From Microbacterium phyllosphaerae (lineage in GTDB: Bacteria; Actinomycetota; Actinomycetes; Actinomycetales; Microbacteriaceae): a stretch of DNA of 64,000 nt. The notes under the pieces are model-generated. The model saw nothing but the letters and a program-made list of their open reading frames with translations, was not told the DNA's origin and made no database searches. The stretch lies in the NCBI RefSeq assembly GCF_017876435.1, contig NZ_JAGIOA010000001.1, positions 1,674,001 to 1,738,000 on the forward strand. Reading direction: 5' to 3'. Position numbers and translations under genes: made by a program. Shown here in pieces: positions 1 to 64,000 of the stretch. Position 1 is the first letter of the stretch, and every line of letters begins with the position of its first letter.

Positions 1-803
1 GTGATCGGCTGCGCTGGTACGACCTCGCCGCGATCGCGTTCGCGCATGCGGCGATCGCGTACCTGGGCTGGCTCGGCATCGCCGAGCTTCTCGAGCGCAG
101 CTTCACGGATGCGCCGGTGTTCGCCTTCCCCGGGGCGGTCCTGGTCGCGGTGGCATTCGCACTCACCGCTTACGTGACGTTCCTCAGCGCCGTCGCGCTC
201 ACGCCGACCGTCCTGTCGCTGGTGCTCGCGGTGTTCCTCGTGGTCGGCGCGTTCGCCGCGATGCTCGCGTCCAGCGACGTGCACTGGTGGCGCGACAACC
301 TCTCGGCTCTGGGAATGAGCACGAACAGCGCATCCGTCGCCTTCAACGTCACGCTGGTGATCGCCGGCGTCATGGTCACCACGATCTCGCGCTACGCGAC
401 GGCGGGGCTGCCGATCGACGACCCCATCGATCGGCGAGGCCGGTTCATCGTGCGGGGCGGCCTGATCCTGATGGGCATCTTCCTCGCCTGCGTCGGGATC
501 TTCCCCGTCGACGAGTTCTTCCTCGTGCACAACACGGTGGCCACCGGGATGGTGGTGGTGTTCGCCGTCGTCGTCGTGGGGCTGCCGTGGTTCCTCCGAG
601 CGATCCCGCGGGTCTTCGTCGCGTTCGGGTGGGCCTACGTGCTGGTGATCGTCCTGCTCGCCGCGTTCTTCGCCGTGGGCTATTACAACCTCACCGCGGT
701 CGAGCTGATCGCCGCCGTGCTGATCTTCAGCTGGATCATCGTGTTCCTGCGCACCGCGGGTTCGGTCGGCACCGAGCATCGCGGCGATCCCGTGCCCGCC
801 TGA
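1..803 (+). CDS. DUF998-like multi-spanning membrane protein, 5' end missing
   Basis: The reading frame is open to the left edge (first full codon at base 3) and ends at the stop at 801-803, so the N-terminus lies outside the window. An internal GTG at 117 is not the true start, because the upstream codons already align with the paralogue at 55859-56932 (shared pattern RW/F-D-x-A-A-x-A-x-A-H, then E-R-S-F-T). The visible part has about six hydrophobic segments, a conserved L-S-x-L-G and F-N-V-T-L motif, and a G-I-F-P-V-D motif before an H-N, all typical of DUF998 membrane proteins. Function is unknown. Family assignment is from motif memory, not a search. Confidence 0.75.
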   Translation, partial: DRLRWYDLAAIAFAHAAIAYLGWLGIAELLERSFTDAPVFAFPGAVLVAVAFALTAYVTFLSAVALTPTVLSLVLAVFLVVGAFAAMLASSDVHWWRDNLSALGMSTNSASVAFNVTLVIAGVMVTTISRYATAGLPIDDPIDRRGRFIVRGGLILMGIFLACVGIFPVDEFFLVHNTVATGMVVVFAVVVVGLPWFLRAIPRVFVAFGWAYVLVIVLLAAFFAVGYYNLTAVELIAAVLIFSWIIVFLRTAGSVGTEHRGDPVPA

Positions 804-813
804 GACCCGAGCG

Positions 814-1668
814 TCAGCGCAGCGTCTGCGTGGCGTCGGCCGTGCGCTGCAACGCGTGCACGGAGTGGGCGTGGCGTTTCTGGGCCACGCCGACGAACAG
901 GCAGTCGACCAGGGCGAGCTGGGCGATCCTGCTGACCATGGCGCCCGCCCGGAAGCGCGGTTCACGGGCGTGGCTCAGCAGCACGTGATCGACCTCGGCC
1001 GCGATCGGGGAATCGGATGCTCCGGTGATGCCGATCGTGGTGCTCGCCGCGGATCGTGCCGTCTGCACGAAGTGCAGCGTCTCGCGCGTCGTGCCCGAGT
1101 GGGAGAAGGCGATCACGACGGTCTTCCTGGCTCCGAGCGCGGCCGCTGCGCTCGCCTCGTGCGCGTCGGTGAGGACGATCGCGGTATGCCCGATGCGCAG
1201 CAGCTTGTGGCCGAGGTCCGCCGCGACCAGACCGCTCGCACCGATGCCGAAGAGCAGGATGCGATCGGCCTCGTCTACCGCGTCGACAGCCGCTGCGAGC
1301 ACGTCGTAGTCGAGGCCGGCGATCGTCTCCTCGATCGACAGGAGCTCGAGCGCGGCGACCTTGGCGGTGGCCTCGCGGAGCGAGTCCGCCGAGGAGATCT
1401 CCGAGCCGAACCCCGACGAGGCGGGGAACTGCGCGGACTCCCGGCCCAGTTCGGTGGCCAGGGCCATCCGGAGCGCTGCATAGCCGTTCACGCCGATCGC
1501 TCGACAGAAACGTACGACGGAGGCGACCGAGGTGGCGCACGCGGACGCGATCTCGGTGATCGTGCTGTCGACGACGATGCGCGGGTCATCGGAGATCGTG
1601 CGGGCGATGCGGGCGAGCGACGGTGGCAGCGTCTCGGCCGCCGTGGCGATCGTCGTCTGGATGCTCAT
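814..1668 (-). CDS. RpiR/MurR-family transcriptional regulator (HTH plus SIS domain)
   Basis: This 284-residue protein has an N-terminal RpiR-type helix-turn-helix (about residues 1-75, with A-S-V-A-S-V-V-R-F-C-R as recognition helix). A C-terminal sugar isomerase (SIS) fold follows (about 110-250, with L-L-F-G-I-G-A-S-G and an F-S-H-S-G-T-T-R-E loop that binds phosphosugars). It is divergent from an amino-sugar kinase and murQ across 75 bp. In known systems MurR senses N-acetylmuramate 6-phosphate and represses murQ, and the same role is likely here. A palindrome in the intergenic region is a candidate site. Other RpiR ligands cannot be excluded. Confidence 0.85.
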   Translation of the reverse strand: MSIQTTIATAAETLPPSLARIARTISDDPRIVVDSTITEIASACATSVASVVRFCRAIGVNGYAALRMALATELGRESAQFPASSGFGSEISSADSLREATAKVAALELLSIEETIAGLDYDVLAAAVDAVDEADRILLFGIGASGLVAADLGHKLLRIGHTAIVLTDAHEASAAAALGARKTVVIAFSHSGTTRETLHFVQTARSAASTTIGITGASDSPIAAEVDHVLLSHAREPRFRAGAMVSRIAQLALVDCLFVGVAQKRHAHSVHALQRTADATQTLR

Positions 1669-1698
1669 TGCTCTCCTGCGTCGAGGCTGGTCCCGGTC

Positions 1699-1713
1699 TG
1701 AACAATTCTTTCA
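1699..1713. promoter_or_regulatory. Candidate MurR/RpiR operator
   Basis: The 15-bp palindrome TGAA-N7-TTCA lies between the divergent regulator and kinase genes. RpiR-family proteins commonly bind TGAA/TTCA inverted repeats. It overlaps the proposed -35 of the kinase promoter, which suits repression. Binding is inferred. Confidence 0.45.
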
Positions 1714-1737
1714 TGACTGTCTCGAGATGCGTAGACT
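1710..1737 (+). promoter_or_regulatory. Putative leaderless promoter of the kinase-murQ operon
   Basis: A -35-like TTCATG (1710-1715) and a -10 TAGACT (1732-1737) are separated by 16 bp. The ATG of the kinase lies at 1744, seven bases past the -10, so transcription would begin at or next to the start codon. No Shine-Dalgarno sequence precedes that ATG, in line with leaderless mRNAs, which are common in actinobacteria. Confidence 0.45.
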
Positions 1738-1743
1738 ATTTCC

Positions 1744-2721
1744 ATGCCTTCTCCGCGCGCCGTCATCGCCGTCGATCTCGGCAAGTCGCGGTGCCGCGCA
1801 GTGCTCTTCGAACCGAGCGCTCATGGTGCGGACCAGAAGGGGGCGGGTCTTCGCCGCCCCCTGTATGACGGTGTCGGAGCGCCCGGTCTCGCGTCCTCCG
1901 ACGGCGTGGATGCCGCGCTCGAGGCGATCCTTCCGTTGGGTGCTCATCTCGAGCAGTCGGTCGCCGCCGTGTCGATCGGCGCGGCCGGTGCGTGGGCGGC
2001 GCCGACTGCGGCAGCCGCGCTCGCCCGGCGACTCCGCGCCGAGCTCCATGCGCAGGTGGTCGTGACGTCCGACGTGGTGTCAGCCCATGCGGGCGCGCTC
2101 GGCGGGGCGCCCGGTGTGCTCCTCATCGCCGGTACGGGAGCCGCGGCGCTCGGCCTCGGCGCGGAAGACGGCGCCGACAGCGATGACGGTGGGGTCGACC
2201 GCCGCGATGGCGCCAGGCTCGTCGACGGCTGGGGGCCGGAACTCGGTGACCTCGGCAGCGGCTCCTGGCTCGGGCGGGAGGCGCTGCGCGCGGTGCTGCG
2301 AGCCTCCGTCGATCTGGGGCCGTCGACGGTGCTGACCGATGCCCTGAAGACTCCGATAGGCGACCCGACGGCGATCCCTGCGTGGCTGGCGAGCACCGCT
2401 CCGCTCGCGCGACGCCTCGCGACACTCGCGCCCCTCGTACTCGACGCCGCGGAATCGGGTGATCGCATCGCCGGTGAGATCGTCACCGAGGGCATTCGTC
2501 TGCTCGTCGCCTCGGCCGCCGCGGCGGCCCCCGCGTCTCGACATGTCGCGCTGCACGGAGGACTGACCGACCACCTCTGGTTCCGCGCGGGTCTCGAGGC
2601 CGCTCTGCGCTCGGCGGGACGCGACGTCGTGCCGCCCGCGGGTGACGCTCTCGACGGCGCACTCCTGCTCGCCGAGCGCACTGATCTTCCCCATGAAAGG
2701 TTCGTGCACCGTGCCGAATGA
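1744..2721 (+). CDS. N-acetylglucosamine/N-acetylmuramate kinase-like protein (BadF/BadG family ATPase)
   Basis: A 325-residue member of the actin-like ATPase superfamily. The N-terminal phosphate-1 motif is D-L-G-K-S-R-C-R (about residues 11-18), the adenosine-side motif A-G-T-G-A-A-A-L-G is near 130, and G-D-L-G-S-G-S-W-L-G is near 172. It would phosphorylate GlcNAc or MurNAc recovered from peptidoglycan. Its 3' end overlaps murQ by 11 bp, so the two are probably translated together, which favours MurNAc or a mix of wall sugars as substrate. Substrate preference cannot be decided from sequence, so no symbol is given. Confidence 0.8.
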   Translation: MPSPRAVIAVDLGKSRCRAVLFEPSAHGADQKGAGLRRPLYDGVGAPGLASSDGVDAALEAILPLGAHLEQSVAAVSIGAAGAWAAPTAAAALARRLRAELHAQVVVTSDVVSAHAGALGGAPGVLLIAGTGAAALGLGAEDGADSDDGGVDRRDGARLVDGWGPELGDLGSGSWLGREALRAVLRASVDLGPSTVLTDALKTPIGDPTAIPAWLASTAPLARRLATLAPLVLDAAESGDRIAGEIVTEGIRLLVASAAAAAPASRHVALHGGLTDHLWFRAGLEAALRSAGRDVVPPAGDALDGALLLAERTDLPHERFVHRAE

Positions 2722-3646
2722 AGAGAACAGACTGACCGACCTCCTCGATGTGCTCTCGGCGCTCGGCACCGAGGCGTCGTCGACCGAGCGAGGCGACCTC
2801 GATCTGCTCGGCACTGCCGAGCTCGTCGCCCTGATGAACGCCGAAGACCGCCGCGTGCCCGAAGCGGTCGCCGAGCGCAGTGCCGAGATCGCCGCCGCGG
2901 TCGACGGCATCACCGCGCGTTTCCGCAGGGGCGGTCGCCTGATCTACATCGGTGCGGGCACGGCCGGACGCGTCGGCGTGCTCGATGCGAGCGAGTGCCC
3001 TCCGACCTTCGGCACGGATCCGTCGATGGTCGTCGGTCTGATCGCCGGAGGAGAGACGGCGATCCGCTCCGCTGTCGAGAACGCCGAGGATGACGGCGAG
3101 GCGGCCGGCCTGTCGCTGCGAGAGCTCGCGCTGACCGCGCACGACACGGTGGTGGGGATCTCCGCCTCCGGCCGCACGCCGTATGTCGTGGGCGGCCTGG
3201 AGTTCGCCCGCGGGGTCGGCGCGCTCACCGTCGCGATCGCCTCGAACGCAGCATCCGAGATCGGCGCGGTGGCCGACATCGCGATCGAGGTCGTCACCGG
3301 GCCGGAGTTCATCTCGGGCTCGACGCGCCTGAAGTCGGGAACAGCGCAGAAGCTCGTCGCGAACATGCTGACCACACTGTCGATGATCAAGCTCGGCAAG
3401 ACGCATCACGGCGTGATGGTCGACCTGCTCGCGACGAACGAGAAGCTCCATGCGCGGTCGATCCGCACGGTCACCGAACTCACCGGCGCGACGGTCGACG
3501 ACGCAGCCGCCGCCCTGGCCTCGGCGGACGGCTCGGTCAAGCTCGCGATCCTGATGCTCTCGACCGGCGCATCGGCGCACCGCTCAGCGCAGGCGCTGCA
3601 GGATGCCGACGGCATCCTGCGTGTCGCGATCGCCGGCCTCTCGTGA
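2711..3646 (+). CDS. murQ: N-acetylmuramic acid 6-phosphate etherase
   Basis: This 311-residue enzyme cleaves the lactyl ether of MurNAc 6-phosphate to give GlcNAc 6-phosphate and D-lactate during wall recycling. Family marks are L-M-N-A-E-D near residue 42, the SIS signature G-R-L-I-Y-I-G-A-G-T-A-G-R-V-G-V-L-D near 80, E-C-P-P-T-F, and G-P-E-F-I-S-G-S-T-R-L-K-S-G-T-A near 198. The GTG at 2711 is chosen because GAAAGG (2695-2700) sits ten bases upstream and the length then matches MurQ. Earlier in-frame starts at 2642 and 2693 would add an unconserved leader inside the kinase gene. Confidence 0.92.
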   Translation: MPNEENRLTDLLDVLSALGTEASSTERGDLDLLGTAELVALMNAEDRRVPEAVAERSAEIAAAVDGITARFRRGGRLIYIGAGTAGRVGVLDASECPPTFGTDPSMVVGLIAGGETAIRSAVENAEDDGEAAGLSLRELALTAHDTVVGISASGRTPYVVGGLEFARGVGALTVAIASNAASEIGAVADIAIEVVTGPEFISGSTRLKSGTAQKLVANMLTTLSMIKLGKTHHGVMVDLLATNEKLHARSIRTVTELTGATVDDAAAALASADGSVKLAILMLSTGASAHRSAQALQDADGILRVAIAGLS

Positions 3647-3716
3647 GGGGCACCTTCGACGCGTGTTTCCGCCGCGGTGCGCCCGACGAGAGCGACGCCG
3701 TGAACCCGGGCTCGGG

Positions 3717-5696
3717 TCAGTGGCCGCAGGTGCAGGAGTCCGCTCCGCCGCAGCATCCGGTCGCTGCCGAGCCGCGCGCCTGAGATGACGGGGGCACGTC
3801 CATCGCGGGGTTCTGATCGAGGAAGCCGTTCGGCTTGAACCAGAATCCGGCATAGTCGACGGGCATGATCGGCCAGTCTTCCGGACGAGGGAAGTGGGTC
3901 AGCCCGAATGTGTGCCACAGCACGATGTCCTCGCCGTCGAGGGAGCGGTCGCCGGCGGAGTACTCGGGCAGACCGGATCCGCCCTGGTGCGCGTTGGGGT
4001 ACCGACCGGCCGGCCAGTTCTGCCCCTGCTCGTGCTGCGTCGCCCACAGATGCTTGGTCGCGAAGGTCGCGCGCGCGGCGACCGACGACGAAGGATCGGC
4101 CATGAGCAGCGCCGTCGGCTCGGGGATCAGGTGGTACGCGGTGGGGCGTCCGACGTGGTTCGTCCTGGTCGTGCTCTGCACCTCCCAGGCGCGGGCGACC
4201 GAGGTGTCGGCTTCGCGCTGCGCCTCGAGCTCCGTGCGGAGCTGGGTCTCGGACCAGGTGAACGCATTGCCGAACGGATTCTCCGGACCCATCGGGATGC
4301 GCTGCGCGTCGATCTCGAAGAGGCGGTTCTCGTCGCCGTCGATCGCGACGTCGAGCCGCGCGCAGAACAGGTGCTGATGCACGGGGGCGAACACCCCGGG
4401 AGCGAGCTCGGTCGCGTGCTTCTGCCGCACACCGGGCTCGCCCGCGCCGGCGAAGACGACGCCGGTCGCCTTGGCCACGACCTCGATCGAGCCGTCGAGC
4501 GAGAAGTTCCAGTAGAAGCCGTAGTCGTAGTTGCCGATGGTCGAGAAGTACGAGATCACGAAGCGCCGCGAGCGGCGCACGTCCGAGCGCCCGGCGAGGT
4601 CGGTGTGCTTCCAGAGGATGCCGTAATCCTCCTCATGCATGCAGACGACGTTCGGGATGCGCACGGGGTTGCCGTGATCGTCGGCGACGTAGCCGTCGAG
4701 GTAGCGGATCACGCCCAGGCAGTCGCATCCGAGCTCGAGATGGTTCGCGTTCTTGCCGAGCAGGTACTCGCCCGCGTCGAAGTAGCTGATCCAGAATCTG
4801 CCGGGAGCGGTGTCGCCGTAGGGCACGACCATCTCGGGCACGCTCGCTCGGCTGAGCACCGAGCGTCCGTCGAAGGTGACGTCGTGCAGCACGAGACCTT
4901 CACGGGCGTTGAAGCTCACCCGCATCGACCAGTTCTCCCACTCGACGAGCGATCCGGTGACCGCGAAGCTCGGGCCCTCCGGTTGCGTGATCTCGATCGG
5001 CTTGAGGGTCGTGCGGGCCGCGCCCTGCACCTCGGAGTAGTAGTTTCCGTGGCCGGCCGGAACCGGCACGTCGCCCTCGTCATCGATGCGGATCACGCTG
5101 CCCGCGGTCAGGTCGATGTGCACGACGAGGCCTTCGACGGGATGCGCCCAGGGTGAGTCGTTCTCGTCGTACTTCAGGAAGGTGAGCGATCGGATCACTC
5201 GGCGGCCCACCTCGTCCGCCCGGCCGGTGTAGCCGGGAGCGAGAGGGCCGCAGAAGGCGAGCTCCATATGCTCTGCGAGACCGCGGCGCGTCATCGCGGC
5301 CTGCCATTCGGGGGAGGCCTTGACGATCTCCTCCGCGCGCCCGTACTCCTCGAACAGGTACTGCGGCTGTCCGTAGGGCGGGGCATCGTTCGGCACCCGT
5401 TCGGTGCGCAGCACCTCGCCGCGGGTGATCGAGACGATGACCTCGGTCGCTGCGCCCGTCGCCGTGTCGAGCAGTGTGGCGTCGATGCGTCGGTCGATCG
5501 GCGCGCCGGGCTTCCACGTCGCGAGTTCCTGCTTGGTGGGCTCGTCGGGCAGGAGCATCGGCACACGCACGGTCTCTCCGAGCAGGCCGGCGGATTCGAG
5601 CACGGCTCGGGCTGCGGCGATCTCCTCGCCGGTGAGCGGGTCGAGCGGGTGCGGCGTGGCGATCCGGTCGATCGTGACGGGCTGGGGGTGGGACAT
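3717..5696 (-). CDS. Copper-containing primary amine oxidase (TPQ enzyme)
   Basis: A 659-residue enzyme that oxidises a primary amine to an aldehyde with release of ammonia and hydrogen peroxide. Tyr390 in the T-I-G-N-Y-D motif is the precursor of the topaquinone cofactor. The catalytic-base motif is Y-F-D-A-G-E (about residue 300), copper ligands H-Q-H lie near 440, and a further His lies in G-L-T-H-F-P-R-P-E-D-W-P-I-M-P. Bacterial tyramine, histamine and phenethylamine oxidases share this architecture; the substrate is not resolved. The C-terminus carries an odd cysteine-rich tail ending C-C-G-G-A-D-S-C-T-C-G-H. No signal peptide is seen. A TetR gene lies upstream on the same strand, and its putative operator sits in front of this start. 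Confidence 0.93.
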   Translation of the reverse strand: MSHPQPVTIDRIATPHPLDPLTGEEIAAARAVLESAGLLGETVRVPMLLPDEPTKQELATWKPGAPIDRRIDATLLDTATGAATEVIVSITRGEVLRTERVPNDAPPYGQPQYLFEEYGRAEEIVKASPEWQAAMTRRGLAEHMELAFCGPLAPGYTGRADEVGRRVIRSLTFLKYDENDSPWAHPVEGLVVHIDLTAGSVIRIDDEGDVPVPAGHGNYYSEVQGAARTTLKPIEITQPEGPSFAVTGSLVEWENWSMRVSFNAREGLVLHDVTFDGRSVLSRASVPEMVVPYGDTAPGRFWISYFDAGEYLLGKNANHLELGCDCLGVIRYLDGYVADDHGNPVRIPNVVCMHEEDYGILWKHTDLAGRSDVRRSRRFVISYFSTIGNYDYGFYWNFSLDGSIEVVAKATGVVFAGAGEPGVRQKHATELAPGVFAPVHQHLFCARLDVAIDGDENRLFEIDAQRIPMGPENPFGNAFTWSETQLRTELEAQREADTSVARAWEVQSTTRTNHVGRPTAYHLIPEPTALLMADPSSSVAARATFATKHLWATQHEQGQNWPAGRYPNAHQGGSGLPEYSAGDRSLDGEDIVLWHTFGLTHFPRPEDWPIMPVDYAGFWFKPNGFLDQNPAMDVPPSSQARGSAATGCCGGADSCTCGH

Positions 5697-5709
5697 CGTC
5701 GTACCTCAC

Positions 5710-5731
5710 TATTTCGAGCGAGTGCTCAATA
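5710..5731. promoter_or_regulatory. Candidate TetR operator upstream of the amine oxidase
   Basis: A 22-bp imperfect palindrome, TATTTCGAGC then four bases then GCTCAATA, lies 14-35 bp before the amine oxidase start. A matching 22-bp site lies at 6436-6457 beside tetR. The shared consensus is TATTTYGAGC-N4-GMTCAATA. Confidence 0.6.
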
Positions 5732-5816
5732 AACGGATTGGCATGATGGTACGCCGATGTGGCCGAGGCGCACAAGAGCGTCGGGGAAGAGTGTTCCGGA
5801 GGGGGAGCGCGAGTGC

Positions 5817-6419
5817 TCAGGCCCGCCAGGGCGAGAGGATGCTGTCGAGCACCGCGAGGTGCGCCTCGGCGCCGTGGGGCTCGGTGACCTCCAGCACCTG
5901 CTGGCCGTAGGTGATCGATCGCAGCAGTGACATGAGCGCGTGCTTCGGTGTCGCGGGCGACAGCTCGCCGTCGGCGACGGCTTCGTCGAGCGACTCGCTG
6001 ATGCCGTCCTGCCAGGTCGCGAACGTCGGTGAGCCCGCATCCGGGCTGGAGGCGAGTGCGGCGAGGCGGCCCCAGAAGCCGACCACCACGTACGCCTCGG
6101 TGCGGGTGCCGTCGTCGACGGGGAGTACCTCGCGCATGAGTGCGTCGAGTCTGGTCAGGCCGCGGAGTCCCATCGTCGCCGACCGGATGCGCTCGTCGGT
6201 GCGCCGGGTGATCTCCGCCGCGGCCGCGCGGACGACGTCGTCGAAGCCGTCGAAGTAGTGCCAGAGCGAGCCCGTCGCCACGCCGAGCTCCTTGGCCACT
6301 GCGCGCGAAGAGACCGCCTCGTGCCCGTCGCGTGCTGCCACGGCGAGGAGCGCCTCGGCGATCTGCCGGCGGCGCTCATCGTGATCGACGACACGGGGCA
6401 CCCGCCCATCCTGTCGCAT
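5817..6419 (-). CDS. TetR-family transcriptional regulator
   Basis: A 200-residue one-domain-pair regulator. The N-terminal TetR HTH spans about residues 10-55 with the typical A-V-A-K-E-L-G-V-A-T-G-S-L-W-H-Y-F recognition segment. The C-terminal ligand domain resembles the BetI/TetR_C_6 type. It lies upstream of and codirectional with the amine oxidase and divergent from a membrane protein. Two copies of one palindrome flank it, so it probably represses the amine oxidase, itself and the divergent gene until an amine or aldehyde ligand binds. The ligand is unknown. Confidence 0.85.
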   Translation of the reverse strand: MRQDGRVPRVVDHDERRRQIAEALLAVAARDGHEAVSSRAVAKELGVATGSLWHYFDGFDDVVRAAAAEITRRTDERIRSATMGLRGLTRLDALMREVLPVDDGTRTEAYVVVGFWGRLAALASSPDAGSPTFATWQDGISESLDEAVADGELSPATPKHALMSLLRSITYGQQVLEVTEPHGAEAHLAVLDSILSPWRA

Positions 6420-6435
6420 CCACCGGGGGTCTGGC

Positions 6436-6457
6436 TATTTTGAGCAACTGATCAATA
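6436..6457. promoter_or_regulatory. Candidate TetR operator between tetR and the divergent membrane gene
   Basis: The 22-bp site TATTTTGAGC-N4-GATCAATA matches the site at 5710-5731 in sequence and spacing. It overlaps a -10-like TATGAT (6456-6461) that ends six bases before the GTG at 6468, so the divergent gene appears leaderless and directly controlled. Confidence 0.6.
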
Positions 6458-6467
6458 TGATGCGGGT

Positions 6468-6998
6468 GTGGATCCGCTCCTTCCGTCGGCGCCGTGGCTG
6501 ATGGCGCTCGCTGCCATCGTCTCGGCCGCGGCGTGCGTCGCCGTCTGGCGCGACGTGCCGTGGCAGGGGAGACAGAGCGCGCTGATCATGGCGGCCGCGA
6601 TGATCGTGATCGCGGTCACCGGGGGCGACGCGATGATCGGTCTGGCGCTCGGGGTCGTCCTTCTCGTGTCGGCGATGCTCGGCACAGCCGGTGTACGGGG
6701 CACGCCTGCCGCGGCGACGTGCTGTCACCGCGCCCTGGTGTCGCTCGTGATGGCGATCTGCTCGTTCGAGAGCCTGTCGACGGGCGAAGCGGTGGTCCAG
6801 GCGGGCGGACACGGCGGACACGGCCTGGACGGGCTTCTCTCCGCGCTCGTGATCATCGGAGTCGTCGGAGTGGTGCTCTGGACCGTCGTCGCCGAATGGG
6901 TGCTCGTGCCCGTGCATCAGGGGCGCACCGCCCGCCTGCTCGCGGTCGAGTCGTGGGCAATGGCTGCGGGAGTCACAGTGATGTGCCTGGGGTTCTGA
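6468..6998 (+). CDS. Hypothetical membrane protein with His-rich loop
   Basis: This 176-residue protein has about five hydrophobic segments (roughly residues 10-27, 36-72, 85-100, 120-143 and 158-175) and a central polar loop G-G-H-G-G-H-G. Several Met residues lie in the membrane segments, loosely recalling actinobacterial DUF5134 proteins, but I cannot confirm that family. The GTG start lies six bases after a TATGAT -10, so it is probably leaderless. It shares a putative TetR operator with the amine oxidase. A role in metal or amine handling would be speculation. Confidence 0.7.
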   Translation: MDPLLPSAPWLMALAAIVSAAACVAVWRDVPWQGRQSALIMAAAMIVIAVTGGDAMIGLALGVVLLVSAMLGTAGVRGTPAAATCCHRALVSLVMAICSFESLSTGEAVVQAGGHGGHGLDGLLSALVIIGVVGVVLWTVVAEWVLVPVHQGRTARLLAVESWAMAAGVTVMCLGF

Positions 6999-7031
6999 CG
7001 CGGCGCCGCGCATCGGCGCAGGATGGAAGCG

Positions 7032-7355
7032 TCAGTGCGTGCCGCCGAACTCGATCAGCACGACGCCGAGAGCGATCAGAGCGACGCCGATCGCCATCAG
7101 GACTGAGAAGTGATCCTTGAAGATCACTCGGCCCAGGATCGCCGTGATCGCGACACCGGCGGCGGCCCACACGCCGTAGGCCACGCCCACCGGCATCCCC
7201 ATCGCGAGGATCGTGCCGAGCAGGGTGAACGCGGCGAGGTACCCGATTACGATCACCGGGATCCACCGGCGGCGGCGAAGGCCCTCCGAGGCACGAAGGC
7301 TGAGCGTCGCGGTGACTTCGCTCGCGATCGCGAGCGCGAGCAGCACCCAGGTCAT
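7032..7355 (-). CDS. SMR-family transporter subunit (second gene of pair)
   Basis: A 107-residue four-helix small multidrug resistance protein. The essential membrane glutamate is Glu13 in the A-S-E-V-T-A-T-L-S-L-R-A-S-E-G pattern, which is closer to the Qac/EmrE type than to the guanidine-export type. The start ATG at 7355 overlaps the stop of the upstream SMR gene by four bases (ATGA), so the two are probably coupled and form a heterodimer, as in other paired SMR systems. Longer in-frame extensions upstream lie within the partner gene and are rejected. Confidence 0.88.
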   Translation of the reverse strand: MTWVLLALAIASEVTATLSLRASEGLRRRRWIPVIVIGYLAAFTLLGTILAMGMPVGVAYGVWAAAGVAITAILGRVIFKDHFSVLMAIGVALIALGVVLIEFGGTH

Positions 7356-7723
7356 GACGCAGCCTCCGGCGCGGACTCGCGCGCGTGGGATCCGAGCTCG
7401 ACGAGCAGCACCCCGACGACGATCGCGCCTATCCCGATGATCTGCACCGGTCCCAGCAGCTCGCCGAAGAGCACCGTGCCCATGATCGCGGTGAGCACCA
7501 CGCCGATCGCCGACCAGATGCCGTAGGCGACGCCCACCGGCATGCCGCGGTCGAGCACGATCGACAACAGCCACAGAGACCCCGTGTAGCCGATCACCAC
7601 GGGGATCAGCCACAACGGATGCGAGACGCCCTCGGCGGCGCGGAGCGACAGTGTCGCCGACACCTCGAGGGCGATCGCGAGCAGCAACGGAGGCCATGCC
7701 GGCGGGCGGGAGCGGTCTGACAT
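7352..7723 (-). CDS. SMR-family transporter subunit (first gene of pair)
   Basis: A 123-residue partner with four membrane helices and the key acidic residue Glu20 in A-L-E-V-S-A-T-L-S-L-R-A-A-E-G. It has a short polar N-terminus and a longer polar C-terminus than its neighbour. A GAAAGG ribosome site lies before the ATG at 7723. Substrates of paired SMRs range from quaternary cations to polyamines and cannot be read here. The 201-bp region upstream, shared with the divergent GAPDH gene, was inspected for a guanidine riboswitch and none was recognised. Confidence 0.88.
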   Translation of the reverse strand: MSDRSRPPAWPPLLLAIALEVSATLSLRAAEGVSHPLWLIPVVIGYTGSLWLLSIVLDRGMPVGVAYGIWSAIGVVLTAIMGTVLFGELLGPVQIIGIGAIVVGVLLVELGSHARESAPEAAS

Positions 7724-7924
7724 CGGGGGCCTTTCGACGCGGGGTGCGTGGGGGAGAACGCGTCGGATGCTCCCAGGATTCCCTGTCGTGCAGGTGAACG
7801 AGGAGGGCCGCGGACGATTTCGGTACACCGGCGCTCGGCGCGTACCCTGGACGCATCCCCCGAAGCTCACCCGGCAATCTCGCGCGCCGGCGACCTCGGC
7901 GCGCTCACACATGCAAGGACGCAG

Positions 7925-9373
7925 ATGAACGTAACCGCCGCACCCCATGACGACTGGACGGCGAGCGAAGAGCTGGCCGAGCGGATGATCCCGCTCATCG
8001 GAGCGCTCAGGCGCGACCACGACGTGGTCACCTCACTGCACGGACACCGACTGCTCGGGCTCTCGGCCACGGGGATCGTCGAGGTGCACGATCGTGTCGC
8101 GCAGCTCGGGCACGGGCAGCTTCCCCTCGACGAGACGCTCGCTGTGCTCGAGGCGATCGCCGAGCTCGCGCCCGGGGCGTCGTCCCTCGATCTTGCGCGC
8201 CTGGTCGAGGGCCACGCCGACAGCGACCTGCCTCTCGACGTCTACCTCGCTGACGTGCTCGCCCCGGCGATCGGGGCTGTCGCGGCTGAGCCCACCGACG
8301 TCGTGCTCTACGGCTTCGGGCGCATCGGCCGGCTGCTCGCCCGCATCCTGATCGCGCACACCGGCGGCGGCAGCGGCCTGCGTCTGCGGGCGATCGTGGT
8401 GCGTCGTGGGTCGGACAACGATCTCGTCAAGCGCGCATCCCTCCTGCTGCGCGACTCGGTGCACGGTCGGTTCGCCGGTTCCGTCACCGTCGACGAGCAG
8501 GCCGATCAGATCATCGCGAACGGCACCCGCATCCAGGTCATCTACTCCGACGACCCCTCGGCGATCGACTACACCGCGTACGGCATCGACGACGCGATCG
8601 TCGTCGACAACACCGGGCGCTGGCGTGACGAGGCGGGCCTCAGCCGCCACCTCGAGTCGACCGGCGTCGCTCGCGTGCTGCTGACTGCGCCGGGCAAGGG
8701 CGCGCTGAAGAACATCGTGCACGGCATCAACGACGGCACCATCGACCCCGACGACCGCATCATCACCGCGGCGTCGTGCACCACGAACGCCATCACGCCG
8801 GTGCTCAAGGCGATCGACGAGGCGTACGGCATCGTCCGAGGTCACGTCGAGACGGTGCACTCGTTCACGAACGACCAGAACCTGATCGACAACTTCCACA
8901 GCGGTGACAGACGAGGTCGCTCGGCCGTGCTGAACATGGTGATCACCGAGACCGGAGCGGCCAAGGCCGTCGCCCGCGCGCTTCCCGAGCTCGAGGGCAA
9001 GCTCACCGGATCCGCGATCCGCGTGCCCACCCCCGACGTCTCTCTCGCCGTGCTGCACCTGAGCCTCGAGCGGCCCGCCGTGAAGGACGAGCTGAACGAC
9101 TACCTGCGCCGGGTCTCGCTGCACTCGAAGCTGCGTCAGCAGATCGACTACGTGGAGAGTCCCGAGGTCGTCTCCACCGACTTCGTCGGCTCGCACCGTG
9201 CGGGGATCGTCGACGGACTCGCGACCATCGCGAACGACCGAGACGTCGTGCTGTACGTCTGGTACGACAACGAGTACGGGTACTCGTGCCAGGTGATCCG
9301 CGTGCTCGAGGTCATGGCGGGCTCGCACCCCGTCGTGCTGCCCGTGCGCCGAGAGGTGACGCTGCACAGCTGA
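7925..9373 (+). CDS. gap: Glyceraldehyde-3-phosphate dehydrogenase, long form (GapB type)
   Basis: This 482-residue enzyme interconverts glyceraldehyde 3-phosphate and 1,3-bisphosphoglycerate. The first roughly 120 residues are an extension absent from ordinary 330-residue GAPDH. The Rossmann fold follows (V-V-L-Y-G-F-G-R-I-G-R-L near 125), then catalytic Cys285 in A-A-S-C-T-T-N-A. The C-terminus has W-Y-D-N-E-Y-G-Y-S. Length and extension match the second, gluconeogenic actinobacterial enzyme (480 residues in Corynebacterium glutamicum GapB). AAGGA (7915-7919) supports the ATG at 7925. NAD or NADP use is not evident. It is a single gene divergent from the SMR pair. Confidence 0.92.
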   Translation: MNVTAAPHDDWTASEELAERMIPLIGALRRDHDVVTSLHGHRLLGLSATGIVEVHDRVAQLGHGQLPLDETLAVLEAIAELAPGASSLDLARLVEGHADSDLPLDVYLADVLAPAIGAVAAEPTDVVLYGFGRIGRLLARILIAHTGGGSGLRLRAIVVRRGSDNDLVKRASLLLRDSVHGRFAGSVTVDEQADQIIANGTRIQVIYSDDPSAIDYTAYGIDDAIVVDNTGRWRDEAGLSRHLESTGVARVLLTAPGKGALKNIVHGINDGTIDPDDRIITAASCTTNAITPVLKAIDEAYGIVRGHVETVHSFTNDQNLIDNFHSGDRRGRSAVLNMVITETGAAKAVARALPELEGKLTGSAIRVPTPDVSLAVLHLSLERPAVKDELNDYLRRVSLHSKLRQQIDYVESPEVVSTDFVGSHRAGIVDGLATIANDRDVVLYVWYDNEYGYSCQVIRVLEVMAGSHPVVLPVRREVTLHS

Positions 9374-9409
9374 GTGTGCGATGTCGGCGGTGCCCGGCAT
9401 GATGAGGGC

Positions 9410-10456
9410 ATGAAGACCGCGACTGTGCTCGCCGAGCGCCTCCGTTCGCATCGACTCAGTGCGCCGGCACGCACGGTGGTCGACGCCGCGTCGCACATGC
9501 TCGCGGTACAGAGCCAGGACTTCGTCGCGGGGCGCTGGGCTCTGGCCGCGCGCACTCGCGGTGAGCCGACGCGGAGTGCGGTCGATCGCGCCTTCGCTCG
9601 GGGCGAGCTGGTGCGGGCGTGGACCATGCGCGGCACGCTGCACATCATCCCCGCGCGCGACCTCCGCTGGGTGCTGTCGGTGACGGCGGATCGACAGCGC
9701 CAGCAGGCGGCGGGCAGGCGGCGTGATCTCGGCATCGAGGGGGAGATGGTGGCCGCGGTCGTGAAGGCCGTGGTGCCGCGACTCCGCGACGGCGGCCTGA
9801 CACGGGCAGAGGTGTTCGAGGTGTTCTCCGGTATCGGCATCGACCCGAGCGGGCAGCGGGGCATCCACCTGCTGAGCGAGCTGACCCTCGACGGTCTGAT
9901 CTGTCAGGGGCCGGTCGTCGAGCGAGACGGCGTGGGAAGGGAACAGCGTTTCGTGCTGGTCGAGCAGCACATCCGCGAACACTCGACGCCGGACGACCCG
10001 CTCGCCGAGCTGTTCGTCCGCTACGTCGACGGGCACGGTCCGGCCGGGGTCGCCGACTTCGCCTGGTGGTCCGGGCTCACCCTCGGGCAGGCGCGTGAGG
10101 CGCTCACCCGCGCACGCGGAAGAGTCGTGGAGATCGATGACGGGGTGTACGTCTCGACCGCCCGACCACGACGTTCTTCGGGCGCGGAGGGTGTGCTGGC
10201 GCTCGGAGCCTTCGACGAGTACTACATCTCGTACGCCGACCGCACGGCGGTCTGCGCCCCCGAGCATCTCGCGCTGGTCGGGCCGGGGAAGAACGGCATG
10301 GTGCGCGCGACGATCGTCTCGGACGGCCGGGTGGTCGGATGCTGGACGCACGCGAGCGCCTCACTCGGCACCCCGCCGGAGCTCTTCGCGCCGGGAGCCG
10401 ACGAGGAAGCGGTGCGCAGGGCTCTCGCGCGGTTCACTCGCTTCCTCGACGGCTGA
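9410..10456 (+). CDS. Winged-helix DNA-binding protein of the HTH_42/AlkZ glycosylase family
   Basis: The 348-residue protein aligns by eye with the HTH_42 superfamily, which includes AlkZ and YcaQ, glycosylases that unhook interstrand crosslinks and bulky alkylated bases. The L-A-V-Q-S-Q-D segment (Gln34 and Gln36) fits the catalytic Q-x-Q motif. The R-A-W-T-M-R-G-T-L-H-I-I-P segment near residue 70 is also typical. The ATG at 9410 is chosen over GTG 9374, which starts three bases after the GAPDH stop and adds an unconserved leader. It could act in alkylation repair; sequence alone does not show its lesion range. Confidence 0.8.
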   Translation: MKTATVLAERLRSHRLSAPARTVVDAASHMLAVQSQDFVAGRWALAARTRGEPTRSAVDRAFARGELVRAWTMRGTLHIIPARDLRWVLSVTADRQRQQAAGRRRDLGIEGEMVAAVVKAVVPRLRDGGLTRAEVFEVFSGIGIDPSGQRGIHLLSELTLDGLICQGPVVERDGVGREQRFVLVEQHIREHSTPDDPLAELFVRYVDGHGPAGVADFAWWSGLTLGQAREALTRARGRVVEIDDGVYVSTARPRRSSGAEGVLALGAFDEYYISYADRTAVCAPEHLALVGPGKNGMVRATIVSDGRVVGCWTHASASLGTPPELFAPGADEEAVRRALARFTRFLDG

Positions 10457-10481
10457 CCCCTGACGCGTGGACGTCAGGGGT
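10456..10481. terminator. Bidirectional hairpin between convergent genes
   Basis: The perfect 10-bp inverted repeat ACCCCTGACG / CGTCAGGGGT with a 6-base loop begins at the last base of the glycosylase stop codon and lies before the convergent aminotransferase stop. There is no T-tract, as is common in GC-rich actinobacteria. Confidence 0.65.
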
Positions 10482-10494
10482 GGTCGGCCGCGAC

Positions 10495-11598
10495 TCAGGC
10501 GACGGCGACGGAGACGGGGGAGACAAGCGCAGCGAGTTCCGGAGCCAGCGCGACGAGCAGGTCGTTCGCCTCTCGTTCTGCGATCGTCACGCGGAAGCCC
10601 TCGCCCGCGAACGGACGAACCAGCAGACCGTGACGCTCGAGCAGTTCGGCTGCGGCCGTGGTCGCATCGCCGAAAGGCACCCAGACGAAGTTCGCCTGGG
10701 TCTCGGGCAGGGCGATCCCGGCTGCCAGGAATGCCGCGACGACGCGCTCGCGTTCGGTGACGAGATCGGCGACGCGAGCCGAGAGCTCCTCTTCGGCGTG
10801 CAGCGAGGCGACGGCTGCCGCCTGGGCGAGATCTGTCACTCCGAACGGGATCGCGACCTTGCGCAGCGCGTTCGCGAGACGCTCCGGAGCGATCGCGTAG
10901 CCGATCCGCAGGCCGGCCAGGCCGTATGCCTTCGAGAACGTGTGAGCGACGGCGACGTTCGCGTAGCGGCGGAAGTACTCGATCCCCGAGGGTGAATCGG
11001 CACGCTCGTTGAAATGCACGTAGGCCTCGTCGATCACGACGGTGATGTCGCCCGGTACCGCATCGAGGAATGCGGTCAGCTCCTCGGCGCCGATGGTCGT
11101 GCCGGTCGGGTTGTTCGGGTTGCAGACGATGATGAGTCGTGTCCGATCGGTGATCGCCTCACGCATGGCGTCGAGATCGTGCCGGTGGTCGGTCGTGAGA
11201 GCGACGGCGACGGGGGTCGCGCCGGCCGCCCTGACCAGCATCGGGTAGGCCTCGAACGATCTCCACGCGAAAATGACCTCGTCGCCTTCACCGGCGGTCG
11301 CGCGCATCAGCTGCGACACGACCTCGACCGAGCCGCTGCCCAGCACGACGTTCGCCGGGGTGACGTCGAACCGCGCGCAGAGCATCGAGGTGAGCGCGGT
11401 GGCCGCGGTCTCGGGGTAGCGGTTGACGAGCGTGATGCGGTCGGCGATCGCACTGGCGACGGACGGCAGTGGCGGGTAGGGGTTCTCGTTCGACGACACC
11501 TTGTACACGGGAACCTCGGGCGCGGTGTGCGCCGTCGCCTTGCCCGGCTTGTAGTCCGGGATCGCGCTCAGATCCTCGCGCAGTCTCAACTCCGACAT
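10495..11598 (-). CDS. Class I/II PLP aminotransferase, histidinol-phosphate/aromatic type
   Basis: This 367-residue enzyme resembles HisC and the corynebacterial aromatic aminotransferase Pat/AroT. It has K-V-S-S-N-E-N-P near residue 35, the aspartate motif V-V-I-D-E-A-Y-V-H-F near 200, and the PLP lysine in A-H-T-F-S-K-A-Y-G-L-A-G-L-R-I-G-Y-A near 225. The ATG at 11598 follows a GAAAGG-type site; an earlier ATG at 11682 would fall in the operator region. It is not in a his operon. It is divergent from the Rieske oxygenase genes and shares the intergenic operator, so a catabolic aromatic amino acid role is more likely than histidine synthesis. Confidence 0.82.
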   Translation of the reverse strand: MSELRLREDLSAIPDYKPGKATAHTAPEVPVYKVSSNENPYPPLPSVASAIADRITLVNRYPETAATALTSMLCARFDVTPANVVLGSGSVEVVSQLMRATAGEGDEVIFAWRSFEAYPMLVRAAGATPVAVALTTDHRHDLDAMREAITDRTRLIIVCNPNNPTGTTIGAEELTAFLDAVPGDITVVIDEAYVHFNERADSPSGIEYFRRYANVAVAHTFSKAYGLAGLRIGYAIAPERLANALRKVAIPFGVTDLAQAAAVASLHAEEELSARVADLVTERERVVAAFLAAGIALPETQANFVWVPFGDATTAAAELLERHGLLVRPFAGEGFRVTIAEREANDLLVALAPELAALVSPVSVAVA

Positions 11599-11625
11599 CC
11601 GTTCCGCCTTTCTCTCTTCGCCCGT

Positions 11626-11654
11626 TTGACAGTCCAGGGCGGGATTCATAGTAT
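11626..11654 (+). promoter_or_regulatory. Strong sigma70-type promoter of the Rieske operon
   Basis: TTGACA (11626-11631), a 17-bp spacer and TAGTAT (11649-11654) form a near-consensus promoter reading toward the reductase gene. The predicted start, near 11661, falls inside the ATTGA-N15-TCAAT operator. Confidence 0.7.
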
Positions 11655-11658
11655 CGCA

Positions 11659-11683
11659 ATTGACTATATCCATTGTTGTCAAT
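11659..11683. promoter_or_regulatory. Catabolic-island operator, copy 1
   Basis: ATTGA, 15 bases, then TCAAT. The arms extend to AATTGAC/GTCAATT, and a TATATC element lies in the spacer. The same geometry and TATC core occur at 17659-17683 and 30334-30358. It overlaps the predicted transcription start of the Rieske operon and lies upstream of the divergent aminotransferase. The GntR/FadR protein at 16824-17552 is the likely binder. Confidence 0.65.
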
Positions 11684-11725
11684 TCGATCAGGGGTGATCG
11701 GAACGACGGAAGGAGTGGAACGACG

Positions 11726-12694
11726 GTGTCTCAGTTCGCGCCCGAGCTCTCCCCGCTGACCCTCGACCTCCGTGTCCGGGCGATGCGCTGGGAGGCGCAG
11801 GATGTGCTCTCTCTCGAGCTCGATGATCCGACCGGGGCTCTGCTCCCCGCATGGACTCCGGGCGCTCACATCGACCTGCGTTTCGCCAACGGCGTCGAGC
11901 GTCAGTACTCGCTGTGCTCCGACCCGGCCGAGCGCCGATTCTGGCGGGTCGCGGTGCTCTCCGAGACTCCGAGCCGCGGGGGGTCGCGTTACGTGCACCA
12001 GACGCTGCGTACAGGCGACCCGGTCACGGCCTCCGCCCCCATCAATCATTTCGAGCTCGGCGATGCGGCCTCCTTCGTGTTCGTCGCGGGCGGCATCGGC
12101 ATCACGCCGATCCTGCCGATGATCGCCGAGGCCGAACGCCGGGGCGCGCCCTGGCGTCTGGCGTACCTGGGCACCCGTTCTGACGGCATGGCCTTCGCCG
12201 CCGCGCCCCATCTGACCGCAGAGAGCGCGCTGCTGGTCAGTCGTGATCGTGACGATCGTCTCGACCTCGCGGCGTGGATCGGCAGTGTGCCCGACGGCAC
12301 CGGCGTGTATGCGTGCGGCCCCGCCCGCATGCTCGACGAGCTCGAATCCCTCAGCGCGACCTGGCCCCAGGGCGCCCTCCACCTCGAGCGCTTCCAGGCC
12401 AAGGTGTACGGGGAATCCCAGGGCGCGGACACGTTCGAGGTCGAGGCCAGTGCCTCGGGACTCATCGTCACCGTCGAGCGCGGCTGCAGCATCCTCGAGA
12501 TGCTCGAACAGGCGGGGATCGGCGTACCGAGCTCGTGTCTCGAGGGCGTCTGCGGCACCTGCGAGACCACGGTGATCGACGGTGCCCCCGAGCACCGCGA
12601 CTCGATCCTGACTCCGGACGAGCGGGAGAGCAACGAGACCATGATGATCTGCGTCTCCCGATCGCTCGACAGCAAGCTCGTCCTCGACATCTGA
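11726..12694 (+). CDS. PDR/VanB-type oxygenase reductase (flavin, NAD and 2Fe-2S domains)
   Basis: This 322-residue protein carries electrons from NAD(P)H to the Rieske oxygenase encoded next. The flavin domain has R-Q-Y-S-L-C-S at residues 59-65, the nucleotide domain has G-G-I-G-I-T-P at 122-128, and a C-terminal plant-type ferredoxin domain has Cys271, Cys276, Cys279 and Cys309. The domain order matches vanillate demethylase reductase (VanB) and phthalate dioxygenase reductase. AAGGAG at 11710-11715, ten bases upstream, supports the GTG at 11726. A TTG at 11660 lies inside the operator and is rejected. It is the first gene of an apparent five-gene transcript. Confidence 0.9.
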   Translation: MSQFAPELSPLTLDLRVRAMRWEAQDVLSLELDDPTGALLPAWTPGAHIDLRFANGVERQYSLCSDPAERRFWRVAVLSETPSRGGSRYVHQTLRTGDPVTASAPINHFELGDAASFVFVAGGIGITPILPMIAEAERRGAPWRLAYLGTRSDGMAFAAAPHLTAESALLVSRDRDDRLDLAAWIGSVPDGTGVYACGPARMLDELESLSATWPQGALHLERFQAKVYGESQGADTFEVEASASGLIVTVERGCSILEMLEQAGIGVPSSCLEGVCGTCETTVIDGAPEHRDSILTPDERESNETMMICVSRSLDSKLVLDI

Positions 12695-12713
12695 CATCCG
12701 AAACGGAGACACC

Positions 12714-13916
12714 ATGGACACCGGCACCGCATACGGCCTTCGCCTGGGCCAGCCCCTGAACGAGCTCGCGCAGGTGGGGCCAGGCACCCCCTACGGCGAG
12801 GTCCTGCGCCGCTACTGGCATCCGGTGGCGAAGGTCGAGGACGCGACGACGCGCCCGATCTCGCTGCGGGTACTCGGTGAGGAGCTCGTGCTCTTCCGCA
12901 CGAGGAAAGGGAAACCCGGTCTCCTGCACCCTCGCTGCATCCACCGCGGAGCCTCGCTGTTCTACGGCGGGGTCGAAGACGAGGGCATCCGCTGCTGCTA
13001 TCACGGCTGGGTCTTCGACACCGAGGGCCACTGCCTCGAGCAGCCCTGCGAACCCGACCTCGGGCTGCACCGCGATCGCGTGCGCCAGCCCTGGTACCCC
13101 GTCGAAGAGCAGTACGGACTGCTCTGGGCCTACATGGGTCCGCCCGACAGGAAGCCGGTTCTGCCTCGCTACGACACGCTCGAAGAACTCGCGCCCGGAG
13201 AGCAGCTGATCGTGAACGACCAGGGCGTCGGCGGCGGAGGCCCCGCGCAGCTCGACTTCAACTGGCTGCAGCACTGGGAGAACGTCATGGACCCCTTCCA
13301 CGTGCCGATCCTGCACGCGCGCTTCAGCGGAAACCAGTTCACTCCCGAGATGGCGTTGATTCCGGAGGTCAGCTACGAGTACACCCCGCTGGGCGTGCGA
13401 TCGATCCAGATGCGCGAGCTCGGCGACGGCCGCCAGCTGCGACGGGTCACCGAGGTGATCTTCCCGAACCTGCGCGTGGTGGCGAGCCCGAAGCTCAGCT
13501 CGGGGCAGACCAACATGATCGGATGGGTCGTGCCGATGGATGACACGAACTTCCGCATCTTCACGGTGGCACGGGACGAGGACTCCGACTTCCTCGCGAA
13601 ACTGCGGTCCACGCACGAGGGCAAGCCCTGGAAGGAGCTCACGGAGCTCGAACACCAGCGACTCCCCGGCGACTATGAGGCGCAGAAGTCGCAGGGCTCG
13701 ATCTCGCTGCACTCCGAGGACCACCTCACGACGACCGATCAGGGCATCGCGATGATCCGACGGATGATGGCGAAGCAGCACAGGGCGGTCGCCGGTGGCG
13801 GCGACCCGGTCGGCGTCTTCTTCGATGAGTCCGAGCGCCTGGTGCGTATCGAGGGAGGCAACTACTTCGAGGGTGAGGCGCACGCTCCGCTGCTCGCCGA
13901 GGCCGTGGACGACTGA
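12714..13916 (+). CDS. Rieske non-heme iron oxygenase, catalytic component
   Basis: A 400-residue ring-hydroxylating or demethylating oxygenase of the VanA/phthalate 4,5-dioxygenase type. The Rieske cluster ligands are Cys75, His77, Cys94 and His97. The mononuclear iron site is N190-x2-D193-x2-H196-x4-H201 (E-N-V-M-D-P-F-H-V-P-I-L-H). It lies 19 bp after its reductase, so a two-component system is complete here without a separate ferredoxin. Such enzymes hydroxylate aromatic rings or remove O- or N-methyl groups. The substrate is unknown, but nearby amidases suggest a nitrogen-containing aromatic compound. Confidence 0.9.
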   Translation: MDTGTAYGLRLGQPLNELAQVGPGTPYGEVLRRYWHPVAKVEDATTRPISLRVLGEELVLFRTRKGKPGLLHPRCIHRGASLFYGGVEDEGIRCCYHGWVFDTEGHCLEQPCEPDLGLHRDRVRQPWYPVEEQYGLLWAYMGPPDRKPVLPRYDTLEELAPGEQLIVNDQGVGGGGPAQLDFNWLQHWENVMDPFHVPILHARFSGNQFTPEMALIPEVSYEYTPLGVRSIQMRELGDGRQLRRVTEVIFPNLRVVASPKLSSGQTNMIGWVVPMDDTNFRIFTVARDEDSDFLAKLRSTHEGKPWKELTELEHQRLPGDYEAQKSQGSISLHSEDHLTTTDQGIAMIRRMMAKQHRAVAGGGDPVGVFFDESERLVRIEGGNYFEGEAHAPLLAEAVDD

Positions 13917-13917
13917 G

Positions 13918-14451
13918 ATGGCCAAGTACACGGCGCGCCCGCCGCGAGGCGATCGACCGCTGCTCGTGCTCGGCATCAGCGGCGTCGTGGTGCTCGAAGG
14001 AGAGGCTGCTGTACCCGTGTCCACGCATCATCTCTCGGCGTGGGGTCGCTGGGTGCGCGACGTGGCCATCCCGGACGCAGCCCCCGAGCGTCTGGCCGAA
14101 CTCGCCGCGCGATTCGAGATCGTCTGGGCCTCGGAGTGGGGACACAACGCGCACACTGCTTTTCGCGACGCCCTCGATCTGCCGGATGAGCCCTGGCCGT
14201 TCCTGCCGGTGCAGTTCGACAAGCTGCGGATCATCCGCGAGTACGCCGGAGCGCTGCCCTGGGTGTGGGTGGACGACCCGATCGTCGACCTGCACGGCAT
14301 CCCCGAGTGCACGGACGGAGTGATCGTGCGGGTGGACCCCGCCGACGGAATCGTGGGGATCGACCCCGACGATCTGTGGGAGCGGGTCGCGCAGCTGCCG
14401 CAACGCGACGATGCGGAGACCGAAGACACCGATGTGGGAGGGCGCGCATGA
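13918..14451 (+). CDS. HAD-like protein (SAK-type HAD fold) lacking the catalytic aspartates
   Basis: This 177-residue protein resembles small actinobacterial HAD domains of the kind named for Swiss-army-knife RNA repair proteins. It keeps I-V-W-A-S-E-W-G-H-N-A near residue 62 and L-P-W-V-W-V-D-D near 112. Where the family has a D-V-D-G-V nucleophile motif, this one has L-G-I-S-G-V (about residues 18-23), so both aspartates are gone and phosphatase chemistry seems impossible. It starts one base after the Rieske gene's stop and overlaps the next gene by four bases (ATGA), so it belongs to the catabolic operon. A structural or regulatory role is possible. The family call is tentative. Confidence 0.65.
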   Translation: MAKYTARPPRGDRPLLVLGISGVVVLEGEAAVPVSTHHLSAWGRWVRDVAIPDAAPERLAELAARFEIVWASEWGHNAHTAFRDALDLPDEPWPFLPVQFDKLRIIREYAGALPWVWVDDPIVDLHGIPECTDGVIVRVDPADGIVGIDPDDLWERVAQLPQRDDAETEDTDVGGRA

Positions 14452-15626
14452 CCGCGGACGTGGCGATCATCGGCGGGAGGGTCGTGACCGGGCTCGGCGA
14501 CGACATCGAGGGTGCGACCGTGCTCGTGCAGGGCGGCCGCATCAGCGGCGTCGGCATCGATGTCGAGGTGCCGGACGATGTGCGCACGATCGACGCCTCC
14601 GGTGCCTGGGTGCTCCCCGGGCTCATCGATGCGCACAGCCACATCGGCGCGCACGAGGAGGCGAACGGGGCAGCGGGATTCGACGGCAGCGAGGTGACGT
14701 CGCCCAACACGGCGGGAGTGCGGGCGATCGACGCGATCAACATCGAGGACATCGCCTTCCGTGATGCTCTGGCCGGGGGAGTGACGACCGTGGTCGTCAA
14801 ACCGGGATCGGGCAATCCGATCGGCGGGCAGAGCGTGGCGATCAAGACCGGCGGAGGTCCCACGGTCGATGCCCGCGTGGTGCGTGCCGACGTCAGCGTG
14901 AAGTCGGCTCTCGGTGAGAACCCGAAGGAGACCTACGGCAAACGCTCGCAGATGCCGGCGACCCGACTCGGTATCGCCTATGTCATCCGTCAGGCCCTCC
15001 TGGATGCCCAGGACTATGCGGTGCGCCGTGCGAAAGCCGGGGACGACGGCACGCCGTTCGCCCGCGATCTCGGCAAGGAGGCGTTGGTGCGCGCCCTCTC
15101 TGGCGAGCTCAGCTGGGACCAGCACGTGCATCGTCATGACGACATCGCGACGGCGCTGCGGATCGCGGACGAGTTCGGGCTCCGGCTCGTGCTCAACCAC
15201 GGCACCGAGGCACATAAGCTCGCCGAGGTGCTGGCCGAGCGCGATGTGCCGGTGATCTTCGGCCCGATCCTGTCGAGCCGTTCGAAGGTCGAGGTGCGCG
15301 AGGCGGATCCCTCGAACCTCGCCACGATCGCCGCCGCGGGAGTGCGCATCGCGTTGACCACGGACCATCCGGTCGTGCCGATCGGACACCTCGCGCTGCA
15401 GGCCGCTGTCGCGGTGCGGGCCGGTCTTCCGCGGGCCGCGGCCATCGCCGCGATGACGTCGTCTGCAGCCGAGATCGTGCGCATCGATGACCGCACCGGG
15501 GCGCTCGATGTCGGCCGCGACGGCGACGTCGTCATCTGGTCGGGTGACCCGTTGGACGTGGCCTCGCGGGTGCTGAGGGTGTTCATCGACGGCGTCGAGG
15601 TGCACGCCGCGGAGGCCGGCGGATGA
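14448..15626 (+). CDS. Imidazolonepropionase-like metal-dependent amidohydrolase
   Basis: This 392-residue amidohydrolase-superfamily enzyme would hydrolyse a C-N bond with one or two metal ions. Visible marks are the D-A-H-S-H metal motif (His63, His65), V-V-K-P-G-S-G-N-P-I-G-G-Q near 120, L-N-H-G-T-E-A-H near 248, and the T-T-D-H-P-V-V-P aspartate motif near 304. It overlaps the HAD-like gene upstream and the M20 gene downstream by four bases each, which indicates coupled translation. Related proteins are often annotated HutI-like without known substrates. A peptide, hydantoin or cyclic amide substrate would fit the operon. Confidence 0.85.
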   Translation: MTADVAIIGGRVVTGLGDDIEGATVLVQGGRISGVGIDVEVPDDVRTIDASGAWVLPGLIDAHSHIGAHEEANGAAGFDGSEVTSPNTAGVRAIDAINIEDIAFRDALAGGVTTVVVKPGSGNPIGGQSVAIKTGGGPTVDARVVRADVSVKSALGENPKETYGKRSQMPATRLGIAYVIRQALLDAQDYAVRRAKAGDDGTPFARDLGKEALVRALSGELSWDQHVHRHDDIATALRIADEFGLRLVLNHGTEAHKLAEVLAERDVPVIFGPILSSRSKVEVREADPSNLATIAAAGVRIALTTDHPVVPIGHLALQAAVAVRAGLPRAAAIAAMTSSAAEIVRIDDRTGALDVGRDGDVVIWSGDPLDVASRVLRVFIDGVEVHAAEAGG

Positions 15627-16816
15627 GCTCACTCCGCGAGGATGCCGCGGTCCTCCAGCCGGATCTCGTCGCGCTGCGGCGACGACTGCACGCGCACCCC
15701 GAAGTGGGCTTCGCGCTGCCTGAGACGCAGCGGACCGTCCTCGACGCTCTTGCGCCGCTCGGGCTGGACATCACCACGGGCAGCGATCTCGGTTCGGTGA
15801 CCGCCGTGCTGCAGGGTGCATCGGAGGGGCCGTCGGTGCTGCTGCGTGGGGACATGGATGCGCTCGCGATCGTCGAGCAGACCGGACTGCCTTATGCGTC
15901 GACGAACGGTGCCATGCACGCATGCGGGCACGATCTGCACATCGCAGGGCTCGTCGGCGCGGCACGACTGCTGGCGAGCAGACGTGAGCAGATCTCGGGC
16001 TCCGTGGTCTTCATGTTCCAACCGGGCGAGGAGGCGGGCGGCGGCGCGCCGCTCATGATCCGTGACGGCGTGCTGGATGCGGCGGGGTCGCGTGTCGCGG
16101 CCGCCTACGGCATCCATGTCATGCCCGGAATGCCCGGTGTCTTCCAGACGAGGGCAGGAGGGTTGATGGCGAGCGCGAACTCGGTGCGCATCCGAGTCAG
16201 AGGTCAGGGCGGTCATGGATCCAGGCCCTATCAGGCTGTGGATCCGGTGCCGGTCGTCGCCGAGATCGTCCTCGCGCTGCAGGCATGGGTGACGCGCGGG
16301 TTCGACGTGTTCGACCCGGTCGTGCTCACGGTGACGCAGTTGCACGCGAGCGAGGTGATCAACGTCATCCCCGATGAGGCGGGGCTGGGGGCCACACTGC
16401 GAACGGTCTCGGGCGACGCCGTGGTGAGAGCCCAACGCGAGATCCCGGTGCTGGCGTCGCGCATCGCGGCGGCGCATGGGTGCTCAGCGGTGACAGAGGT
16501 GATCGTGGGGTATCCGGTGACCGTGAACAGCGCTCCGGAGGCTGCGGGCGCGATCGATGCTCTCGGCGCCGAGTTCGGGCACGACCGCGTCGAGCGATTG
16601 GCCGCTGCGGTCATGGCCTCGGAGGACTTCTCGTTCGTGCTCGCCGAGGTGCCGGGTGCCTTCGTGTTCCTGGGGGCGACGCCTGCGGGGATCGATCCGG
16701 CCGACGCCGAGATGAACCACTCGCCACGAGCGGTGTTCGACGACGGGGTGCTGGGAGATCAGGCAGCCGCGCTCGCCGCTCTGGCGCTGCGCCACGTCGG
16801 CACCGAGGCGCAGTAG
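15623..16816 (+). CDS. M20-family N-acyl amino acid amidohydrolase (first paralogue)
   Basis: This 397-residue protein belongs to the hippurate hydrolase/IAA-amino acid hydrolase group. It has L-L-R-G-D-M-D-A-L (about residue 73), the metal motif H-A-C-G-H-D-L-H near 97, and F-Q-P-G-E-E-A-G-G-G near 132. A lid domain with G-Q-G-G-H-G-S-R-P follows near 193, and M-A-S-E-D-F-S-F near 332. It would cleave N-acylated amino acids such as aromatic amides. It is the last gene of the Rieske operon by ATGA overlap. A second paralogue closes the transporter operon at 26256-27440, so two related amides or two steps may be served. Confidence 0.9.
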   Translation: MSSLREDAAVLQPDLVALRRRLHAHPEVGFALPETQRTVLDALAPLGLDITTGSDLGSVTAVLQGASEGPSVLLRGDMDALAIVEQTGLPYASTNGAMHACGHDLHIAGLVGAARLLASRREQISGSVVFMFQPGEEAGGGAPLMIRDGVLDAAGSRVAAAYGIHVMPGMPGVFQTRAGGLMASANSVRIRVRGQGGHGSRPYQAVDPVPVVAEIVLALQAWVTRGFDVFDPVVLTVTQLHASEVINVIPDEAGLGATLRTVSGDAVVRAQREIPVLASRIAAAHGCSAVTEVIVGYPVTVNSAPEAAGAIDALGAEFGHDRVERLAAAVMASEDFSFVLAEVPGAFVFLGATPAGIDPADAEMNHSPRAVFDDGVLGDQAAALAALALRHVGTEAQ

Positions 16817-16823
16817 CTCGCGG

Positions 16824-17552
16824 TCAGCGCCCGAGCGTGCGGTGGTCGAGTACGGCCTTGCGGCCGGCTTCGACATCGCCTGAGCGGATGGCTTCGACCA
16901 GCGCGGTGTGGATGTGCAGACGCTCGTCGGTGTCGGGGCGGAACCCCGGTACAGACAGGTCGGCGTCGTCGGTGCTTCCGCTGGTCTCGCCCTCGATGTA
17001 GTCGACGAGGTTGAGGTAGAACGTGCGGAGCACCGCGTTCGGTGAGATCTCCGCGATTCGCCGGTGCAGGCGCCAGTTGCCGTGCAGACCTTCGACAGGG
17101 TCGTGCCAGTGGTCGGCGATCTCGGCCATCAGCGCATCGAGGTCGGCGATGTCGGCGTCGGTGCGATGCACGACGGCATCGCCCATGACGGCCTCGTCCA
17201 GAGCGTCGAGCACCTTGACCACATCGTGCACGGGGGCGCCGGTCTGGCGGAGCCGCAGCACGCTGTGGGCGAGTCGGATGAGAGGCGACTGGTCGGCGAC
17301 GAAGATGCCGCCGCCGGGGCCGGGGCGGAGGTCGACGGAACCGCGGGCTCGGAGCACGCGGAGGGCCTCTCCGAGGGTGGCGGGCGCGACGCCGAACTGC
17401 TCGCACAGCTCCTGCCTCGTGCCGATCCGGTGGCCGGGGGAGAGCTCCTCGGCCTTGATCATGGCCTCGACCTCGCTGACGACCCTGTCTGCCACGGACT
17501 GTGCCGGCGCGACACGCTGGAAGGTGCGTGCGTCGTCCTGGGTGTTGGCCAC
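16824..17552 (-). CDS. GntR-family regulator, FadR subfamily (FCD domain)
   Basis: This 242-residue regulator has an N-terminal winged helix (about residues 17-85, with the turn R-P-G-P-G-G-G-I-F-V). Its C-terminal FCD ligand domain keeps the metal or ligand histidine pattern H-x3-H in the G-N-W-R-L-H-R-R-I-A segment and a later D-E-R-L-H-I-H-T. GAAGGA six bases upstream favours the GTG at 17552; an ATG at 17597 is possible but lacks such a site. It is divergent from the ThDP enzyme gene. An ATTGA-N15-TCAAT site in that gap recurs before two other transcripts, so it probably controls the whole island. Confidence 0.87.
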   Translation of the reverse strand: MANTQDDARTFQRVAPAQSVADRVVSEVEAMIKAEELSPGHRIGTRQELCEQFGVAPATLGEALRVLRARGSVDLRPGPGGGIFVADQSPLIRLAHSVLRLRQTGAPVHDVVKVLDALDEAVMGDAVVHRTDADIADLDALMAEIADHWHDPVEGLHGNWRLHRRIAEISPNAVLRTFYLNLVDYIEGETSGSTDDADLSVPGFRPDTDERLHIHTALVEAIRSGDVEAGRKAVLDHRTLGR

Positions 17553-17658
17553 GGTTGTCCTTCGGTCGAGGTCGGGGAGGTGGAGCGGATCCTTCACATC
17601 CTAGGGAGCGCGTGACGCGGCGAGGGTGTGACACGAGGGAAATCTGCTATTTGCAGTA

Positions 17659-17683
17659 ATTGAATGTATCTAATACAGTCAAT
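17659..17683. promoter_or_regulatory. Catabolic-island operator, copy 2
   Basis: ATTGA-N15-TCAAT with a spacer containing TATC, between the divergent GntR and ThDP enzyme genes. It shares AATTGAATG with the element near 20866-20884 and its geometry with copies 1 and 3. Its position next to the GntR gene suggests autoregulation. Confidence 0.65.
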
Positions 17684-17712
17684 CTCGCAATGCTGCTCAT
17701 GAGAGGAACCAG

Positions 17713-19380
17713 ATGACCGACCCCACCGGTGGCGATCTGCTCGCCGTCTCCCTGATCAATCAGGGCGTCTCGACGATCTTCGGCATTCCGGGCGTGCAGC
17801 TCGATGCCGCCGCAGACGCGCTCCAGTCCCGTACCGACCAGGTCGACTTCATCTGCGCACGCAACGAGCAGGCGACGACCTATATGGCAGACGGCTATGC
17901 GCGCAGCACCGGAGAGGTCGGCGTCGCGATGGTCGTCCCCGGCCCCGGAGTGCTCAACGCCCTGTCGGGTGTCGCGACCGGTTACTCGGCGAACTCGCCG
18001 ATGCTCCTGATCGCCGGACAGATCGACTCGAAGGCGATCGGTCGCGGACTCGGCGCTCTGCACGAGCTGCCGGACCAGACCGGTATCCTCGAGCGCCTGA
18101 CCAAATGGACGGGTACAGCCCGTTCGGCCGACGAGATCCCCGGACTCGTGCGTGAGGCATTCGTGCAGCTGCGCAGCGGCCGCCCGCGTCCCGTCGCCAT
18201 CGAGGTGCCGCCGGATGTGCTCGCCGCCACGTCGCGGGCCGTCGCCGCCGAGAACGTCGCCGCCGCCCCACTCGTGCCGGACGAGCAGCAGATCCGGGCC
18301 GCGGCGGCCCTGCTCGCCGCCGCCGAGCGTCCGATGATCGTGGTCGGAGGTGGAGTGCTCGCCTCGAACGCGTCCGTCGCGCTGCAGGCGCTCGCCGAAG
18401 CGCTCGAGGCCCCGGTGCTGATGACCGAGAACGGGCGCGGTGCGCTCGACGCCCGCCACCGTCTCGCCTTCGACTCGCTCGCGCTCCGCGCCTTCCGCCA
18501 GGACGCCGACCTCGTACTCGCCGTCGGCACGCGCTTCGTCTCGACGTTCGGCACGCAGGTCGACACCAACGGTGCTCCGGTGATCCTCATCAACGCCGAG
18601 GAAGCCGATCTCGGCGCCCCTCGCGCCGCCGTGCAGAAGCTCCACGCCGATGCCCGCCTCGCACTCTCAGCGCTCGCCGCAGAGGTCGGGCGGCCGACCC
18701 GCGGCTCTCGCGAGAGCGAATTCGCCCGTGTGCGTTCGTGGCTCGGCGAGCAGTTCGACGACATCGCTCCGCAGCGGGAGTACCTCTCGACGATCCGCGC
18801 CGCGCTGCCCGACGACGGCGTCTTCGTCAGTGAGTTCACGCAGGTGGGCTACGCGGCCAGCGCCTGCTACCCGGCGTACCAGCCGCGCACCTACATCGGC
18901 CCGGGGTACCAGGGCACCCTGGGCTACGGTTTCGCGACGGCCCTCGGCGTCAAGGCAGCAGACCCGTCGAGGGCGGTCGTCTCCGTGAACGGAGACGGCG
19001 GGTTCTCGTGGACGCTCCAGGAGCTCTCCACCGCCAAACGCTACGGCCTCGGGCTCGTGACGATCGTCTTCCACGACGGGTTCTACGGCAACGTGCGTCG
19101 CATCCAGAAGAACCGTTACGGCGCACGCTACTTCGCGAGCGATCTGACGAACCCCGACTACGGGGTGCTCGCCGACGCGTTCGGCATCCGCTCCGCTCAG
19201 GCGTTCACCCCGCAGGAGCTCGCCGGCGTGCTCGCCGACGCGATCCCCGCGAACGAGCCGATCCTGATCAACGTCCCGGTGGGGGAGTTCCCCTCTCCGT
19301 GGCATCTCATCCACGAGGGCGTGCCGCGCCCCGCGCCCCTCGCTCCGGGGTCGCACCTGATCGAACGGGCAGGGGTCTGA
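17713..19380 (+). CDS. Thiamine diphosphate-dependent decarboxylase/carboligase
   Basis: A 555-residue enzyme with three domains (PYR, central, PP) as in acetolactate synthase, benzoylformate decarboxylase and indole/phenylpyruvate decarboxylase. The activating glutamate is in C-A-R-N-E-Q-A-T near residue 54. The ThDP motif starts G-D-G-G-F-S near 426 but ends V-F-H-D-G-F-Y-G, with His-Asp where most relatives have Asn-Asn; Asp could still bind the metal. The gene is one base apart from an aldehyde dehydrogenase, the usual partner of a 2-oxo acid decarboxylase. A decarboxylase acting on an aryl 2-oxo acid is the best guess; a carboligase is the alternative. Confidence 0.85.
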   Translation: MTDPTGGDLLAVSLINQGVSTIFGIPGVQLDAAADALQSRTDQVDFICARNEQATTYMADGYARSTGEVGVAMVVPGPGVLNALSGVATGYSANSPMLLIAGQIDSKAIGRGLGALHELPDQTGILERLTKWTGTARSADEIPGLVREAFVQLRSGRPRPVAIEVPPDVLAATSRAVAAENVAAAPLVPDEQQIRAAAALLAAAERPMIVVGGGVLASNASVALQALAEALEAPVLMTENGRGALDARHRLAFDSLALRAFRQDADLVLAVGTRFVSTFGTQVDTNGAPVILINAEEADLGAPRAAVQKLHADARLALSALAAEVGRPTRGSRESEFARVRSWLGEQFDDIAPQREYLSTIRAALPDDGVFVSEFTQVGYAASACYPAYQPRTYIGPGYQGTLGYGFATALGVKAADPSRAVVSVNGDGGFSWTLQELSTAKRYGLGLVTIVFHDGFYGNVRRIQKNRYGARYFASDLTNPDYGVLADAFGIRSAQAFTPQELAGVLADAIPANEPILINVPVGEFPSPWHLIHEGVPRPAPLAPGSHLIERAGV

Positions 19381-19381
19381 C

Positions 19382-20821
19382 ATGATCATCGGCCACGACA
19401 TCGCAGGCATCAGAGAGGATGCCGCAGGGCGCGCCTCGATCGATGTCGTCGATCCGGCGGACGGCACCGTGATCGGTGCCGTCGTGGCGGGTGATGCTGC
19501 GGACGTGGACCGGGCGGTGGCGGCGGCCACGACCGCGTTCGGCCCTTGGTCGACCACACCGATGTCAGAGCGGATCGCTCATGTCGAGGCGATCGCCGCG
19601 GGGCTCGACCGTCACCGCGAGCGACTCGCCGCGACACTCAGTGCCGAGATGGGGTCGCCGATCGCTTTCGCGCGAGCGGCGCAGGTCGGGGTCGCGATCG
19701 CCGATCTCGCGCAGCTCGTCGATGCGGCACGCATGCATGTCGAGCGCGAGTCCGTCTCGAACTCGCTCGTCATCGCCGAGCCGGTCGGCGTGGTCGCCGC
19801 GATCACGCCGTGGAACTTCCCTCTGCACCAGATCATGCTCAAGGTCGGTGCGGCGATCCTCGCCGGGTGCACCGTCGTGCTCAAGCCGAGTGAGGTCGCG
19901 CCCCTCAACGCTGCGATCGTGGGGGAGATCCTCCGCGAGATCGCGCTGCCGGCGGGTGTCGTGAACATCGTCCACGGTGACGGGGTGGGGGTCGGCGCTC
20001 CGCTGGTCTCCCACCCCGGCGTCGACATGGTGACGTTCACCGGATCTCGCGTGGTCGGGGAGAGTGTCGCCAGAGAGGCGGCCGCGACCATCAAGAAGGT
20101 CGCGCTGGAGTTGGGCGGCAAGTCGGCGGCCATCGTGCTCGACGACGCGCCGCTCGAGGACTCGGTGCGGTCGGTGCTCGCCTCCTGTTTCGCCAACGCC
20201 GGACAGACCTGCGCCGCACAGACTCGGGTGCTGGTGCCTGAGCAGTTGGTCGAGGCATGGCAGGCCGCCGCCGTCGAGGTCGCGGCGGGCTGGGCTCCCG
20301 GTGACCCGAAGGACGAGGGCACGGCGACGGGCCCCGTGGCATCGACGCTGCAGCGCGATCGCGTGCAGGCTCACATCGCGACAGCGATCATGCAGGGCGC
20401 ACGCGTGTTGACCGGCGGCCTCGATATCGTCGAACCGACGGCAGGCGGCGCCTATGTGCAGCCCACGATCTTCACCGATGTGACACCCGAGATGCAGATC
20501 TTCCACGAGGAGGTCTTCGGACCGGTGCTCACGATCACCTCGTACGCCACGATCGATGAGGCTGTCGATCTGGCGAACGACAGTGTGTACGGGCTGTCGG
20601 GTGGCGTCTGGTCGAGTGACCCTCGACGCGCCCTCGATGTCGCTCTGCGCATGCGAACGGGCACCGTCGGCATCAACGGCGCGGGACTCGACGTGGGTGC
20701 GCCCTTCGGGGGGTACAAACAGTCGGGGATCGGCCGGGAGTGCGGCGTTCACGGCTTCGAGGAGTTTCTCGAACTCAAGTCGGTGATGGGCGCTGCTGCC
20801 CTCATCGGCGACGACTCGTGA
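19382..20821 (+). CDS. NAD(P)-dependent aldehyde dehydrogenase
   Basis: A 479-residue aldehyde dehydrogenase that oxidises an aldehyde to its acid. It shows P-W-N-F-P near residue 142, the cofactor motif F-T-G-S-R-V-V-G-E near 219, the catalytic glutamate in L-E-L-G-G-K-S, and the catalytic cysteine in N-A-G-Q-T-C-A-A near 280. The C-terminal part has [13 protein letters not shown]. It follows the ThDP enzyme with a one-base gap. Together they resemble the benzoylformate decarboxylase-benzaldehyde dehydrogenase pair of mandelate breakdown, but no mandelate dehydrogenase is nearby. Confidence 0.9.
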
Positions 20822-20865
20822 TCAGTTACATACCCGAAACACCGCTGACACGAACCTATAAAAAG

Positions 20866-20884
20866 TAATTCATAACATTCAATT
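20866..20884 (-). promoter_or_regulatory. Possible degenerate copy of the island operator (half-site)
   Basis: On the minus strand this reads AATTGAATGT followed by TATGAATTA. The first ten bases equal those of copy 2, but the opposite TCAAT arm is absent. It lies about 40 bp upstream of the transporter operon. I rate it as suggestive only. Confidence 0.3.
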
Positions 20885-20925
20885 GGGTTGAACCGCACCC
20901 CGCGGAACCCGTGAGAGAGGACACC

Positions 20926-22500
20926 ATGAGACGCAGCATTGTCGCCGCGGCCGCCGTCGGCGTGACGGCCCTTGCCCTGTCCGGTTGTGCCGCAACGGCG
21001 CAGCCCGGGGGAGAGGGGCCGCAGACGATCAAGCTCGCCGTGCAGTCGGATCCAGGAACGCTGAACCCCATCACGAACGCGACGAACGCCAGTGAGTCCG
21101 TGTCCACGTTCGGATACGAGTCGCTGCTCTTCTACCCGACGGGAGCAGAGCCGAAGGGGCTGCTCGCGGACTCGTGGGAGGCCACCACCACCACCGTCCA
21201 GTTCACTCTGAAAGACGGCATCCTCTGCGTCGACGGCGAACCGCTCACCGCGACCGACGTGAAGTCGACATTCGAGTACGCCGCGGCCGATGAGACGGGC
21301 TCTCCGTACAAGGGCGTCTACTTCCCTGCGGAGGGGCTGACGATCGAGGCGGATGACGCCGCGAACACGGTGACGTTCACGAGTGCGAACGCCCAGAGCT
21401 TCCTCGCGGAGACCATCGGCGCGCTGCCGATCGTGTGCGCCTCCGGACTCGCCGACCCCTCGGTGCTCGACACCGAGCTGCACGGCACGGGTGCCTACTC
21501 GCTCGAGGACTCGTCTCCTGGACAGTCCTACACGTTCGCGCTGCGCGACGACTACGCGTGGGGCGTCGACGACACGACGAGCAAGACCGAGGGTCTTCCC
21601 GCCACTGTCGAGGTGTCGATCATCGAGAGCGACTCGACGGCGGCGAACCTGCTGCAGACCGGCGAGGCGAACATCGCCGAGGTCGGCGGCAGCGAGCGTG
21701 ATCGTCTCGGATCGACCGACTTCGCGACAGAGCTCGAGGTGCCGCTGCGACCCGGTCTGATCTTCTTCAACCAGGCCGAGGGACGTGTCGGCCACGACCT
21801 CGCCGTGCGTGAGGCGCTCGCTCAGGCTGTCGACCGCGAGGCCGTCGGCCCCGTCGCGTCCGCAGGACGCGGAGAGCAGATCACGACACTCGTGTCGGAG
21901 TTCGGCGCCGCGTGCACGACCATGGACAGCTCGTCGGCGATCCCGTCGTACGACGTCGAGGCGGCCGCGGCCGCACTCGACGAGGCCGGCTGGGTCGAGG
22001 GTGCCGACGGCATCCGCGCGAAAGACGGCAAGCCGCTCTCCATCCTGATGCTCTACCCGGCGTCGGAGAGCCAGGGAGTCACCGCGGCGATCGAGCTGCT
22101 GCAGACCGAGTTCGCCAAGATCGGTGTCGACGCGAAGCCGACCCCCTCGGCCGCGTACACCGACGTCATCTTCTCGGGTGGCGACTGGGACATCGTCTGG
22201 GCGCCGATCTTCACGAGTCTGCCGAGCGACTGGGCGGGAATCCTCGGAGGCGACTTCCCGCCGAACGGCGGCAACTGGACCTACAACGCCAACCAGGAGT
22301 ACTTCGACCTGGTGGGCGAGGCTCAGGCACTCGCCGGCGCCGACTCGTGCGACGCGTGGCAGGCGGCGCAGGACTCGCTCTTCAGCAACCTCGAGGTGCT
22401 GCCGGTCTACTCGTCGACGTCGACCTTCTACGGCGTGGGAGTGGAGTTCGGGATGTCGAAGAGCATCCTCGCTCCCACCACGATCCGCGTGACAGAGTGA
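20926..22500 (+). CDS. ABC transporter substrate-binding lipoprotein, family 5 (peptide/opine type)
   Basis: This 524-residue protein has a lipoprotein signal with lipobox L-S-G-C (Cys21). The mature part matches SBP family 5: L-A-V-Q-S-D-P-G-T-L-N-P near residue 34, an early W-E-A-T-T-T-T-V-Q-F-T-L-K segment, and V-R-E-A-L-A-Q-A-V-D-R-E near 300. It captures the ligand outside the membrane for the permeases encoded next. AGAGAGG before ATG 20926 supports this start over an upstream GTG. Family 5 binds oligopeptides, opines, glutathione and other ligands, so the name does not fix the ligand. Confidence 0.9.
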   Translation: MRRSIVAAAAVGVTALALSGCAATAQPGGEGPQTIKLAVQSDPGTLNPITNATNASESVSTFGYESLLFYPTGAEPKGLLADSWEATTTTVQFTLKDGILCVDGEPLTATDVKSTFEYAAADETGSPYKGVYFPAEGLTIEADDAANTVTFTSANAQSFLAETIGALPIVCASGLADPSVLDTELHGTGAYSLEDSSPGQSYTFALRDDYAWGVDDTTSKTEGLPATVEVSIIESDSTAANLLQTGEANIAEVGGSERDRLGSTDFATELEVPLRPGLIFFNQAEGRVGHDLAVREALAQAVDREAVGPVASAGRGEQITTLVSEFGAACTTMDSSSAIPSYDVEAAAAALDEAGWVEGADGIRAKDGKPLSILMLYPASESQGVTAAIELLQTEFAKIGVDAKPTPSAAYTDVIFSGGDWDIVWAPIFTSLPSDWAGILGGDFPPNGGNWTYNANQEYFDLVGEAQALAGADSCDAWQAAQDSLFSNLEVLPVYSSTSTFYGVGVEFGMSKSILAPTTIRVTE

Positions 22501-22504
22501 CCGT

Positions 22505-23527
22505 ATGACGTCGCAGATCGTGACGCGGCCGAAGACCGTCGTGGTGGCCACCCCTCGGGGTGGTCGCCACGGCGGCGGGCGCTGGGTCCCCTTCCTCCTT
22601 CGGCGAGTAGGCCGGATGCTCATCGCGATGCTCGTGATCGTGACGGCGGCATTCGTCGTGCTGCGCGCTGCCGGCGGAGACCCGGTGCGGGCCGCGCTCG
22701 GCCCCACCGCGCCGGCATCCGTGGTGGCTGAGCGCCGCGCGCAGCTCGGGCTCGACGATCCGCTGATCGTGCAGTTCTGGGACTACCTGACGGGCATCGT
22801 GCTTCGGGGCGATCTCGGCGTCTCTCTCATCACCGGGCGATCGGTCAACGAGCTCGTCGAGTTCCGGCTCCCCGCGACGGTGCAGCTCGCGGGGATCGCG
22901 TTCATCGTGATCCTGCTCATCGCCATTCCGCTGGGGCTCGCGATCGCGATCCTGACCGTCGGCAACAGGCGCCGTCCGGTCGAGCTTGCCTTCACCTCGG
23001 TCACCGGCTTCTTCGCCGCCGTGCCCGAGTACCTGATCGGCGTCGTGCTGCTCATGGTGTTCGCGATCACGATCCCGATGCTCCCCGTCGCCGGAATGAG
23101 CGGGCCGCAGTCCTTCATCCTTCCGGTCCTCGCCCTCGCTCTCGGCGCCTCGGCCTCTCTGTCGCGCATCGCCCGTGTCGAGGCGATGAACGTGCTCACC
23201 GACGACTACATCCGCACCGCGCGATCGAAGCGGCTGCCCGCCGCGATGATCTACTTCCGGCACGCGCTGCCGAACATGCTCACCGCGACACTGACTCTCG
23301 GCGGCGCACTGCTGGCGACGATGATCGCCGGAAGCGTGCTCGTCGAGCGGGTCTTCAACTGGCCGGGCATGGGCAGCGCCTTCGTGCAGGCCATCCTCAC
23401 GAAGGACTACGGCATCGTGCAGGGCCTCGCCATCGTCTACGCGGCGATCATCCTCGTCGTGAACCTGCTGGTCGACATCGTCCTCGCCGTCCTCGACCGT
23501 CGCACGACCATTCTGGAGACCGCATGA
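22505..23527 (+). CDS. ABC transporter permease, DppB/OppB type
   Basis: A 340-residue inner-membrane permease with six hydrophobic segments. The DppB family N-terminus (L-L-R-R-V-G-R-M-L-I) begins near residue 32, and the coupling loop has E-A-M-N-V-L-T-D-D-Y-I-R-T-A-R-S-K near 225. The first 30 residues are an unusual basic leader, and a 7-bp hairpin (CCACCCC/GGGGTGG, 22548-22563) lies in the codons for residues 15-20, which may reduce translation relative to the binding protein. The gene overlaps the next by four bases. Confidence 0.9.
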   Translation: MTSQIVTRPKTVVVATPRGGRHGGGRWVPFLLRRVGRMLIAMLVIVTAAFVVLRAAGGDPVRAALGPTAPASVVAERRAQLGLDDPLIVQFWDYLTGIVLRGDLGVSLITGRSVNELVEFRLPATVQLAGIAFIVILLIAIPLGLAIAILTVGNRRRPVELAFTSVTGFFAAVPEYLIGVVLLMVFAITIPMLPVAGMSGPQSFILPVLALALGASASLSRIARVEAMNVLTDDYIRTARSKRLPAAMIYFRHALPNMLTATLTLGGALLATMIAGSVLVERVFNWPGMGSAFVQAILTKDYGIVQGLAIVYAAIILVVNLLVDIVLAVLDRRTTILETA

Positions 23528-25455
23528 CCTCCGCACACCGGCGTCGTTCCTGGCTGCTGCAGTCACCGATGGCGTTGATCTCCCTGACCTTCATCGCGAT
23601 CTTCGCCCTTCTCGCCGTCATCGCTCCCATGCTCTGGGGAACGCAGGCCGAGACCCCGTCTCCGGCCGACCTGCTGCAGCCTCCGAGTGCGGAGCACCTG
23701 CTCGGCACCGATGCGCTCGGCCGCGATCTGCTGCTGCGCACGCTCGTGGCGACGCGCCTGTCACTCGTGATGGCGCTGGCGGCGACCGCGATGGGTGCTG
23801 TCGCAGGGCTCATCCTCGGCGCGCTGCCGGTGGTCGCGGGTGCCCGCGTGCAACGCCTCTTCGGGTCGGTGATCAACACCTGGCTCGCGTTCCCGGTGCT
23901 GCTCGTGGCCATGCTCACGGTGATCCTGCTCGGCACCGGATCCACGACCGCGGTGATCGCGCTGGCCCTGACGATGACCCCGTCGTTCGCCCGTCTGGCG
24001 CAGACCCTGTCGTCTCGCGTCGGCGGCTCGGAGTATCTCGCAGCGGCCCGCCTGCTCGGTGTGTCGAAGACGCGTCAGTTCACCCGGTACATCATTCCGA
24101 ACATCGCCGAACCCGTGATCGTCAACGTGACGCTCTCGATCGGCGGCGGGCTGCTCGCGCTGTCGAGCCTGAGCTTCCTCGGGGTCGGTGTGCAGCCACC
24201 CGAGTACGACTGGGGCCGCCTGCTCAGCGAGGGCTTCGAGCAGGTCTACAGCCAACCGTCGGCGATCGTCGGCCCCGGCGTGATGGTGGTGGTCGCCGGC
24301 ATCATGTTCGGCATGTTCGGTGAGGCGCTCGCCTCGCACATGCGCGGTCGAGGCCGGGCGCGCACGCTCTCGGCGCGCGAACTCGGCGATCCGACCCGCG
24401 TCGATGCGACGGGCGTCGCGGAGGAGCCCACCGACGACGTCGAGCCGCTCCTCGAAGTGGCAGGTCTCAGCGTCTCGTTCCCCGGCGAGCACGGCTGGGT
24501 TCGTCCGGTGCAGGACGTCTCGTTCCGCATCGCCCCCGGCGAGATCGTCGGCGTCGTCGGCGAATCGGGCAGCGGGAAGAGCGTGACGATGATGGCGATC
24601 GCGCAGCTCGCGCCGGCAGGTGCCGCGGTCAGTGCGCAGCGGCTCCGCTTCGCCGGTGAGGAGCTCGCGGGTCTCTCGGACGAACGTGCGGCGAAGAAGC
24701 TCGGTACCCGCGTCGGCGTCGTCTTCCAGGACTCTCTGACAGCTCTCAACCCCGCGCTCCGCGTGGGCACGCAGCTCGCCGAGGTTCCGCGGGTGCACCA
24801 GGGCGCATCGCGCAAGGATGCCGATGCCGCGGCCGTCGAGGCCCTCGCGGCCGTGTCGATCACCGATCCGAGCCGCCGTGCCAAGCAGTTCCCGCACGAG
24901 TTCTCCGGAGGCATGCGTCAGCGCGCACTGATCGCGATGTCGCAGATCGGCAAGCCGAGACTGATCATCGCCGACGAGCCGACGACGGCCCTCGACGTCA
25001 CGGTGCAGCAGCGCGTGCTCGCTCTGCTGCGTCGAGAGTGCGAGGAGACGGGCGCTGCCGCGATCGTCGTGTCGCATGACATCGCGGTGCTCGCCGAGCT
25101 GTGCCAGCGGATCCTCGTGATGTACGGAGGCCGGATCGTCGAGGATGTCGACGTGCGTCATCTCGCCGAGCCCGAGCTCCTCGCGCACCCCTACACGCGG
25201 GCGCTCGCCGAGTCGCTCCCCGACCTCGACACCGATCGCACCGCTCCGCTCGCGACGATCCCCGGTGAGCCGCCGGATCTCTCGCTGCCGGTCGTGGGAT
25301 GCGGATTCGCACCACGCTGCGCCTTCGCGACCGAGGTGTGCCGCACCGAGACGCCGCAGCTCGTGGCCCACGGCTCCGGACGTGTGGCGTGCTGGCATCC
25401 GCAGGATCAGGATGCGGGCGTCCACGAAGACTCCTTCGAGAAGGCGGGTGCATGA
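23524..25455 (+). CDS. Fused ABC permease (DppC type) and ATPase (DppD type)
   Basis: A 643-residue single frame. Residues 1 to about 285 form a DppC-like permease (six membrane segments; coupling loop E-Y-L-A-A-A-R-L-L-G-V-S). Residues from about 315 form a DppD-like ATPase with Walker A G-E-S-G-S-G-K-S (346-353), signature F-S-G-G-M-R-Q-R and Walker B L-I-I-A-D-E-P-T-T-A-L-D. The oligopeptide-transporter C-terminal cysteine-rich element (C-G-F-A-P-R-C) is present. The two functions are usually separate genes; no stop or frameshift separates them here. It overlaps both neighbours by four bases. Confidence 0.93.
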   Translation: MTSAHRRRSWLLQSPMALISLTFIAIFALLAVIAPMLWGTQAETPSPADLLQPPSAEHLLGTDALGRDLLLRTLVATRLSLVMALAATAMGAVAGLILGALPVVAGARVQRLFGSVINTWLAFPVLLVAMLTVILLGTGSTTAVIALALTMTPSFARLAQTLSSRVGGSEYLAAARLLGVSKTRQFTRYIIPNIAEPVIVNVTLSIGGGLLALSSLSFLGVGVQPPEYDWGRLLSEGFEQVYSQPSAIVGPGVMVVVAGIMFGMFGEALASHMRGRGRARTLSARELGDPTRVDATGVAEEPTDDVEPLLEVAGLSVSFPGEHGWVRPVQDVSFRIAPGEIVGVVGESGSGKSVTMMAIAQLAPAGAAVSAQRLRFAGEELAGLSDERAAKKLGTRVGVVFQDSLTALNPALRVGTQLAEVPRVHQGASRKDADAAAVEALAAVSITDPSRRAKQFPHEFSGGMRQRALIAMSQIGKPRLIIADEPTTALDVTVQQRVLALLRRECEETGAAAIVVSHDIAVLAELCQRILVMYGGRIVEDVDVRHLAEPELLAHPYTRALAESLPDLDTDRTAPLATIPGEPPDLSLPVVGCGFAPRCAFATEVCRTETPQLVAHGSGRVACWHPQDQDAGVHEDSFEKAGA

Positions 25456-26255
25456 TGGCTGATCTCGTCATCGAGAACCTCGTGGTCACGTTCGGTCGAG
25501 GCCACCACGCCGTGAACGCTGTCGACGACGTGTCGCTCACCGTGCCGCACGGCACGACGGTGGGGCTCGTCGGCGAGTCGGGTTCGGGAAAATCGACCGT
25601 CGCGCGCACCGTCGCCGGGCTGCAGAAGCCGACCTCGGGGCGCATCCTGCTCGACGGCACAGACCTCGCGGTCGGCCGCCGCGATCGCCGTGCACATGCC
25701 CGCGACGTGCAGATGATCTTCCAGGATCCGTACTCCTCGCTCAATCCGCGCATGTCGGTCGGAGAGACCCTCGATGAGGCCCTCGCGACTCACGGAGCGG
25801 GCAACGCGCGCGCTCGCGCCGCCGGAGTCAAGGAGCTCCTCGAACTCGTCCGGCTCAAGCCCGGGGTCTCGGAGCTGCATCCGTCGAGCCTGTCCGGAGG
25901 CATGCGGCAACGCGTCGCCATCGCACGCTGTCTCGCCGTGAAACCGCGACTGATCATCGCCGACGAGATCACCTCGGCCCTCGACGCCTCGGTGCAGGGT
26001 GCGGTGCTCAACCTCATGCGCGAGCTGCAGCGCGAGCTCGAGCTCTCGGTGCTGTTCATCACGCACAACCTCGCCGCGGTCCGCTACATCGCCGACACGA
26101 CGGCGGTCATGCGCAACGGCGAGATCGTCGAGTACGGTGACGCCGACGCGATCGTCTCGCACCCGGTGCATCCGTACACACAGGCGCTCGTCGCCGCGAT
26201 CCCGCGCATCCAGAACGCGGGAACCGACAGCCTCCTCCACTCGATCGGACACTGA
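25452..26255 (+). CDS. ABC transporter ATPase, DppF/OppF type
   Basis: This 267-residue ATPase has Walker A G-E-S-G-S-G-K-S-T near residue 40, the Q-loop F-Q-D-P-Y-S-S-L-N-P-R-M near 94, the signature L-S-G-G-M-R-Q-R-V-A-I-A-R near 148, and Walker B I-I-A-D-E-I-T-S-A-L-D near 172, where Ile replaces the usual Pro. It pairs with the ATPase half of the fused protein to power import. The ATG at 25452 overlaps the upstream stop by four bases. Confidence 0.92.
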   Translation: MMADLVIENLVVTFGRGHHAVNAVDDVSLTVPHGTTVGLVGESGSGKSTVARTVAGLQKPTSGRILLDGTDLAVGRRDRRAHARDVQMIFQDPYSSLNPRMSVGETLDEALATHGAGNARARAAGVKELLELVRLKPGVSELHPSSLSGGMRQRVAIARCLAVKPRLIIADEITSALDASVQGAVLNLMRELQRELELSVLFITHNLAAVRYIADTTAVMRNGEIVEYGDADAIVSHPVHPYTQALVAAIPRIQNAGTDSLLHSIGH

Positions 26256-27440
26256 ATGACCCTGCTCGACGATGCTCGGGGCCTCCTTCCCGAACTCGTG
26301 GCCCTGCGCCGCGCCATCCACGCCGACCCCGAACTCGGACTCGCGTTGCCCAGAACTCAGCAGAGAGTGCTCGATGCCCTCGAACCGTGGGAGCTCGAGA
26401 CACGGTGCGGCACCGGCCTGAGCTCCGTGGCCGCGGTCGTTCGCGGCGCGCACCCCGGCCCGACGGTGCTGCTGCGCGCCGACATGGATGCCCTGCCGCT
26501 CACCGAGGACACCGGACTCGACTACGCCGCCTCGGGAGAGCGGATGCACGCGTGCGGGCACGACCTGCACGTCGCCGGTCTCGTCGGCGCCGCTCACCTG
26601 CTGGCCGCCCGTCGGGAGGAGCTTCACGGCGACGTGCTGCTGATGTTCCAGCCGGGTGAGGAGATCGGCGACGGTGCGAAGCGGATGATCGACGAGGGTC
26701 TGCTGAAGCTCACCGGATCGACCCCTGTCGCGGCTTTCGGCATTCACGTGGTGCCGGGGGAGTACGGGATCTTCTCGACCCGCGTCGGTGCTCTCATGGC
26801 CGGAGCGATCGAGGTCGAGGTGACCATCACCGGTCAGGGCGGCCATGCCTCGGCGCCGCACCTCACCCGCGACCCCGTGCCGGCACTCGCTGAGCTGGTG
26901 ACGGCTCTGCAGACTTTCGTCACACGACGCTTCGATGTGTTCGACCCTGTCGTGCTCAGCGTCACCCAGGTGCACGCGGGCGGCCCCGCCCGCAACATCA
27001 TCTCCGACACCGCGACCCTCGTCGCCTCGGTGCGGGTGCTCTCGCACGAGAGCAGCGCCCGGGTGCAGGAGGAGCTGCCGGTGCTCGCCCGCGAGATCGC
27101 CGCGGCTCACGGCTGCACCGCGGAGGTCGACACCACCGTGCTCTGCCCGCCGACCGTCAACGACGCGAGCGCTGTCGCCGCCGTGCGCTCGACGCTGGCC
27201 GGGCTGTTCGGCGAGGAGCGGGTGCTCGAGACCCCGAATCCGGTGATGGGGTCGGAGGACTTCTCGTACGTGCTCGAGCAGGTGCCGGGTGCGTTCCTGT
27301 TCCTTCGCGCGACGCCCGCAGAGGTCGATCTCGAGACGGCCGCACCGAACCACTCGCCGCACGTCGTGTTCGACGACTCGGTGCTGGCCGATCAGTCGGC
27401 CGCGCTCGCTGCCTTCGCGCTCGACCGGCTGCGGGGCTGA
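26256..27440 (+). CDS. M20-family N-acyl amino acid amidohydrolase (second paralogue)
   Basis: A 394-residue paralogue of the enzyme at 15623-16816. It has L-L-R-A-D-M-D-A-L near residue 72, M-H-A-C-G-H-D-L-H near 95, F-Q-P-G-E-E-I-G-D-G near 131 and M-G-S-E-D-F-S-Y near 330. The start codon abuts the transporter ATPase stop with no gap, so the transporter ligand is probably the substrate of this hydrolase or its precursor. This direct link between importer and amidase is the best clue that the importer carries N-acyl amino acids or small peptides. Confidence 0.9.
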   Translation: MTLLDDARGLLPELVALRRAIHADPELGLALPRTQQRVLDALEPWELETRCGTGLSSVAAVVRGAHPGPTVLLRADMDALPLTEDTGLDYAASGERMHACGHDLHVAGLVGAAHLLAARREELHGDVLLMFQPGEEIGDGAKRMIDEGLLKLTGSTPVAAFGIHVVPGEYGIFSTRVGALMAGAIEVEVTITGQGGHASAPHLTRDPVPALAELVTALQTFVTRRFDVFDPVVLSVTQVHAGGPARNIISDTATLVASVRVLSHESSARVQEELPVLAREIAAAHGCTAEVDTTVLCPPTVNDASAVAAVRSTLAGLFGEERVLETPNPVMGSEDFSYVLEQVPGAFLFLRATPAEVDLETAAPNHSPHVVFDDSVLADQSAALAAFALDRLRG

Positions 27441-27461
27441 GACAGCCCTTCGCCCCTCGCG

Positions 27462-28838
27462 TCAGCGCTGGAGGAACGCGCGGAGGTCGGCGTTGAGCCG
27501 GGCCGAGACGTCGGCGTCGCTGTACATCATGTGCCCGGCCTCGTAGCGGTGGGCTTCAGTGCGCTCGCGCGGCAGGTCCCAGTGGCGCAGCAGGTGGTCG
27601 GCCGCGCCGACGGTCGTGAGCGAGTCGTAGACCCCGGTGCCGATGAAGAGCCGCGACCGGGGCATCTGCGTCATCCACTGCGAGAGCCGTGCCGGGTACG
27701 GGTACGTGTGGAACGGCGAGGGGCGGCCCATCGCGATGAACCTCGCGCTGCCCTCGTCTTCCCACGTCCAGTTCCGGCCGGCCTCGGGGTCGACGATCCG
27801 GTACGGACGATCGGGGGAGTCAGGGAACGCCTCGGCGAGCAGCTGAGCGAGTCCGGAGGCATACCTCGGCGACAGCGCGACATCAGACGGGTCGATCTCA
27901 CCCTCTCCCCACGAGCGATCTCCGGCTCGCGACTGATAGCGACTGTCTGTGACTCCCAGCGTCCTGCCCCGCAGCAGCCGTGCGCGGAAGTCCTGCTTGC
28001 TGATCCAGAGTCGTGAATCGATCAGCTCCTGCGTCGGGATGCCGATCATGCCGGACAGCCTCGCCGCTGTCTCCGACAGTGCGGATGCTGAGATCTCATC
28101 GCCCTGCAGCATCGCGAGCGCCAGGTCGGTGCGCGCGAAGTGGAGTGCGGCGTCGATCGCGTCGTCGACCGTCGAGTGCTCGCGCGAGCCGACGCCTTGG
28201 AACCACGCGGTCGCCGCCTTGTAGGGCAGATTGGCGAGCGCGCCGACGACGTTGCCCGGCCGGTCGAGGGTCTCCTGGATGTTGACGGCCTGCCCGAGCA
28301 GCGCGATGCCGTCGAGGGGCGCGGTGTCCGCACCGTGCGCGGTGGTCGCGAGGAAAGCCGCGCGCTGCGTGCCATAGCTCTCGCCGAGGAAGAACTTCGG
28401 CGAGTCCCACCGGCGGTGTCGGTTCACCCACTCGGAGATCGCGATGGCGATGGCGTCGGCGTCGCCCTCGACGGACCGGAAGGCCGATGCATCCGCTTCC
28501 TCGGCGAACGATCCGAAACCGGTTCCCGGTGCATCGAGGAACACCAGGTCAGCGACATCGAGGATCGTCGACGGACTCGCCTCGATCCCGTAGGGCGGAG
28601 CGCCGTCGGTCACGGGGTCGCGAGGGATCCGTGCACGCCACGGGCCGATGCCGCTGAGGTGCAGGTAGACCGACGACACGCCGGGGCCGCCGTTGGTGAG
28701 GAACAGCACGGGGCGAGTGGCCGTGCCGTCGACGACGTAGCTGAACGCCGAGACCGTGCCCTGCGCGACGCCGTCCGAGCGCCGCAGCGGCAGCTCCTCG
28801 AGTCGCGCGGTGTACTCCAGGGGGCCCATGCGCCGCAT
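27462..28838 (-). CDS. S10-family serine carboxypeptidase (second of tandem pair)
   Basis: A 458-residue alpha/beta hydrolase of the serine carboxypeptidase family. The N-terminal oxyanion motif is N-G-G-P-G-V-S-S near residue 49, the nucleophile elbow is G-E-S-Y-G-T near 148, and the final catalytic histidine is in Y-E-A-G-H-M-M-Y near 440. No signal peptide is visible, so it is probably cytoplasmic, unlike most S10 enzymes. It begins one base after its paralogue ends, and both would trim C-terminal residues from imported peptides or hydrolyse acyl conjugates. Confidence 0.88.
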   Translation of the reverse strand: MRRMGPLEYTARLEELPLRRSDGVAQGTVSAFSYVVDGTATRPVLFLTNGGPGVSSVYLHLSGIGPWRARIPRDPVTDGAPPYGIEASPSTILDVADLVFLDAPGTGFGSFAEEADASAFRSVEGDADAIAIAISEWVNRHRRWDSPKFFLGESYGTQRAAFLATTAHGADTAPLDGIALLGQAVNIQETLDRPGNVVGALANLPYKAATAWFQGVGSREHSTVDDAIDAALHFARTDLALAMLQGDEISASALSETAARLSGMIGIPTQELIDSRLWISKQDFRARLLRGRTLGVTDSRYQSRAGDRSWGEGEIDPSDVALSPRYASGLAQLLAEAFPDSPDRPYRIVDPEAGRNWTWEDEGSARFIAMGRPSPFHTYPYPARLSQWMTQMPRSRLFIGTGVYDSLTTVGAADHLLRHWDLPRERTEAHRYEAGHMMYSDADVSARLNADLRAFLQR

Positions 28839-28839
28839 G

Positions 28840-30303
28840 TCAGCGGGCGGTGGCGTCGAGGTAGAACGCGTCGAGGTCGCTCTTCATCCGCTCGACCGCT
28901 CGCTCGTCGACGAACGTCATGTGACCGGATTCGTAGAACGTGAAGCGGATGTTCTCGCGCAGCGACGGCGCGAGATAGAGGTGCGCGACGTCGAGCTCCG
29001 GACCGAAGAACGGCGTCGCCAGGTCGTAGAAGCCGCCCATGACGTAGACCTTGAGGTTGGGGTTGCGTCGCACCGCTGCCGAGAGATCGAGCGAGACGTC
29101 GGGAACGAGCTGGGGAGCGTCGATCCCCGGCGCCTTGTGCTTCCAGTCCCAGGCCCGGGCGATCGGCATGTTGTGCAGGTGCCGGTAGTGCAGCTCGCTC
29201 GTGTAGCCGATGTCGTCGACCAGGTGGGTGCGGTAGGTCGACAGGTGCGCGCTGTTCACCCCGGCTGTCGCCGCATCGTCGGTCGCGGGGTCGTGCGAGC
29301 CGTTCCCCACGACGTACTGGTGCTCGGCCGTGAAGCGGGTGTCGAAGCGTCCGATGACTTTGCCCTCGTCGGCGAGCAGCGCATAGCGGTACTGCTCCAT
29401 GCCGATGCGGAAGTGGTGCGTCTTGAGGTAGTCGGCGTCGAGTCCGATCAGGGCGCTCAGCTGCTGGGCCACCGCATCCTCCTGCGCGCCGGAGAGCAGG
29501 TCTCCACGCAGCAGAGCCTCGGCGAATGGGCCCTGTGCGAACTCGCGGGCCTCCGCGAGGAACGGTTCGAGCGCCGTGTGCGTCGTGCGCGCCTTGCCGT
29601 GATACCAGGCGGTCGCCGCATACGAGGGCAGCAGGTTGATGTACTCGCGCGGGCCGCCCAGGTTGCTCTCGCCCCAGTTCAGCACGGTCGACAGCAGCAC
29701 CACGCCGTTGAAATCGAGTCCCTGGTTCTGCAGGCGGTGCACGAGCGCCGATGCCCTGGTCGTGCCGTACGACTCTCCGAACAGGAAACGCGGGGCGTTC
29801 CATCTGTTCGTGAGGGTGAGCCAGCGGGTGATCGCCTTGGCGAAGGCGTCGACGTCCTGGTCGACGCCGAAGACCTCGGACTCCTCGGCGTCTCCGAGCA
29901 GCCGCGAATAGCCGGTGCCGGGGGCGTCGATGAACACGAGATCCGATGCGCTGAGCAGCGTGTGCGGGTTGTCGCCCGAGAGGTAGGGCGCCGGAGGAGT
30001 CGCCTGCGGGGTGTTCGTGGGGGTGCGCTTCGGGCCGAAGCCGCCGATGTTGAGCCACAGGCTCGCAGATCCGGGGCCGCCGTTGAAGAGGAACGTCACG
30101 GGGCGCACGGGGCCGCCGTCGAGGCGGTCGGCGATGTACGAGGTGTAGAACACGCTCGCGAGCGGGCGCTGCTCGTCGTCGCGGACGATCACCGTGCCGG
30201 CACCCGCGGAGTAGGCCAGCGTGCTCCCGCCCACCGTGATCTGGTAGCGACGCGAGGTGAACGTCTCAGAGGTAGCGCTGTCGGCAGGTATCGGCTCGGT
30301 CAC
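28840..30303 (-). CDS. S10-family serine carboxypeptidase (first of tandem pair)
   Basis: This 487-residue paralogue has N-G-G-P-G-S-A-S near residue 74, the nucleophile motif G-E-S-Y-G-T-T-R near 175, and the terminal Y-E-S-G-H-M-T-F histidine motif near 460. The GTG start at 30303 has AGGGAG upstream. No signal peptide is seen. An island-type operator lies about 30 bp upstream, which ties this pair to the catabolic genes rather than to the RamB-like gene that precedes it on the same strand. Confidence 0.88.
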   Translation of the reverse strand: MTEPIPADSATSETFTSRRYQITVGGSTLAYSAGAGTVIVRDDEQRPLASVFYTSYIADRLDGGPVRPVTFLFNGGPGSASLWLNIGGFGPKRTPTNTPQATPPAPYLSGDNPHTLLSASDLVFIDAPGTGYSRLLGDAEESEVFGVDQDVDAFAKAITRWLTLTNRWNAPRFLFGESYGTTRASALVHRLQNQGLDFNGVVLLSTVLNWGESNLGGPREYINLLPSYAATAWYHGKARTTHTALEPFLAEAREFAQGPFAEALLRGDLLSGAQEDAVAQQLSALIGLDADYLKTHHFRIGMEQYRYALLADEGKVIGRFDTRFTAEHQYVVGNGSHDPATDDAATAGVNSAHLSTYRTHLVDDIGYTSELHYRHLHNMPIARAWDWKHKAPGIDAPQLVPDVSLDLSAAVRRNPNLKVYVMGGFYDLATPFFGPELDVAHLYLAPSLRENIRFTFYESGHMTFVDERAVERMKSDLDAFYLDATAR

Positions 30304-30333
30304 GGGGCTCCCTGGAGGTCAATGAATGAGTGA

Positions 30334-30358
30334 ATTGAATATATCTTAATCGATCACT
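30334..30358. promoter_or_regulatory. Catabolic-island operator, copy 3
   Basis: ATTGA, 15 bases containing TATATC, then TCACT. The left half matches copies 1 and 2 closely, and one arm position is changed (TCACT for TCAAT). It lies upstream of the S10 pair and overlaps the last codons of the RamB-like gene. Confidence 0.55.
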
Positions 30359-31796
30359 CGATCGCGTGACGCCCGAGGAAGTTGTAGACCTCGTTGTCGT
30401 CGACGCCGGGGAATGCGCCGCGGGGGAGCGGCGAGAACATGTGCGTGTGCACGCGGGCGCTCGGCCAGGCCTTGCCGTTCCATCGCTCGGTCAGGTCGGC
30501 GGAGGGGCGGCGGCAGCAGGCCTCGTCGGGGCAGCTCGACACGGCCCGATCCGTCGTCTCGCGTCCGCGCCACCAGCGGGCGTCGTCGAAGGGAACGCCG
30601 ACCGTGATCGAGAACTCGCCGTCGGTGGCGGCGCCGGTCTGGGTGGAGCACCAGAAGGTGCCCGATGGCGTGTCCGTGTACTGGTGGTGCTCGTTCGTGC
30701 GGTTCTGCTGCGTGAACGCCGCCCGCGCCTGGAACCTGCGGCACACGCGCTGACCCTCGACGGCACCGGTGACGTCCATCGGCAGGGGGATGTCGTCGTT
30801 CTCGTACACCCGCGTGATCGCACCGGTGGCGTCGACGCGGAGGAAGTGCAGCGACATCCCGAGGTGCTGCGTGAGCAGGTTCGTCATGCGCATGCCCGCC
30901 GCCTCGTGCGTGACGCCGAACGCGTCGCGGAAGTCCTCCACCGCGAGGTTGCGATCCTTCTTCGCTTGCTGCAGGAAGGCCACGGAGGCCGTCTCGGGCA
31001 TCAGGCAGGATGCCGCGAAGTAGTTGATCTCGAGTCGCTGCTGCAGGAAATCGGCGTAGTCGGTGGGAGGGGTGTGCCCGAGCAGGCGGTGCGCCATCGC
31101 CTGCAGCGCCATGGACCGCAGGCCGTGGCCACCGGGGATCGAGGCCGGCGGAAGGTAGATCCGTCCGTTCTCGAGGTCGGTGACCGATCGCGTCGAGTGC
31201 GGCAGGTCGTTGACGTAGATGAGCTCGAACCCGAGCTTCTCGGCCATGATGCTGACCGTGCGGTGTGTGAGCGCGCCCTGCACGTGGCCGGCCGAGCGCA
31301 GCTGTTTCTCGGCGAGCTTCTCGATGTCCCCGAGATAGTTGTGCTGCGCACGCATGCGCAGTCGCAGCTCGGTGTTGGCGCGGCGTGCTTCCTCCGGCGT
31401 CGCGATCGCCTCGCGCTCGCGCCGCTGCAGCTCGCGGTGGAGGCCGAGCATCGACTCGATCGTGTCGTCGCTCATGCCCTTGGTCACGCGCACGGGGGCG
31501 ATGCCGAGCTGGCGGAACACCGGGCTCTCCTGGGCGCGTTCGAGCTCGATCTCGAGGGCGGCTCGGCGGTTCGGCGGCTCACCGGAGATCAGATCGGTGA
31601 CCTCGGTGCCCGTCGCGTGCGCGATCGCCTGCAGCAGAGAGAGCTTCGGTTCGCGTTTGCCGTTCTCGATCAGGCTCAGTTGCGAGCCGGCCACTCCGAC
31701 GAGCGCGCCGAGTTCATCGAGCGTGAACCCCTTCTCGAGGCGGTGGTGTCGGATGCGGTGTCCGAGAGTCGCGAGGTGAATGCCGGAGGGAGCCAT
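30354..31796 (-). CDS. RamB-like XRE-family regulator
   Basis: A 480-residue regulator with an XRE helix-turn-helix at about residues 10-64 (T-L-D-E-L-G-A-L-V-G-V-A-G-S-Q-L-S-L-I-E-N-G-K-R). A long middle region follows, then an IrrE/DUF955-like segment whose usual H-E-x2-H is degraded to H-R-L-L-G-H, and a cysteine-containing C-terminus. Length and layout match RamB, the actinobacterial regulator of acetate metabolism, and related regulators of short-chain acyl metabolism. It is divergent from pckG, with a palindrome in between, so control of the gluconeogenic step is plausible. Confidence 0.82.
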   Translation of the reverse strand: MAPSGIHLATLGHRIRHHRLEKGFTLDELGALVGVAGSQLSLIENGKREPKLSLLQAIAHATGTEVTDLISGEPPNRRAALEIELERAQESPVFRQLGIAPVRVTKGMSDDTIESMLGLHRELQRREREAIATPEEARRANTELRLRMRAQHNYLGDIEKLAEKQLRSAGHVQGALTHRTVSIMAEKLGFELIYVNDLPHSTRSVTDLENGRIYLPPASIPGGHGLRSMALQAMAHRLLGHTPPTDYADFLQQRLEINYFAASCLMPETASVAFLQQAKKDRNLAVEDFRDAFGVTHEAAGMRMTNLLTQHLGMSLHFLRVDATGAITRVYENDDIPLPMDVTGAVEGQRVCRRFQARAAFTQQNRTNEHHQYTDTPSGTFWCSTQTGAATDGEFSITVGVPFDDARWWRGRETTDRAVSSCPDEACCRRPSADLTERWNGKAWPSARVHTHMFSPLPRGAFPGVDDNEVYNFLGRHAIE

Positions 31797-31812
31797 TCCT
31801 TGATCCTAGCGA

Positions 31813-31828
31813 AAGAACATCGATTCTT
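31813..31828. promoter_or_regulatory. Palindrome between the RamB-like gene and pckG
   Basis: AAGAA-CATCGA-TTCTT is a perfect 16-bp palindrome within the 109-bp divergent gap, 78 bp before the pckG start. It does not match the published corynebacterial RamB box, so the binder is unknown. Confidence 0.4.
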
Positions 31829-31905
31829 ATCGCCACGAATGGCCGAAAGTCGGCGTCGAACCGGAAGATGATGGAACAAACGCCCCTCACTTCAAAGGAG
31901 TAGTC

Positions 31906-33768
31906 ATGGCGATCGCCGAAGTCTTCACCCCCCGAGCAGCATCCGTCGCACCGGTGCGCACCTTCGGGACGGCTCCGACGTATGACACCCCTGCGATGGC
32001 AGAGCTCGCGGCCTGGGTCGATGAGATCGCCGCCCTCACCGAGCCTGCCTCGATCCACTGGGTCGACGGCTCGCGGGCCGAGAACGACTGGCTGCTGCGC
32101 GGCCTGGTCGACGAGGGCAAGCTCATCAAGCTCAACCCCGAGTGGCGACCGGGCTCGTACCTCGCCCGCTCGCACCCCAGCGACGTCGCCCGCACCGAGG
32201 GACGCACGTTCATCTCGTCGGAGAACGAAGAGGATGCCGGTCCCACGAACAACTGGGCGCCTCCCGCGCAGATGCGCGAGAAGATGACCGAGATCTTCGA
32301 GGGATCGATGCGCGGTCGCACGATGTTCGTCGTCCCGTTCTCGATGGGCCCCGTCGGCGGCCCTCTCTCGCACATCGGCGTCCAGGTGACCGACAGCGCG
32401 TACGCCGTGGCATCCATCGGCATCATGACCCGCGTCGGCGACGCGGTCACCCGTCAGATCGCCGACGGTGCGCCGTGGGTCAAGACGGTCCACTCCGTCG
32501 GTGCTCCGCTCGCCGCGGGTGAGGCCGACGTCGAATGGCCCTGCAACGACGACAAGTACATCGTGCACTTCCCCGAGACGCTCGAGGTCTACTCGTTCGG
32601 CTCCGGTTACGGCGGCAACGCGATCCTCGCGAAGAAGTGCTTCGCGCTGCGCATCGCCTCGGTCATCGCCCGTGACGAGGGGTGGCTCGCCGAGCACATG
32701 CTGCTCATCCGCGTCATCGACCCCGCGGGCAAGGCGTACCACGTCGCCGCGGCGTTCCCCTCGGCCTGTGGCAAGACGAACCTCGCGATGCTGCGTCCGA
32801 CCATCCCCGGCTGGCGCGTCGAGACTCTCGGCGACGACATCGCGTGGATCCGTCCGGGGGAGGACGGTCGCCTCTGGGCGATCAACCCCGAGGCAGGCTT
32901 CTTCGGTGTCGCACCCGGCACGGGCGAGTCGACCAACGTGACGGCCGTCGAGACCCTCTGGGGCAACACGATCTTCACGAACGTCGCGCTTCGCCCGGAC
33001 GGCGACGTGTGGTGGGAGGGTCTGACCGATCAGGCGCCCGCGCACCTCGTCGACTGGGAGGGCAACGACTGGACCCCGGATTCCGACCGTCCGGCCGCGC
33101 ATCCGAACTCGCGCTTCACGGTCTCGGCCGCGCAGTGCCCGCAGATCTCCGAGGATTGGGAAGAGGCGGTGCCGCTCGACGTCATCCTCTTCGGTGGTCG
33201 TCGCGCGACCAACGTGCCGCTCGTGGTCGAGGCGACCGACTGGACGCACGGCGTCTTCCTCGGCTCGAACATCTCGTCCGAGCGCACGGCCGCTGCCGAG
33301 GGCACCGTCGGCGAACTGCGCCGCGACCCGTTCGCGATGCTCCCGTTCTGCGGGTACAACATGGCCGACTACTTCGGACACTGGCTGAAGGTGGGTCGTG
33401 GCCTCCGGTTCGACCGCGCCCCGCGTATCTTCCAGGTCAACTGGTTCCGCCGCGGATCCGACGGCCGGTTCCTGTGGCCCGGATTCGGCGACAACTCGCG
33501 GGTCGTCGACTGGATCATCCGCCGCATCTCCGGCGAGGTGTCCACCGTCGACAGCCCGATCGGTCGCCTGCCCATCGTCTCGGACCTCAACCTCGACGGC
33601 ATCGAGGTGCCTGAGGCCGATCTCGACGAGCTGTTCTCGGTCGACGCGGAGGCGTGGAAGACCGAGGCCGACCTCACCGAGGAGTTCTACGACACCTTCG
33701 GCGACAAGGTCCCGGCTGCGCTCCGCGCCGAGCTGGCGTCGCTGCGCTACAGGCTCGACAAGGCCTGA
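31906..33768 (+). CDS. pckG: Phosphoenolpyruvate carboxykinase (GTP)
   Basis: A 620-residue enzyme that converts oxaloacetate and GTP to phosphoenolpyruvate, the first committed step of gluconeogenesis. The hyper-reactive cysteine is Cys288 in F-P-S-A-C-G-K-T-N, the same number as in vertebrate enzymes. Other marks are R-P-E-D-G-R near residue 321, F-G-G-R-R near 428, and the guanine-binding P-F-C-G-Y-N region near 480. AAAGGAG upstream supports the ATG at 31906. A hairpin terminator follows. The divergent RamB-like gene suggests control by acetate or organic acid growth. Confidence 0.96.
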
Positions 33769-33776
33769 CACAGACC

Positions 33777-33802
33777 GGCGCCGGTTCGGGGGAGCCGGCG
33801 CC
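33777..33802 (+). terminator. pckG terminator hairpin
   Basis: GGCGCCGG, a ten-base loop and CCGGCGCC form a perfect 8-bp stem that starts eight bases after the pckG stop and is followed by a short pyrimidine-rich stretch. Confidence 0.7.
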
Positions 33803-33819
33803 TCATCCTTTCCCAGACC

Positions 33820-33882
33820 CGCGAAGGCGGGACGTCAGAGACGAACCCATGGCTGAGTGGTCTCCGGCATCCCGCCTTCGCG
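33820..33882. repeat. 13-bp inverted repeat with 37-base loop
   Basis: CGCGAAGGCGGGA (33820-33832) pairs perfectly with TCCCGCCTTCGCG (33870-33882). It lies between the convergent pckG and ABC exporter genes, downstream of the pckG hairpin. It may terminate the opposite transcript or be a dispersed palindromic element; only one copy is seen in this window. Confidence 0.6.
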
Positions 33883-33908
33883 TACTTTCGTTCCCGCAGT
33901 GCCGGGTG

Positions 33909-35792
33909 TCAGGCGAGCAGCTGGTGGCGCGCGAGGTCGCGGTACAGCGGCGTCGACTCGACGAGTTCTCCGTGCGTGCCCTGACCGACGACGACGCCGT
34001 CCTGCAGCACGACGATGAGGTCGCTGTCGACCACGGTCGACAGCCGGTGCGCGATCACGATGAGCGTGCGGTCGGTCGAGACCGCATCGATCGCCTCGCG
34101 CATGCGCTGCTCGTTGACCCCGTCGAGCGAAGAGGTCGACTCGTCGAGCAGCAGGATCGGGGCGTCGGTCAGCAGTGCGCGCGCGATCGCGAGGCGCTGG
34201 CGTTCACCGCCCGAGAGCATGACGCCGTCTTCGCCGACGGGGGCGGCGAGCCCGAGCGGATTGCGCTCGAGCACATCACCCAGGTTCACGGCGCGCAGCA
34301 CCTTCTCGCACTCGGCATCCGAGGCGTCGGGTGAGGCGAGTCGCAGGTTGTCCGCCAGGGTTCCCGCGAGCGTCGGCGCATCCTGTTCGACGTAGCCGAA
34401 CTGGGCGCGCAGCTCGTCTCGAGGGTAGGTGCGGGCGTCGTGCCCGTAGAGGCGGATCGAGCCGCCGGTGGGGTCGTAGAACCGCTCCACGAGCGACAGG
34501 ATCGTGCTCTTGCCGGCACCGCTGGGGCCGACGAGCGCCACGCGGGAGCCTCGTGGCACCGCGAACGACACTCCGCGCAACACCTCGCGCTCGGGCGTGG
34601 GCGTCGCCTCGTCAGCGGACTCGAGGTGCGCGTCGGCGAGCAGCGTCTGCGCCTCCTTGGCAGCGGCCTGGCGGGCGGCGACCACGTTCTCGGGATACCG
34701 GAAGCGCACATCGCGGAACTCGATCGCCGGAGCTGCGGGGTCGGGGGCATCGCGCGAGATGGATGCCGCGGTCTCAGCGTCGTCCTGCGTCTCGGTCGGC
34801 AGGTTCAGCACCTCCTGGATGCGGCCGAGCGCGCCGAGCGCCTGATTCACCGATGTGATCGCTCCGAAGGTGGTGGCGAGCGGCATCACGAGCATGAACA
34901 GGAACATGATGAACGTGATCAGCGAGGCGATCGTGATCGCGCCGGCCGCGACGCGGAAGCCGCCGACGCCGAGGACCACGAGCAGCGACACCTGAAGGGC
35001 GACACCCGCGATGGGCACGACCAGCGACGAGATCTTCGCGATCCGCACGCCGATGCCGTAGGCCTCGGACGCGAGCGTCGACACCGACTCCGTCTCGCGC
35101 TCGGTGGCGCCGGAGGCACGCACGGTGCGGATCGAGCCCACGGCCCGCTCGACGCCCGAGGCGAGCTCGCCGACCTTCTCCTGCTGTGCCGTCGAGGCGG
35201 TGCGGATGCGGCCGCTGAGTGCGGTGACGACGACGACCGAGATGCCGATCACGATGACGATGAGCAGGAGCAGCACCGGGTCGATCACGAGCATCGCGAT
35301 CAGGGCGCCGAGGAACAGGATCGCGCTGCCGACGGCATCCGCGAGTCCCTGGGTGAGGACGGCGTAGAGCAGCGTGGTGTCGGTGCCCACCCGCGAGACG
35401 AGGTCTCCGGTGCGACGAGCGTCGAACTCGCTGATCGGCAGCTGCAGGATGCGCGAGATCAGCTTGCGTCTGCTGGAGTACACGACGGCGGTGCCGGTGC
35501 GCTGCAGAAGGTAGTGCTGGTAGCCCGAGATGATCGACGAGACCACCACGAGGCCGACGAGCACCCACACGAGGATGCCGATGCCCTCTTCGGACTGCAC
35601 GGCTTCGATGACCTGTCCGACGAGCAGCGGCTGCGCGAGCGATGCGGCAGCGCCGAACACGCTGAGCACCGCGACGACGATGAGCGTGCGCTTGTGCTCG
35701 AAGAGGAAGGGGAGGAGCTGGCGGAAAGTGGCGCGCGGACCATCCTGCGGCGCGCCGCGTCCGCGTCGGCGTGACGTCGCCGTGCTGGACAT
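33909..35792 (-). CDS. ABC exporter (fused membrane and ATPase domains)
   Basis: This 627-residue half-transporter has a type IV exporter membrane domain (six helices, about residues 25-330) and an ATPase domain (about 370-627). Motifs are Walker A G-P-S-G-A-G-K-S-T, Q-loop Y-V-E-Q-D-A, signature L-S-G-G-E-R-Q-R and Walker B I-L-L-L-D-E-S-T-S. A longer upstream frame reaches back through the HTH gene region. The ATG at 35792 is chosen because family similarity begins right after it. It probably homodimerises; cargo (drug, lipid or peptide) is unknown. Confidence 0.9.
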   Translation of the reverse strand: MSSTATSRRRGRGAPQDGPRATFRQLLPFLFEHKRTLIVVAVLSVFGAAASLAQPLLVGQVIEAVQSEEGIGILVWVLVGLVVVSSIISGYQHYLLQRTGTAVVYSSRRKLISRILQLPISEFDARRTGDLVSRVGTDTTLLYAVLTQGLADAVGSAILFLGALIAMLVIDPVLLLLIVIVIGISVVVVTALSGRIRTASTAQQEKVGELASGVERAVGSIRTVRASGATERETESVSTLASEAYGIGVRIAKISSLVVPIAGVALQVSLLVVLGVGGFRVAAGAITIASLITFIMFLFMLVMPLATTFGAITSVNQALGALGRIQEVLNLPTETQDDAETAASISRDAPDPAAPAIEFRDVRFRYPENVVAARQAAAKEAQTLLADAHLESADEATPTPEREVLRGVSFAVPRGSRVALVGPSGAGKSTILSLVERFYDPTGGSIRLYGHDARTYPRDELRAQFGYVEQDAPTLAGTLADNLRLASPDASDAECEKVLRAVNLGDVLERNPLGLAAPVGEDGVMLSGGERQRLAIARALLTDAPILLLDESTSSLDGVNEQRMREAIDAVSTDRTLIVIAHRLSTVVDSDLIVVLQDGVVVGQGTHGELVESTPLYRDLARHQLLA

Positions 35793-35869
35793 GCGGAACC
35801 TCGTTCTGAAAGGGGTAGTTCGACCGTACTTCGTGCAGGGCCGATTTCTGTGGATGGGCTGTATGCGCC

Positions 35870-36076
35870 TCAGCGCTTGCCGAACCGGCGGTGCGCGGCC
35901 TGCTTCGTCACGCCGAGTGCGCTCGCGATCGCCTGCCACGAGTACCCGAGGTTGCGCGCGCGGCGCACCTGGGCCTCCTCGGAGCGGGCGAGCTCGGTGC
36001 GGAGCGCCGCGAGGCGGTGGAGCTCGGAGAGCGGTTCGCCTCCGTTGGCTTGTGCCAGAGCTGTCTCGATCGTCAT
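35870..36076 (-). CDS. Small helix-turn-helix protein
   Basis: A 68-residue protein consisting of a polar helix rich in Arg, Ala and Glu and a C-terminal HTH (residues 45-66, [22 protein letters not shown]). This form is common upstream of transporter genes in actinobacteria. A GGAGG ribosome site precedes the ATG. Two copies of GTCAA-N6-TTGAC cover its own promoter, so it is probably autoregulated. It is codirectional with the ABC exporter 77 bp downstream and may control it. Confidence 0.8.
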
Positions 36077-36090
36077 GATGGGCCTCCGGC

Positions 36091-36134
36091 GTCAATCATT
36101 GTTGACTCGTCGGGTTTTGTCAATTCATGTTGAC
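36091..36134 (-). promoter_or_regulatory. Double palindromic operator on the promoter of the small HTH gene
   Basis: Two 16-bp copies of GTCAA-N6-TTGAC lie at 36091-36106 and 36119-36134, 28 bp apart. On the minus strand a promoter TTGACA (36118-36123), 17 bp, AATGAT (36095-36100) runs through both, so one copy covers the -35 and the other the -10. The same block lies about 35 bp before the divergent carboxypeptidase gene. Confidence 0.7.
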
Positions 36135-36169
36135 GCGCGCTGCCGCGTTCGCGGTGCGAGACTGGGCGG

Positions 36170-37201
36170 ATGCTGGCTGCACCGAAACCCAAGCCCGGCG
36201 ACAGAGTCGCCGTTCTGTCACCCGCGTTCGCGGCGCCCGCCGTCGCGCCGGCGATCCACGCGCAGGCGATGCGAAGGCTCCAGGACCTCACGGGGCTGAT
36301 CCCCGTCGAGTATCCGACGACGCGTCAGCTCGATGCGAGCCCCGAGGCCCGCGCCGCCGACGTGAACGCGGCCTTCGCCGACCCCGGTATCCGCGCGATC
36401 CTCGCGACGATCGGCGGCGACGATCAGATCCTCGTCGTGCCCCACCTCGACGCCGCGCTCGCCCAGGCCGATCCCAAGCCCTTCCTCGGCTACAGCGACA
36501 ACACGAACATCCTCAACTGGCTCTGGCAGCACGGCGTCACCGGGTACTACGGCGGGTCCACCGCCGTGCATCTCGGCCCCGGCCCCGCGGTCGACGACGT
36601 GCACCTGCGGTCGCTGCGCGCTGCGCTGCTCGACGGCGGCACGGTCGAGATCACGGAACCCGGCGAGTCGGAAGACAACGGAAGACGCTGGGAAGATCCC
36701 CTTGCGCTCACCGAGTACGGCGATCGCACCCCGACCGAGGAGTGGTCCTGGTCGGGTCCGGACGTACGCGTCGAGGGGCGCACATGGGGCGGATGCCTCG
36801 AGTCCATCGACGCGCTCGCCCTCGCCGACCGGCTGCCCACCACATATGACCTGCGGGGCCGCATCCTGCTGCTCGAGACGAGCGAGGAGCGTCCGCCCGC
36901 GAGCTGGGTCGGTCGGTGGGTGCGCGGGCTCGGAGAGCGCGGCATCCTCGATGCCGTCGCGGGTGTCGTCGTCGCGCGTCCGCCCGTGAGCGACTTCGAG
37001 TTCCTGCCGTCGCGCGAAGAAGCCGATGCCCTTCGCGCGGCGCAGCGCGACGTCGTGGTCGAGACGGTGTCGCGCTACAACCCGGATGCCGTGGTGTGCG
37101 TCGGAGTGCCCTTCGGCCATACGCGACCCCAGTGGATCCTGCCGTACGGCGGCACGATGACCCTCGACGGGGCCGCGCGTACGGTCACCGCCTCGTACTG
37201 A
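36170..37201 (+). CDS. LD-carboxypeptidase, peptidase family S66 (MccF-like)
   Basis: A 343-residue serine peptidase of the LdcA/MccF family. The nucleophile is Ser109 in L-G-Y-S-D-N-T, and the catalytic Glu and His are expected in the C-terminal half (L-L-E-T-S-E-E near 228 and P-F-G-H-T near 303). LdcA trims the terminal D-Ala of murein tetrapeptides during recycling, while MccF inactivates microcin C-like peptides. Length and the N-I-L-N-W-L segment favour the MccF side, so self-protection or peptide detoxification is an alternative to wall recycling. It is the only gene on its transcript. Confidence 0.85.
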   Translation: MLAAPKPKPGDRVAVLSPAFAAPAVAPAIHAQAMRRLQDLTGLIPVEYPTTRQLDASPEARAADVNAAFADPGIRAILATIGGDDQILVVPHLDAALAQADPKPFLGYSDNTNILNWLWQHGVTGYYGGSTAVHLGPGPAVDDVHLRSLRAALLDGGTVEITEPGESEDNGRRWEDPLALTEYGDRTPTEEWSWSGPDVRVEGRTWGGCLESIDALALADRLPTTYDLRGRILLLETSEERPPASWVGRWVRGLGERGILDAVAGVVVARPPVSDFEFLPSREEADALRAAQRDVVVETVSRYNPDAVVCVGVPFGHTRPQWILPYGGTMTLDGAARTVTASY

Positions 37202-37224
37202 GCTCTACGGCCCACCCCGAGCAC

Positions 37225-37264
37225 GCGAAAGGGCGGCACCCCCGAGGAGGTGCCGCCCTTTCGC
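37225..37264. terminator. Strong bidirectional terminator
   Basis: A perfect 16-bp stem (GCGAAAGGGCGGCACC and its complement) closes an 8-base loop. The A-rich left side and T-rich right side make it work in both directions between the convergent carboxypeptidase and MHS transporter genes. Confidence 0.85.
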
Positions 37265-37277
37265 ATGAGGCGACGTG

Positions 37278-38738
37278 TCAGAGTTCGACGGCCGCCGCGA
37301 CTCCGAGGTCCTCCTCGTAGTCGTTGTCCTTCGTCTCCTTGGAGAGGAGCAGCGCGATGAACGTCAGCACTCCCATCGCCGACAGGTAGAGACCGACGAG
37401 CCACGGGGCGCCGTCGCCGAGTTCCCAGAGCCACAGGGCGATGAGCGGGGCCACGGCCGCGCCGAGGATCGACGAGACGTTGTACGAGATCGCGGAGCCC
37501 GTGTAGCGGACGTTCGTCGGGAAGAGCTCCGGAAGCAGCGCGCCCATCGGGCCGAACGTCGCCCCCATGAGCATGAAGCCGAACACGAGGAACGCCTGCG
37601 CGAGCGCGCCGGTGAACTTCGGGTCCATCGCGGGGAGCAGGAAGGCGTTGAACGTGAAGCCGAACACGATGATGAGCCCGGTGACCCACAGGAGCAGCTT
37701 GCGGCGACCGATCGAATCGGCGATCGGCCCGGAGAGCAGGGTGAAGATGCCGAAGAACACCACGCCGACGATCTGCATCAGCACGAAGTCGGTGTAGGCG
37801 AACCCGAGGCCCGGATAGAACTGCGCGGCGAACGCCGACGCATCGAAGTCCTTGCCCGTCGCCTCGGCGGCGGCCTGCGCGGCGGCGGACGCCGTCTCGA
37901 GGGTGGCCGGCTTCGTACCGTACGCGAGGGTGAAGTTCGTCATCAGGTAGAAGAGCACGTAGGTGGCCAGCATGATGAACGTGCCGAGGATGAGCTGCTT
38001 CCAGTGATGACGGAAGACCGTCGCCAGCGGCAGCTTGCGGATCGCGCCCTTCTTCTCGGCCTTCTTGAACGTGTCGGACTCGACGAGCTTCAGTCGCACC
38101 CACAGCCCGATGATGACCATCACGGCCGAGAACAGGAACGGGATCCGCCAGCCCCACGACAGGAACGCCTCGGACTTGAGCGCCGGGTTCTCGGCGTGCG
38201 GCAGCAGCCAGTTGATCCCGAGGAAGAGGAAGTTGGCGATGATGAAGCCGAGCGGTGCACCCAGCTGCGGGAACGTGCCGTACCAGGCGCGCTTGCCCTT
38301 GGGCGCGTTCTCGGTGGCCACCAGCGCGGCCCCCGACCACTCGCCGCCGAGCGCGAAGCCCTGAGCCAGACGCAGCAGCAGGAGGAACAGCGCGGCCCAC
38401 CAGCCGATCTGCTGGAACGTGGGGAGCAGGCCGATCACGAACGTGGCGATGCCCATCGTCAGCAGGGAGGCGACGAGCGTCGCCTTGCGTCCGAACTTGT
38501 CGCCGAAGTGGCCGAAGACGACCGCACCGATCGGGCGAGCGACCATCGCGGCGCCGAACACGGCGAACGACGACAGCAGTGACGTGGTGTCGTTTCCGGT
38601 GGGGAAGAAAAGCACCGGGAAGACGAGGACGGCCGCGGTCGCGTACGCGTAGAAGTCGTAGAACTCGATCGTGGTGCCGACGAGGCTCGCCGTGATGACG
38701 CGCGAGCGCGGATTCGCGGGCGCTGTGGTCGTACTCAT
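37278..38738 (-). CDS. MFS transporter, metabolite:H+ symporter (MHS) subfamily
   Basis: This 486-residue permease has twelve predicted membrane segments. The MHS signature after helix 2 (A-R-P-I-G-A-V-V-F-G-H-F-G-D-K-F-G-R-K) is clear, and the N-terminal G-T-T-I-E-F-Y-D-F-Y motif is characteristic. Relatives import shikimate, proline/betaine, alpha-ketoglutarate or citrate by proton symport. An insertion of about 30 residues rich in Ala in the middle (near 285-315) is longer than usual. The ATG at 38738 begins at the conserved part. It appears monocistronic; substrate unknown. Confidence 0.9.
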   Translation of the reverse strand: MSTTTAPANPRSRVITASLVGTTIEFYDFYAYATAAVLVFPVLFFPTGNDTTSLLSSFAVFGAAMVARPIGAVVFGHFGDKFGRKATLVASLLTMGIATFVIGLLPTFQQIGWWAALFLLLLRLAQGFALGGEWSGAALVATENAPKGKRAWYGTFPQLGAPLGFIIANFLFLGINWLLPHAENPALKSEAFLSWGWRIPFLFSAVMVIIGLWVRLKLVESDTFKKAEKKGAIRKLPLATVFRHHWKQLILGTFIMLATYVLFYLMTNFTLAYGTKPATLETASAAAQAAAEATGKDFDASAFAAQFYPGLGFAYTDFVLMQIVGVVFFGIFTLLSGPIADSIGRRKLLLWVTGLIIVFGFTFNAFLLPAMDPKFTGALAQAFLVFGFMLMGATFGPMGALLPELFPTNVRYTGSAISYNVSSILGAAVAPLIALWLWELGDGAPWLVGLYLSAMGVLTFIALLLSKETKDNDYEEDLGVAAAVEL

Positions 38739-38887
38739 ACTGCTCCTTAGATCTGCGGCCCGGTATACCAAGGCACCGAGAGATCTTACGCCTTCCTGAG
38801 CGTTTGCTGTGTGCGTGTGACGACGGCGAGGGCGGCGTGCGTAGAGTCGGACCCGACTCCGAACGCCCATCCGAGACGGGGAAGACA

Positions 38888-39385
38888 GTGACGACGAGCC
38901 TGCTGCTGATCGCAGACACCCATGTGCCCGCCCGTGCCCGACGCCTGCCAGACTCGGTGCTCCGGGCCATCGACGAGGCGGACATCGTCGTGCACGCGGG
39001 TGACTGGATCGACGTCGCGACCCTGGATCTGCTCGAGTCACGAGCGCGAATGCTCGTAGGGGTCTACGGCAACAACGACGGCCCACCGCTGCGCGACCGC
39101 CTCCCGGAGATCGCGAGGTTCACGGTCGAAGAGGTCGACGTGGCAGTCGTGCACGAGACCGGGCAGAAGCAGCGGCGCGAGGAACGCATGGACGCGGACT
39201 TCGCCGGCGTGGATCTGCTGGTCTTCGGGCACTCGCACATCCCCTGGGACACGGTCGCGCCCTCAGGGATGCGCCTGCTCAACCCGGGATCACCGACCGA
39301 TCGCCGCCGTCAGCCGGTGTGCACGATGATGACGGTCGCGATCGACGGCTCGCGGATCGACGCCGCACTGGTGCCGATCGCCTGA
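38888..39385 (+). CDS. YfcE/MJ0936-type metallophosphoesterase
   Basis: A 165-residue calcineurin-like phosphoesterase with the full metal set: D-T-H near residue 9, H-A-G-D-W near 36, G-N-N-D near 60, and G-H-S-H near 117. Such proteins hydrolyse phosphodiesters in vitro and their physiological substrates are mostly unknown. A GGGGAAG site precedes the GTG at 38888. It is convergent with the HNH gene. Confidence 0.88.
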   Translation: MTTSLLLIADTHVPARARRLPDSVLRAIDEADIVVHAGDWIDVATLDLLESRARMLVGVYGNNDGPPLRDRLPEIARFTVEEVDVAVVHETGQKQRREERMDADFAGVDLLVFGHSHIPWDTVAPSGMRLLNPGSPTDRRRQPVCTMMTVAIDGSRIDAALVPIA

Positions 39386-39408
39386 CTCGCGAGGATCACG
39401 AGCGCGCG

Positions 39409-39774
39409 TCACTCCGCCTCGCGCAGGGCGGCGAGGATCTCGGCGTAGCGGGCGAGGAAGGCGCGCTCATCCAGGCGCTTGCGTCGGAGCCACGACGTGA
39501 CCTCGTCGTTGCGCTTGCTCGCGTTGCACGATCCGCACGCGGGCACCACGTTCTCGACGGTGTAGCGACCGCCGCGGGAGATCGGCATCACGCAGTCGCG
39601 TTGCAGGGCGAGGTCGACGGCTCCGCAATATGCGCAGCCTCCCCAGGCGCCCTGCAGCCACGCCCACTGCTCCGAGGTGAGGTCGTTGTCCACCCGCGCC
39701 AGACGACCCTGACGTCGCTTCGCATAGCGGGCGCGCGCAGCGGGCGTGGGGGTGGAGAACCTTCGGCGCGGCAC
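39409..39774 (-). CDS. HNH endonuclease domain protein
   Basis: This protein of about 121 residues has an HNH fold with zinc cysteines C-A-Y-C-G and C-G-S-C, and the catalytic region D-C-V-M-P-I-S-R-G-G-x-Y-T-V-E-N-V-V-P-A-C. The first His of the usual D-H is a Cys here. The GTG at 39774 is the most downstream good start outside the beta-galactosidase gene, but no strong ribosome site is visible, so the N-terminus is uncertain. It follows the sugar operon by 37 bp on the same strand and may be cotranscribed without a functional link. Confidence 0.72.
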   Translation of the reverse strand: MPRRRFSTPTPAARARYAKRRQGRLARVDNDLTSEQWAWLQGAWGGCAYCGAVDLALQRDCVMPISRGGRYTVENVVPACGSCNASKRNDEVTSWLRRKRLDERAFLARYAEILAALREAE

Positions 39775-39811
39775 AGAGACACGGTACTGGGCGGATGCCC
39801 GTGCCTGCGCG

Positions 39812-41563
39812 CTATTCCTCTGTGTCGCCGAGAGCGAGTGCCGAGACGAAATCGGCGGTGGGGTCGAGCAGGTGCTCGAGCTCGAGCACCACGAGGCGGT
39901 TCGTCCCCGCGGAGGTCGCGGGCGCAGGCACGAAGAGCGTGCGCTGTGGGCCGTTGCGCCAGTACCGCCCGAGGAAGAACCCGTTGACGAAGGCGTAGCC
40001 CTTGCTCCACGACGCGGTGTCGAGGAAGAGGTTCGCAGGGGAGTCGAGGTCGAAGTCGGCCACCCATGCCGACGGGCCGGCCGGCCCACCGGATGCATCC
40101 GCGGGTCCGAGCACGGACCGCGCCGCGATCTCGGCCGCGATCTCCGCGACGTCCAACGGTGTCGAGTGCCACCCGGTCAGCGGAACGCCGTCGAGCGTCG
40201 GCGACCCGATGAGACCCTTCTCCTCGCCGAGACGGTGGTCGTAGTTCACCCTGCCCTGCTCCTCGACGAGGATGCTGAGGGTGCGCCCGGCCGGGATGCG
40301 CAGCACCCGGTCGTGGCGTGTGCGGGAGAGTGTTCCGACCCGCTGGCCGTCGACGCTCACCCAGCCGAGGTCGCGTACTTCGTCGAGCACGAGCTCGCCG
40401 CCCTGGCCGTCGGGCAAATCGACGTCGTAGCGGACGAGAGCGCTCAGGTGCTCGAGCTCATCGAACGTCGCCGGGGCGTCGGTGGCGGGCGCGCTCGCCG
40501 CGGCATCCGTCCAGGAACCTGCGGGGGCGAGCGGCACCGAGAACGCGGGCGAGGGCACGGCGGATTCCGGACGCTCGTCGGGCACGGGTGCGTACTTGGC
40601 GATCACGTCGCGGAAAGCGAAGAACTTCGCGGTCGGGTCGCCGGCTTCGTCGAGCGGAGCGTCGTAGTCGTACGAGGTGACGATCGGCAGGTATCGGCCC
40701 TTGTGGTTCGCGCCGTTCGTGAGGCCGAAGTTGGTGCCGCCGTGGAACATGTAGATGTTCACCGAGGCTCCGGCCGCGAGGAGCTCGTCGAGGTCGGCTG
40801 CCGCGGCATCCACGTCTGTGGTGTGATGCACGCCGCCCCACCAGTCGAACCATCCGTCCCAGAACTCCGAGCACATCAGCGGGCCGGTGGGCTGGTGGGT
40901 GCGCAGCGTGGCGAGGCGTTCGGCGCTGCGCGAGCCGAAGGATCCGGTCTTGTGCAGCTCGGGCAGGCTGCCGTCGGCGAGCATCTGGTCGGTCGGCTGG
41001 TCGACGGTGGTGAGGGGGACGGTGATGCCCGACTCACGGGTCAAGGCGACGAGCGCTTCGAGGTAGGCCTTGTCGGAGCCGTAGGCCCCGTACTCGTTCT
41101 CGATCTGCACGAGCACGACCGAGCCTCCGCGGTCGATCTGCCGCGGGGCGACGATCTCGTAGACGCGGCGCAGGTACTCGCTCACATCGGCGAGAAAGCT
41201 GGGTTCAGAAGACCGGAGCTCCCGCTCGCCGGCGGTGAGCCAGTTCGGAAGGCCGCCGTTGTGCCACTCGGCGCAGATGTAGGGGCCGGGGCGGACGATC
41301 GCATCCATGCCCTCGGCCTGGATCAGATCGAGGAAGCGTCCGAGGTCGTTCCACCCGGTGGCGTCCCATTCACCGCGCCGCGGCTCGTGGGCGTTCCAGG
41401 CGACGTAGGTCTCGATCGTGTTGAGTCCCATCAGACGGGCCTTGCGGATGCGGTCCTGCCACTGGTCCGGGTGGATGCGGAAGTAGTGGAGGGCTCCGGC
41501 GATCACCCGGTGGGGGCGCCCTGCGCGGAGGAAGTCTGTCTCGCCGATGGAGAAGGAGGTCAC
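39812..41563 (-). CDS. Beta-galactosidase, glycoside hydrolase family 35
   Basis: This 583-residue enzyme removes terminal beta-galactose. The acid/base glutamate is in C-A-E-W-H-N-G-G-L-P near residue 150 and the nucleophile in M-C-S-E-F-W-D-G-W-F near 230. The catalytic barrel covers about 1-320, and beta-sandwich galactose-binding domains follow. No signal peptide is present, so it acts on imported galactosides. The GTG at 41563 is preferred; an in-frame ATG at 41605 lies within a strong RNA hairpin. It is the last sugar gene of the LacI-controlled operon. Confidence 0.9.
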   Translation of the reverse strand: MTSFSIGETDFLRAGRPHRVIAGALHYFRIHPDQWQDRIRKARLMGLNTIETYVAWNAHEPRRGEWDATGWNDLGRFLDLIQAEGMDAIVRPGPYICAEWHNGGLPNWLTAGERELRSSEPSFLADVSEYLRRVYEIVAPRQIDRGGSVVLVQIENEYGAYGSDKAYLEALVALTRESGITVPLTTVDQPTDQMLADGSLPELHKTGSFGSRSAERLATLRTHQPTGPLMCSEFWDGWFDWWGGVHHTTDVDAAAADLDELLAAGASVNIYMFHGGTNFGLTNGANHKGRYLPIVTSYDYDAPLDEAGDPTAKFFAFRDVIAKYAPVPDERPESAVPSPAFSVPLAPAGSWTDAAASAPATDAPATFDELEHLSALVRYDVDLPDGQGGELVLDEVRDLGWVSVDGQRVGTLSRTRHDRVLRIPAGRTLSILVEEQGRVNYDHRLGEEKGLIGSPTLDGVPLTGWHSTPLDVAEIAAEIAARSVLGPADASGGPAGPSAWVADFDLDSPANLFLDTASWSKGYAFVNGFFLGRYWRNGPQRTLFVPAPATSAGTNRLVVLELEHLLDPTADFVSALALGDTEE

Positions 41564-41584
41564 GATGAGGTGCTTTCGATGGGG

Positions 41585-41617
41585 AGGGCCGGACGGGGAG
41601 AGCATCCCCGTCCGGCC
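41585..41617 (-). terminator. Intra-operon hairpin after the binding-protein gene
   Basis: GGGCCGGACGGGG and CCCCGTCCGGCCC form a perfect 13-bp stem with a 7-base loop, 11 bases after the stop of the binding protein and before the beta-galactosidase start. No T-tract follows. It probably attenuates readthrough or protects the 3' end of the upstream message. Confidence 0.7.
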
Positions 41618-41628
41618 CGGACGTGCGA

Positions 41629-42990
41629 TTACTTGTTGACGGCGAAGCCCTGCGAGTTGCCGTACTCGACCAGCGCGTCCTGCCAGGTCACCAGCCCCTC
41701 GTTCAGGTCGGTGCCGTTCTGGTACGACTGGCCCACGGTGTCACCGAAGATGCTGTTGCCGTAGACCTGGTAGGGCAGGTAGCTCCAGCCCTCGACGACG
41801 TCGTCGGCCGCAGCCGCGAGGACCTCGTTGATCTTCTGGCCGCCGAAGTACTCGGGTGCGTCGGCGAGGAACTCCTCGCTCGAGAGCTCGGCGGTGGTCG
41901 ACGGGAATCCGCCCGACTCGAGGAAGGTCGAGATGCTGTCCTCGGAGTTGTTCAGCCACCACAGGAATCCGGCTGCGAGCTCCGGGTTCTTGCTCTGCGT
42001 GGTCACGGCCTGGCCGCCGCCGCCGTTCTCGGCGGTCGCCGGGGTACCGTCGTAGGTCGGCATCGGCGCGACACGCCAGTCACCGGCTCCGTCGGGGGCT
42101 CCGGTGATCAGGTTTCCGGGCATCCAGGCGCCGATCACGAGGGTCGCGAGGCTGCCGTCGCCGAGGGCGCGGAACCACTCGTCGCTCCAGCTGCCGTAGG
42201 GCGCGAGCAGGTCCTCCTCGACGAGGCGGTTCCAGTTCTCGGTCCACTTCTTGGAGCCGTCGTCCTGCAGGTCGATCGTGACGTCGGTGCCCGAGGTGGC
42301 GAACGGCTTGCCGCCGGCCTGCCAGATCATCGACGTCGCGAAGCCGGCGTCGCCGGTGTCGTTGGTGATGTAGGCGTTGGGGTTCGCGGCGTGGATCGCC
42401 TTGGCGGCCTCGTAGTACTCGTCCCACGTGGTCGGCACGGCGACACCGGCGGCGTCGAACACGGCCTTGTTGTAGAAGAGGGCCATGGGGCCCGAGTCCT
42501 GCGGCAGGCCGTAGATCGCATCGCCGTCGGTGACGGAGTTCCACGTCGAGGCGGTGTAGTCGTCTTCGAAGTCGGCGAAACCGTACTGCGAGAGGTCCAC
42601 GAACGCGTCGGTCAGCGCGAACTGCGGGAACGCGTAGTACTCGATCTGCACGACGTCGGGGGCGCCGGAGCCGGCCTTGATCGCGTTCTGGAGCTTGGTG
42701 TACTCCTCGTTGTTGGTGCCCGCGTTGACCACGTTCACCGTGACGTTCGGGTACTCCTTCTCGAAGGCGGCGACCTGCGCCTCGGCGGAGGGGGTCCACG
42801 ACCAGTACGTGATCTCGCCGCCCTTCTCGAGAGCCGCTTCGACCGAGTCGAACGAGCCGTCGCCGGCGGCGGAGCCGGAGCCCGAGCCTGCGTCGCCGGT
42901 GCTGCAACCGGCCAGCGCCAGCGCTGCCACGGTGCCGGCCGCGAGCACGGCGAGGGCGCGCCGTGCAGCGGGGGAGGGAAGGTGCTTCAT
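41629..42990 (-). CDS. Sugar ABC transporter substrate-binding lipoprotein (family 1)
   Basis: A 453-residue extracellular solute-binding lipoprotein. The signal ends in lipobox L-A-G-C (Cys29) and a Gly/Ser linker follows. The mature domain has the family-1 pattern I-T-Y-W-S-W-T-P near residue 60, F-E-K-E-Y-P-N-V-T-V near 75, and a C-terminal G-G-G-G-Q-A-V-T-T segment. AAAGGA precedes the ATG. It delivers a sugar, presumably a beta-galactoside given the linked GH35 enzyme, to the two permeases. No ATPase gene is present, so a shared MsiK-like ATPase encoded elsewhere probably powers import. Confidence 0.92.
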   Translation of the reverse strand: MKHLPSPAARRALAVLAAGTVAALALAGCSTGDAGSGSGSAAGDGSFDSVEAALEKGGEITYWSWTPSAEAQVAAFEKEYPNVTVNVVNAGTNNEEYTKLQNAIKAGSGAPDVVQIEYYAFPQFALTDAFVDLSQYGFADFEDDYTASTWNSVTDGDAIYGLPQDSGPMALFYNKAVFDAAGVAVPTTWDEYYEAAKAIHAANPNAYITNDTGDAGFATSMIWQAGGKPFATSGTDVTIDLQDDGSKKWTENWNRLVEEDLLAPYGSWSDEWFRALGDGSLATLVIGAWMPGNLITGAPDGAGDWRVAPMPTYDGTPATAENGGGGQAVTTQSKNPELAAGFLWWLNNSEDSISTFLESGGFPSTTAELSSEEFLADAPEYFGGQKINEVLAAAADDVVEGWSYLPYQVYGNSIFGDTVGQSYQNGTDLNEGLVTWQDALVEYGNSQGFAVNK

Positions 42991-43058
42991 TGCTGTGTCC
43001 TTTCGGGGGTGCGGTCCAGCGTCGGACCGACGTGTGCGGTGCAGAGGGATGCCGGGAG

Positions 43059-43949
43059 CTACTGCTTGACGCTTCCGGCGGTGAGACCTGACTGCCAGAA
43101 GCGCTGCAGCAGCAGGAAGGCGATGACGATCGGGATGATCGTGAGCAGCGAGCCCATGATCACGAGGTTGTAGATCGGCTGGGACCCCGCGCCGATCGCC
43201 TGCGAACTCCACTGGTTGAGACCGACGGTGAGCGGGTACCACGCGGGGTCCGAGAGCATGATCAGCGGCAGGAAGTAGTTGTTCCAGGTCGCGACGACGG
43301 TGAACAGCGCGACGGTCACGATGCCGGGAGCGAGCAGACGCATCGAGATCGTGAAGAACGTGCGGAACTCGCCGGCGCCGTCGATGCGGGCGGCTTCGAG
43401 CAGCTCGGTCGGCACGGATTCGGAGGCGAAGACCCAGATCAGGTACAGGCCGAACGGGCTGATCAGCGACGGGATGATCACGGCCCACGGCGTGTTCGTG
43501 AGGCCGAGCTCGCTGAAGAGCAGGAAGGTCGGCACCGCGAGGGCGGTGCCGGGGACGGCGACCGCGCCGAGGACGACGGCGAACACCGCGGGGCGACCGG
43601 GGAAGCGGTACTTCGCCAGGCCGTAGCCGGCCATGGTCGCCAGGAGCGTCGCTCCTCCGGCGCCCACCACGACGTAGAGCAGCGTGTTGCCGAGCCAGCG
43701 GAGGAAGATGCCGTCCTGGTACGAGAACGTGGCGACGAGGTTGTCGAAGAACGCGAAGTCGTCGGAGAACCACAGGCCGAACGAGCTGAAGAGTCCTGAC
43801 TGCGTCTTGGTCGAGCTGAACAGCAGCCAGACGAGCGGCACGAGCGTGTACAGCGCGTACGCGACCATCACGATCAGCAGCGTCTTGGACTTGCGCGGGT
43901 TCATCAGGTCGTGGCGCTTCGGCGTGGAGCGGGCGAGGGGGAGTGCCAT
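43059..43949 (-). CDS. Sugar ABC permease, MalG type
   Basis: A 296-residue permease with six membrane segments and the coupling motif E-A-A-R-I-D-G-A-G-E-F-R-T-F near residue 190. The polar N-terminus is followed by a typical L-L-I-V-M-V-A-Y-A-L-Y-T-L-V-P segment. It starts one base after the MalF-type gene ends. The C-terminus has the family form F-W-Q-S-G-L-T-A-G-S-V-K. Confidence 0.92.
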   Translation of the reverse strand: MALPLARSTPKRHDLMNPRKSKTLLIVMVAYALYTLVPLVWLLFSSTKTQSGLFSSFGLWFSDDFAFFDNLVATFSYQDGIFLRWLGNTLLYVVVGAGGATLLATMAGYGLAKYRFPGRPAVFAVVLGAVAVPGTALAVPTFLLFSELGLTNTPWAVIIPSLISPFGLYLIWVFASESVPTELLEAARIDGAGEFRTFFTISMRLLAPGIVTVALFTVVATWNNYFLPLIMLSDPAWYPLTVGLNQWSSQAIGAGSQPIYNLVIMGSLLTIIPIVIAFLLLQRFWQSGLTAGSVKQ

Positions 43950-43950
43950 G

Positions 43951-44868
43951 TCAGCGCACCTCAGACTTCGAGCCGCGCAGCTGCACGACGTAGGCGATGA
44001 CCGCGGTGATGACGCCCATGATGATGGCGATCGTCGCGGCGTAGTTGAACTGCTGTCCGGCGAACGAGAGGTTGTACGCGTACATGTTGGGGGTGAAGTA
44101 CGTCGTGATCACGTTCGGGGCCAGGGGGCGCAGGATGTTGGGCTCGTTGAAGAGCTGGAAGCTGCCGATGATCGAGAAGATCGTGGCGATCACGAGAGCA
44201 CCGCGGACGTTGGGGATCTTGATCGAGAAGATCGTGCGCCACGCTCCGGCGCCGTCGAGGGATGCCGCCTCGTACATGTCGGTCGGGATGGTCTTCAGCG
44301 AGGAGTAGAAGATCAGCATGTTGTAGCCGACGAACTGCCACGTGACGATGTTGCCGATCGAGATCAGGATCCACTCACGGGCGAACGGGGTGATGAGGTC
44401 GCTGCCGAGGAAGTCGTTGAGGTTCGACGTCAGACCGAACTGGTCGCCGTAGATGTAACCCCACATGAGCACGGCGACGACGGCCGGCACGGCGTACGGC
44501 AGGAAGATCAGGATGCGGAAGAAGGATGCTCCGCGCAGCCGTGCGCTGTCGAGGGCGAGAGCTGCGGCGAGGGCGAGGACGAGCATGATCGGCACCTGCA
44601 CCACGAGGAACAGGACGACGCGGCCGAACGCCTCCCAGAACTGCGAGTCCGTGAGCGCGCGCACATAGTTGTCGAAGCCCACGAACGCGGTGCCGCCGAT
44701 GAGCTTCTCCTGGAAGAAGCTCAGGTAGAGCGCGTACGCGAGGGGTGTGAGGAACACCAGTGCGAAGACGACCATGAACGGGCCCACGAAGGCCCATCCC
44801 TTCCAGTCGCGCTTCTCGCGCCGGCGGATGCCGTGGCCCGCAAGTACTGCGGAATCTTGAGTCGTCAT
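43951..44868 (-). CDS. Sugar ABC permease, MalF type
   Basis: This 305-residue permease is the first gene of the operon. It has six membrane segments and the coupling loop E-A-A-S-L-D-G-A-G-A-W-R-T near residue 200. AAGAAGG ten bases upstream supports the ATG at 44868. The order permease, permease, binding protein, hydrolase is less common than binding protein first. The promoter upstream is covered by LacI-type repeats. Confidence 0.92.
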   Translation of the reverse strand: MTTQDSAVLAGHGIRRREKRDWKGWAFVGPFMVVFALVFLTPLAYALYLSFFQEKLIGGTAFVGFDNYVRALTDSQFWEAFGRVVLFLVVQVPIMLVLALAAALALDSARLRGASFFRILIFLPYAVPAVVAVLMWGYIYGDQFGLTSNLNDFLGSDLITPFAREWILISIGNIVTWQFVGYNMLIFYSSLKTIPTDMYEAASLDGAGAWRTIFSIKIPNVRGALVIATIFSIIGSFQLFNEPNILRPLAPNVITTYFTPNMYAYNLSFAGQQFNYAATIAIIMGVITAVIAYVVQLRGSKSEVR

Positions 44869-44907
44869 TGACGAGAACCTTCTTAGAGATCGAGCGCTCA
44901 CCGCGCC

Positions 44908-44962
44908 GTGTGTCAACGTCAACATATGCGATGCGCTGGTAGTGTGTCAACGTCAACATATG
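44908..44962 (-). promoter_or_regulatory. LacI-type operators on the sugar operon promoter
   Basis: Two perfect 21-bp direct repeats lie at 44908-44928 and 44942-44962, each containing TGTCAACGTCAACA with a central CG. On the minus strand TTGACA (44945-44950), an 18-bp spacer and TATGTT (44921-44926) form the operon promoter, so the -35 is in one repeat and the -10 in the other. They also cover the 5' side of the divergent regulator gene. Confidence 0.8.
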
Positions 44963-44977
44963 AATGGATGGTTGATC

Positions 44978-46012
44978 GTGACCTCGGAGCAGTCGGCAGA
45001 GCCGCCGCAGCGGCGCAGAGACCCCTCGATGGAGGACGTCGCGCGCGAAGCGGGCGTCTCGGGCCAGACCGTCTCCCGTGTCGTCAATGCCCGCGGCTAC
45101 GTCGGCGCCGCGACCAGAGTGCGCGTCGAAGACGCCATGCAGCGGCTCGGCTACCGGCCCAACAGTGCTGCTCGAGCCCTGCGATCGGGGCGTTTCCGCG
45201 CCATCGGCGTGATCATGTTCTCCTTCAGCTCGTACGGCAACCAGCGCACCCTCGACGCGATCGCCGTGCGTGCCTCGCAGATGGGATACGCGCTCACCTT
45301 GATCCCCGTCGAGTCGAGCGCCCGCGACACGGTGGCCGGAGCCTTCCGCCGACTCGAAGAGCACGCCGTCGACGGGATCATCATCGTGATCGAGGCTCAT
45401 CAGCTCGACGAGGCCGAGGTCGAGATCCCCGACGGGCTGCCCGTCGTGCTCGTCGACTCGAATCGCGGCGACGCGCATCCGTTCGTCGACACCGATCAGG
45501 CCCAGGGGGCCCGACTCGCGACCGAGCACCTGCTCGACCTCGGGCACCGGACGGTGTGGCACATCGCCGGCCCCGCGAAGTCTTATTCGGCGGAGCGGCG
45601 ACGCGAGTCCTGGCAGCAGACGCTCGAGTCACGCGGAGTCGCGGCTCCCGAACCGCTGCAGGGCGACTGGTCGGCCGAGTCCGGCTACCGGGCGGGTCTC
45701 CGGCTGCGAGACGACGCCACCGTCACGGCCGTCTTCGCGGCGAACGACCAGATGGCGATCGGCGTCGTCCGGGCCTTCCGCGAGGCAGGTCGCGACATCC
45801 CGGGAGACGTCAGTGTCGTCGGCTTCGACGGTCTGCCGGACGCGGCGCAGCTCTGGCCCCCGCTCACCACCGTGCAGCAGCACCCCGAGCGCGTCGGCGC
45901 GCTGGCCGTGGATGCACTGCTCGCCGAACTCGACGGGGGAGAGCGCGCCCAGACGCCCCTCGTCGGTACCGAGCTCGTGGTGCGCGAGAGCACGGCATCC
46001 CCTCGCCGCTGA
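44978..46012 (+). CDS. LacI-family transcriptional regulator
   Basis: A repressor of about 344 residues. The LacI HTH is D-V-A-R-E-A-G-V-S-G-Q-T-V-S-R-V-V-N, the hinge helix is N-S-A-A-R-A-L-R-S, and a periplasmic-binding-protein-like ligand domain follows. The GTG at 44978 has a GGATGG-like site. Earlier starts at 44942 and 44960 lie in the operator and lack ribosome sites. It is divergent from the sugar transporter and GH35 genes and probably responds to a galactoside. The true start is not certain. Confidence 0.9.
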   Translation: MTSEQSAEPPQRRRDPSMEDVAREAGVSGQTVSRVVNARGYVGAATRVRVEDAMQRLGYRPNSAARALRSGRFRAIGVIMFSFSSYGNQRTLDAIAVRASQMGYALTLIPVESSARDTVAGAFRRLEEHAVDGIIIVIEAHQLDEAEVEIPDGLPVVLVDSNRGDAHPFVDTDQAQGARLATEHLLDLGHRTVWHIAGPAKSYSAERRRESWQQTLESRGVAAPEPLQGDWSAESGYRAGLRLRDDATVTAVFAANDQMAIGVVRAFREAGRDIPGDVSVVGFDGLPDAAQLWPPLTTVQQHPERVGALAVDALLAELDGGERAQTPLVGTELVVRESTASPRR

Positions 46013-46027
46013 CCTCGGGCTGACGGA

Positions 46028-47656
46028 TCAGGTCCTCTCCGGCTCGCTCGCGCCGGCGCCCGTTCGCCGGCGGATCATGGCCTCTGCCGGGATGCCACGT
46101 GAGAACAGGATCGACAGCAGGCTGATCACGATCAGGCCGACGAATGCCACGCGCAGCGACGACAGCTGCGATTCGCGATAGATCCCCGCGAGTTCGGTCG
46201 CCTCGGTATCGGTGAGACCGGCGGCCTCGCCGATGCCGACCACGTCGGCTGCCGGCACCACGGTGACGCCGCGATCGGTCGCCGCGCTCACGGTCGTGCG
46301 CACCTCGGAGGGAAGATCGCTGGCGGCCACGCCGGACGCGAACGACGTCGACAGTGCTCCGATCAGCAGCGAGCCGATGAGCGCGGTGCCGAGCGAGGAG
46401 CCGAGGTTCTGGAAGACTCCCTGCAGCCCGCCGGCTTCGCTCGTGTCCTTCTCGCTCACACTCGACATGTTCACGTTGCCCAGCTGTGAGGCCAGAAGCC
46501 CCAGGGCGCTACCCGTCAGGAACATGCCGATGCCGAACAGCACGCCGCGCAGGTCTTCCGTGATCGAGCCGAGCAGCAGCACCGCGCTGAGCACGAGGAT
46601 CGACTGGCCGACGCGCACGATGCGTCGAGGCGACCATCGCCGTGACAGCGCCGTCCCCACGATCGAGAACAGCACCAGGGCGACGGAGAGCGGGAAGATC
46701 TTGATGCCTGTCTCGAGCGCGTCCAGACCGAGCGTCATCTGCAGGTACACCGGCACCATGAAGAAGAGTCCGGCGGTCACCGTGTACTGCGCGCCGAGCA
46801 CCGAGAGGCCGCTGCGCAGAGTGGTGATCGAGAACAGGTCCGGCTGCATCAGAGGGGATCGCCCGTCGCGCAGGAGACGGCGCTGCCATCGGATGAACAG
46901 CGTGATCAGCGTCGCGCCGAGGCCGATGCACCATGCGGTCAGCGAGACTCCGAGGGGAGCGACCGGAACACCCGCGATCTCGGGAGCGTGCAGGGGGATC
47001 ACCCACCCCCATGTCTTGCTCTGCAACATCCCGAACACGATCAGCACGAGTCCTGCCGACGACAGCAGGACGCTGCCGATGTCGATGCGGATCATCTGCC
47101 GCGGGGTGGAGTCGGTGATGATCCGCGCGCAGAGCACGACGATGAGCATGATCACCACCTCGGCGACGAAGACGAAGCGCCAGCTGGAGTAGGTGGTGAC
47201 CGCGCCGCCGATCAGGGGTCCTGCGGCGACGGCCGCGCCCGAGACCGCGCCGATGACGGCGAACGCCGTCACTCTCTCCCGCCCCTGGTAGTTGTCGGCC
47301 ACGAGGGCGGCGATGGCGGGGATCACCAGAACCGCGCCGAGGCCCTCGATGATGGACCAGCCGAGGAACAGGAATCCGACCGAGGGGCTCACCGCCGTGA
47401 TCAGGGACCCGAGTGCGTACACGCACGAGCCGATCACGAACGCTCGGCGGCGGCCCCATACGTCGCCGAGCTTGGCACCGAACAGCATGAAGGCGGCCAT
47501 CGTCAGGGTGTAGAAGGTGATGGCCGCCTGCATCGCGGCCACCGAGGTGTCGAGGTCGGTCACGACCGTCGAGATCGACACGTTCATGACGGTGCCGTCG
47601 AGCACCATCACGAACTGGGCGGCGCCCAGCACGAACACCACGTTCCATCTCTTCAT
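46028..47656 (-). CDS. MFS exporter, DHA2 (EmrB/QacA) family
   Basis: A 542-residue transporter with fourteen predicted membrane segments. The DHA2 motifs D-G-T-V-M-N-V at residues 20-26 and L-G-D-V-W-G-R-R-R near 63 are present, with G-A-V-S-G-A-A-V-A-A-G-P-L-I-G-G near 130. It is the last of five genes joined mostly by four-base overlaps. Export of drugs or other toxic compounds is typical for the family. A loop of about 50 residues before the last helix is longer than usual. Confidence 0.9.
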   Translation of the reverse strand: MKRWNVVFVLGAAQFVMVLDGTVMNVSISTVVTDLDTSVAAMQAAITFYTLTMAAFMLFGAKLGDVWGRRRAFVIGSCVYALGSLITAVSPSVGFLFLGWSIIEGLGAVLVIPAIAALVADNYQGRERVTAFAVIGAVSGAAVAAGPLIGGAVTTYSSWRFVFVAEVVIMLIVVLCARIITDSTPRQMIRIDIGSVLLSSAGLVLIVFGMLQSKTWGWVIPLHAPEIAGVPVAPLGVSLTAWCIGLGATLITLFIRWQRRLLRDGRSPLMQPDLFSITTLRSGLSVLGAQYTVTAGLFFMVPVYLQMTLGLDALETGIKIFPLSVALVLFSIVGTALSRRWSPRRIVRVGQSILVLSAVLLLGSITEDLRGVLFGIGMFLTGSALGLLASQLGNVNMSSVSEKDTSEAGGLQGVFQNLGSSLGTALIGSLLIGALSTSFASGVAASDLPSEVRTTVSAATDRGVTVVPAADVVGIGEAAGLTDTEATELAGIYRESQLSSLRVAFVGLIVISLLSILFSRGIPAEAMIRRRTGAGASEPERT

Positions 47657-48384
47657 GACTGCCCTCCTGGCGAGGATCCGGCGGCGAGGTGGGGGCCCGG
47701 GGTCTTCGCCTCCTCATAGGCGGGCCGCCGGGAGCCGCGCATGATCCGAGCCACGGCGGTGATCAGGAAGAGCTGTCCGGTGATCGCCTCGGCGACGGCG
47801 ATCCCCTGCACACCCGGAGACACCGGAACGATGTTGCCGTAACCCGTGGTGGTGAGCGTCGTGAACGAGAAGAAGAGCTGGCTCGAGAGCGAGTCGACCG
47901 TCTGGTCGCCGAACGTCGGCGCGACCGTCACCAGCGCCACGAGGTTGTATACCTGCGTGAAGAACATGCCGACGAGCACGTACGCGGCGATCGCGGCGAG
48001 CAGCGCCTCGACGTCCAGTCCTCGCCGGTGCACCTGGTGACGGATGATCGCCACCGGTGCGAGCAGGAAGGCGAGCGCGGATGCCGCAGACAGGGCGATG
48101 TCGAGCACATCGCCGCGCAAGCCGAGCAACGTGACCACCAGGGTGGCGGCGGCCGCGATCGACAGGATGACCCACGCCGTGTGCTGCACCCTCTGATGCG
48201 CCTCGGTCACCCACAGCACGACGGCGACGGTCACGAGCTGCACGATGAGCGCCCACGGGCTGGGATCCGTCGTTCCCTGCGCCGCGCACAGTGCATACGC
48301 GACGATGAGCAGTGCGATCACCAGCCAGTACCCGGAGCGTCGATCCCAGACGGCGGTGACGACGTCGCGCATGGCCCGACTCAC
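47653..48384 (-). CDS. Two-helix-pore ion channel, K+-selective filter
   Basis: This 243-residue membrane protein has several N-terminal hydrophobic segments and a C-terminal channel core. The selectivity filter is T-T-T-G-Y-G-N (residues 178-184), the potassium-channel signature. No large cytoplasmic RCK domain is present. The GTG at 48384 overlaps the DUF2252 stop by four bases, and its own stop overlaps the exporter start by four. Confidence 0.88.
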   Translation of the reverse strand: MSRAMRDVVTAVWDRRSGYWLVIALLIVAYALCAAQGTTDPSPWALIVQLVTVAVVLWVTEAHQRVQHTAWVILSIAAAATLVVTLLGLRGDVLDIALSAASALAFLLAPVAIIRHQVHRRGLDVEALLAAIAAYVLVGMFFTQVYNLVALVTVAPTFGDQTVDSLSSQLFFSFTTLTTTGYGNIVPVSPGVQGIAVAEAITGQLFLITAVARIMRGSRRPAYEEAKTPGPHLAAGSSPGGQS

Positions 48385-49814
48385 CTCTCGTCGCCGCCGT
48401 GCGGAAGCCGCCCGGATGCCAGCGCCCCGGTGAGGGCGTCGAAGTCGTGCTGGTTCTGTGCGGCATATGCGGACGCGAAGTCCGCGATCGCCTCCTCGAA
48501 CTCCGCACTCCGCCCGACGTATCCGGCGATCTCGACCCTGTCGCCGGCCCGTGCGTGCGCGCGGGCGAGGGTCTCGCCGCAGATCCTGGCGTACAGAGTC
48601 GCACCTCGAACCGTCATGGCATCCGGATCGATCCCTCCTTTCCCGTCCTGGAGCTGCCGAAGGTAGAAGTCACGGTGCTGTCCGTCGAGACCGGTGATGG
48701 ACTGCCATCCGAGGAAGATGTCGCTCGCCGCCTGCATGAGGCGCTGCCCTCGGACGACGCGTTCCGCGTGGCTGTCGAACTCGCTCGCGCCGAGGAAGCG
48801 CTCGAGGACGGACGCCTGGGCCTCCTTGGCCTGGAGCAGAAGCGGATCGTCATCGTCGCGACCGCTGAGCAGGATCACCCACGCCCGGGTTCCCACGCTT
48901 CCCACGCCGACGACCTTGCGTGCCATGTGCCGGTATCGATACTCCGCGATCGGATGCCGAGAGCCGCCGAGCGTCTCCCGATAGCCGTCGAGGATCCGGC
49001 GCATGACCTGCGCATCGTCGGCGGCAAGTCCGGCATCTCCGGCATCGCGCAGCAGGTCCTCGACGGGCATGATCAGCGGTGGGGCGGCGGTGATCCGGAG
49101 CTGCCCGTCCACCTTGCTCACCAGTTTCCTGAACGCCTTCCGGCTGTCGCGAGTGCCCGCTTTCGCGATGGTGGCGTCCAGACGGCGGACCTCGTCGTTG
49201 CCCACGTGTCGATCGCGCCGTTCCTCGCGGATCACCCGCCGCGCACGGTCGGCGTCCAGTCGGTCGTACCAGGCATCGAGCACCGTGGCCTTGGCCGCCG
49301 CGCGGATCGCCGACCGATACCCCCGGGCTGCGGCGAGGACGCATGAACGCTCGTCCTCGGCGCTGAAGCCTCGGTACCTCGACGCCACGGCGAAGCTCGC
49401 CGCGAGCCGCTTCACATCCCACTCGAAGGGCCCGGGCGACGTCTCGTCGAAGTCGTTGATGTCGAAGGTGAGGAGCCGCTCGGGGGTGCGGTAGAGCCCG
49501 AAGTTCGACAGATGCGCATCGCCGCAGAGCTGCGTGATGATGCCGGTGTGCGGGGCCGACGCCAGGTCGGATGCCATCAGCAGCGCTGCTCCCCGGTAGA
49601 AGGCCAGCGGCGACGTCGACATCCGGGCATACCGCACGGGGGTGAGCTCTCGCACGCGCGACTCTCCCTGCTCCTCGAGCAGGGAGATCGGGTCGGGGCG
49701 GTGAGGAGAAGGCGACCAGGTTCCGAGCTGCGACCTCGGCGCCCGCACGCGGGCCGCTCGCCCGGCCGAGCGACGTGCGGCGAAGGGGTCCACGGCCTCC
49801 GTCGTCGCGCTCAT
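48381..49814 (-). CDS. DUF2252 protein (kinase-like fold)
   Basis: A 477-residue DUF2252 protein. It has R-M-x-x-S-P-L-A-F-Y-R-G near residue 70, the G-D-A-H-L-S-N-F-G loop near 97 and F-D-I-N-D-F-D-E near 115. These motifs resemble the catalytic and metal loops of aminoglycoside-kinase folds, so phosphotransfer is plausible but unproven. It overlaps both neighbours by four bases, in a membrane-stress type operon. Confidence 0.88.
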   Translation of the reverse strand: MSATTEAVDPFAARRSAGRAARVRAPRSQLGTWSPSPHRPDPISLLEEQGESRVRELTPVRYARMSTSPLAFYRGAALLMASDLASAPHTGIITQLCGDAHLSNFGLYRTPERLLTFDINDFDETSPGPFEWDVKRLAASFAVASRYRGFSAEDERSCVLAAARGYRSAIRAAAKATVLDAWYDRLDADRARRVIREERRDRHVGNDEVRRLDATIAKAGTRDSRKAFRKLVSKVDGQLRITAAPPLIMPVEDLLRDAGDAGLAADDAQVMRRILDGYRETLGGSRHPIAEYRYRHMARKVVGVGSVGTRAWVILLSGRDDDDPLLLQAKEAQASVLERFLGASEFDSHAERVVRGQRLMQAASDIFLGWQSITGLDGQHRDFYLRQLQDGKGGIDPDAMTVRGATLYARICGETLARAHARAGDRVEIAGYVGRSAEFEEAIADFASAYAAQNQHDFDALTGALASGRLPHGGDER

Positions 49815-51280
49815 GGGAGGGGTTCTCCGGCAGGGACGGCAGGGTCTCCGGGGGCGCCCGCGACGACAGGGCCTGCACGGCCGATCTCGTCGTCCGCCGG
49901 CGGCTTCTCGGCCTCGTGCGTCGGGGCATCGTCCTGATCGTCATCCTCGGCGGAGGGAGGTCGCTCGACGAGCTCCAGGATCAGCACCGCCAGCAGGGCG
50001 AAGGTCAGCGTCCACAGGATCAGTGACGTGCTGAGAGGGCGGACGAGGAGGACGACTGCTGCACCGACCAGCGTGATGGCGACGCGGAGGAGCGTCCGCC
50101 GCGAGTGCAACCACGCGCCGACGCGCCCGGTGCTGAGACCACGGCGCTCCAGCGTCGCGCGAAGCGCCGCAGCACCCGCCTTCGCGGCACCCCGGAGACG
50201 ACGGGGAACATCGAACGGGCCGGCGAACCACCCGACCACCGCGGTGACGAGCGCGAGCACCAGGACGGCCACGGCCGTGTCGCGCATGGCGCCGACGACC
50301 TGCTCGTAGATCGTCCCTCCGGCATCGACGGGGATACCGTTCGTGCGCATGGCCCCGTCGAAGAAGATCCGCCCGGCCGCGAGGCCGGCGAGCACGATCG
50401 CCATGACCAGGCCGAGGGAGAGCGCGGCGGTGATCAGCGCGACGGAGCGACGCCGCGCTGCCAGCACACCGGCCGCGAGCAGGAGGATCGCCACCCAGGG
50501 CAGCCAGATACCTGCAGCCACCACCAGCTGATAGGCCAGCTGCACCGTGGGGAGCGAGTCGACCTGCGCGACGGTGATGGTCCGGTCGACCGTCGGAATG
50601 GACGCTGCGAATTCGACGCCCTGATCGACGAGGACCTCTTTCGCAGCGTCGATGATCGGTGCGAGCTGGATCCCGATCGTGCCCTCGGACCCGAGAGCGA
50701 TCGCCGCATCCGGGTCGTTCTGCAGTGCGGACACCACCTGTGAATGGCTGATGCGCAGCGCGCTCGCCCAGACGTTCGCGAACGCCTCGGACTCCACGAA
50801 GCGTTCGACCACGGTGGCGACCAGCGATTGGAGCCCCTGCGCGGCAGGTCCTTTGAGCAGCTCCAGCGCCCGGGTCGCCGCCGGGCCTGTCCCGAGCTCG
50901 ATGACGCCGTCGATCACGTCCGTGGTGAGGGCCGGAATGTCGACCTGCCCTTCGATCGCCTCGACGACCTGATCGGTGACCGCCGCCTGCACGGCGGGCT
51001 CGGTCGCGAGGCCGGCATAGCTCGCGACGAAACGGTCGGTGTCGGTGAGCTGCACGTTCCCCCAGGCAGCGACCAGTGCGAGAGGGGCGACGAGCGTTCC
51101 CAGCACGATCAGGACGGTCGCCGCCAGCGTGCGTCCCCACCCGCGGGATCGGTCGCGGTCGGCGATCGGATCGGTCGGCGGTGTCTGCGGGACCACCGGG
51201 ATGCCGGCGCGGAGTGCGTCGTTCTCAGCTTCGACGGCAGCCAGGCGCCGCTGCAGCTCGTGGACCGTGGATCGTGCCAT
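49811..51280 (-). CDS. Membrane protein of unknown function with coiled N-terminus
   Basis: This 489-residue protein begins with a short heptad-like helix (L-Q-R-R-L-A-A-V-E-A-E-N), then a membrane segment near residue 55. A soluble region of about 200 residues follows, then several membrane segments near 255-400 and an acidic, proline-rich tail. The soluble part between the first two membrane anchors probably lies outside the membrane. I do not recognise a named family. It starts 16 bp after the AI-2E family gene and overlaps the DUF2252 gene by four bases. Confidence 0.8.
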   Translation of the reverse strand: MARSTVHELQRRLAAVEAENDALRAGIPVVPQTPPTDPIADRDRSRGWGRTLAATVLIVLGTLVAPLALVAAWGNVQLTDTDRFVASYAGLATEPAVQAAVTDQVVEAIEGQVDIPALTTDVIDGVIELGTGPAATRALELLKGPAAQGLQSLVATVVERFVESEAFANVWASALRISHSQVVSALQNDPDAAIALGSEGTIGIQLAPIIDAAKEVLVDQGVEFAASIPTVDRTITVAQVDSLPTVQLAYQLVVAAGIWLPWVAILLLAAGVLAARRRSVALITAALSLGLVMAIVLAGLAAGRIFFDGAMRTNGIPVDAGGTIYEQVVGAMRDTAVAVLVLALVTAVVGWFAGPFDVPRRLRGAAKAGAAALRATLERRGLSTGRVGAWLHSRRTLLRVAITLVGAAVVLLVRPLSTSLILWTLTFALLAVLILELVERPPSAEDDDQDDAPTHEAEKPPADDEIGRAGPVVAGAPGDPAVPAGEPLP

Positions 51281-51296
51281 GGGCGCTTCTCCGTCC

Positions 51297-52421
51297 TCAG
51301 GTTTTCGCGTTCTGACGCGGGATGTGGACCTGCTTGATGATCAGCAGGATCGCCGCCGTGACCGGGATCGACACCAGAGCGCCGAGCAGGCCCAGCAGTG
51401 CTCCTCCTATGAGTGCCCCGATGATGACGAGCGACCCCGGAACCGCGATCGCCTTGTTCATGATCCGAGGAGTCAGAAGATATGCCTCGAACTGCATGTA
51501 GATCAGGTAGAGCACCGAGAAGATCAGAGCGAGCAGCGGGTCGGCGAACAGCGCGACGATCGAGGCGAAGATCCAGTACGTGACGGGGCCGATCAGAGGT
51601 ATCAGCGTGATCAGGAAGGCGGCGAGCCCCATGAATGCGGGAGCCGGAAGCCCGAGCACCAGATGCAGCAGCGTCGCGAACAGTGCGTTGCAGGCCGCGA
51701 GCACCACCATCCCGATCAGGTACCCGCCGATGGAGTCGGTGATCTGCTCCGTGAGCGATCGGAGCCGGTCCCTGTCCCGAGCGGGTGCGAGGGAATAGAA
51801 CGCCGACTTCATCGATGACAGCGATGCGAGAAAGTAGAGGGTGAGGACCACCACGATGAGAGCGCCGGAGATGGCGTTGCCCACTCCGAATCCGACGGCG
51901 AGCACTCCGCCCCCGACGGCGAGCAGGTTGCCCGGGTCGGCGAAGAAGGCGGCGAGATCGTCGAGGGCCGTTCCGAGGACATCCCCGACCTGGGCCTCGA
52001 AGGCGGCGTACGCATCCGAGACGCGGAAGTCGGCGATGGCCGCGGGAATGGACCGCGCGAAAGCGCCCAGCTGGACCATCGCCGGCGGGAGGATGACTCC
52101 GATCACGACGGCGAGGAAGACGAGGAAACCGCCCGAGACGATCAGCAGTCCGCGTGTTCGCGACACCCGGTGCGCCTCCAACCAGCGGATGACGGGGTCG
52201 AGACCGAGCGCGACGAAGATGGCGATGGCGATGTAGATGAGGATCGTGGCGACCGAACTCGCGGCGACACCGAGAACGAACGCGCCGAGGCCGCCGAGGA
52301 CCAGCGCGAAGCCGAAGAGGAGCGGGCGGGTGATGGTGATCTGGATGCTGCGTTGCCTCACCGCGCGCGCGGCGCGTCGGAGTCGAGGGGGTGACTCCTC
52401 GGGCACGGTCGCATCGCTCAC
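51297..52421 (-). CDS. AI-2E family transporter
   Basis: A 374-residue membrane protein of the AI-2E/UPF0118 family, with about eight hydrophobic segments, an F-V-A-L-G-L-D-P-V motif near residue 73 and the conserved L-I-P-L-I-G-P-V near 265. Members include the autoinducer-2 exporter TqsA and sodium/proton antiporters, so transport direction and substrate are open. It is the first gene of the five-gene minus-strand group and lies 63 bp after the LuxR regulator gene on the same strand. Confidence 0.88.
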   Translation of the reverse strand: MSDATVPEESPPRLRRAARAVRQRSIQITITRPLLFGFALVLGGLGAFVLGVAASSVATILIYIAIAIFVALGLDPVIRWLEAHRVSRTRGLLIVSGGFLVFLAVVIGVILPPAMVQLGAFARSIPAAIADFRVSDAYAAFEAQVGDVLGTALDDLAAFFADPGNLLAVGGGVLAVGFGVGNAISGALIVVVLTLYFLASLSSMKSAFYSLAPARDRDRLRSLTEQITDSIGGYLIGMVVLAACNALFATLLHLVLGLPAPAFMGLAAFLITLIPLIGPVTYWIFASIVALFADPLLALIFSVLYLIYMQFEAYLLTPRIMNKAIAVPGSLVIIGALIGGALLGLLGALVSIPVTAAILLIIKQVHIPRQNAKT

Positions 52422-52484
52422 CGTGCCACTCTCGGACGTGCGGCGATCGATCGCGTCACCCGTTCAGGGCGATATGCCGCAGGG

Positions 52485-55067
52485 TCAGAGCAGCCCGAGG
52501 TCCTGGGCGCGCGCGACCGCGGAGTTGCGGTTGGGCACTGCGAGCTTGCGGTAGATGTGCGCCATGTGGGTCTTGATCGTGTTGGGCGACACGTAGCAGC
52601 GTGCGGCGAGCTCGACGTTGGTCATCCTGGTCGGCAGATAGGCGAGGATCTCGAGCTCGCGGTCGGTGAGCTGCTCCACGAGTTCGGGCGAGGTCGCGCG
52701 GGCGTGACGGAGCAGGCTGGCCCTCTCCAGCACGAGGGTGCGGAAGGTCGATGGGGCGCCGGGAAGGTCTGCCACCATGCGGATGACCTCTGGCCCGCCG
52801 CGCACGAACGTCGCGACCAGACCGTGGCGAGACGCGAGATCCAAGGCGCTCACAAGCGCGGCGCTGCCTGCGTCGCGATCGTGCTGGTTCGTCTCGAGCC
52901 AGGCGCGGAGGATGAGTTGCTCGACGGTGGCGCGGGGCATGGTTTCAGACCGCTCGGAAGCCGCGGCATCGAGCTGGGCGCGTGCGAGATCAGGGCGGTG
53001 CTCGGTCAACGCCGTGGCGACGGCTTCGAAGGCGATCGGAGACCAGGTGCGCTGCACCGCGTGCCCGAACGCATACCCGATCGGATGCGGGGATGAGCGC
53101 TCGAGTCGGCGCGCGCGGGTGAGCGCGGCCTCCAGCGCGTCGGCGACCAGCGGAGGCGGCGTGGACGTGGGGCGGCCTTCTGCCATCGCCGGGTCAGAGG
53201 TGTCCAGGATCCGCGCGAGGTGCGCGATCCACATGAGCTGCGTGCGATGGTTGGCGGCTGCGCGAAGCTCGCCCTCGTGAATGTTCACTGCGGCTTGGGA
53301 GGGTGAGCCGTGCTCGATCGACACGAGCGCTGCGGCGAGGTACGCGTCAGCGGGCGCGGGGTGCGACAGGAGCCGTGCATCGGTGGCGAGTGCGAGTGCT
53401 TCGTCGGATGCGAGCGACGCGGCGCCGAGTCGTCCGCACCACACCTCGAGCAGGGCGAGGGCGCCGAGCAGATGGATGCGATAGAGGCTGTACTGCGCGC
53501 CGGGGTCGTCGAGCGCCTGCTCGAACCAGTCGCGGGCAGCGGTGAGGTCGCCCGCGAGGAAGTGCGCGCGCCCTCCCGAAGTCAGCGCCGCCGTCCGGAG
53601 CAGGTGAGGATGCGTCAATCCGAGCAGCTCCACCGGCTGCAGGTCCGGATGCTGGCGGAGCAGGTCGGTGGCGGCTTTCGCCGCCCGCAGCGCCACGCCG
53701 GGTTCGGGACGGAACTGCACCCGGGCGGCGAGGTACGTCTGGACGACCACGGTCTCGGCAGGCGTCGACGTGGTGCGGTCGGCCTCTCGGCGGAGCACAT
53801 CCTCGGCACGCGCGGCATCGCCGTTCATCATCATCAGCATCCCGCGCAGGATCTCGACCTCCGGGCGGGTGGAGCGGAACTCGGGCGGCAGTGATTCCAG
53901 CCACCGGCTGACGGTCAGCGTGTCGCTGCGCTCGACGACGTCCCTGCCCCGTGCCGCGATGACCATGACCGCTCGGTCCCACGAGTGGGCTTCGAGGAGG
54001 TAGTCGATGGCTGCCGGAGCATCGTCGTGCGCGAGGTGCCATTCGGCGGCAGCCGTGAGGATCGCGGTGGACCGTCCACCGGGCTGCGCCCGCAACCGGA
54101 AACGCAGGAGCTCGCGGAAGAGCGGGTGGAAGCGGAACCACTCCCGGTCACGGTCGAGGGCGACGAGGAAGAGCGATTCGCGTTCCAGCTCATCGAACAG
54201 CGCCGTCGCATCATCCACGCCCATGGTCGATTCCACGAGATCGGCGCACATCCGATCCAGCACCGAGAGACGGATCAGCAGATCCCGGCGTGCGGGCTCC
54301 TGCTGCGCCAGGGCTCGTTCGCTCAGATACTCGGCGATCAGGCGGTCCGTCCCGCGAAGCTGACGTGCGAAGAGCTCGGGATCGGGTTGGCTGCGCAGGC
54401 CGAGTCCCGTCAGCAGCACACCGGCCGCCCACCCCTCCGTCCGCTCCATCACAGCGGCGAGTGTGCCGCTGCTCACCGGCGCGCCGGCGACGCGTTCGAG
54501 CAGGAGGGCGCTGGTCTCCTCATCGAACGCGAGGTCTGTCTGACGCAGTTCCAGAAGGGAGTGTCGAAGGCGGTGATCGCTCCACGCGAGGCCGAAGTCG
54601 ACCCGGGAGGAGAGAACCAGATGGGTGTGATCGGGAAGATTGTCGGCGAGCCACCACAGATCGGCGAGCAGCTGCGAGCCAGACAGCGCATGGAGATCGT
54701 CGATCACGAGGATCACTGGGGGAAGCTCACGGAAGACTGTCACGAGCGCGTCGAGCACGGGGCGTCCGAGCGCCCGATCGCTGAGCGCGTGGGGCCGGCC
54801 GAGATCGAGCACCTCCCGAGCGCCGCGCGGGACCCCGGCCAGCAGATGATCGATGAAACGGCGAGGATCGTTGTCTGCGGGCTCCAGGCTCATCCAGATG
54901 AAGTCCAGCTCCGGATGCGCTGCGACCCACTGCGACAGCAGCACGGTCTTGCCCGAGCCGGCCGGCGCCACGATCACGCTGAGGGGCGCGGTCAGCGCCG
55001 CGTCGAGTCGGCTACGCAATCGTGGACGCTCGACGGCGTGAGCCGGCGGGGGAGGTATGGCGGTCAT
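52485..55067 (-). CDS. MalT-like LuxR-family ATP-dependent regulator (STAND ATPase)
   Basis: This 860-residue regulator has an N-terminal NTPase domain with Walker A A-P-A-G-S-G-K-T near residues 35-42 and Walker B V-I-L-V-I-D-D-L-H near 115. A long helical-repeat sensor region follows. The C-terminal LuxR HTH spans about 798-860 (L-T-D-R-E-L-E-I-L-A-Y-L, then V-S-P-N-T-I-K-T-H-M-A-H-I-Y-R-K-L). Its position suggests it controls the membrane operon downstream and the divergent small-protein genes. The ligand is unknown. The family activates only when ligand and ATP both bind. Confidence 0.9.
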   Translation of the reverse strand: MTAIPPPPAHAVERPRLRSRLDAALTAPLSVIVAPAGSGKTVLLSQWVAAHPELDFIWMSLEPADNDPRRFIDHLLAGVPRGAREVLDLGRPHALSDRALGRPVLDALVTVFRELPPVILVIDDLHALSGSQLLADLWWLADNLPDHTHLVLSSRVDFGLAWSDHRLRHSLLELRQTDLAFDEETSALLLERVAGAPVSSGTLAAVMERTEGWAAGVLLTGLGLRSQPDPELFARQLRGTDRLIAEYLSERALAQQEPARRDLLIRLSVLDRMCADLVESTMGVDDATALFDELERESLFLVALDRDREWFRFHPLFRELLRFRLRAQPGGRSTAILTAAAEWHLAHDDAPAAIDYLLEAHSWDRAVMVIAARGRDVVERSDTLTVSRWLESLPPEFRSTRPEVEILRGMLMMMNGDAARAEDVLRREADRTTSTPAETVVVQTYLAARVQFRPEPGVALRAAKAATDLLRQHPDLQPVELLGLTHPHLLRTAALTSGGRAHFLAGDLTAARDWFEQALDDPGAQYSLYRIHLLGALALLEVWCGRLGAASLASDEALALATDARLLSHPAPADAYLAAALVSIEHGSPSQAAVNIHEGELRAAANHRTQLMWIAHLARILDTSDPAMAEGRPTSTPPPLVADALEAALTRARRLERSSPHPIGYAFGHAVQRTWSPIAFEAVATALTEHRPDLARAQLDAAASERSETMPRATVEQLILRAWLETNQHDRDAGSAALVSALDLASRHGLVATFVRGGPEVIRMVADLPGAPSTFRTLVLERASLLRHARATSPELVEQLTDRELEILAYLPTRMTNVELAARCYVSPNTIKTHMAHIYRKLAVPNRNSAVARAQDLGLL

Positions 55068-55202
55068 CGGCGAATCCGGTGTCAGTATCGCAGGGCGCGA
55101 TCAGATCATCCATAGGGGATGAGGACGCGGACGATCCGTCCCTCCATGATGGGACCGTCGCCCTCGCGCACCCACGATGCCCGTGCACCCCAGGAGGCTG
55201 CC

Positions 55203-55460
55203 ATGACCCAGGTCTTCGAGGTCCTCATCCGTGGGCGGATGAGCTCCCAGCTCGCGCAGGCCCTGGACGGCTTCACGGTGCAGGCGCGCCCCGGAGGGCT
55301 GACGAGCATCCTCGGTCCGATCGATGACCAGCCTCGTCTCCTGGGACTGCTCGGCATCTTCGACGACCTGCACATCGAGGTGATCTCCGTCAATCAGGTC
55401 CCGAGCGGTGATCCGGAGTCACCCGCGCCGGGTGACGCCGGCGCATCGGCTCCTGACTAG
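55203..55460 (+). CDS. Small protein of unknown function, ferredoxin-like fold predicted
   Basis: An 85-residue protein behind an excellent AGGAGG ribosome site. The pattern strand (V-F-E-V-L-I-R-G), helix (S-Q-L-A-Q-A-L-D-G), two strands, helix (L-L-G-L-L-G-I-F-D-D-L), strand (H-I-E-V-I-S-V) fits a beta-alpha-beta-beta-alpha-beta fold, as in ACT or other small sensor domains. The last 20 residues are disordered and Pro/Ala rich. It is divergent from the LuxR gene over 135 bp. I do not recognise the family. Confidence 0.75.
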   Translation: MTQVFEVLIRGRMSSQLAQALDGFTVQARPGGLTSILGPIDDQPRLLGLLGIFDDLHIEVISVNQVPSGDPESPAPGDAGASAPD

Positions 55461-55503
55461 CTTCGGTCCTGGCACTGACATCACCGATCGAAAGGGAACG
55501 CGC

Positions 55504-55884
55504 ATGTCCATCTGGGATCTCGTGGCCTGGTTCTTCTGGTCCTTCGTCTTCATCTCGTACCTCATGGTGGTCTTCACGATCATCGGAGACATCTTCCGCG
55601 ACAGCTCGCTGAACGGCTGGTTGAAGGCCGTGTGGATCATCTTCCTGGTGTTCCTCCCGTTCCTCACCTCGCTCGTCTACCTGATCGCCCGTGGGCAGGG
55701 GATGGCGGAGCGCCGGGGAGAGCAACTGGCCGAGCTGCGCGCCGCGCAGACGGCCTACATCCGTGAGACCGCCGGTTCGTCGTCCCCGGCTGATGACATC
55801 ACGAAGGCGCGCGGTCTGCTCGACTCCGGTGTGATCACGCAGTCGGAGTTCGAGACGCTCAAGGCGAAGGCACTCGCGTCGTAG
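55504..55884 (+). CDS. PLDc_N/SHOCT-domain membrane protein
   Basis: A 126-residue protein. The PLDc_N-like part has two membrane helices (about residues 7-30 and 38-62, with a W-x2-W-F-F-W start and a V-Y-L-I-A-R-G-Q-G-M end). A C-terminal SHOCT motif (L-L-D-S-G-V-I-T-Q-S-E-F-E-T-L-K-A-K) follows. AAAGGGAACGCGC precedes the ATG. It follows the 85-residue gene by 43 bp and may share its transcript. The 3' end overlaps the convergent DUF998-like gene by 26 bp. Confidence 0.85.
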   Translation: MSIWDLVAWFFWSFVFISYLMVVFTIIGDIFRDSSLNGWLKAVWIIFLVFLPFLTSLVYLIARGQGMAERRGEQLAELRAAQTAYIRETAGSSSPADDITKARGLLDSGVITQSEFETLKAKALAS

Positions 55885-56932
55885 CCGGCGTCTGCTCGGT
55901 GTTGCGCAGGAACAGGAGCAACCAGGTGAAGATGATGAGGAATGCGACGAGTTCGACCGCCGTGAGGTTGTAGTACCCGGTGGCGAAGAAGACGGCGAGC
56001 ACGACGATGTACGCGACGAACACGTATCCCATCGTCACGAAGACCTGAGAGGTGCCCGGAACCGTGCGCCGCAGCCCGATCACCATCGCGATGAACACCA
56101 CCACCATCCCGGTGGCGCAGAGGTTGTGCAGAGCGAGGAACCTGTCGACAGGGAACAGCCCGACTCCGCAGAGCAGCAGCCCCATCACGGTGAGCTCGAG
56201 TCGGACGATGCGGCGACCGCGGGCGGCGCGGGGGGTGGCCACGGGGATCGTCGCGGTGCCGAAATGCGCCACGGTCGTCACGATGATGCCCGCGATGATC
56301 AGCGTGACATTGAACGTGAGGGCCGACAGATCGTCGGTCACGCCGAGACTGCTCAGATGCAGTTTCCACCACTGCTCATCCGAAGCGCTCAGCATGCTCG
56401 CGAAGGCGCCGACCACAAGGAAGAGCATGAGAACGACGGACAGAGTCGCCGGGGTCATGGTGGCCGCCGAGAGGGCGACGATGTATGCGGTGCACGCCAT
56501 GGCGGCGCCGGCGAGCAGCGCGCCGGCGAAGGGGAACACCTCCGCACCCGTGAAGCTCCGCTCCACGACATCGGCGATCGCGATCCACCCGAGCAGAGCG
56601 ATGACGCCGTGGGCGATCGCGAGGGCGGCGATGTCGAACCACCGCATCATCTCGCGCGGCACCCCCTCTGCAGGGTGGATGCGGGCGAGCGACCGGGCCG
56701 CGATGAACACGACGATCGCGGTGACCGCCGAACCGATGGCGGCGAACTGGCCGATCGAGCCGGGGCCGGAGATCGGAAGCGCGCGGCCGTGGAAGACCAG
56801 CAGTGAGATGACCACGGTGACGATCAGAGTGGCCGCGCTGACGAGCAGCGCCGCCGATTCCCGGGACCCCGCGCTGGCGAGCGGGCGACGGAGCACTTCC
56901 GCGAATGAGAGTCGGTCGTTCATGCGGCTCAT
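55859..56932 (-). CDS. DUF998-like membrane protein (full-length paralogue)
   Basis: This 357-residue protein has about nine hydrophobic segments. It shares with the gene at the left edge R-W-F-D-I-A-A, E-R-S-F-T, F-N-V-T-L, G-L-F-P-V-D, H-N and G-Y-Y-N-L-T-A-V-E-L at matching spacing. Starts at 56932 and 56923 are both possible; AGG-like sequence is near each. Function is unknown. It lies between the SHOCT gene, which it overlaps at the 3' end, and the divergent HerA-like gene. Confidence 0.78.
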   Translation of the reverse strand: MSRMNDRLSFAEVLRRPLASAGSRESAALLVSAATLIVTVVISLLVFHGRALPISGPGSIGQFAAIGSAVTAIVVFIAARSLARIHPAEGVPREMMRWFDIAALAIAHGVIALLGWIAIADVVERSFTGAEVFPFAGALLAGAAMACTAYIVALSAATMTPATLSVVLMLFLVVGAFASMLSASDEQWWKLHLSSLGVTDDLSALTFNVTLIIAGIIVTTVAHFGTATIPVATPRAARGRRIVRLELTVMGLLLCGVGLFPVDRFLALHNLCATGMVVVFIAMVIGLRRTVPGTSQVFVTMGYVFVAYIVVLAVFFATGYYNLTAVELVAFLIIFTWLLLFLRNTEQTPATTRVPSP

Positions 56933-57035
56933 CCTGGCCTCGGCATCTCCGCACCGCGTCACCCGGGAAGTGTGATGACCGCGCGGACCCGGCACGCCAG
57001 GCTGGTGACCATCCACAGTGGATGAGGAGGCCTCC

Positions 57036-58121
57036 ATGACCGATCTGACCATCGGATCGATGACCGACGATGCGGCGGCATCGGTCCAGCTCGACGCACG
57101 TCGGTTCAACCGCCATACCTTCTGGTGCGGCCAGAGCGGCAGCGGCAAGACCTATGCGCTCGGCGTCGTTCTCGAGCAGCTTCTGCTGCATACCGAGCTG
57201 CCCCTGCTGATCCTCGATCCGAATGCTGATTTCGTCAGGCTGGCGCAAGCTCGGGCAGATGCGCCACCCGAGCACGCCGCGCGGATATCGCAGAGCGACA
57301 TCCGCGTCTTCCGCTCGGGTCATGGCGAGGGAGACAAGGTGCACGCCCGCTACATCGACCTGTCGCCGGCCGCCAAGGCGGCTGTCCTGCAGATCGACCC
57401 GATCGCCGACGCGGAGGAGTACAACGTCCTGCTGCACTGGGCGCTGAGCGTCACCGAGTTCGACGCGGACCGGATGCTCCGGGATTTCCGGGCCTCGGGC
57501 GATCCAGCGCACATCCGGCTCGCGAACCGCATGGAGAACCTGCAGGTACTCGAATGGGATCTGTGGTCGCGGGGAGCGCACTCGGTCGTCGACGTGATCG
57601 ACGAGAGACCCAGGGCGACGGTCCTCGATCTCGGGGGATTCGATCACCCGGCCGAGCCCAAAGTCGCGGCGCTCGCGGTGCTCGAGGCGCTGTGGGCCCG
57701 GCGCGAGAGCCGGCGCCCTCTGCTCATCGTGATCGACGAGGCCCACAACATCTGCTCACCGGAGCCGCGAACCGCCGTCGAGCGGGCCCTCACCGAGCAG
57801 CTCGTCCAGATCGCCGCCGAGGGACGCAAGTTCGGCCTGTGGCTGTTCCTCTCGACGCAGCGCCCGACGAAGATCCATCCGAACGTGCTGTCGCAGTGCG
57901 ACAACCTCGGACTCATGCGCGTCAATGCTCCGCGCGACATCGCGGAGCTCGCCGACGTGTTCGGCTTCGTGGGCGAGGACGACATCCGTCGCGCGCAGGG
58001 ATTCGCTCAGGGGCAGGCGCTCTTCGCCGGTGGCTTCATCACGCAGCCGACCTTCGTGCAGATGGGCGAGCGACTGACCGAGGAGGCCGGTGGGGACGTC
58101 AAGGTCCCGCTGCGCTCGTGA
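57036..58121 (+). CDS. HerA/VirB4-like P-loop ATPase (DUF87 type)
   Basis: A 361-residue ATPase with Walker A G-Q-S-G-S-G-K-T near residue 34, Walker B L-L-I-V-I-D-E-A-H-N near 235, and a sensor-like F-L-S-T-Q-R-P-T near 273, the HerA/FtsK-superfamily order. GAGGAGG eight bases upstream supports the ATG at 57036. HerA proteins normally work with the NurA nuclease or as DNA-handling rings in defence systems; no nuclease gene is adjacent, so its partner is unclear. Confidence 0.87.
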   Translation: MTDLTIGSMTDDAAASVQLDARRFNRHTFWCGQSGSGKTYALGVVLEQLLLHTELPLLILDPNADFVRLAQARADAPPEHAARISQSDIRVFRSGHGEGDKVHARYIDLSPAAKAAVLQIDPIADAEEYNVLLHWALSVTEFDADRMLRDFRASGDPAHIRLANRMENLQVLEWDLWSRGAHSVVDVIDERPRATVLDLGGFDHPAEPKVAALAVLEALWARRESRRPLLIVIDEAHNICSPEPRTAVERALTEQLVQIAAEGRKFGLWLFLSTQRPTKIHPNVLSQCDNLGLMRVNAPRDIAELADVFGFVGEDDIRRAQGFAQGQALFAGGFITQPTFVQMGERLTEEAGGDVKVPLRS

Positions 58122-58139
58122 CGGAGCGCGGTGAGACGG

Positions 58140-58499
58140 TCAGCGCCAGATCGTGGCGATGGCGGCGTTGACAGCCGTCAGGATGCCGACGAGCCAGAAC
58201 ATGACCGCCGGAACGGAGCCGGCCTTGCGCTGCTTCGACGTCCCGATGCCGAGGAGTGCGCCGATCACCAGGAGCACGACGAGCTTCGTGCCGATCTTGG
58301 CGTAGTTCATCTCGACGCCCTCGGGCAGACCCCAGGGCGCCGCGAGAGCGAGGCCGGCGAGAGCCGCGATCGTCATGCCGATGCTCATCAGACGGGTGAA
58401 CTGGCGCTTGCCGCCGAAGGCCTGCACCGCCCAGGCTCCCAAGAGCACGGCGAAGCCGATGAGATGGACGAACAGAACGACGTGGCGCAGAGTCTCCAT
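58140..58499 (-). CDS. Small four-helix membrane protein
   Basis: A 119-residue integral membrane protein with four hydrophobic segments (about 6-28, 40-58, 68-86 and 97-116). The first carries V-L-F-V-H-L-I-G-F-A-V-L, a pattern seen in actinobacterial proteins of unknown function. It is downstream of the riboflavin operon by 53 bp on the same strand but need not share its role. Confidence 0.8.
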   Translation of the reverse strand: METLRHVVLFVHLIGFAVLLGAWAVQAFGGKRQFTRLMSIGMTIAALAGLALAAPWGLPEGVEMNYAKIGTKLVVLLVIGALLGIGTSKQRKAGSVPAVMFWLVGILTAVNAAIATIWR

Positions 58500-58552
58500 G
58501 CCCTCACGGTAGGAGAGCGTGGGACCCGCCCGCCAGCAAGGGCAGGCTGACC

Positions 58553-59026
58553 TCAGCCGCGCAGCTCGCGCACGAGAAGGGCGGTGCGCAGTGCAGCATC
58601 CGCCGCCTCTGCGCCCTTGTCCTCCTTCGAGCCCTCGAGGCCGGCGCGGTCGAGGCCCTGCTTCTCGTCGTCGAGGGTGAGCACTCCGAAGCCGACCGGC
58701 TTGCCGGCGTCGAGCGAGACACGGGTGAGCCCGTCGGTGGTCGCCGCCGAGACGTACTCGAAGTGCGGGGTGCCCCCGCGGATGATCACGCCGAGCGCGA
58801 CCACGGCGTCGGCGCCGCCTGCGAACGCGGCCTGGGCCGCGAGGGCGAGCTCGAACGAGCCGGGCACGCGCACCAGTCGGTAGGCGGCGTCGGCGTCGTC
58901 GAGCACGCGCTGCGCACCGGCGATCAGGCCGTCGGTGATCACGTCGTGCCAGGTGCCGGCGACGATGACGACCTTCAGTCCGCGTCCGTCGATCTTCTCG
59001 GTCTTGGGTGCTCCTGCGCCGCTCAT
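58553..59026 (-). CDS. ribH: 6,7-dimethyl-8-ribityllumazine synthase
   Basis: This 157-residue enzyme joins 3,4-dihydroxy-2-butanone 4-phosphate and 5-amino-6-ribitylaminouracil to lumazine and forms icosahedral or pentameric shells. Active-site marks are P-G-S-F-E-L near residue 58, A-L-G-V-I-I-R-G-G-T-P-H-F-E near 82, and P-V-G-F-G-V-L-T near 112. It overlaps ribBA by four bases and is the last gene of the operon. Confidence 0.95.
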   Translation of the reverse strand: MSGAGAPKTEKIDGRGLKVVIVAGTWHDVITDGLIAGAQRVLDDADAAYRLVRVPGSFELALAAQAAFAGGADAVVALGVIIRGGTPHFEYVSAATTDGLTRVSLDAGKPVGFGVLTLDDEKQGLDRAGLEGSKEDKGAEAADAALRTALLVRELRG

Positions 59027-60291
59027 GCGTCGTCCTTCCGTCCGTCGGCGAGAGCCTGTGCGAGCTCCGCCTCACCGATGATGTGACCCATCCGGTCACG
59101 CTTGGTCTCGAGATACTGGTGGTTGTTGGGGCCCACTCCGACGATGAGCGGCACCTGCTCGACGACGTCGAGTCCGAGGCCGCGCAACTGGTTCACCTTG
59201 TCGGAGTTGTTCGTCAGCAGGCGCACCTTCGACACTCCGAGGTCCGCGAGGATGCCGGCCGCAGCCGCGTAGTCGCGGGCATCCGCGGGGAGACCGAGCG
59301 CGAGGTTCGCATCGACGGTGTCGAGGCCCTCCTCCTGCAGGCTGTAGGCGCGAAGCTTGTTGATCAGACCGATGCCCCGACCCTCGTGGCCGCGCATGTA
59401 GATGACGATCCCGCCGTCCTGCTCGATCGCGTCGAGAGCCGCGTCCAGCTGCGGGCCGCACTCGCACTTGAGCGAGCCGAAGGCCTCACCGGTCAGGCAC
59501 TCGGAGTGCACGCGCACGAGTGCCGTCTCGCCCGGCTCTCCCGAGACCACCGCGATGTGGTCGGTCCCGGTGACCCGGTCTTTGTACGCGAGGAAGCGGA
59601 ACGTGCCGTGCGTCGTGGGAACCGTCGCGTCCGCCCGCAGGCTCACTCGCCTGCTGGCGCGTTCGGGAGACCATCCGGAGGGGTCGATGTCGTTGAGATG
59701 GGCGATGAGCTGCTCGATCGTGATGACCGGCACTCCGTCGCGTGCGCCGAGCTCGATGAGCCCGGGAAGCCGCATCATGCTGCCGTCCTCGGCGACGACC
59801 TCGGCGATCGCGCCCACCGGGCGAAGCCCCGCCAGCTTCATCAGATCCACGGCCGCTTCGGTGTGGCCGCTGCGCTCGCGCACGCCGCCGTCGACGGCAC
59901 GCAGGGGCAGCACGTGTCCGGGGCGGATGATGCTGGTGGCCGTCGACTCGGGGTTCGCCAGCACGTTCAGCGTGTGAGCCCGGTCGTGCGCGCTGATGCC
60001 GGTCGTCACGCCCTCGGCCGCGTCGACGCTGACCGTGTACGCCGTCGACCGGGCGTCCTCGGACGCGGCGACCATCGGCGGCAGGTTCAGGTTGTCTGCG
60101 AGATCCGCGGGCATCGGAGCGCAGATGAACCCGGACGACCAGCGCACGGTCCAGGCGACCCACTCGGGTGTCGCAAGCTCTGCGGAGAGGATCACGTCGC
60201 CCTCGTTCTCGCGGTTCTCGTCGTCGGCGACGAGGACCGGTCGTCCGGCGCGGAGGGCCTCGAGGGCCTCGGGGATGGTGGAAAGGCTCAT
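59023..60291 (-). CDS. ribBA: Bifunctional DHBP synthase/GTP cyclohydrolase II
   Basis: A 422-residue fusion. The N-terminal 3,4-dihydroxy-2-butanone 4-phosphate synthase (about 1-200) has D-D-E-N-R-E-N-E-G-D near residue 23. The C-terminal GTP cyclohydrolase II (about 205-400) has zinc cysteines in S-E-C-L-T-G and L-K-C-E-C-G, and Y-M-R-G-H-E-G-R-G-I-G-L. It supplies both precursors for riboflavin. The ATG at 60291 overlaps ribE by four bases. Confidence 0.95.
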   Translation of the reverse strand: MSLSTIPEALEALRAGRPVLVADDENRENEGDVILSAELATPEWVAWTVRWSSGFICAPMPADLADNLNLPPMVAASEDARSTAYTVSVDAAEGVTTGISAHDRAHTLNVLANPESTATSIIRPGHVLPLRAVDGGVRERSGHTEAAVDLMKLAGLRPVGAIAEVVAEDGSMMRLPGLIELGARDGVPVITIEQLIAHLNDIDPSGWSPERASRRVSLRADATVPTTHGTFRFLAYKDRVTGTDHIAVVSGEPGETALVRVHSECLTGEAFGSLKCECGPQLDAALDAIEQDGGIVIYMRGHEGRGIGLINKLRAYSLQEEGLDTVDANLALGLPADARDYAAAAGILADLGVSKVRLLTNNSDKVNQLRGLGLDVVEQVPLIVGVGPNNHQYLETKRDRMGHIIGEAELAQALADGRKDDA

Positions 60292-60917
60292 CGTGAGCCT
60301 CCTTCCGGTGCTGCCCTGAACGCCAGCAGGCGTTCGACGTGACGGGCGAGGATGTCGGTCTCCAGGTTCACACGGTCGCCGACCGCGCGCGACCCGAGGG
60401 TGGTGGCTGCGAGGGTCTCGGGGATCAGCGAGATCTCGAACCACGGGCTTTCCGCATCCACCGGGCTCACCGCGCTCACGGTGAGCGACGTGCCGTCGAC
60501 CGAGATCGAGCCCTTGTCGACCACGAGCGGGGCGAGGTCGTCGGGCAGCGAGATGCGCAGAACGCTCCACTGTTCGCCGGGCCGCACGTCGACGATGCTT
60601 CCGACCCCGTCGACGTGGCCCTGCACGATGTGGCCGCCCAGACGCGCGCCGACCGGCATCGCCTTCTCGATGTTCACACGGGTGCCGACGGATGCTCCGC
60701 CGAGGGCTGCGACGTCGAGCGTCTGCTTCATCACATCGGCGTCGAAGGTGTCGGGCGTCGACCCCACGACCGTCAGGCAGACTCCCGAGACGGCGATCGA
60801 CTCGCCATGGATCGCGTCGGACGCGGCCTTCGGCGCGCGCACGGTGAGTCGCCACCCGTCTCCTGCGGGCGAGATCGCGGTGATCTCGCCGATCTCCTCG
60901 ATGATTCCGGTGAACAT
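60288..60917 (-). CDS. ribE: Riboflavin synthase alpha subunit
   Basis: A 209-residue enzyme that dismutates two lumazines to riboflavin. The two internal repeats are visible: M-F-T-G-I-I-E-E-I-G at the start with G-V-C-L-T-V near residue 45, and G-H-I-V-Q-G-H-V-D-G-V-G near 98 with G-T-S-L-T-V near 144. Its ATG overlaps the ribD stop by one base (TGATG), showing tight coupling. Confidence 0.95.
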   Translation of the reverse strand: MFTGIIEEIGEITAISPAGDGWRLTVRAPKAASDAIHGESIAVSGVCLTVVGSTPDTFDADVMKQTLDVAALGGASVGTRVNIEKAMPVGARLGGHIVQGHVDGVGSIVDVRPGEQWSVLRISLPDDLAPLVVDKGSISVDGTSLTVSAVSPVDAESPWFEISLIPETLAATTLGSRAVGDRVNLETDILARHVERLLAFRAAPEGGSR

Positions 60918-61951
60918 CAGGCGACTCCTTCTTCGAGGCCGAGTACGGGGTGGGCGATCGCGAGCAGATCGGCGCCGAGCGGCAGCCATTCCTCGACCGT
61001 CAGGCGGTGGGCGGCGTCGATCGATGCGACGCCGATGTCGGTCAGTGCGAGCCGGTCGCCGCCCAGCAGCACCGGCGCGATGTAGGCGAGCACCCGGTCG
61101 GCGAGGCCCTGGGCGACGAACGCGCTCGCGAGCGTGGGGCCACCCTCGACGAACACGCTCTGGATGCCGCGCGAGTGCAGATCCGCGAGCACGGTGTGCA
61201 GGTCGTGGGTGTCGTAGAACAGCGGGGGCTTCGGGTGACGACGGATCGCGGCGTCAGCGGGAGTGGGGCGGGAGCCGATCACGACGGGGATCGGCTGTTC
61301 CGCGAACAGCGCGTCGCCGTCTCGTGCGGTGAGCGAGGGATCGTCGGCGAGGACGGTGCCGGTGCCGACGACGATCGCAGCGGCGGCCGCCCGGCGTCGG
61401 TGCACGTCGGCTCGTGCCTCGGGGCCCGTGATCCATTGGCTGGAGCCGTCGGATGCCGCGGCGCGCCCGTCGAGCGACTGCGCCCACTTCACGGTCACGT
61501 GCGGGCGCCCCAGGCGCTGGGCGGTGAGCCAGCCGTCGATGATCGCGTGGGCGGCGTCGGCCTGCTCTCCGGAATCGACACTGACACCTGCCGCGCGCAG
61601 GCGATCGGCGCCGCCGCCCGACACCGCGCCGGGATCGTCGAGTGCGTACACGACGCGGGCGACGCCGGCTTCGATGAGCGCGACGGCGCAGGGGCCGGTG
61701 CGCCCCGTGTGGTTGCAGGGCTCCAGGGTGACGACGGCGGTCGCTCCTCCAGCAGCGCCGGGTGCGAGCTTGGAGAGCGCGTCGACCTCGGCGTGGGGGG
61801 TTCCGGCGCCGTGGTGCCATCCCTCGGCGAGGACGGACCCGTCGGGGGAGAGGATGACGGCGCCGACCTGCGGGTTCACTCCGCGCGGGCCGAGGGCCGC
61901 GAGTTCGAGCGCACGGGTCATCGCCCGGCGTTCCGTCTCGTTCACTGCCAT
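60917..61951 (-). CDS. ribD: Bifunctional riboflavin deaminase/reductase
   Basis: A 344-residue fusion of a zinc deaminase (about 1-145; H-A-E-V-D near residue 56 and P-C-N-H-T-G-R-T-G-P-C near 80) and a reductase (about 150-344; W-A-Q-S-L-D-G-R near 155 and V-E-G-G-P-T-L-A near 285). It carries out the second and third steps from GTP. It is the first gene after the FMN riboswitch. Confidence 0.95.
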   Translation of the reverse strand: MAVNETERRAMTRALELAALGPRGVNPQVGAVILSPDGSVLAEGWHHGAGTPHAEVDALSKLAPGAAGGATAVVTLEPCNHTGRTGPCAVALIEAGVARVVYALDDPGAVSGGGADRLRAAGVSVDSGEQADAAHAIIDGWLTAQRLGRPHVTVKWAQSLDGRAAASDGSSQWITGPEARADVHRRRAAAAAIVVGTGTVLADDPSLTARDGDALFAEQPIPVVIGSRPTPADAAIRRHPKPPLFYDTHDLHTVLADLHSRGIQSVFVEGGPTLASAFVAQGLADRVLAYIAPVLLGGDRLALTDIGVASIDAAHRLTVEEWLPLGADLLAIAHPVLGLEEGVA

Positions 61952-62027
61952 CCGTGGTCCTCTCTGAGGCTCCGGGGGTTCTCCTCGAGGGGAGACGCAG
62001 GCAGAACGCGCGCGCGGCGGCGCACCG

Positions 62028-62163
62028 TGCTGCCTCCCTTCCGGACTAGCGAGGCTGCGCCTCGCACCACCGTCGGTCCCGGAATTCCACCGGATCGGCA
62101 CCTCGGAGAACCGAGACGCTCGCGGACTGTCACCGCCGGTTCGGATTCTCACCGACCCCGGAG
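62028..62163 (-). ncRNA. FMN riboswitch (RFN element)
   Basis: On the minus strand the conserved RFN blocks appear in order: CTCCGGGGTCGGTGAGAATC at the 5' end, ACCGGCGGTGACAGTCCGCG, GGTGGAATTCCGGGACCGAC, then AGTCCGGAAGGGAGGCAGC near the 3' end. These match the FMN aptamer core. It lies about 75 bp before ribD, leaving room for a GC-rich expression hairpin, so high FMN should lower rib expression. Ends are estimates. Confidence 0.93.
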
Positions 62164-62178
62164 CACGTTGATGCTCTG

Positions 62179-62208
62179 AGTGTACTCAACGCACCCGAGG
62201 ACATTTCA
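62179..62208 (-). promoter_or_regulatory. Putative promoter of the riboflavin operon
   Basis: On the minus strand TGAAAT (62203-62208), 18 bp, TACACT (62179-62184). The predicted start, near 62172, is just upstream of the riboswitch. Confidence 0.45.
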
Positions 62209-62223
62209 TTCCGCGTCGAAGTG

Positions 62224-63087
62224 CTACTTGAGCAGTCTCGACAGGCGGCGATCGGCGAGGGGTTTTCCGCCGGTCTGGCAGGTCGGGCAGTACTCGAGAG
62301 AGCGATCGGCGAAGAAGACGCTGCGCACGGTGTCTCCGCACACCGGGCAGGCCTCACCCCGGCGGGCATGCACCTGCATGCCGCGGCGCTTCGCGTCCTT
62401 CAGATCGGCGGGGGGTTTGCCCGACGCCTCTGCCACGGCATCCGTCAGCGTCGTCTGCATCGCCGCGAACAGTCGGTCGACTTCGTCATCGCCGAGCTTG
62501 TCGGCGATCGCGTAGGGAGACATGCGGGCCGCGTGCAGGATCTCGTCGGAGTAGGCGTTGCCGATGCCGGCGATGACGCTCTGGTCACGGAGCAGCCCCT
62601 TGATCTGTGTGCGACGCCCACGGAGCAGCCCGCCGAAGACCTCCCGAGTGAAGGTCGATCCGAGAGGATCGGGTCCGAGCCGGGCGATCCCCGGCACCTC
62701 CTGCGGGTCGCGCACCACGTACACGGCCAGCGACTTCTTGGTGCCCGCCTCGGTGAGGTCGAATCCGCTCTCGTCGTCGAGTGCGACGCGCAGCGCGATC
62801 GGAGACTTGCCCGGCTTGATCAGGGTCGTCGGCAGTGTCTCGTACCACCGCAGCCATCCCGCCTTGGCCAGATGGAACACGAGGTGCAGGTCGGAGCCGC
62901 AGGAGAGCACGATGAACTTGCCCTGCCTCGACGCGGCGGTGATCTCGGCACCGTGCAGGGCGGTGTTCGGCGGATCGTAGGTCTTCAGCGCGGCGATCGC
63001 GCCCACGGCCGTGCGGACGATGGTGCGCCCCACGGCGCGCTCCGTCAGGAACGTCGTCAGGCCCTGGACTTCCGGCATCTCAGGCAT
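62224..63087 (-). CDS. Fpg/Nei-family DNA glycosylase
   Basis: A 287-residue base-excision enzyme. The N-terminus M-P-E-M-P-E-V places the catalytic Pro2-Glu3 as in Fpg, which fixes the start at 63087. A helix-two-turn-helix has S-V-I-A-G-I-G-N-A-Y-S-D-E-I-L near residue 170, and the zinc finger has C-P-V-C and C-P-T-C near 248-270. It removes oxidised bases; Fpg or Nei preference is not settled, so no symbol is given. It lies upstream of the rib promoter on the same strand. Confidence 0.9.
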   Translation of the reverse strand: MPEMPEVQGLTTFLTERAVGRTIVRTAVGAIAALKTYDPPNTALHGAEITAASRQGKFIVLSCGSDLHLVFHLAKAGWLRWYETLPTTLIKPGKSPIALRVALDDESGFDLTEAGTKKSLAVYVVRDPQEVPGIARLGPDPLGSTFTREVFGGLLRGRRTQIKGLLRDQSVIAGIGNAYSDEILHAARMSPYAIADKLGDDEVDRLFAAMQTTLTDAVAEASGKPPADLKDAKRRGMQVHARRGEACPVCGDTVRSVFFADRSLEYCPTCQTGGKPLADRRLSRLLK

Positions 63088-63120
63088 GCGCTCATCCTGC
63101 CACCCACGACCGACACCGGA

Positions 63121-63684
63121 CTAGAGGATCGGCCAGTCCACGGGCGTGCGGTCGTCCGTCGCCAGAAGGCCGCCGAACCATCCGTCGTCGCGGCCACGTG
63201 CGCTGGTGAGGGCCTGGCGCCCGAGCCCCTCATAGCGGAATCCGAGCGCGCGAGCGGCTCTGGCGGAGGGCACGTTTCCCGCGACCGCGCGCCAGCCCAG
63301 CCGTGCGAGCCCGAGCTCGTCGAAGCTCCAGGCGACGACGGCGCGCGCCGCCTCGACGAGGTATCCCTGACCGCGAGCCGGCGCTGCGACCCAGTATCCG
63401 ATCTCCGCATCCCCGCCGGTGTGGTGCTCGGCCACGCGATGCAGTCCGACCGAGGCGACCAGCTCGCCGTCACGGTACGCGCACCAGATCCTCTGGCTGC
63501 CGTCGGCCCACCACTCGCCGATCAGACGCACGTAGTCCTCGGCATCCGTGCGCCTGTAGGGGCTCGGCACGGTCGTCCATCGCGAGATCTCCGGGTCCTG
63601 GCAGGCTGCGGTGATCGCGTCGATGTCGGACTCGTCCGGCACGTGCAGGACGAGACGCTCGGCGGTGAGGGTGACCGGTTCCAT
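63121..63684 (-). CDS. GNAT acetyltransferase (RimJ/RimL type)
   Basis: A 187-residue N-acetyltransferase. It begins L-T-A-E-R-L-V-L-H-V-P near residue 5, has the acetyl-CoA loop A-R-G-Q-G-Y near 110, and ends with the R-A-L-G-F-R-Y-E-G segment. RimJ-like enzymes acetylate protein N-termini or small amines. It is 33 bp upstream of the glycosylase and may be cotranscribed with it. Substrate unknown. Confidence 0.87.
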   Translation of the reverse strand: MEPVTLTAERLVLHVPDESDIDAITAACQDPEISRWTTVPSPYRRTDAEDYVRLIGEWWADGSQRIWCAYRDGELVASVGLHRVAEHHTGGDAEIGYWVAAPARGQGYLVEAARAVVAWSFDELGLARLGWRAVAGNVPSARAARALGFRYEGLGRQALTSARGRDDGWFGGLLATDDRTPVDWPIL

Positions 63685-63750
63685 CCGTGCATCCTATGGG
63701 CGCAGGAGTGCCGCCCCGGAGACCCGGGAGCCCGTGTCCGTGGCCGCGGC

Positions 63751-63762
63751 TAGGCTTGTCCG
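63751..63762 (+). promoter_or_regulatory. Putative leaderless -10 element of mfd
   Basis: TAGGCT (63751-63756) ends six bases before the GTG at 63763 and no ribosome site is present, suggesting a leaderless transcript. No clear -35 is seen. Confidence 0.4.
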
Positions 63763-64000
63763 GTGACTGTGCCGGGGATTCTGCGCGCCTTGGAAGAGGC
63801 ATCTCTTTTTCGTGACGCCCTGAGCTGGGCCCAGACCGATGCCGACCTCGGCCTGGTCGACGGACTCGACGCCCCGGCGCTCGCCGGGCTCCTGGCGAAG
63901 CGCCGTTCCGCCGGGCATCCACCGGCACTCCTCACCGTCGTACCGACGGGCAGGCGTGCCGAGAGCCTCGCCGCGGCGCTCGGCGCCTACATCCCCGACG
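63763..64000 (+). CDS. mfd: Transcription-repair coupling factor, N-terminal part
   Basis: A frame starting with GTG at 63763 runs off the right edge. The first 79 residues (M-T-V-P-G-I-L-R-A-L, then L-V-D-G-L-D-A-P-A-L-A-G-L-L-A and T-V-V-P-T-G-R-R-A-E) match the N-terminal UvrB-like domain of actinobacterial Mfd as I recall it. Mfd removes stalled RNA polymerase and recruits nucleotide excision repair. It is incomplete only because of the window edge. Confidence 0.85.
   Translation, partial: MTVPGILRALEEASLFRDALSWAQTDADLGLVDGLDAPALAGLLAKRRSAGHPPALLTVVPTGRRAESLAAALGAYIPD

Follow-up and report, generated by a model that had tools for sequence, protein, structure and literature searches.

Here, we describe a 16-gene block lying between an alkZ-like gene and an HTH regulator gene in a window of Microbacterium phyllosphaerae DNA (the window being the whole 64,000-nucleotide stretch that was analyzed). 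We consider it somewhat probable that the block is a mobile regulon for the breakdown of a tyrosine-type amino acid with a substituted ring, supplied in N-acylated form or as a small peptide, and homoprotocatechuate, judging from linked genes, is the likely end product of its route. Gene identities, unit borders, mobility, a shared motif and the linkage to homoprotocatechuate (Hpa) genes are drawn from sequence comparison. Features of the block are as follows (window positions, strand):

10457..30353, no strand: inserted block, whole (flanks adjoining in related genomes; alignments)
10495..11598, minus: aromatic-type (Pat family) aminotransferase (class I/II; NF002878 over cut-off)
11658..11673, plus: operator-like motif copy 1, between aminotransferase and reductase genes
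11726..12694, plus: FNR-type reductase with C-terminal 2Fe-2S ferredoxin domain (Pfam/NCBIfam; relatives annotated PDR/VanB family)
12714..13916, plus: Rieske oxygenase, PobA/phthalate-dioxygenase-like (Pfam; relatives)
13918..14451, plus: HAD-like small protein (model and homologue alignment; motif I Asp to Gly)
14448..15626, plus: amidohydrolase, Amidohydro_1/3 (Pfam/NCBIfam; best PDB match 3ooq, "amidohydrolase")
15623..16816, plus: M20 amidase a (YxeP / IAA-amino acid hydrolase homologue / N-acyl-Gln aminoacylase group)
16824..17597, minus: GntR-FCD regulator (Pfam/NCBIfam)
17658..17673, plus: operator-like motif copy 2, between GntR regulator and ThDP genes
17713..19380, plus: ThDP-dependent enzyme, proposed arylpyruvate decarboxylase (NF006122)
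19382..20821, plus: aldehyde dehydrogenase, ALDH (Pfam; catalytic Cys context NAGQTC)
20911..22500, plus: family-5 solute-binding protein (Pfam)
22505..23527, plus: ABC permease 1 (Pfam)
23524..25455, plus: fused ABC permease 2-ATPase (Pfam)
25299..26255 (mechanical ORF), plus: ABC ATPase 2 (Pfam; start probably near 25452)
26256..27440, plus: M20 amidase b (Pfam; 57% identical to M20 amidase a)
27462..28838, minus: S10-like serine hydrolase a (partial Pfam match; GESYG)
28840..30303, minus: S10-like serine hydrolase b (partial Pfam match; GESYG)
30333..30348, plus: operator-like motif copy 3, upstream of the S10 genes

Of 22 further genomes that match alkZ, 12 show a block-free junction, with the alkZ-like and HTH genes about 110 bases or less apart, and positions 10457-30353 are therefore read as an insertion. 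Alignments show the block to be absent from related genomes, with sharp ends, and one genome (G022) carries all of it at a different insertion site; by these comparisons the block appears to be mobile and to move horizontally. A preliminary description of this DNA had listed these genes as one contiguous unit, and both their positions and, by Pfam and NCBIfam for all but the HAD-like protein, their classes are confirmed. The four-base ATGA overlaps that it reported hold, by coordinates, for HAD/amidohydrolase, amidohydrolase/M20 a and permease 1/permease 2, and do not hold for other junctions, e.g. Rieske/HAD, ThDP/ALDH and S10 a/S10 b. The minus strand encodes the aminotransferase, the GntR regulator and both S10 proteins and the plus strand the remainder, so the block is not a single operon; its three promoter regions give about five transcription units.

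Each of the three promoter regions contains a copy of the 16-base operator-like motif, which was defined from these three window sites themselves. A scan of the 3.73-Mb genome found no match with fewer than two mismatches outside the block, and none accompanies the genome's own hpa genes, about 70 kb from the island. Exact or near copies occur at the same positions in sister islands, including the one at the other insertion site; in genome G061, at up to 4 mismatches, the stretch with its S10 gene (L191) has no copy and the remaining stretch (L171) a single one. The GntR-FCD protein probably governs all three promoter regions through this repeated motif, a pairing that we infer from the sequence.

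Gene order in relatives, taken from tblastn, is shared with Microbacterium, an Arthrobacter MAG, Streptomyces, Actinophytocola and Sphaerimonospora, and in part with Aminobacter, the aminotransferase, reductase, Rieske, HAD, GntR, ThDP, ALDH and ABC genes being conserved across genera. Much of the order thus recurs well beyond the strain and its family; the preliminary description had proposed looking for such synteny in other Microbacteriaceae. Within the genus, the Rieske (at least 87% identity) and ThDP (at least 79%) genes occur in the identical 14 of 366 genomes. Some island relatives (e.g. L027 and L029) lack the amidohydrolase and M20 amidase a genes, and the reductase gene adjoins the Rieske gene in only part of the relatives. 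On Aminobacter pMET1 (505.5-535.1 kb), genes from hpaR to hpaI are found with ALDH, ABC transporter, aminotransferase, ThDP, reductase and Rieske genes, the ABC permeases and ATPase being 28-40% identical to those of the island. The recurring order in other genera, the sharp absence and the matching genome distribution indicate that this gene set is more than a product of chance, and the joint movement, common motif and recurring synteny agree with the coherent catabolic unit first claimed. The block has sharp borders, carries one operator-like motif in all its promoter regions and has partial relatives in two phyla, so that a simple induction screen could reveal its substrate.

The aminotransferase ORF reaches 11682, with its start codon probably at 11598, and the protein has the PLP lysine motif. 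Its best PDB match is 4r2n, a putative Phe aminotransferase (314 bits vs 159 for the next), in keeping with the aromatic amino-acid substrate suggested at the outset. NF002878, the NCBI model that it matches, carries the name histidinol-phosphate transaminase. Paralogues elsewhere in the genome are 58% and 49% identical, marking the island gene as an extra copy. The ThDP enzyme has three ThDP domains and the GDG...N motif, and matches NF006122 at 665 bits (cut-off 571), a family named only "hypothetical protein" in which decarboxylase function is unproven; acetolactate synthases are its best PDB matches and are among its next matches. With the ALDH, these genes make up the Ehrlich-type set noted earlier: the block resembles Ehrlich-type aromatic amino-acid catabolism in keeping an aminotransferase, an enzyme of the 2-oxo acid decarboxylase class and an ALDH together, and differs from it in that its ThDP enzyme belongs to NF006122.

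The Rieske oxygenase has both the CxH-CxxH and the mononuclear-iron DxxHx4H motifs, and its nearest tested relative known we take to be the diaryl-ether-cleaving Sca. It is 52% identical over 387 columns to an SC-1 plasmid protein that fits Sca. Sca degrades 3-phenoxybenzoate, a benzoate, with phenol among the products (PMC11026547). The island shares with the PobAB/Sca system a single alpha-type subunit and a PDR/VanB-type reductase (41% identical between the two). Unlike that system, it embeds its Rieske enzyme, whose activity is predicted, among aminotransferase, ThDP, ALDH and HAD genes, and island-type Rieske genes are linked to homoprotocatechuate genes in several relatives. In a quick, midpoint-rooted tree with long branches flagged, a long branch of its own carries the Sca-type enzymes (L022 and L023), and the island enzymes make up a distinct clade of 14 rows. 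A relative of an ether-cleaving Rieske enzyme is here tied to amino-acid catabolism and homoprotocatechuate; this kinship and probable end product, with the mobility and the common motif, are new relative to the preliminary description.

Genes hpaD and hpaE lie inside the cluster in Streptomyces, Actinophytocola, Sphaerimonospora and Aminobacter. HpaD and HpaE adjoin the island in Actinophytocola, as do HpaD, HpaE, HpaH and a fused FAA hydrolase-RraA protein in Sphaerimonospora, and in Streptomyces fuscichromogenes the ABC genes are followed by FAA-RraA, HpaE and HpaD. In the Microbacterium loci that were read, no hpa gene lies beside the island. The M. phyllosphaerae genome has HpaI-, HpaH-, HpaD-, HpaE- and FAA-RraA-type genes at the distant hpa cluster: HpaD (426 bits, cut-off 321.4) and FAA-RraA (NF009399, 827 bits, cut-off 444) pass, HpaI (293 bits) is under its cut-off of 369, and HpaE and HpaH are 83% and 67% identical to the Sphaerimonospora proteins. 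HpaD/E/G/H/I-type genes in this genome and several relatives resemble the 4-hydroxyphenylacetate/homoprotocatechuate meta pathway (HpaBC, HpaDEGHI); unlike the HpaBC route, this genome has no HpaB match and has a Rieske enzyme and an amino-acid funnel upstream instead.

HpaD passed its cut-off in 12 of 14 genomes with a ThDP-linked Rieske gene vs 1 of 31 unlinked ones (Fisher p 3.9e-8, uncorrected for kinship). The 45 genomes are the M. phyllosphaerae genome and those of relatives from 45 of 80 loci, minus L078, with L025 and L033 omitted as further Microbacterium; the linked 14 are the M. phyllosphaerae genome and 13 of 15 ThDP-linked loci. L030, its ThDP fragment cut at a contig end, is linked in this count and unlinked in the Rieske tree. 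Tree-corrected pairing is underpowered because supported branches yield too few pairs (n=3); in 200 draws, HpaD went the same way in 1.6, the opposite way never, and showed no difference in 1.4. The presence of HpaD in all 14 island genomes of the genus says little, since it is common there (309 of 366 genomes). L085 and L097 have ThDP and Rieske genes, yet no HpaD match. At the two Sphingomonas loci, Rieske, aminotransferase and ALDH genes occur together with several Hpa genes; no ThDP gene turned up at either locus, and their genomes give no HpaD match.

For the pathway, the substrate, step order and ring chemistry are inferred from these genes. After import by the family-5 ABC system, the M20 (perhaps also S10) hydrolases would free the amino acid, the Pat-type enzyme would transaminate it to an arylpyruvate, the ThDP enzyme would decarboxylate this to an arylacetaldehyde, and the ALDH would oxidize the latter to an arylacetate. 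The Rieske oxygenase and reductase would then attack the substituted ring carbon to give homoprotocatechuate, most likely with loss of an ether-linked group, because Pfam recognized no diol dehydrogenase among the scanned genes of the block. Meta cleavage by HpaD/E/G/H/I would follow, encoded about 70 kb away here and in the cluster in some other genomes.

An arylglycine-type substrate (a mandelate/phenylglycine route), leading by transamination and decarboxylation to a benzaldehyde and on to a benzoate, with the Rieske enzyme making protocatechuate or gallate in the manner of PobA-type enzymes on phenoxybenzoate, would suit the benzoate used by Sca, and we regard it as unlikely. The Aminobacter cluster does contain a 4-hydroxybenzoate 3-monooxygenase gene and a second lower arm (LigB, Amidohydro_2 and RraA types) beside the island-type genes, and its product is therefore not necessarily homoprotocatechuate alone; LigB, Amidohydro_2 and RraA also accompany the ThDP, GntR and aminotransferase genes of a sister cluster in Microbacterium. 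However, the two sister clusters read (L165 and L168), which like Aminobacter have genes of protocatechuate or gallate type, show no Rieske gene, their ThDP enzymes are only 49-50% identical, and the lower-pathway genes adjoining the island in S. fuscichromogenes, Actinophytocola and Sphaerimonospora belong to the HpaD and HpaE families, named for homoprotocatechuate. One L165 protein (5240-6901), empty in the Pfam scan, is "FAD-type" solely by 55% identity to an Aminobacter protein annotated as an FAD-dependent oxidoreductase. Ordinary tyrosine or 4-hydroxyphenylacetate, with the Rieske enzyme replacing HpaB as a plain 3-hydroxylase, is similarly doubtful. The missing HpaB match, the Hpa genes that adjoin islands of other genera and the lack of a recognized diol dehydrogenase would all fit; against this, 4-hydroxyphenylacetate is probably handled without the island, because a phenol 2-monooxygenase-like FAD enzyme adjoins the genome's own hpa cluster and hpaD so far outnumbers the 14 islands in the genus, and the presumed nearest tested Rieske relative cleaves ethers.

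Two unrelated sub-operons (Rieske-HAD-amidohydrolase-M20 and ThDP-ALDH-ABC-M20) joined by chance and acting on different substrates would explain why many Rieske relatives in the tree have no ThDP gene nearby and why amidohydrolase and M20 a can be missing. We think this very improbable given one motif in all three promoter regions, joint movement, the same 14 genomes for both genes and co-clustering that is not confined to one lineage (the ThDP state changes at least 7 times on the Rieske tree, gain and loss not being distinguished).

A bolder version of the tyrosine-type proposal, to which we give little weight, has the island degrading diaryl-ether-linked amino acids, e.g. isodityrosine or thyronine types. 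Isodityrosine is the extensin cross-link of the plant cell wall, and angular dioxygenation is a mode of aryl-ether splitting. Peptides would be imported and hydrolyzed, both amino-acid ends cut to acetates, and the ether split by the Rieske enzyme through angular dioxygenation, with the degenerate HAD protein as its dedicated partner; if so, the isodityrosine-derived diacid would yield two homoprotocatechuates and no leftover phenol.

The block seems to combine known enzyme types in a way not described before: word searches of open-access PMC literature, partly aimed at single aspects, found no such pathway, in line with the earlier statement that no named pathway with this gene set was known to its author. 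The lumichrome (lum) cluster of Nocardioides simplex, as far as its paper's main text describes it, likewise brings a Rieske oxygenase and decarboxylation by a ThDP enzyme together within a single catabolic cluster (PMC12746152). It differs in having a two-subunit Rieske enzyme, separate ferredoxin and reductase, a two-protein ThDP enzyme, a P450 and xanthine oxidase, and the word aminotransferase is absent from that main text (PMC12746152). Lumichrome catabolism was rejected as the identity of the block on these differences in subunit make-up and gene set.

The small protein encoded after the Rieske gene has no Pfam or NCBIfam match over cut-off (17.2 bits vs a Pfam cut-off of 27.5 in the HAD_SAK_2 test). 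Its predicted structure (pLDDT 87.4, pTM 0.82) has HAD phosphatases as best Foldseek matches (best E 1.5e-3, TM 0.53; none at E <= 0.001), and this model points to a HAD fold, bearing out the original HAD-like label. The D-x-D nucleophile of motif I is replaced by G-I-S; across 83 homologues the first position is G in 68, D-x-D is kept in 14 and one is misaligned. By this alignment the protein appears to be catalytically degenerate, its catalytic Asp lost. Its gene is a constant neighbor of one Rieske clade, which brings an unexplained degenerate HAD protein to notice.

The window lies on the single 3.73-Mb contig of the Microbacterium phyllosphaerae genome (C1:1674001-1738000), and the closest named relatives of its proteins come from Microbacterium. 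The sixteen genes between window positions 10457 and 30353 are one inserted unit, the block. The preliminary description had assigned and placed its gene classes, and gene coordinates together with Pfam and NCBIfam matches bear these assignments out. Judging by gene order and strands, three promoter regions serve about five transcription units, arranged as follows:

9374-10456, alkZ-like gene, left neighbour of the block
Left unit, (-) strand, aminotransferase
Second unit, (+) strand, in order: reductase, Rieske oxygenase, HAD-like protein (13918..14451), amidohydrolase, M20 amidase M20a
Between the M20a and ThDP genes, (-) strand, GntR regulator
Third unit, (+) strand: ThDP enzyme, ALDH, family-5 solute-binding protein (SBP), permease, permease/ATPase, ATPase, M20 amidase M20b
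Right end, (-) strand, two S10-like genes transcribed inward from that end
30354-31796, HTH gene, right neighbour of the block

The alkZ-like and HTH genes are adjacent in relatives without the block. A search of 58 genomes, including this one, gave an alkZ match in 22 others, with the HTH gene at most about 110 bases from alkZ in 12 of them and further apart or on separate contigs in the rest. Five empty-site alignments start within 3 bases of the right border and stop within 100 bases of the left border. Between alkZ and HTH, the block is also present in genomes G191 and G363, and in G022 the alkZ-HTH site is empty and the whole block, from the S10-like gene S10b to the aminotransferase, lies more than 1 Mb away. 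A DDE transposase fragment is located near this displaced copy (L187:5522-6154). The Rieske gene is present in 14 of 366 genus genomes, the same 14 that carry the ThDP gene at 79% identity or above; a further 17 have a ThDP paralogue (48-54%). At one locus (L025, Microbacterium sp. Se63.02b), the amidohydrolase, ThDP, ALDH and SBP matches are in pieces or cut, perhaps through sequencing errors or decay.

A 16-base motif, AATTGAMTRTATCYWW, was found by eye in the AT-rich intergenic sequences of the block. It was defined from all three window sites (11658..11673, 17658..17673 and 30333..30348), so their exact match is by construction, unlike its rarity and conservation. No further match occurs in the window at up to three mismatches (shuffles average 0.21), and elsewhere in the genome no place has fewer than two mismatches and four have two. 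Exact copies precede S10b in G191, in G363 and, at its separate insertion site, in G022, and also occupy the GntR-ThDP site of six related loci (L024, L025, L026, L033, L169, L186); reductase-site copies in the sister islands of these sets have 0-3 mismatches. The five empty sites hold no copy at up to four mismatches; G387 and G061 (L170, L171, L191) as well as other genera show either poorer matches, at two to four mismatches, or none. The block is probably one regulon, with the GntR-FCD protein as the putative motif-binding regulator.

In the proposed pathway, the substrate would be imported and hydrolysed, and the released amino acid converted through arylpyruvate and arylacetaldehyde to arylacetate; Rieske attack would then yield homoprotocatechuate for meta cleavage. 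For the aminotransferase, the closest match is a putative phenylalanine aminotransferase, and the genome has two paralogues and a more distant gene (34% identical) elsewhere. The ThDP enzyme scores above the NF006122 cut-off; this family has no named function, and the next-best matches are a 5-guanidino-2-oxopentanoate decarboxylase model and acetolactate synthases. M20a groups with YxeP, an IAA-amino acid hydrolase homologue and N-acyl-glutamine aminoacylase, and shares 57% identity with M20b. No gene of the block was recognised as a diol dehydrogenase, which by the general chemistry of Rieske oxygenases fits angular ether attack, O-demethylation or monohydroxylation, not plain cis-dihydroxylation. 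The Rieske enzyme shares 52% identity with a protein encoded on a plasmid of Sphingobium baderi SC-1; the gene for that protein (1,230 bases) fits sca. In our quick, midpoint-rooted tree, which has flagged long branches, the Sca type falls outside the island Rieske clade. Sca is reported to be 96% identical to PobA and to degrade 3-phenoxybenzoate, with phenol as one product (PMC11026547).

Homoprotocatechuate (Hpa) genes accompany the Rieske gene in several genera. In Sphaerimonospora, HpaH, a fused FAA hydrolase-RraA, HpaE and HpaD adjoin the Rieske and reductase genes, with HpaD, HpaE and HpaH all above NCBIfam cut-offs, as are HpaD and HpaE of Actinophytocola. Streptomyces fuscichromogenes has ABC genes followed by FAA-RraA, HpaE and HpaD matches. 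Aminobacter plasmid pMET1 carries an annotated run of hpaR, isomerase, hpaE, hpaD, FAA hydrolase, hpaH, hpaI, ALDH, ABC transporter and FCD regulator and, beyond a second aromatic arm, aminotransferase, ThDP, reductase and Rieske genes. That arm (L200:29156-45001), with LigB/RraA-type genes and a 4-hydroxybenzoate 3-monooxygenase, sits between the two sets as if for a two-ring substrate. Two Sphingomonas loci combine Rieske, aminotransferase, ALDH and HpaE/G/H/I-like genes; no ThDP gene was found at either locus, and their genomes gave no HpaD match. Among genomes whose Rieske gene is ThDP-linked, 12 of 14 have HpaD above its cut-off, versus 1 of 31 among those without such a gene (Fisher p = 3.9e-8, kinship ignored; kinship-aware pairing gives only three supported pairs). 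The M. phyllosphaerae genome encodes HpaI-, H-, D-, E- and FAA-RraA-type genes at C1:1609.6-1616.3 kb and has no HpaB match; no motif copy was found at these genes, which by this test are not in the regulon of the block. Beside them (L111:17702-20000) are a phenol 2-monooxygenase-like FAD enzyme and a regulator that we take to be of IclR type.

The main reason for caution on the end product is a sister cluster with another ring arm in other Microbacterium, where a ThDP gene (about 50%) occurs with GntR, aminotransferase, ALDH, FAD-type oxidoreductase, LigB, Amidohydro_2 and RraA genes. It was read in two loci of Rieske-less Microbacterium, L165 (882-18942), which alone has an M20 gene, and L168; two others of the four fetched (L166 and L167) did not show the set. 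The LigB, Amidohydro_2 and RraA genes look gallate- or protocatechuate-like, and the cluster's composition suggests a modular design in which ring arms can be exchanged around a single amino-acid funnel. An adjoining amidohydrolase (from L165:19002 and L168:17788) is 76-77% identical to that of Aminobacter pMET1 (L021:1686-2939), which across different phyla suggests recent transfer.

Of the 14 clade members, 13 have the HAD gene directly after the Rieske gene and one (L032) has it in front; of the 87 entries compared, the remaining 73 gave no HAD match at their loci (tblastn, E up to 1e-10, half the query covered). Gly replaces the motif I nucleophile Asp in 68 of 83 homologues, with D-x-D kept in 14 and one misaligned, and the best matches of the predicted model are HAD phosphatases, weak by E-value. 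Our guess is that the protein serves the oxygenase as a scaffold or in its maturation.
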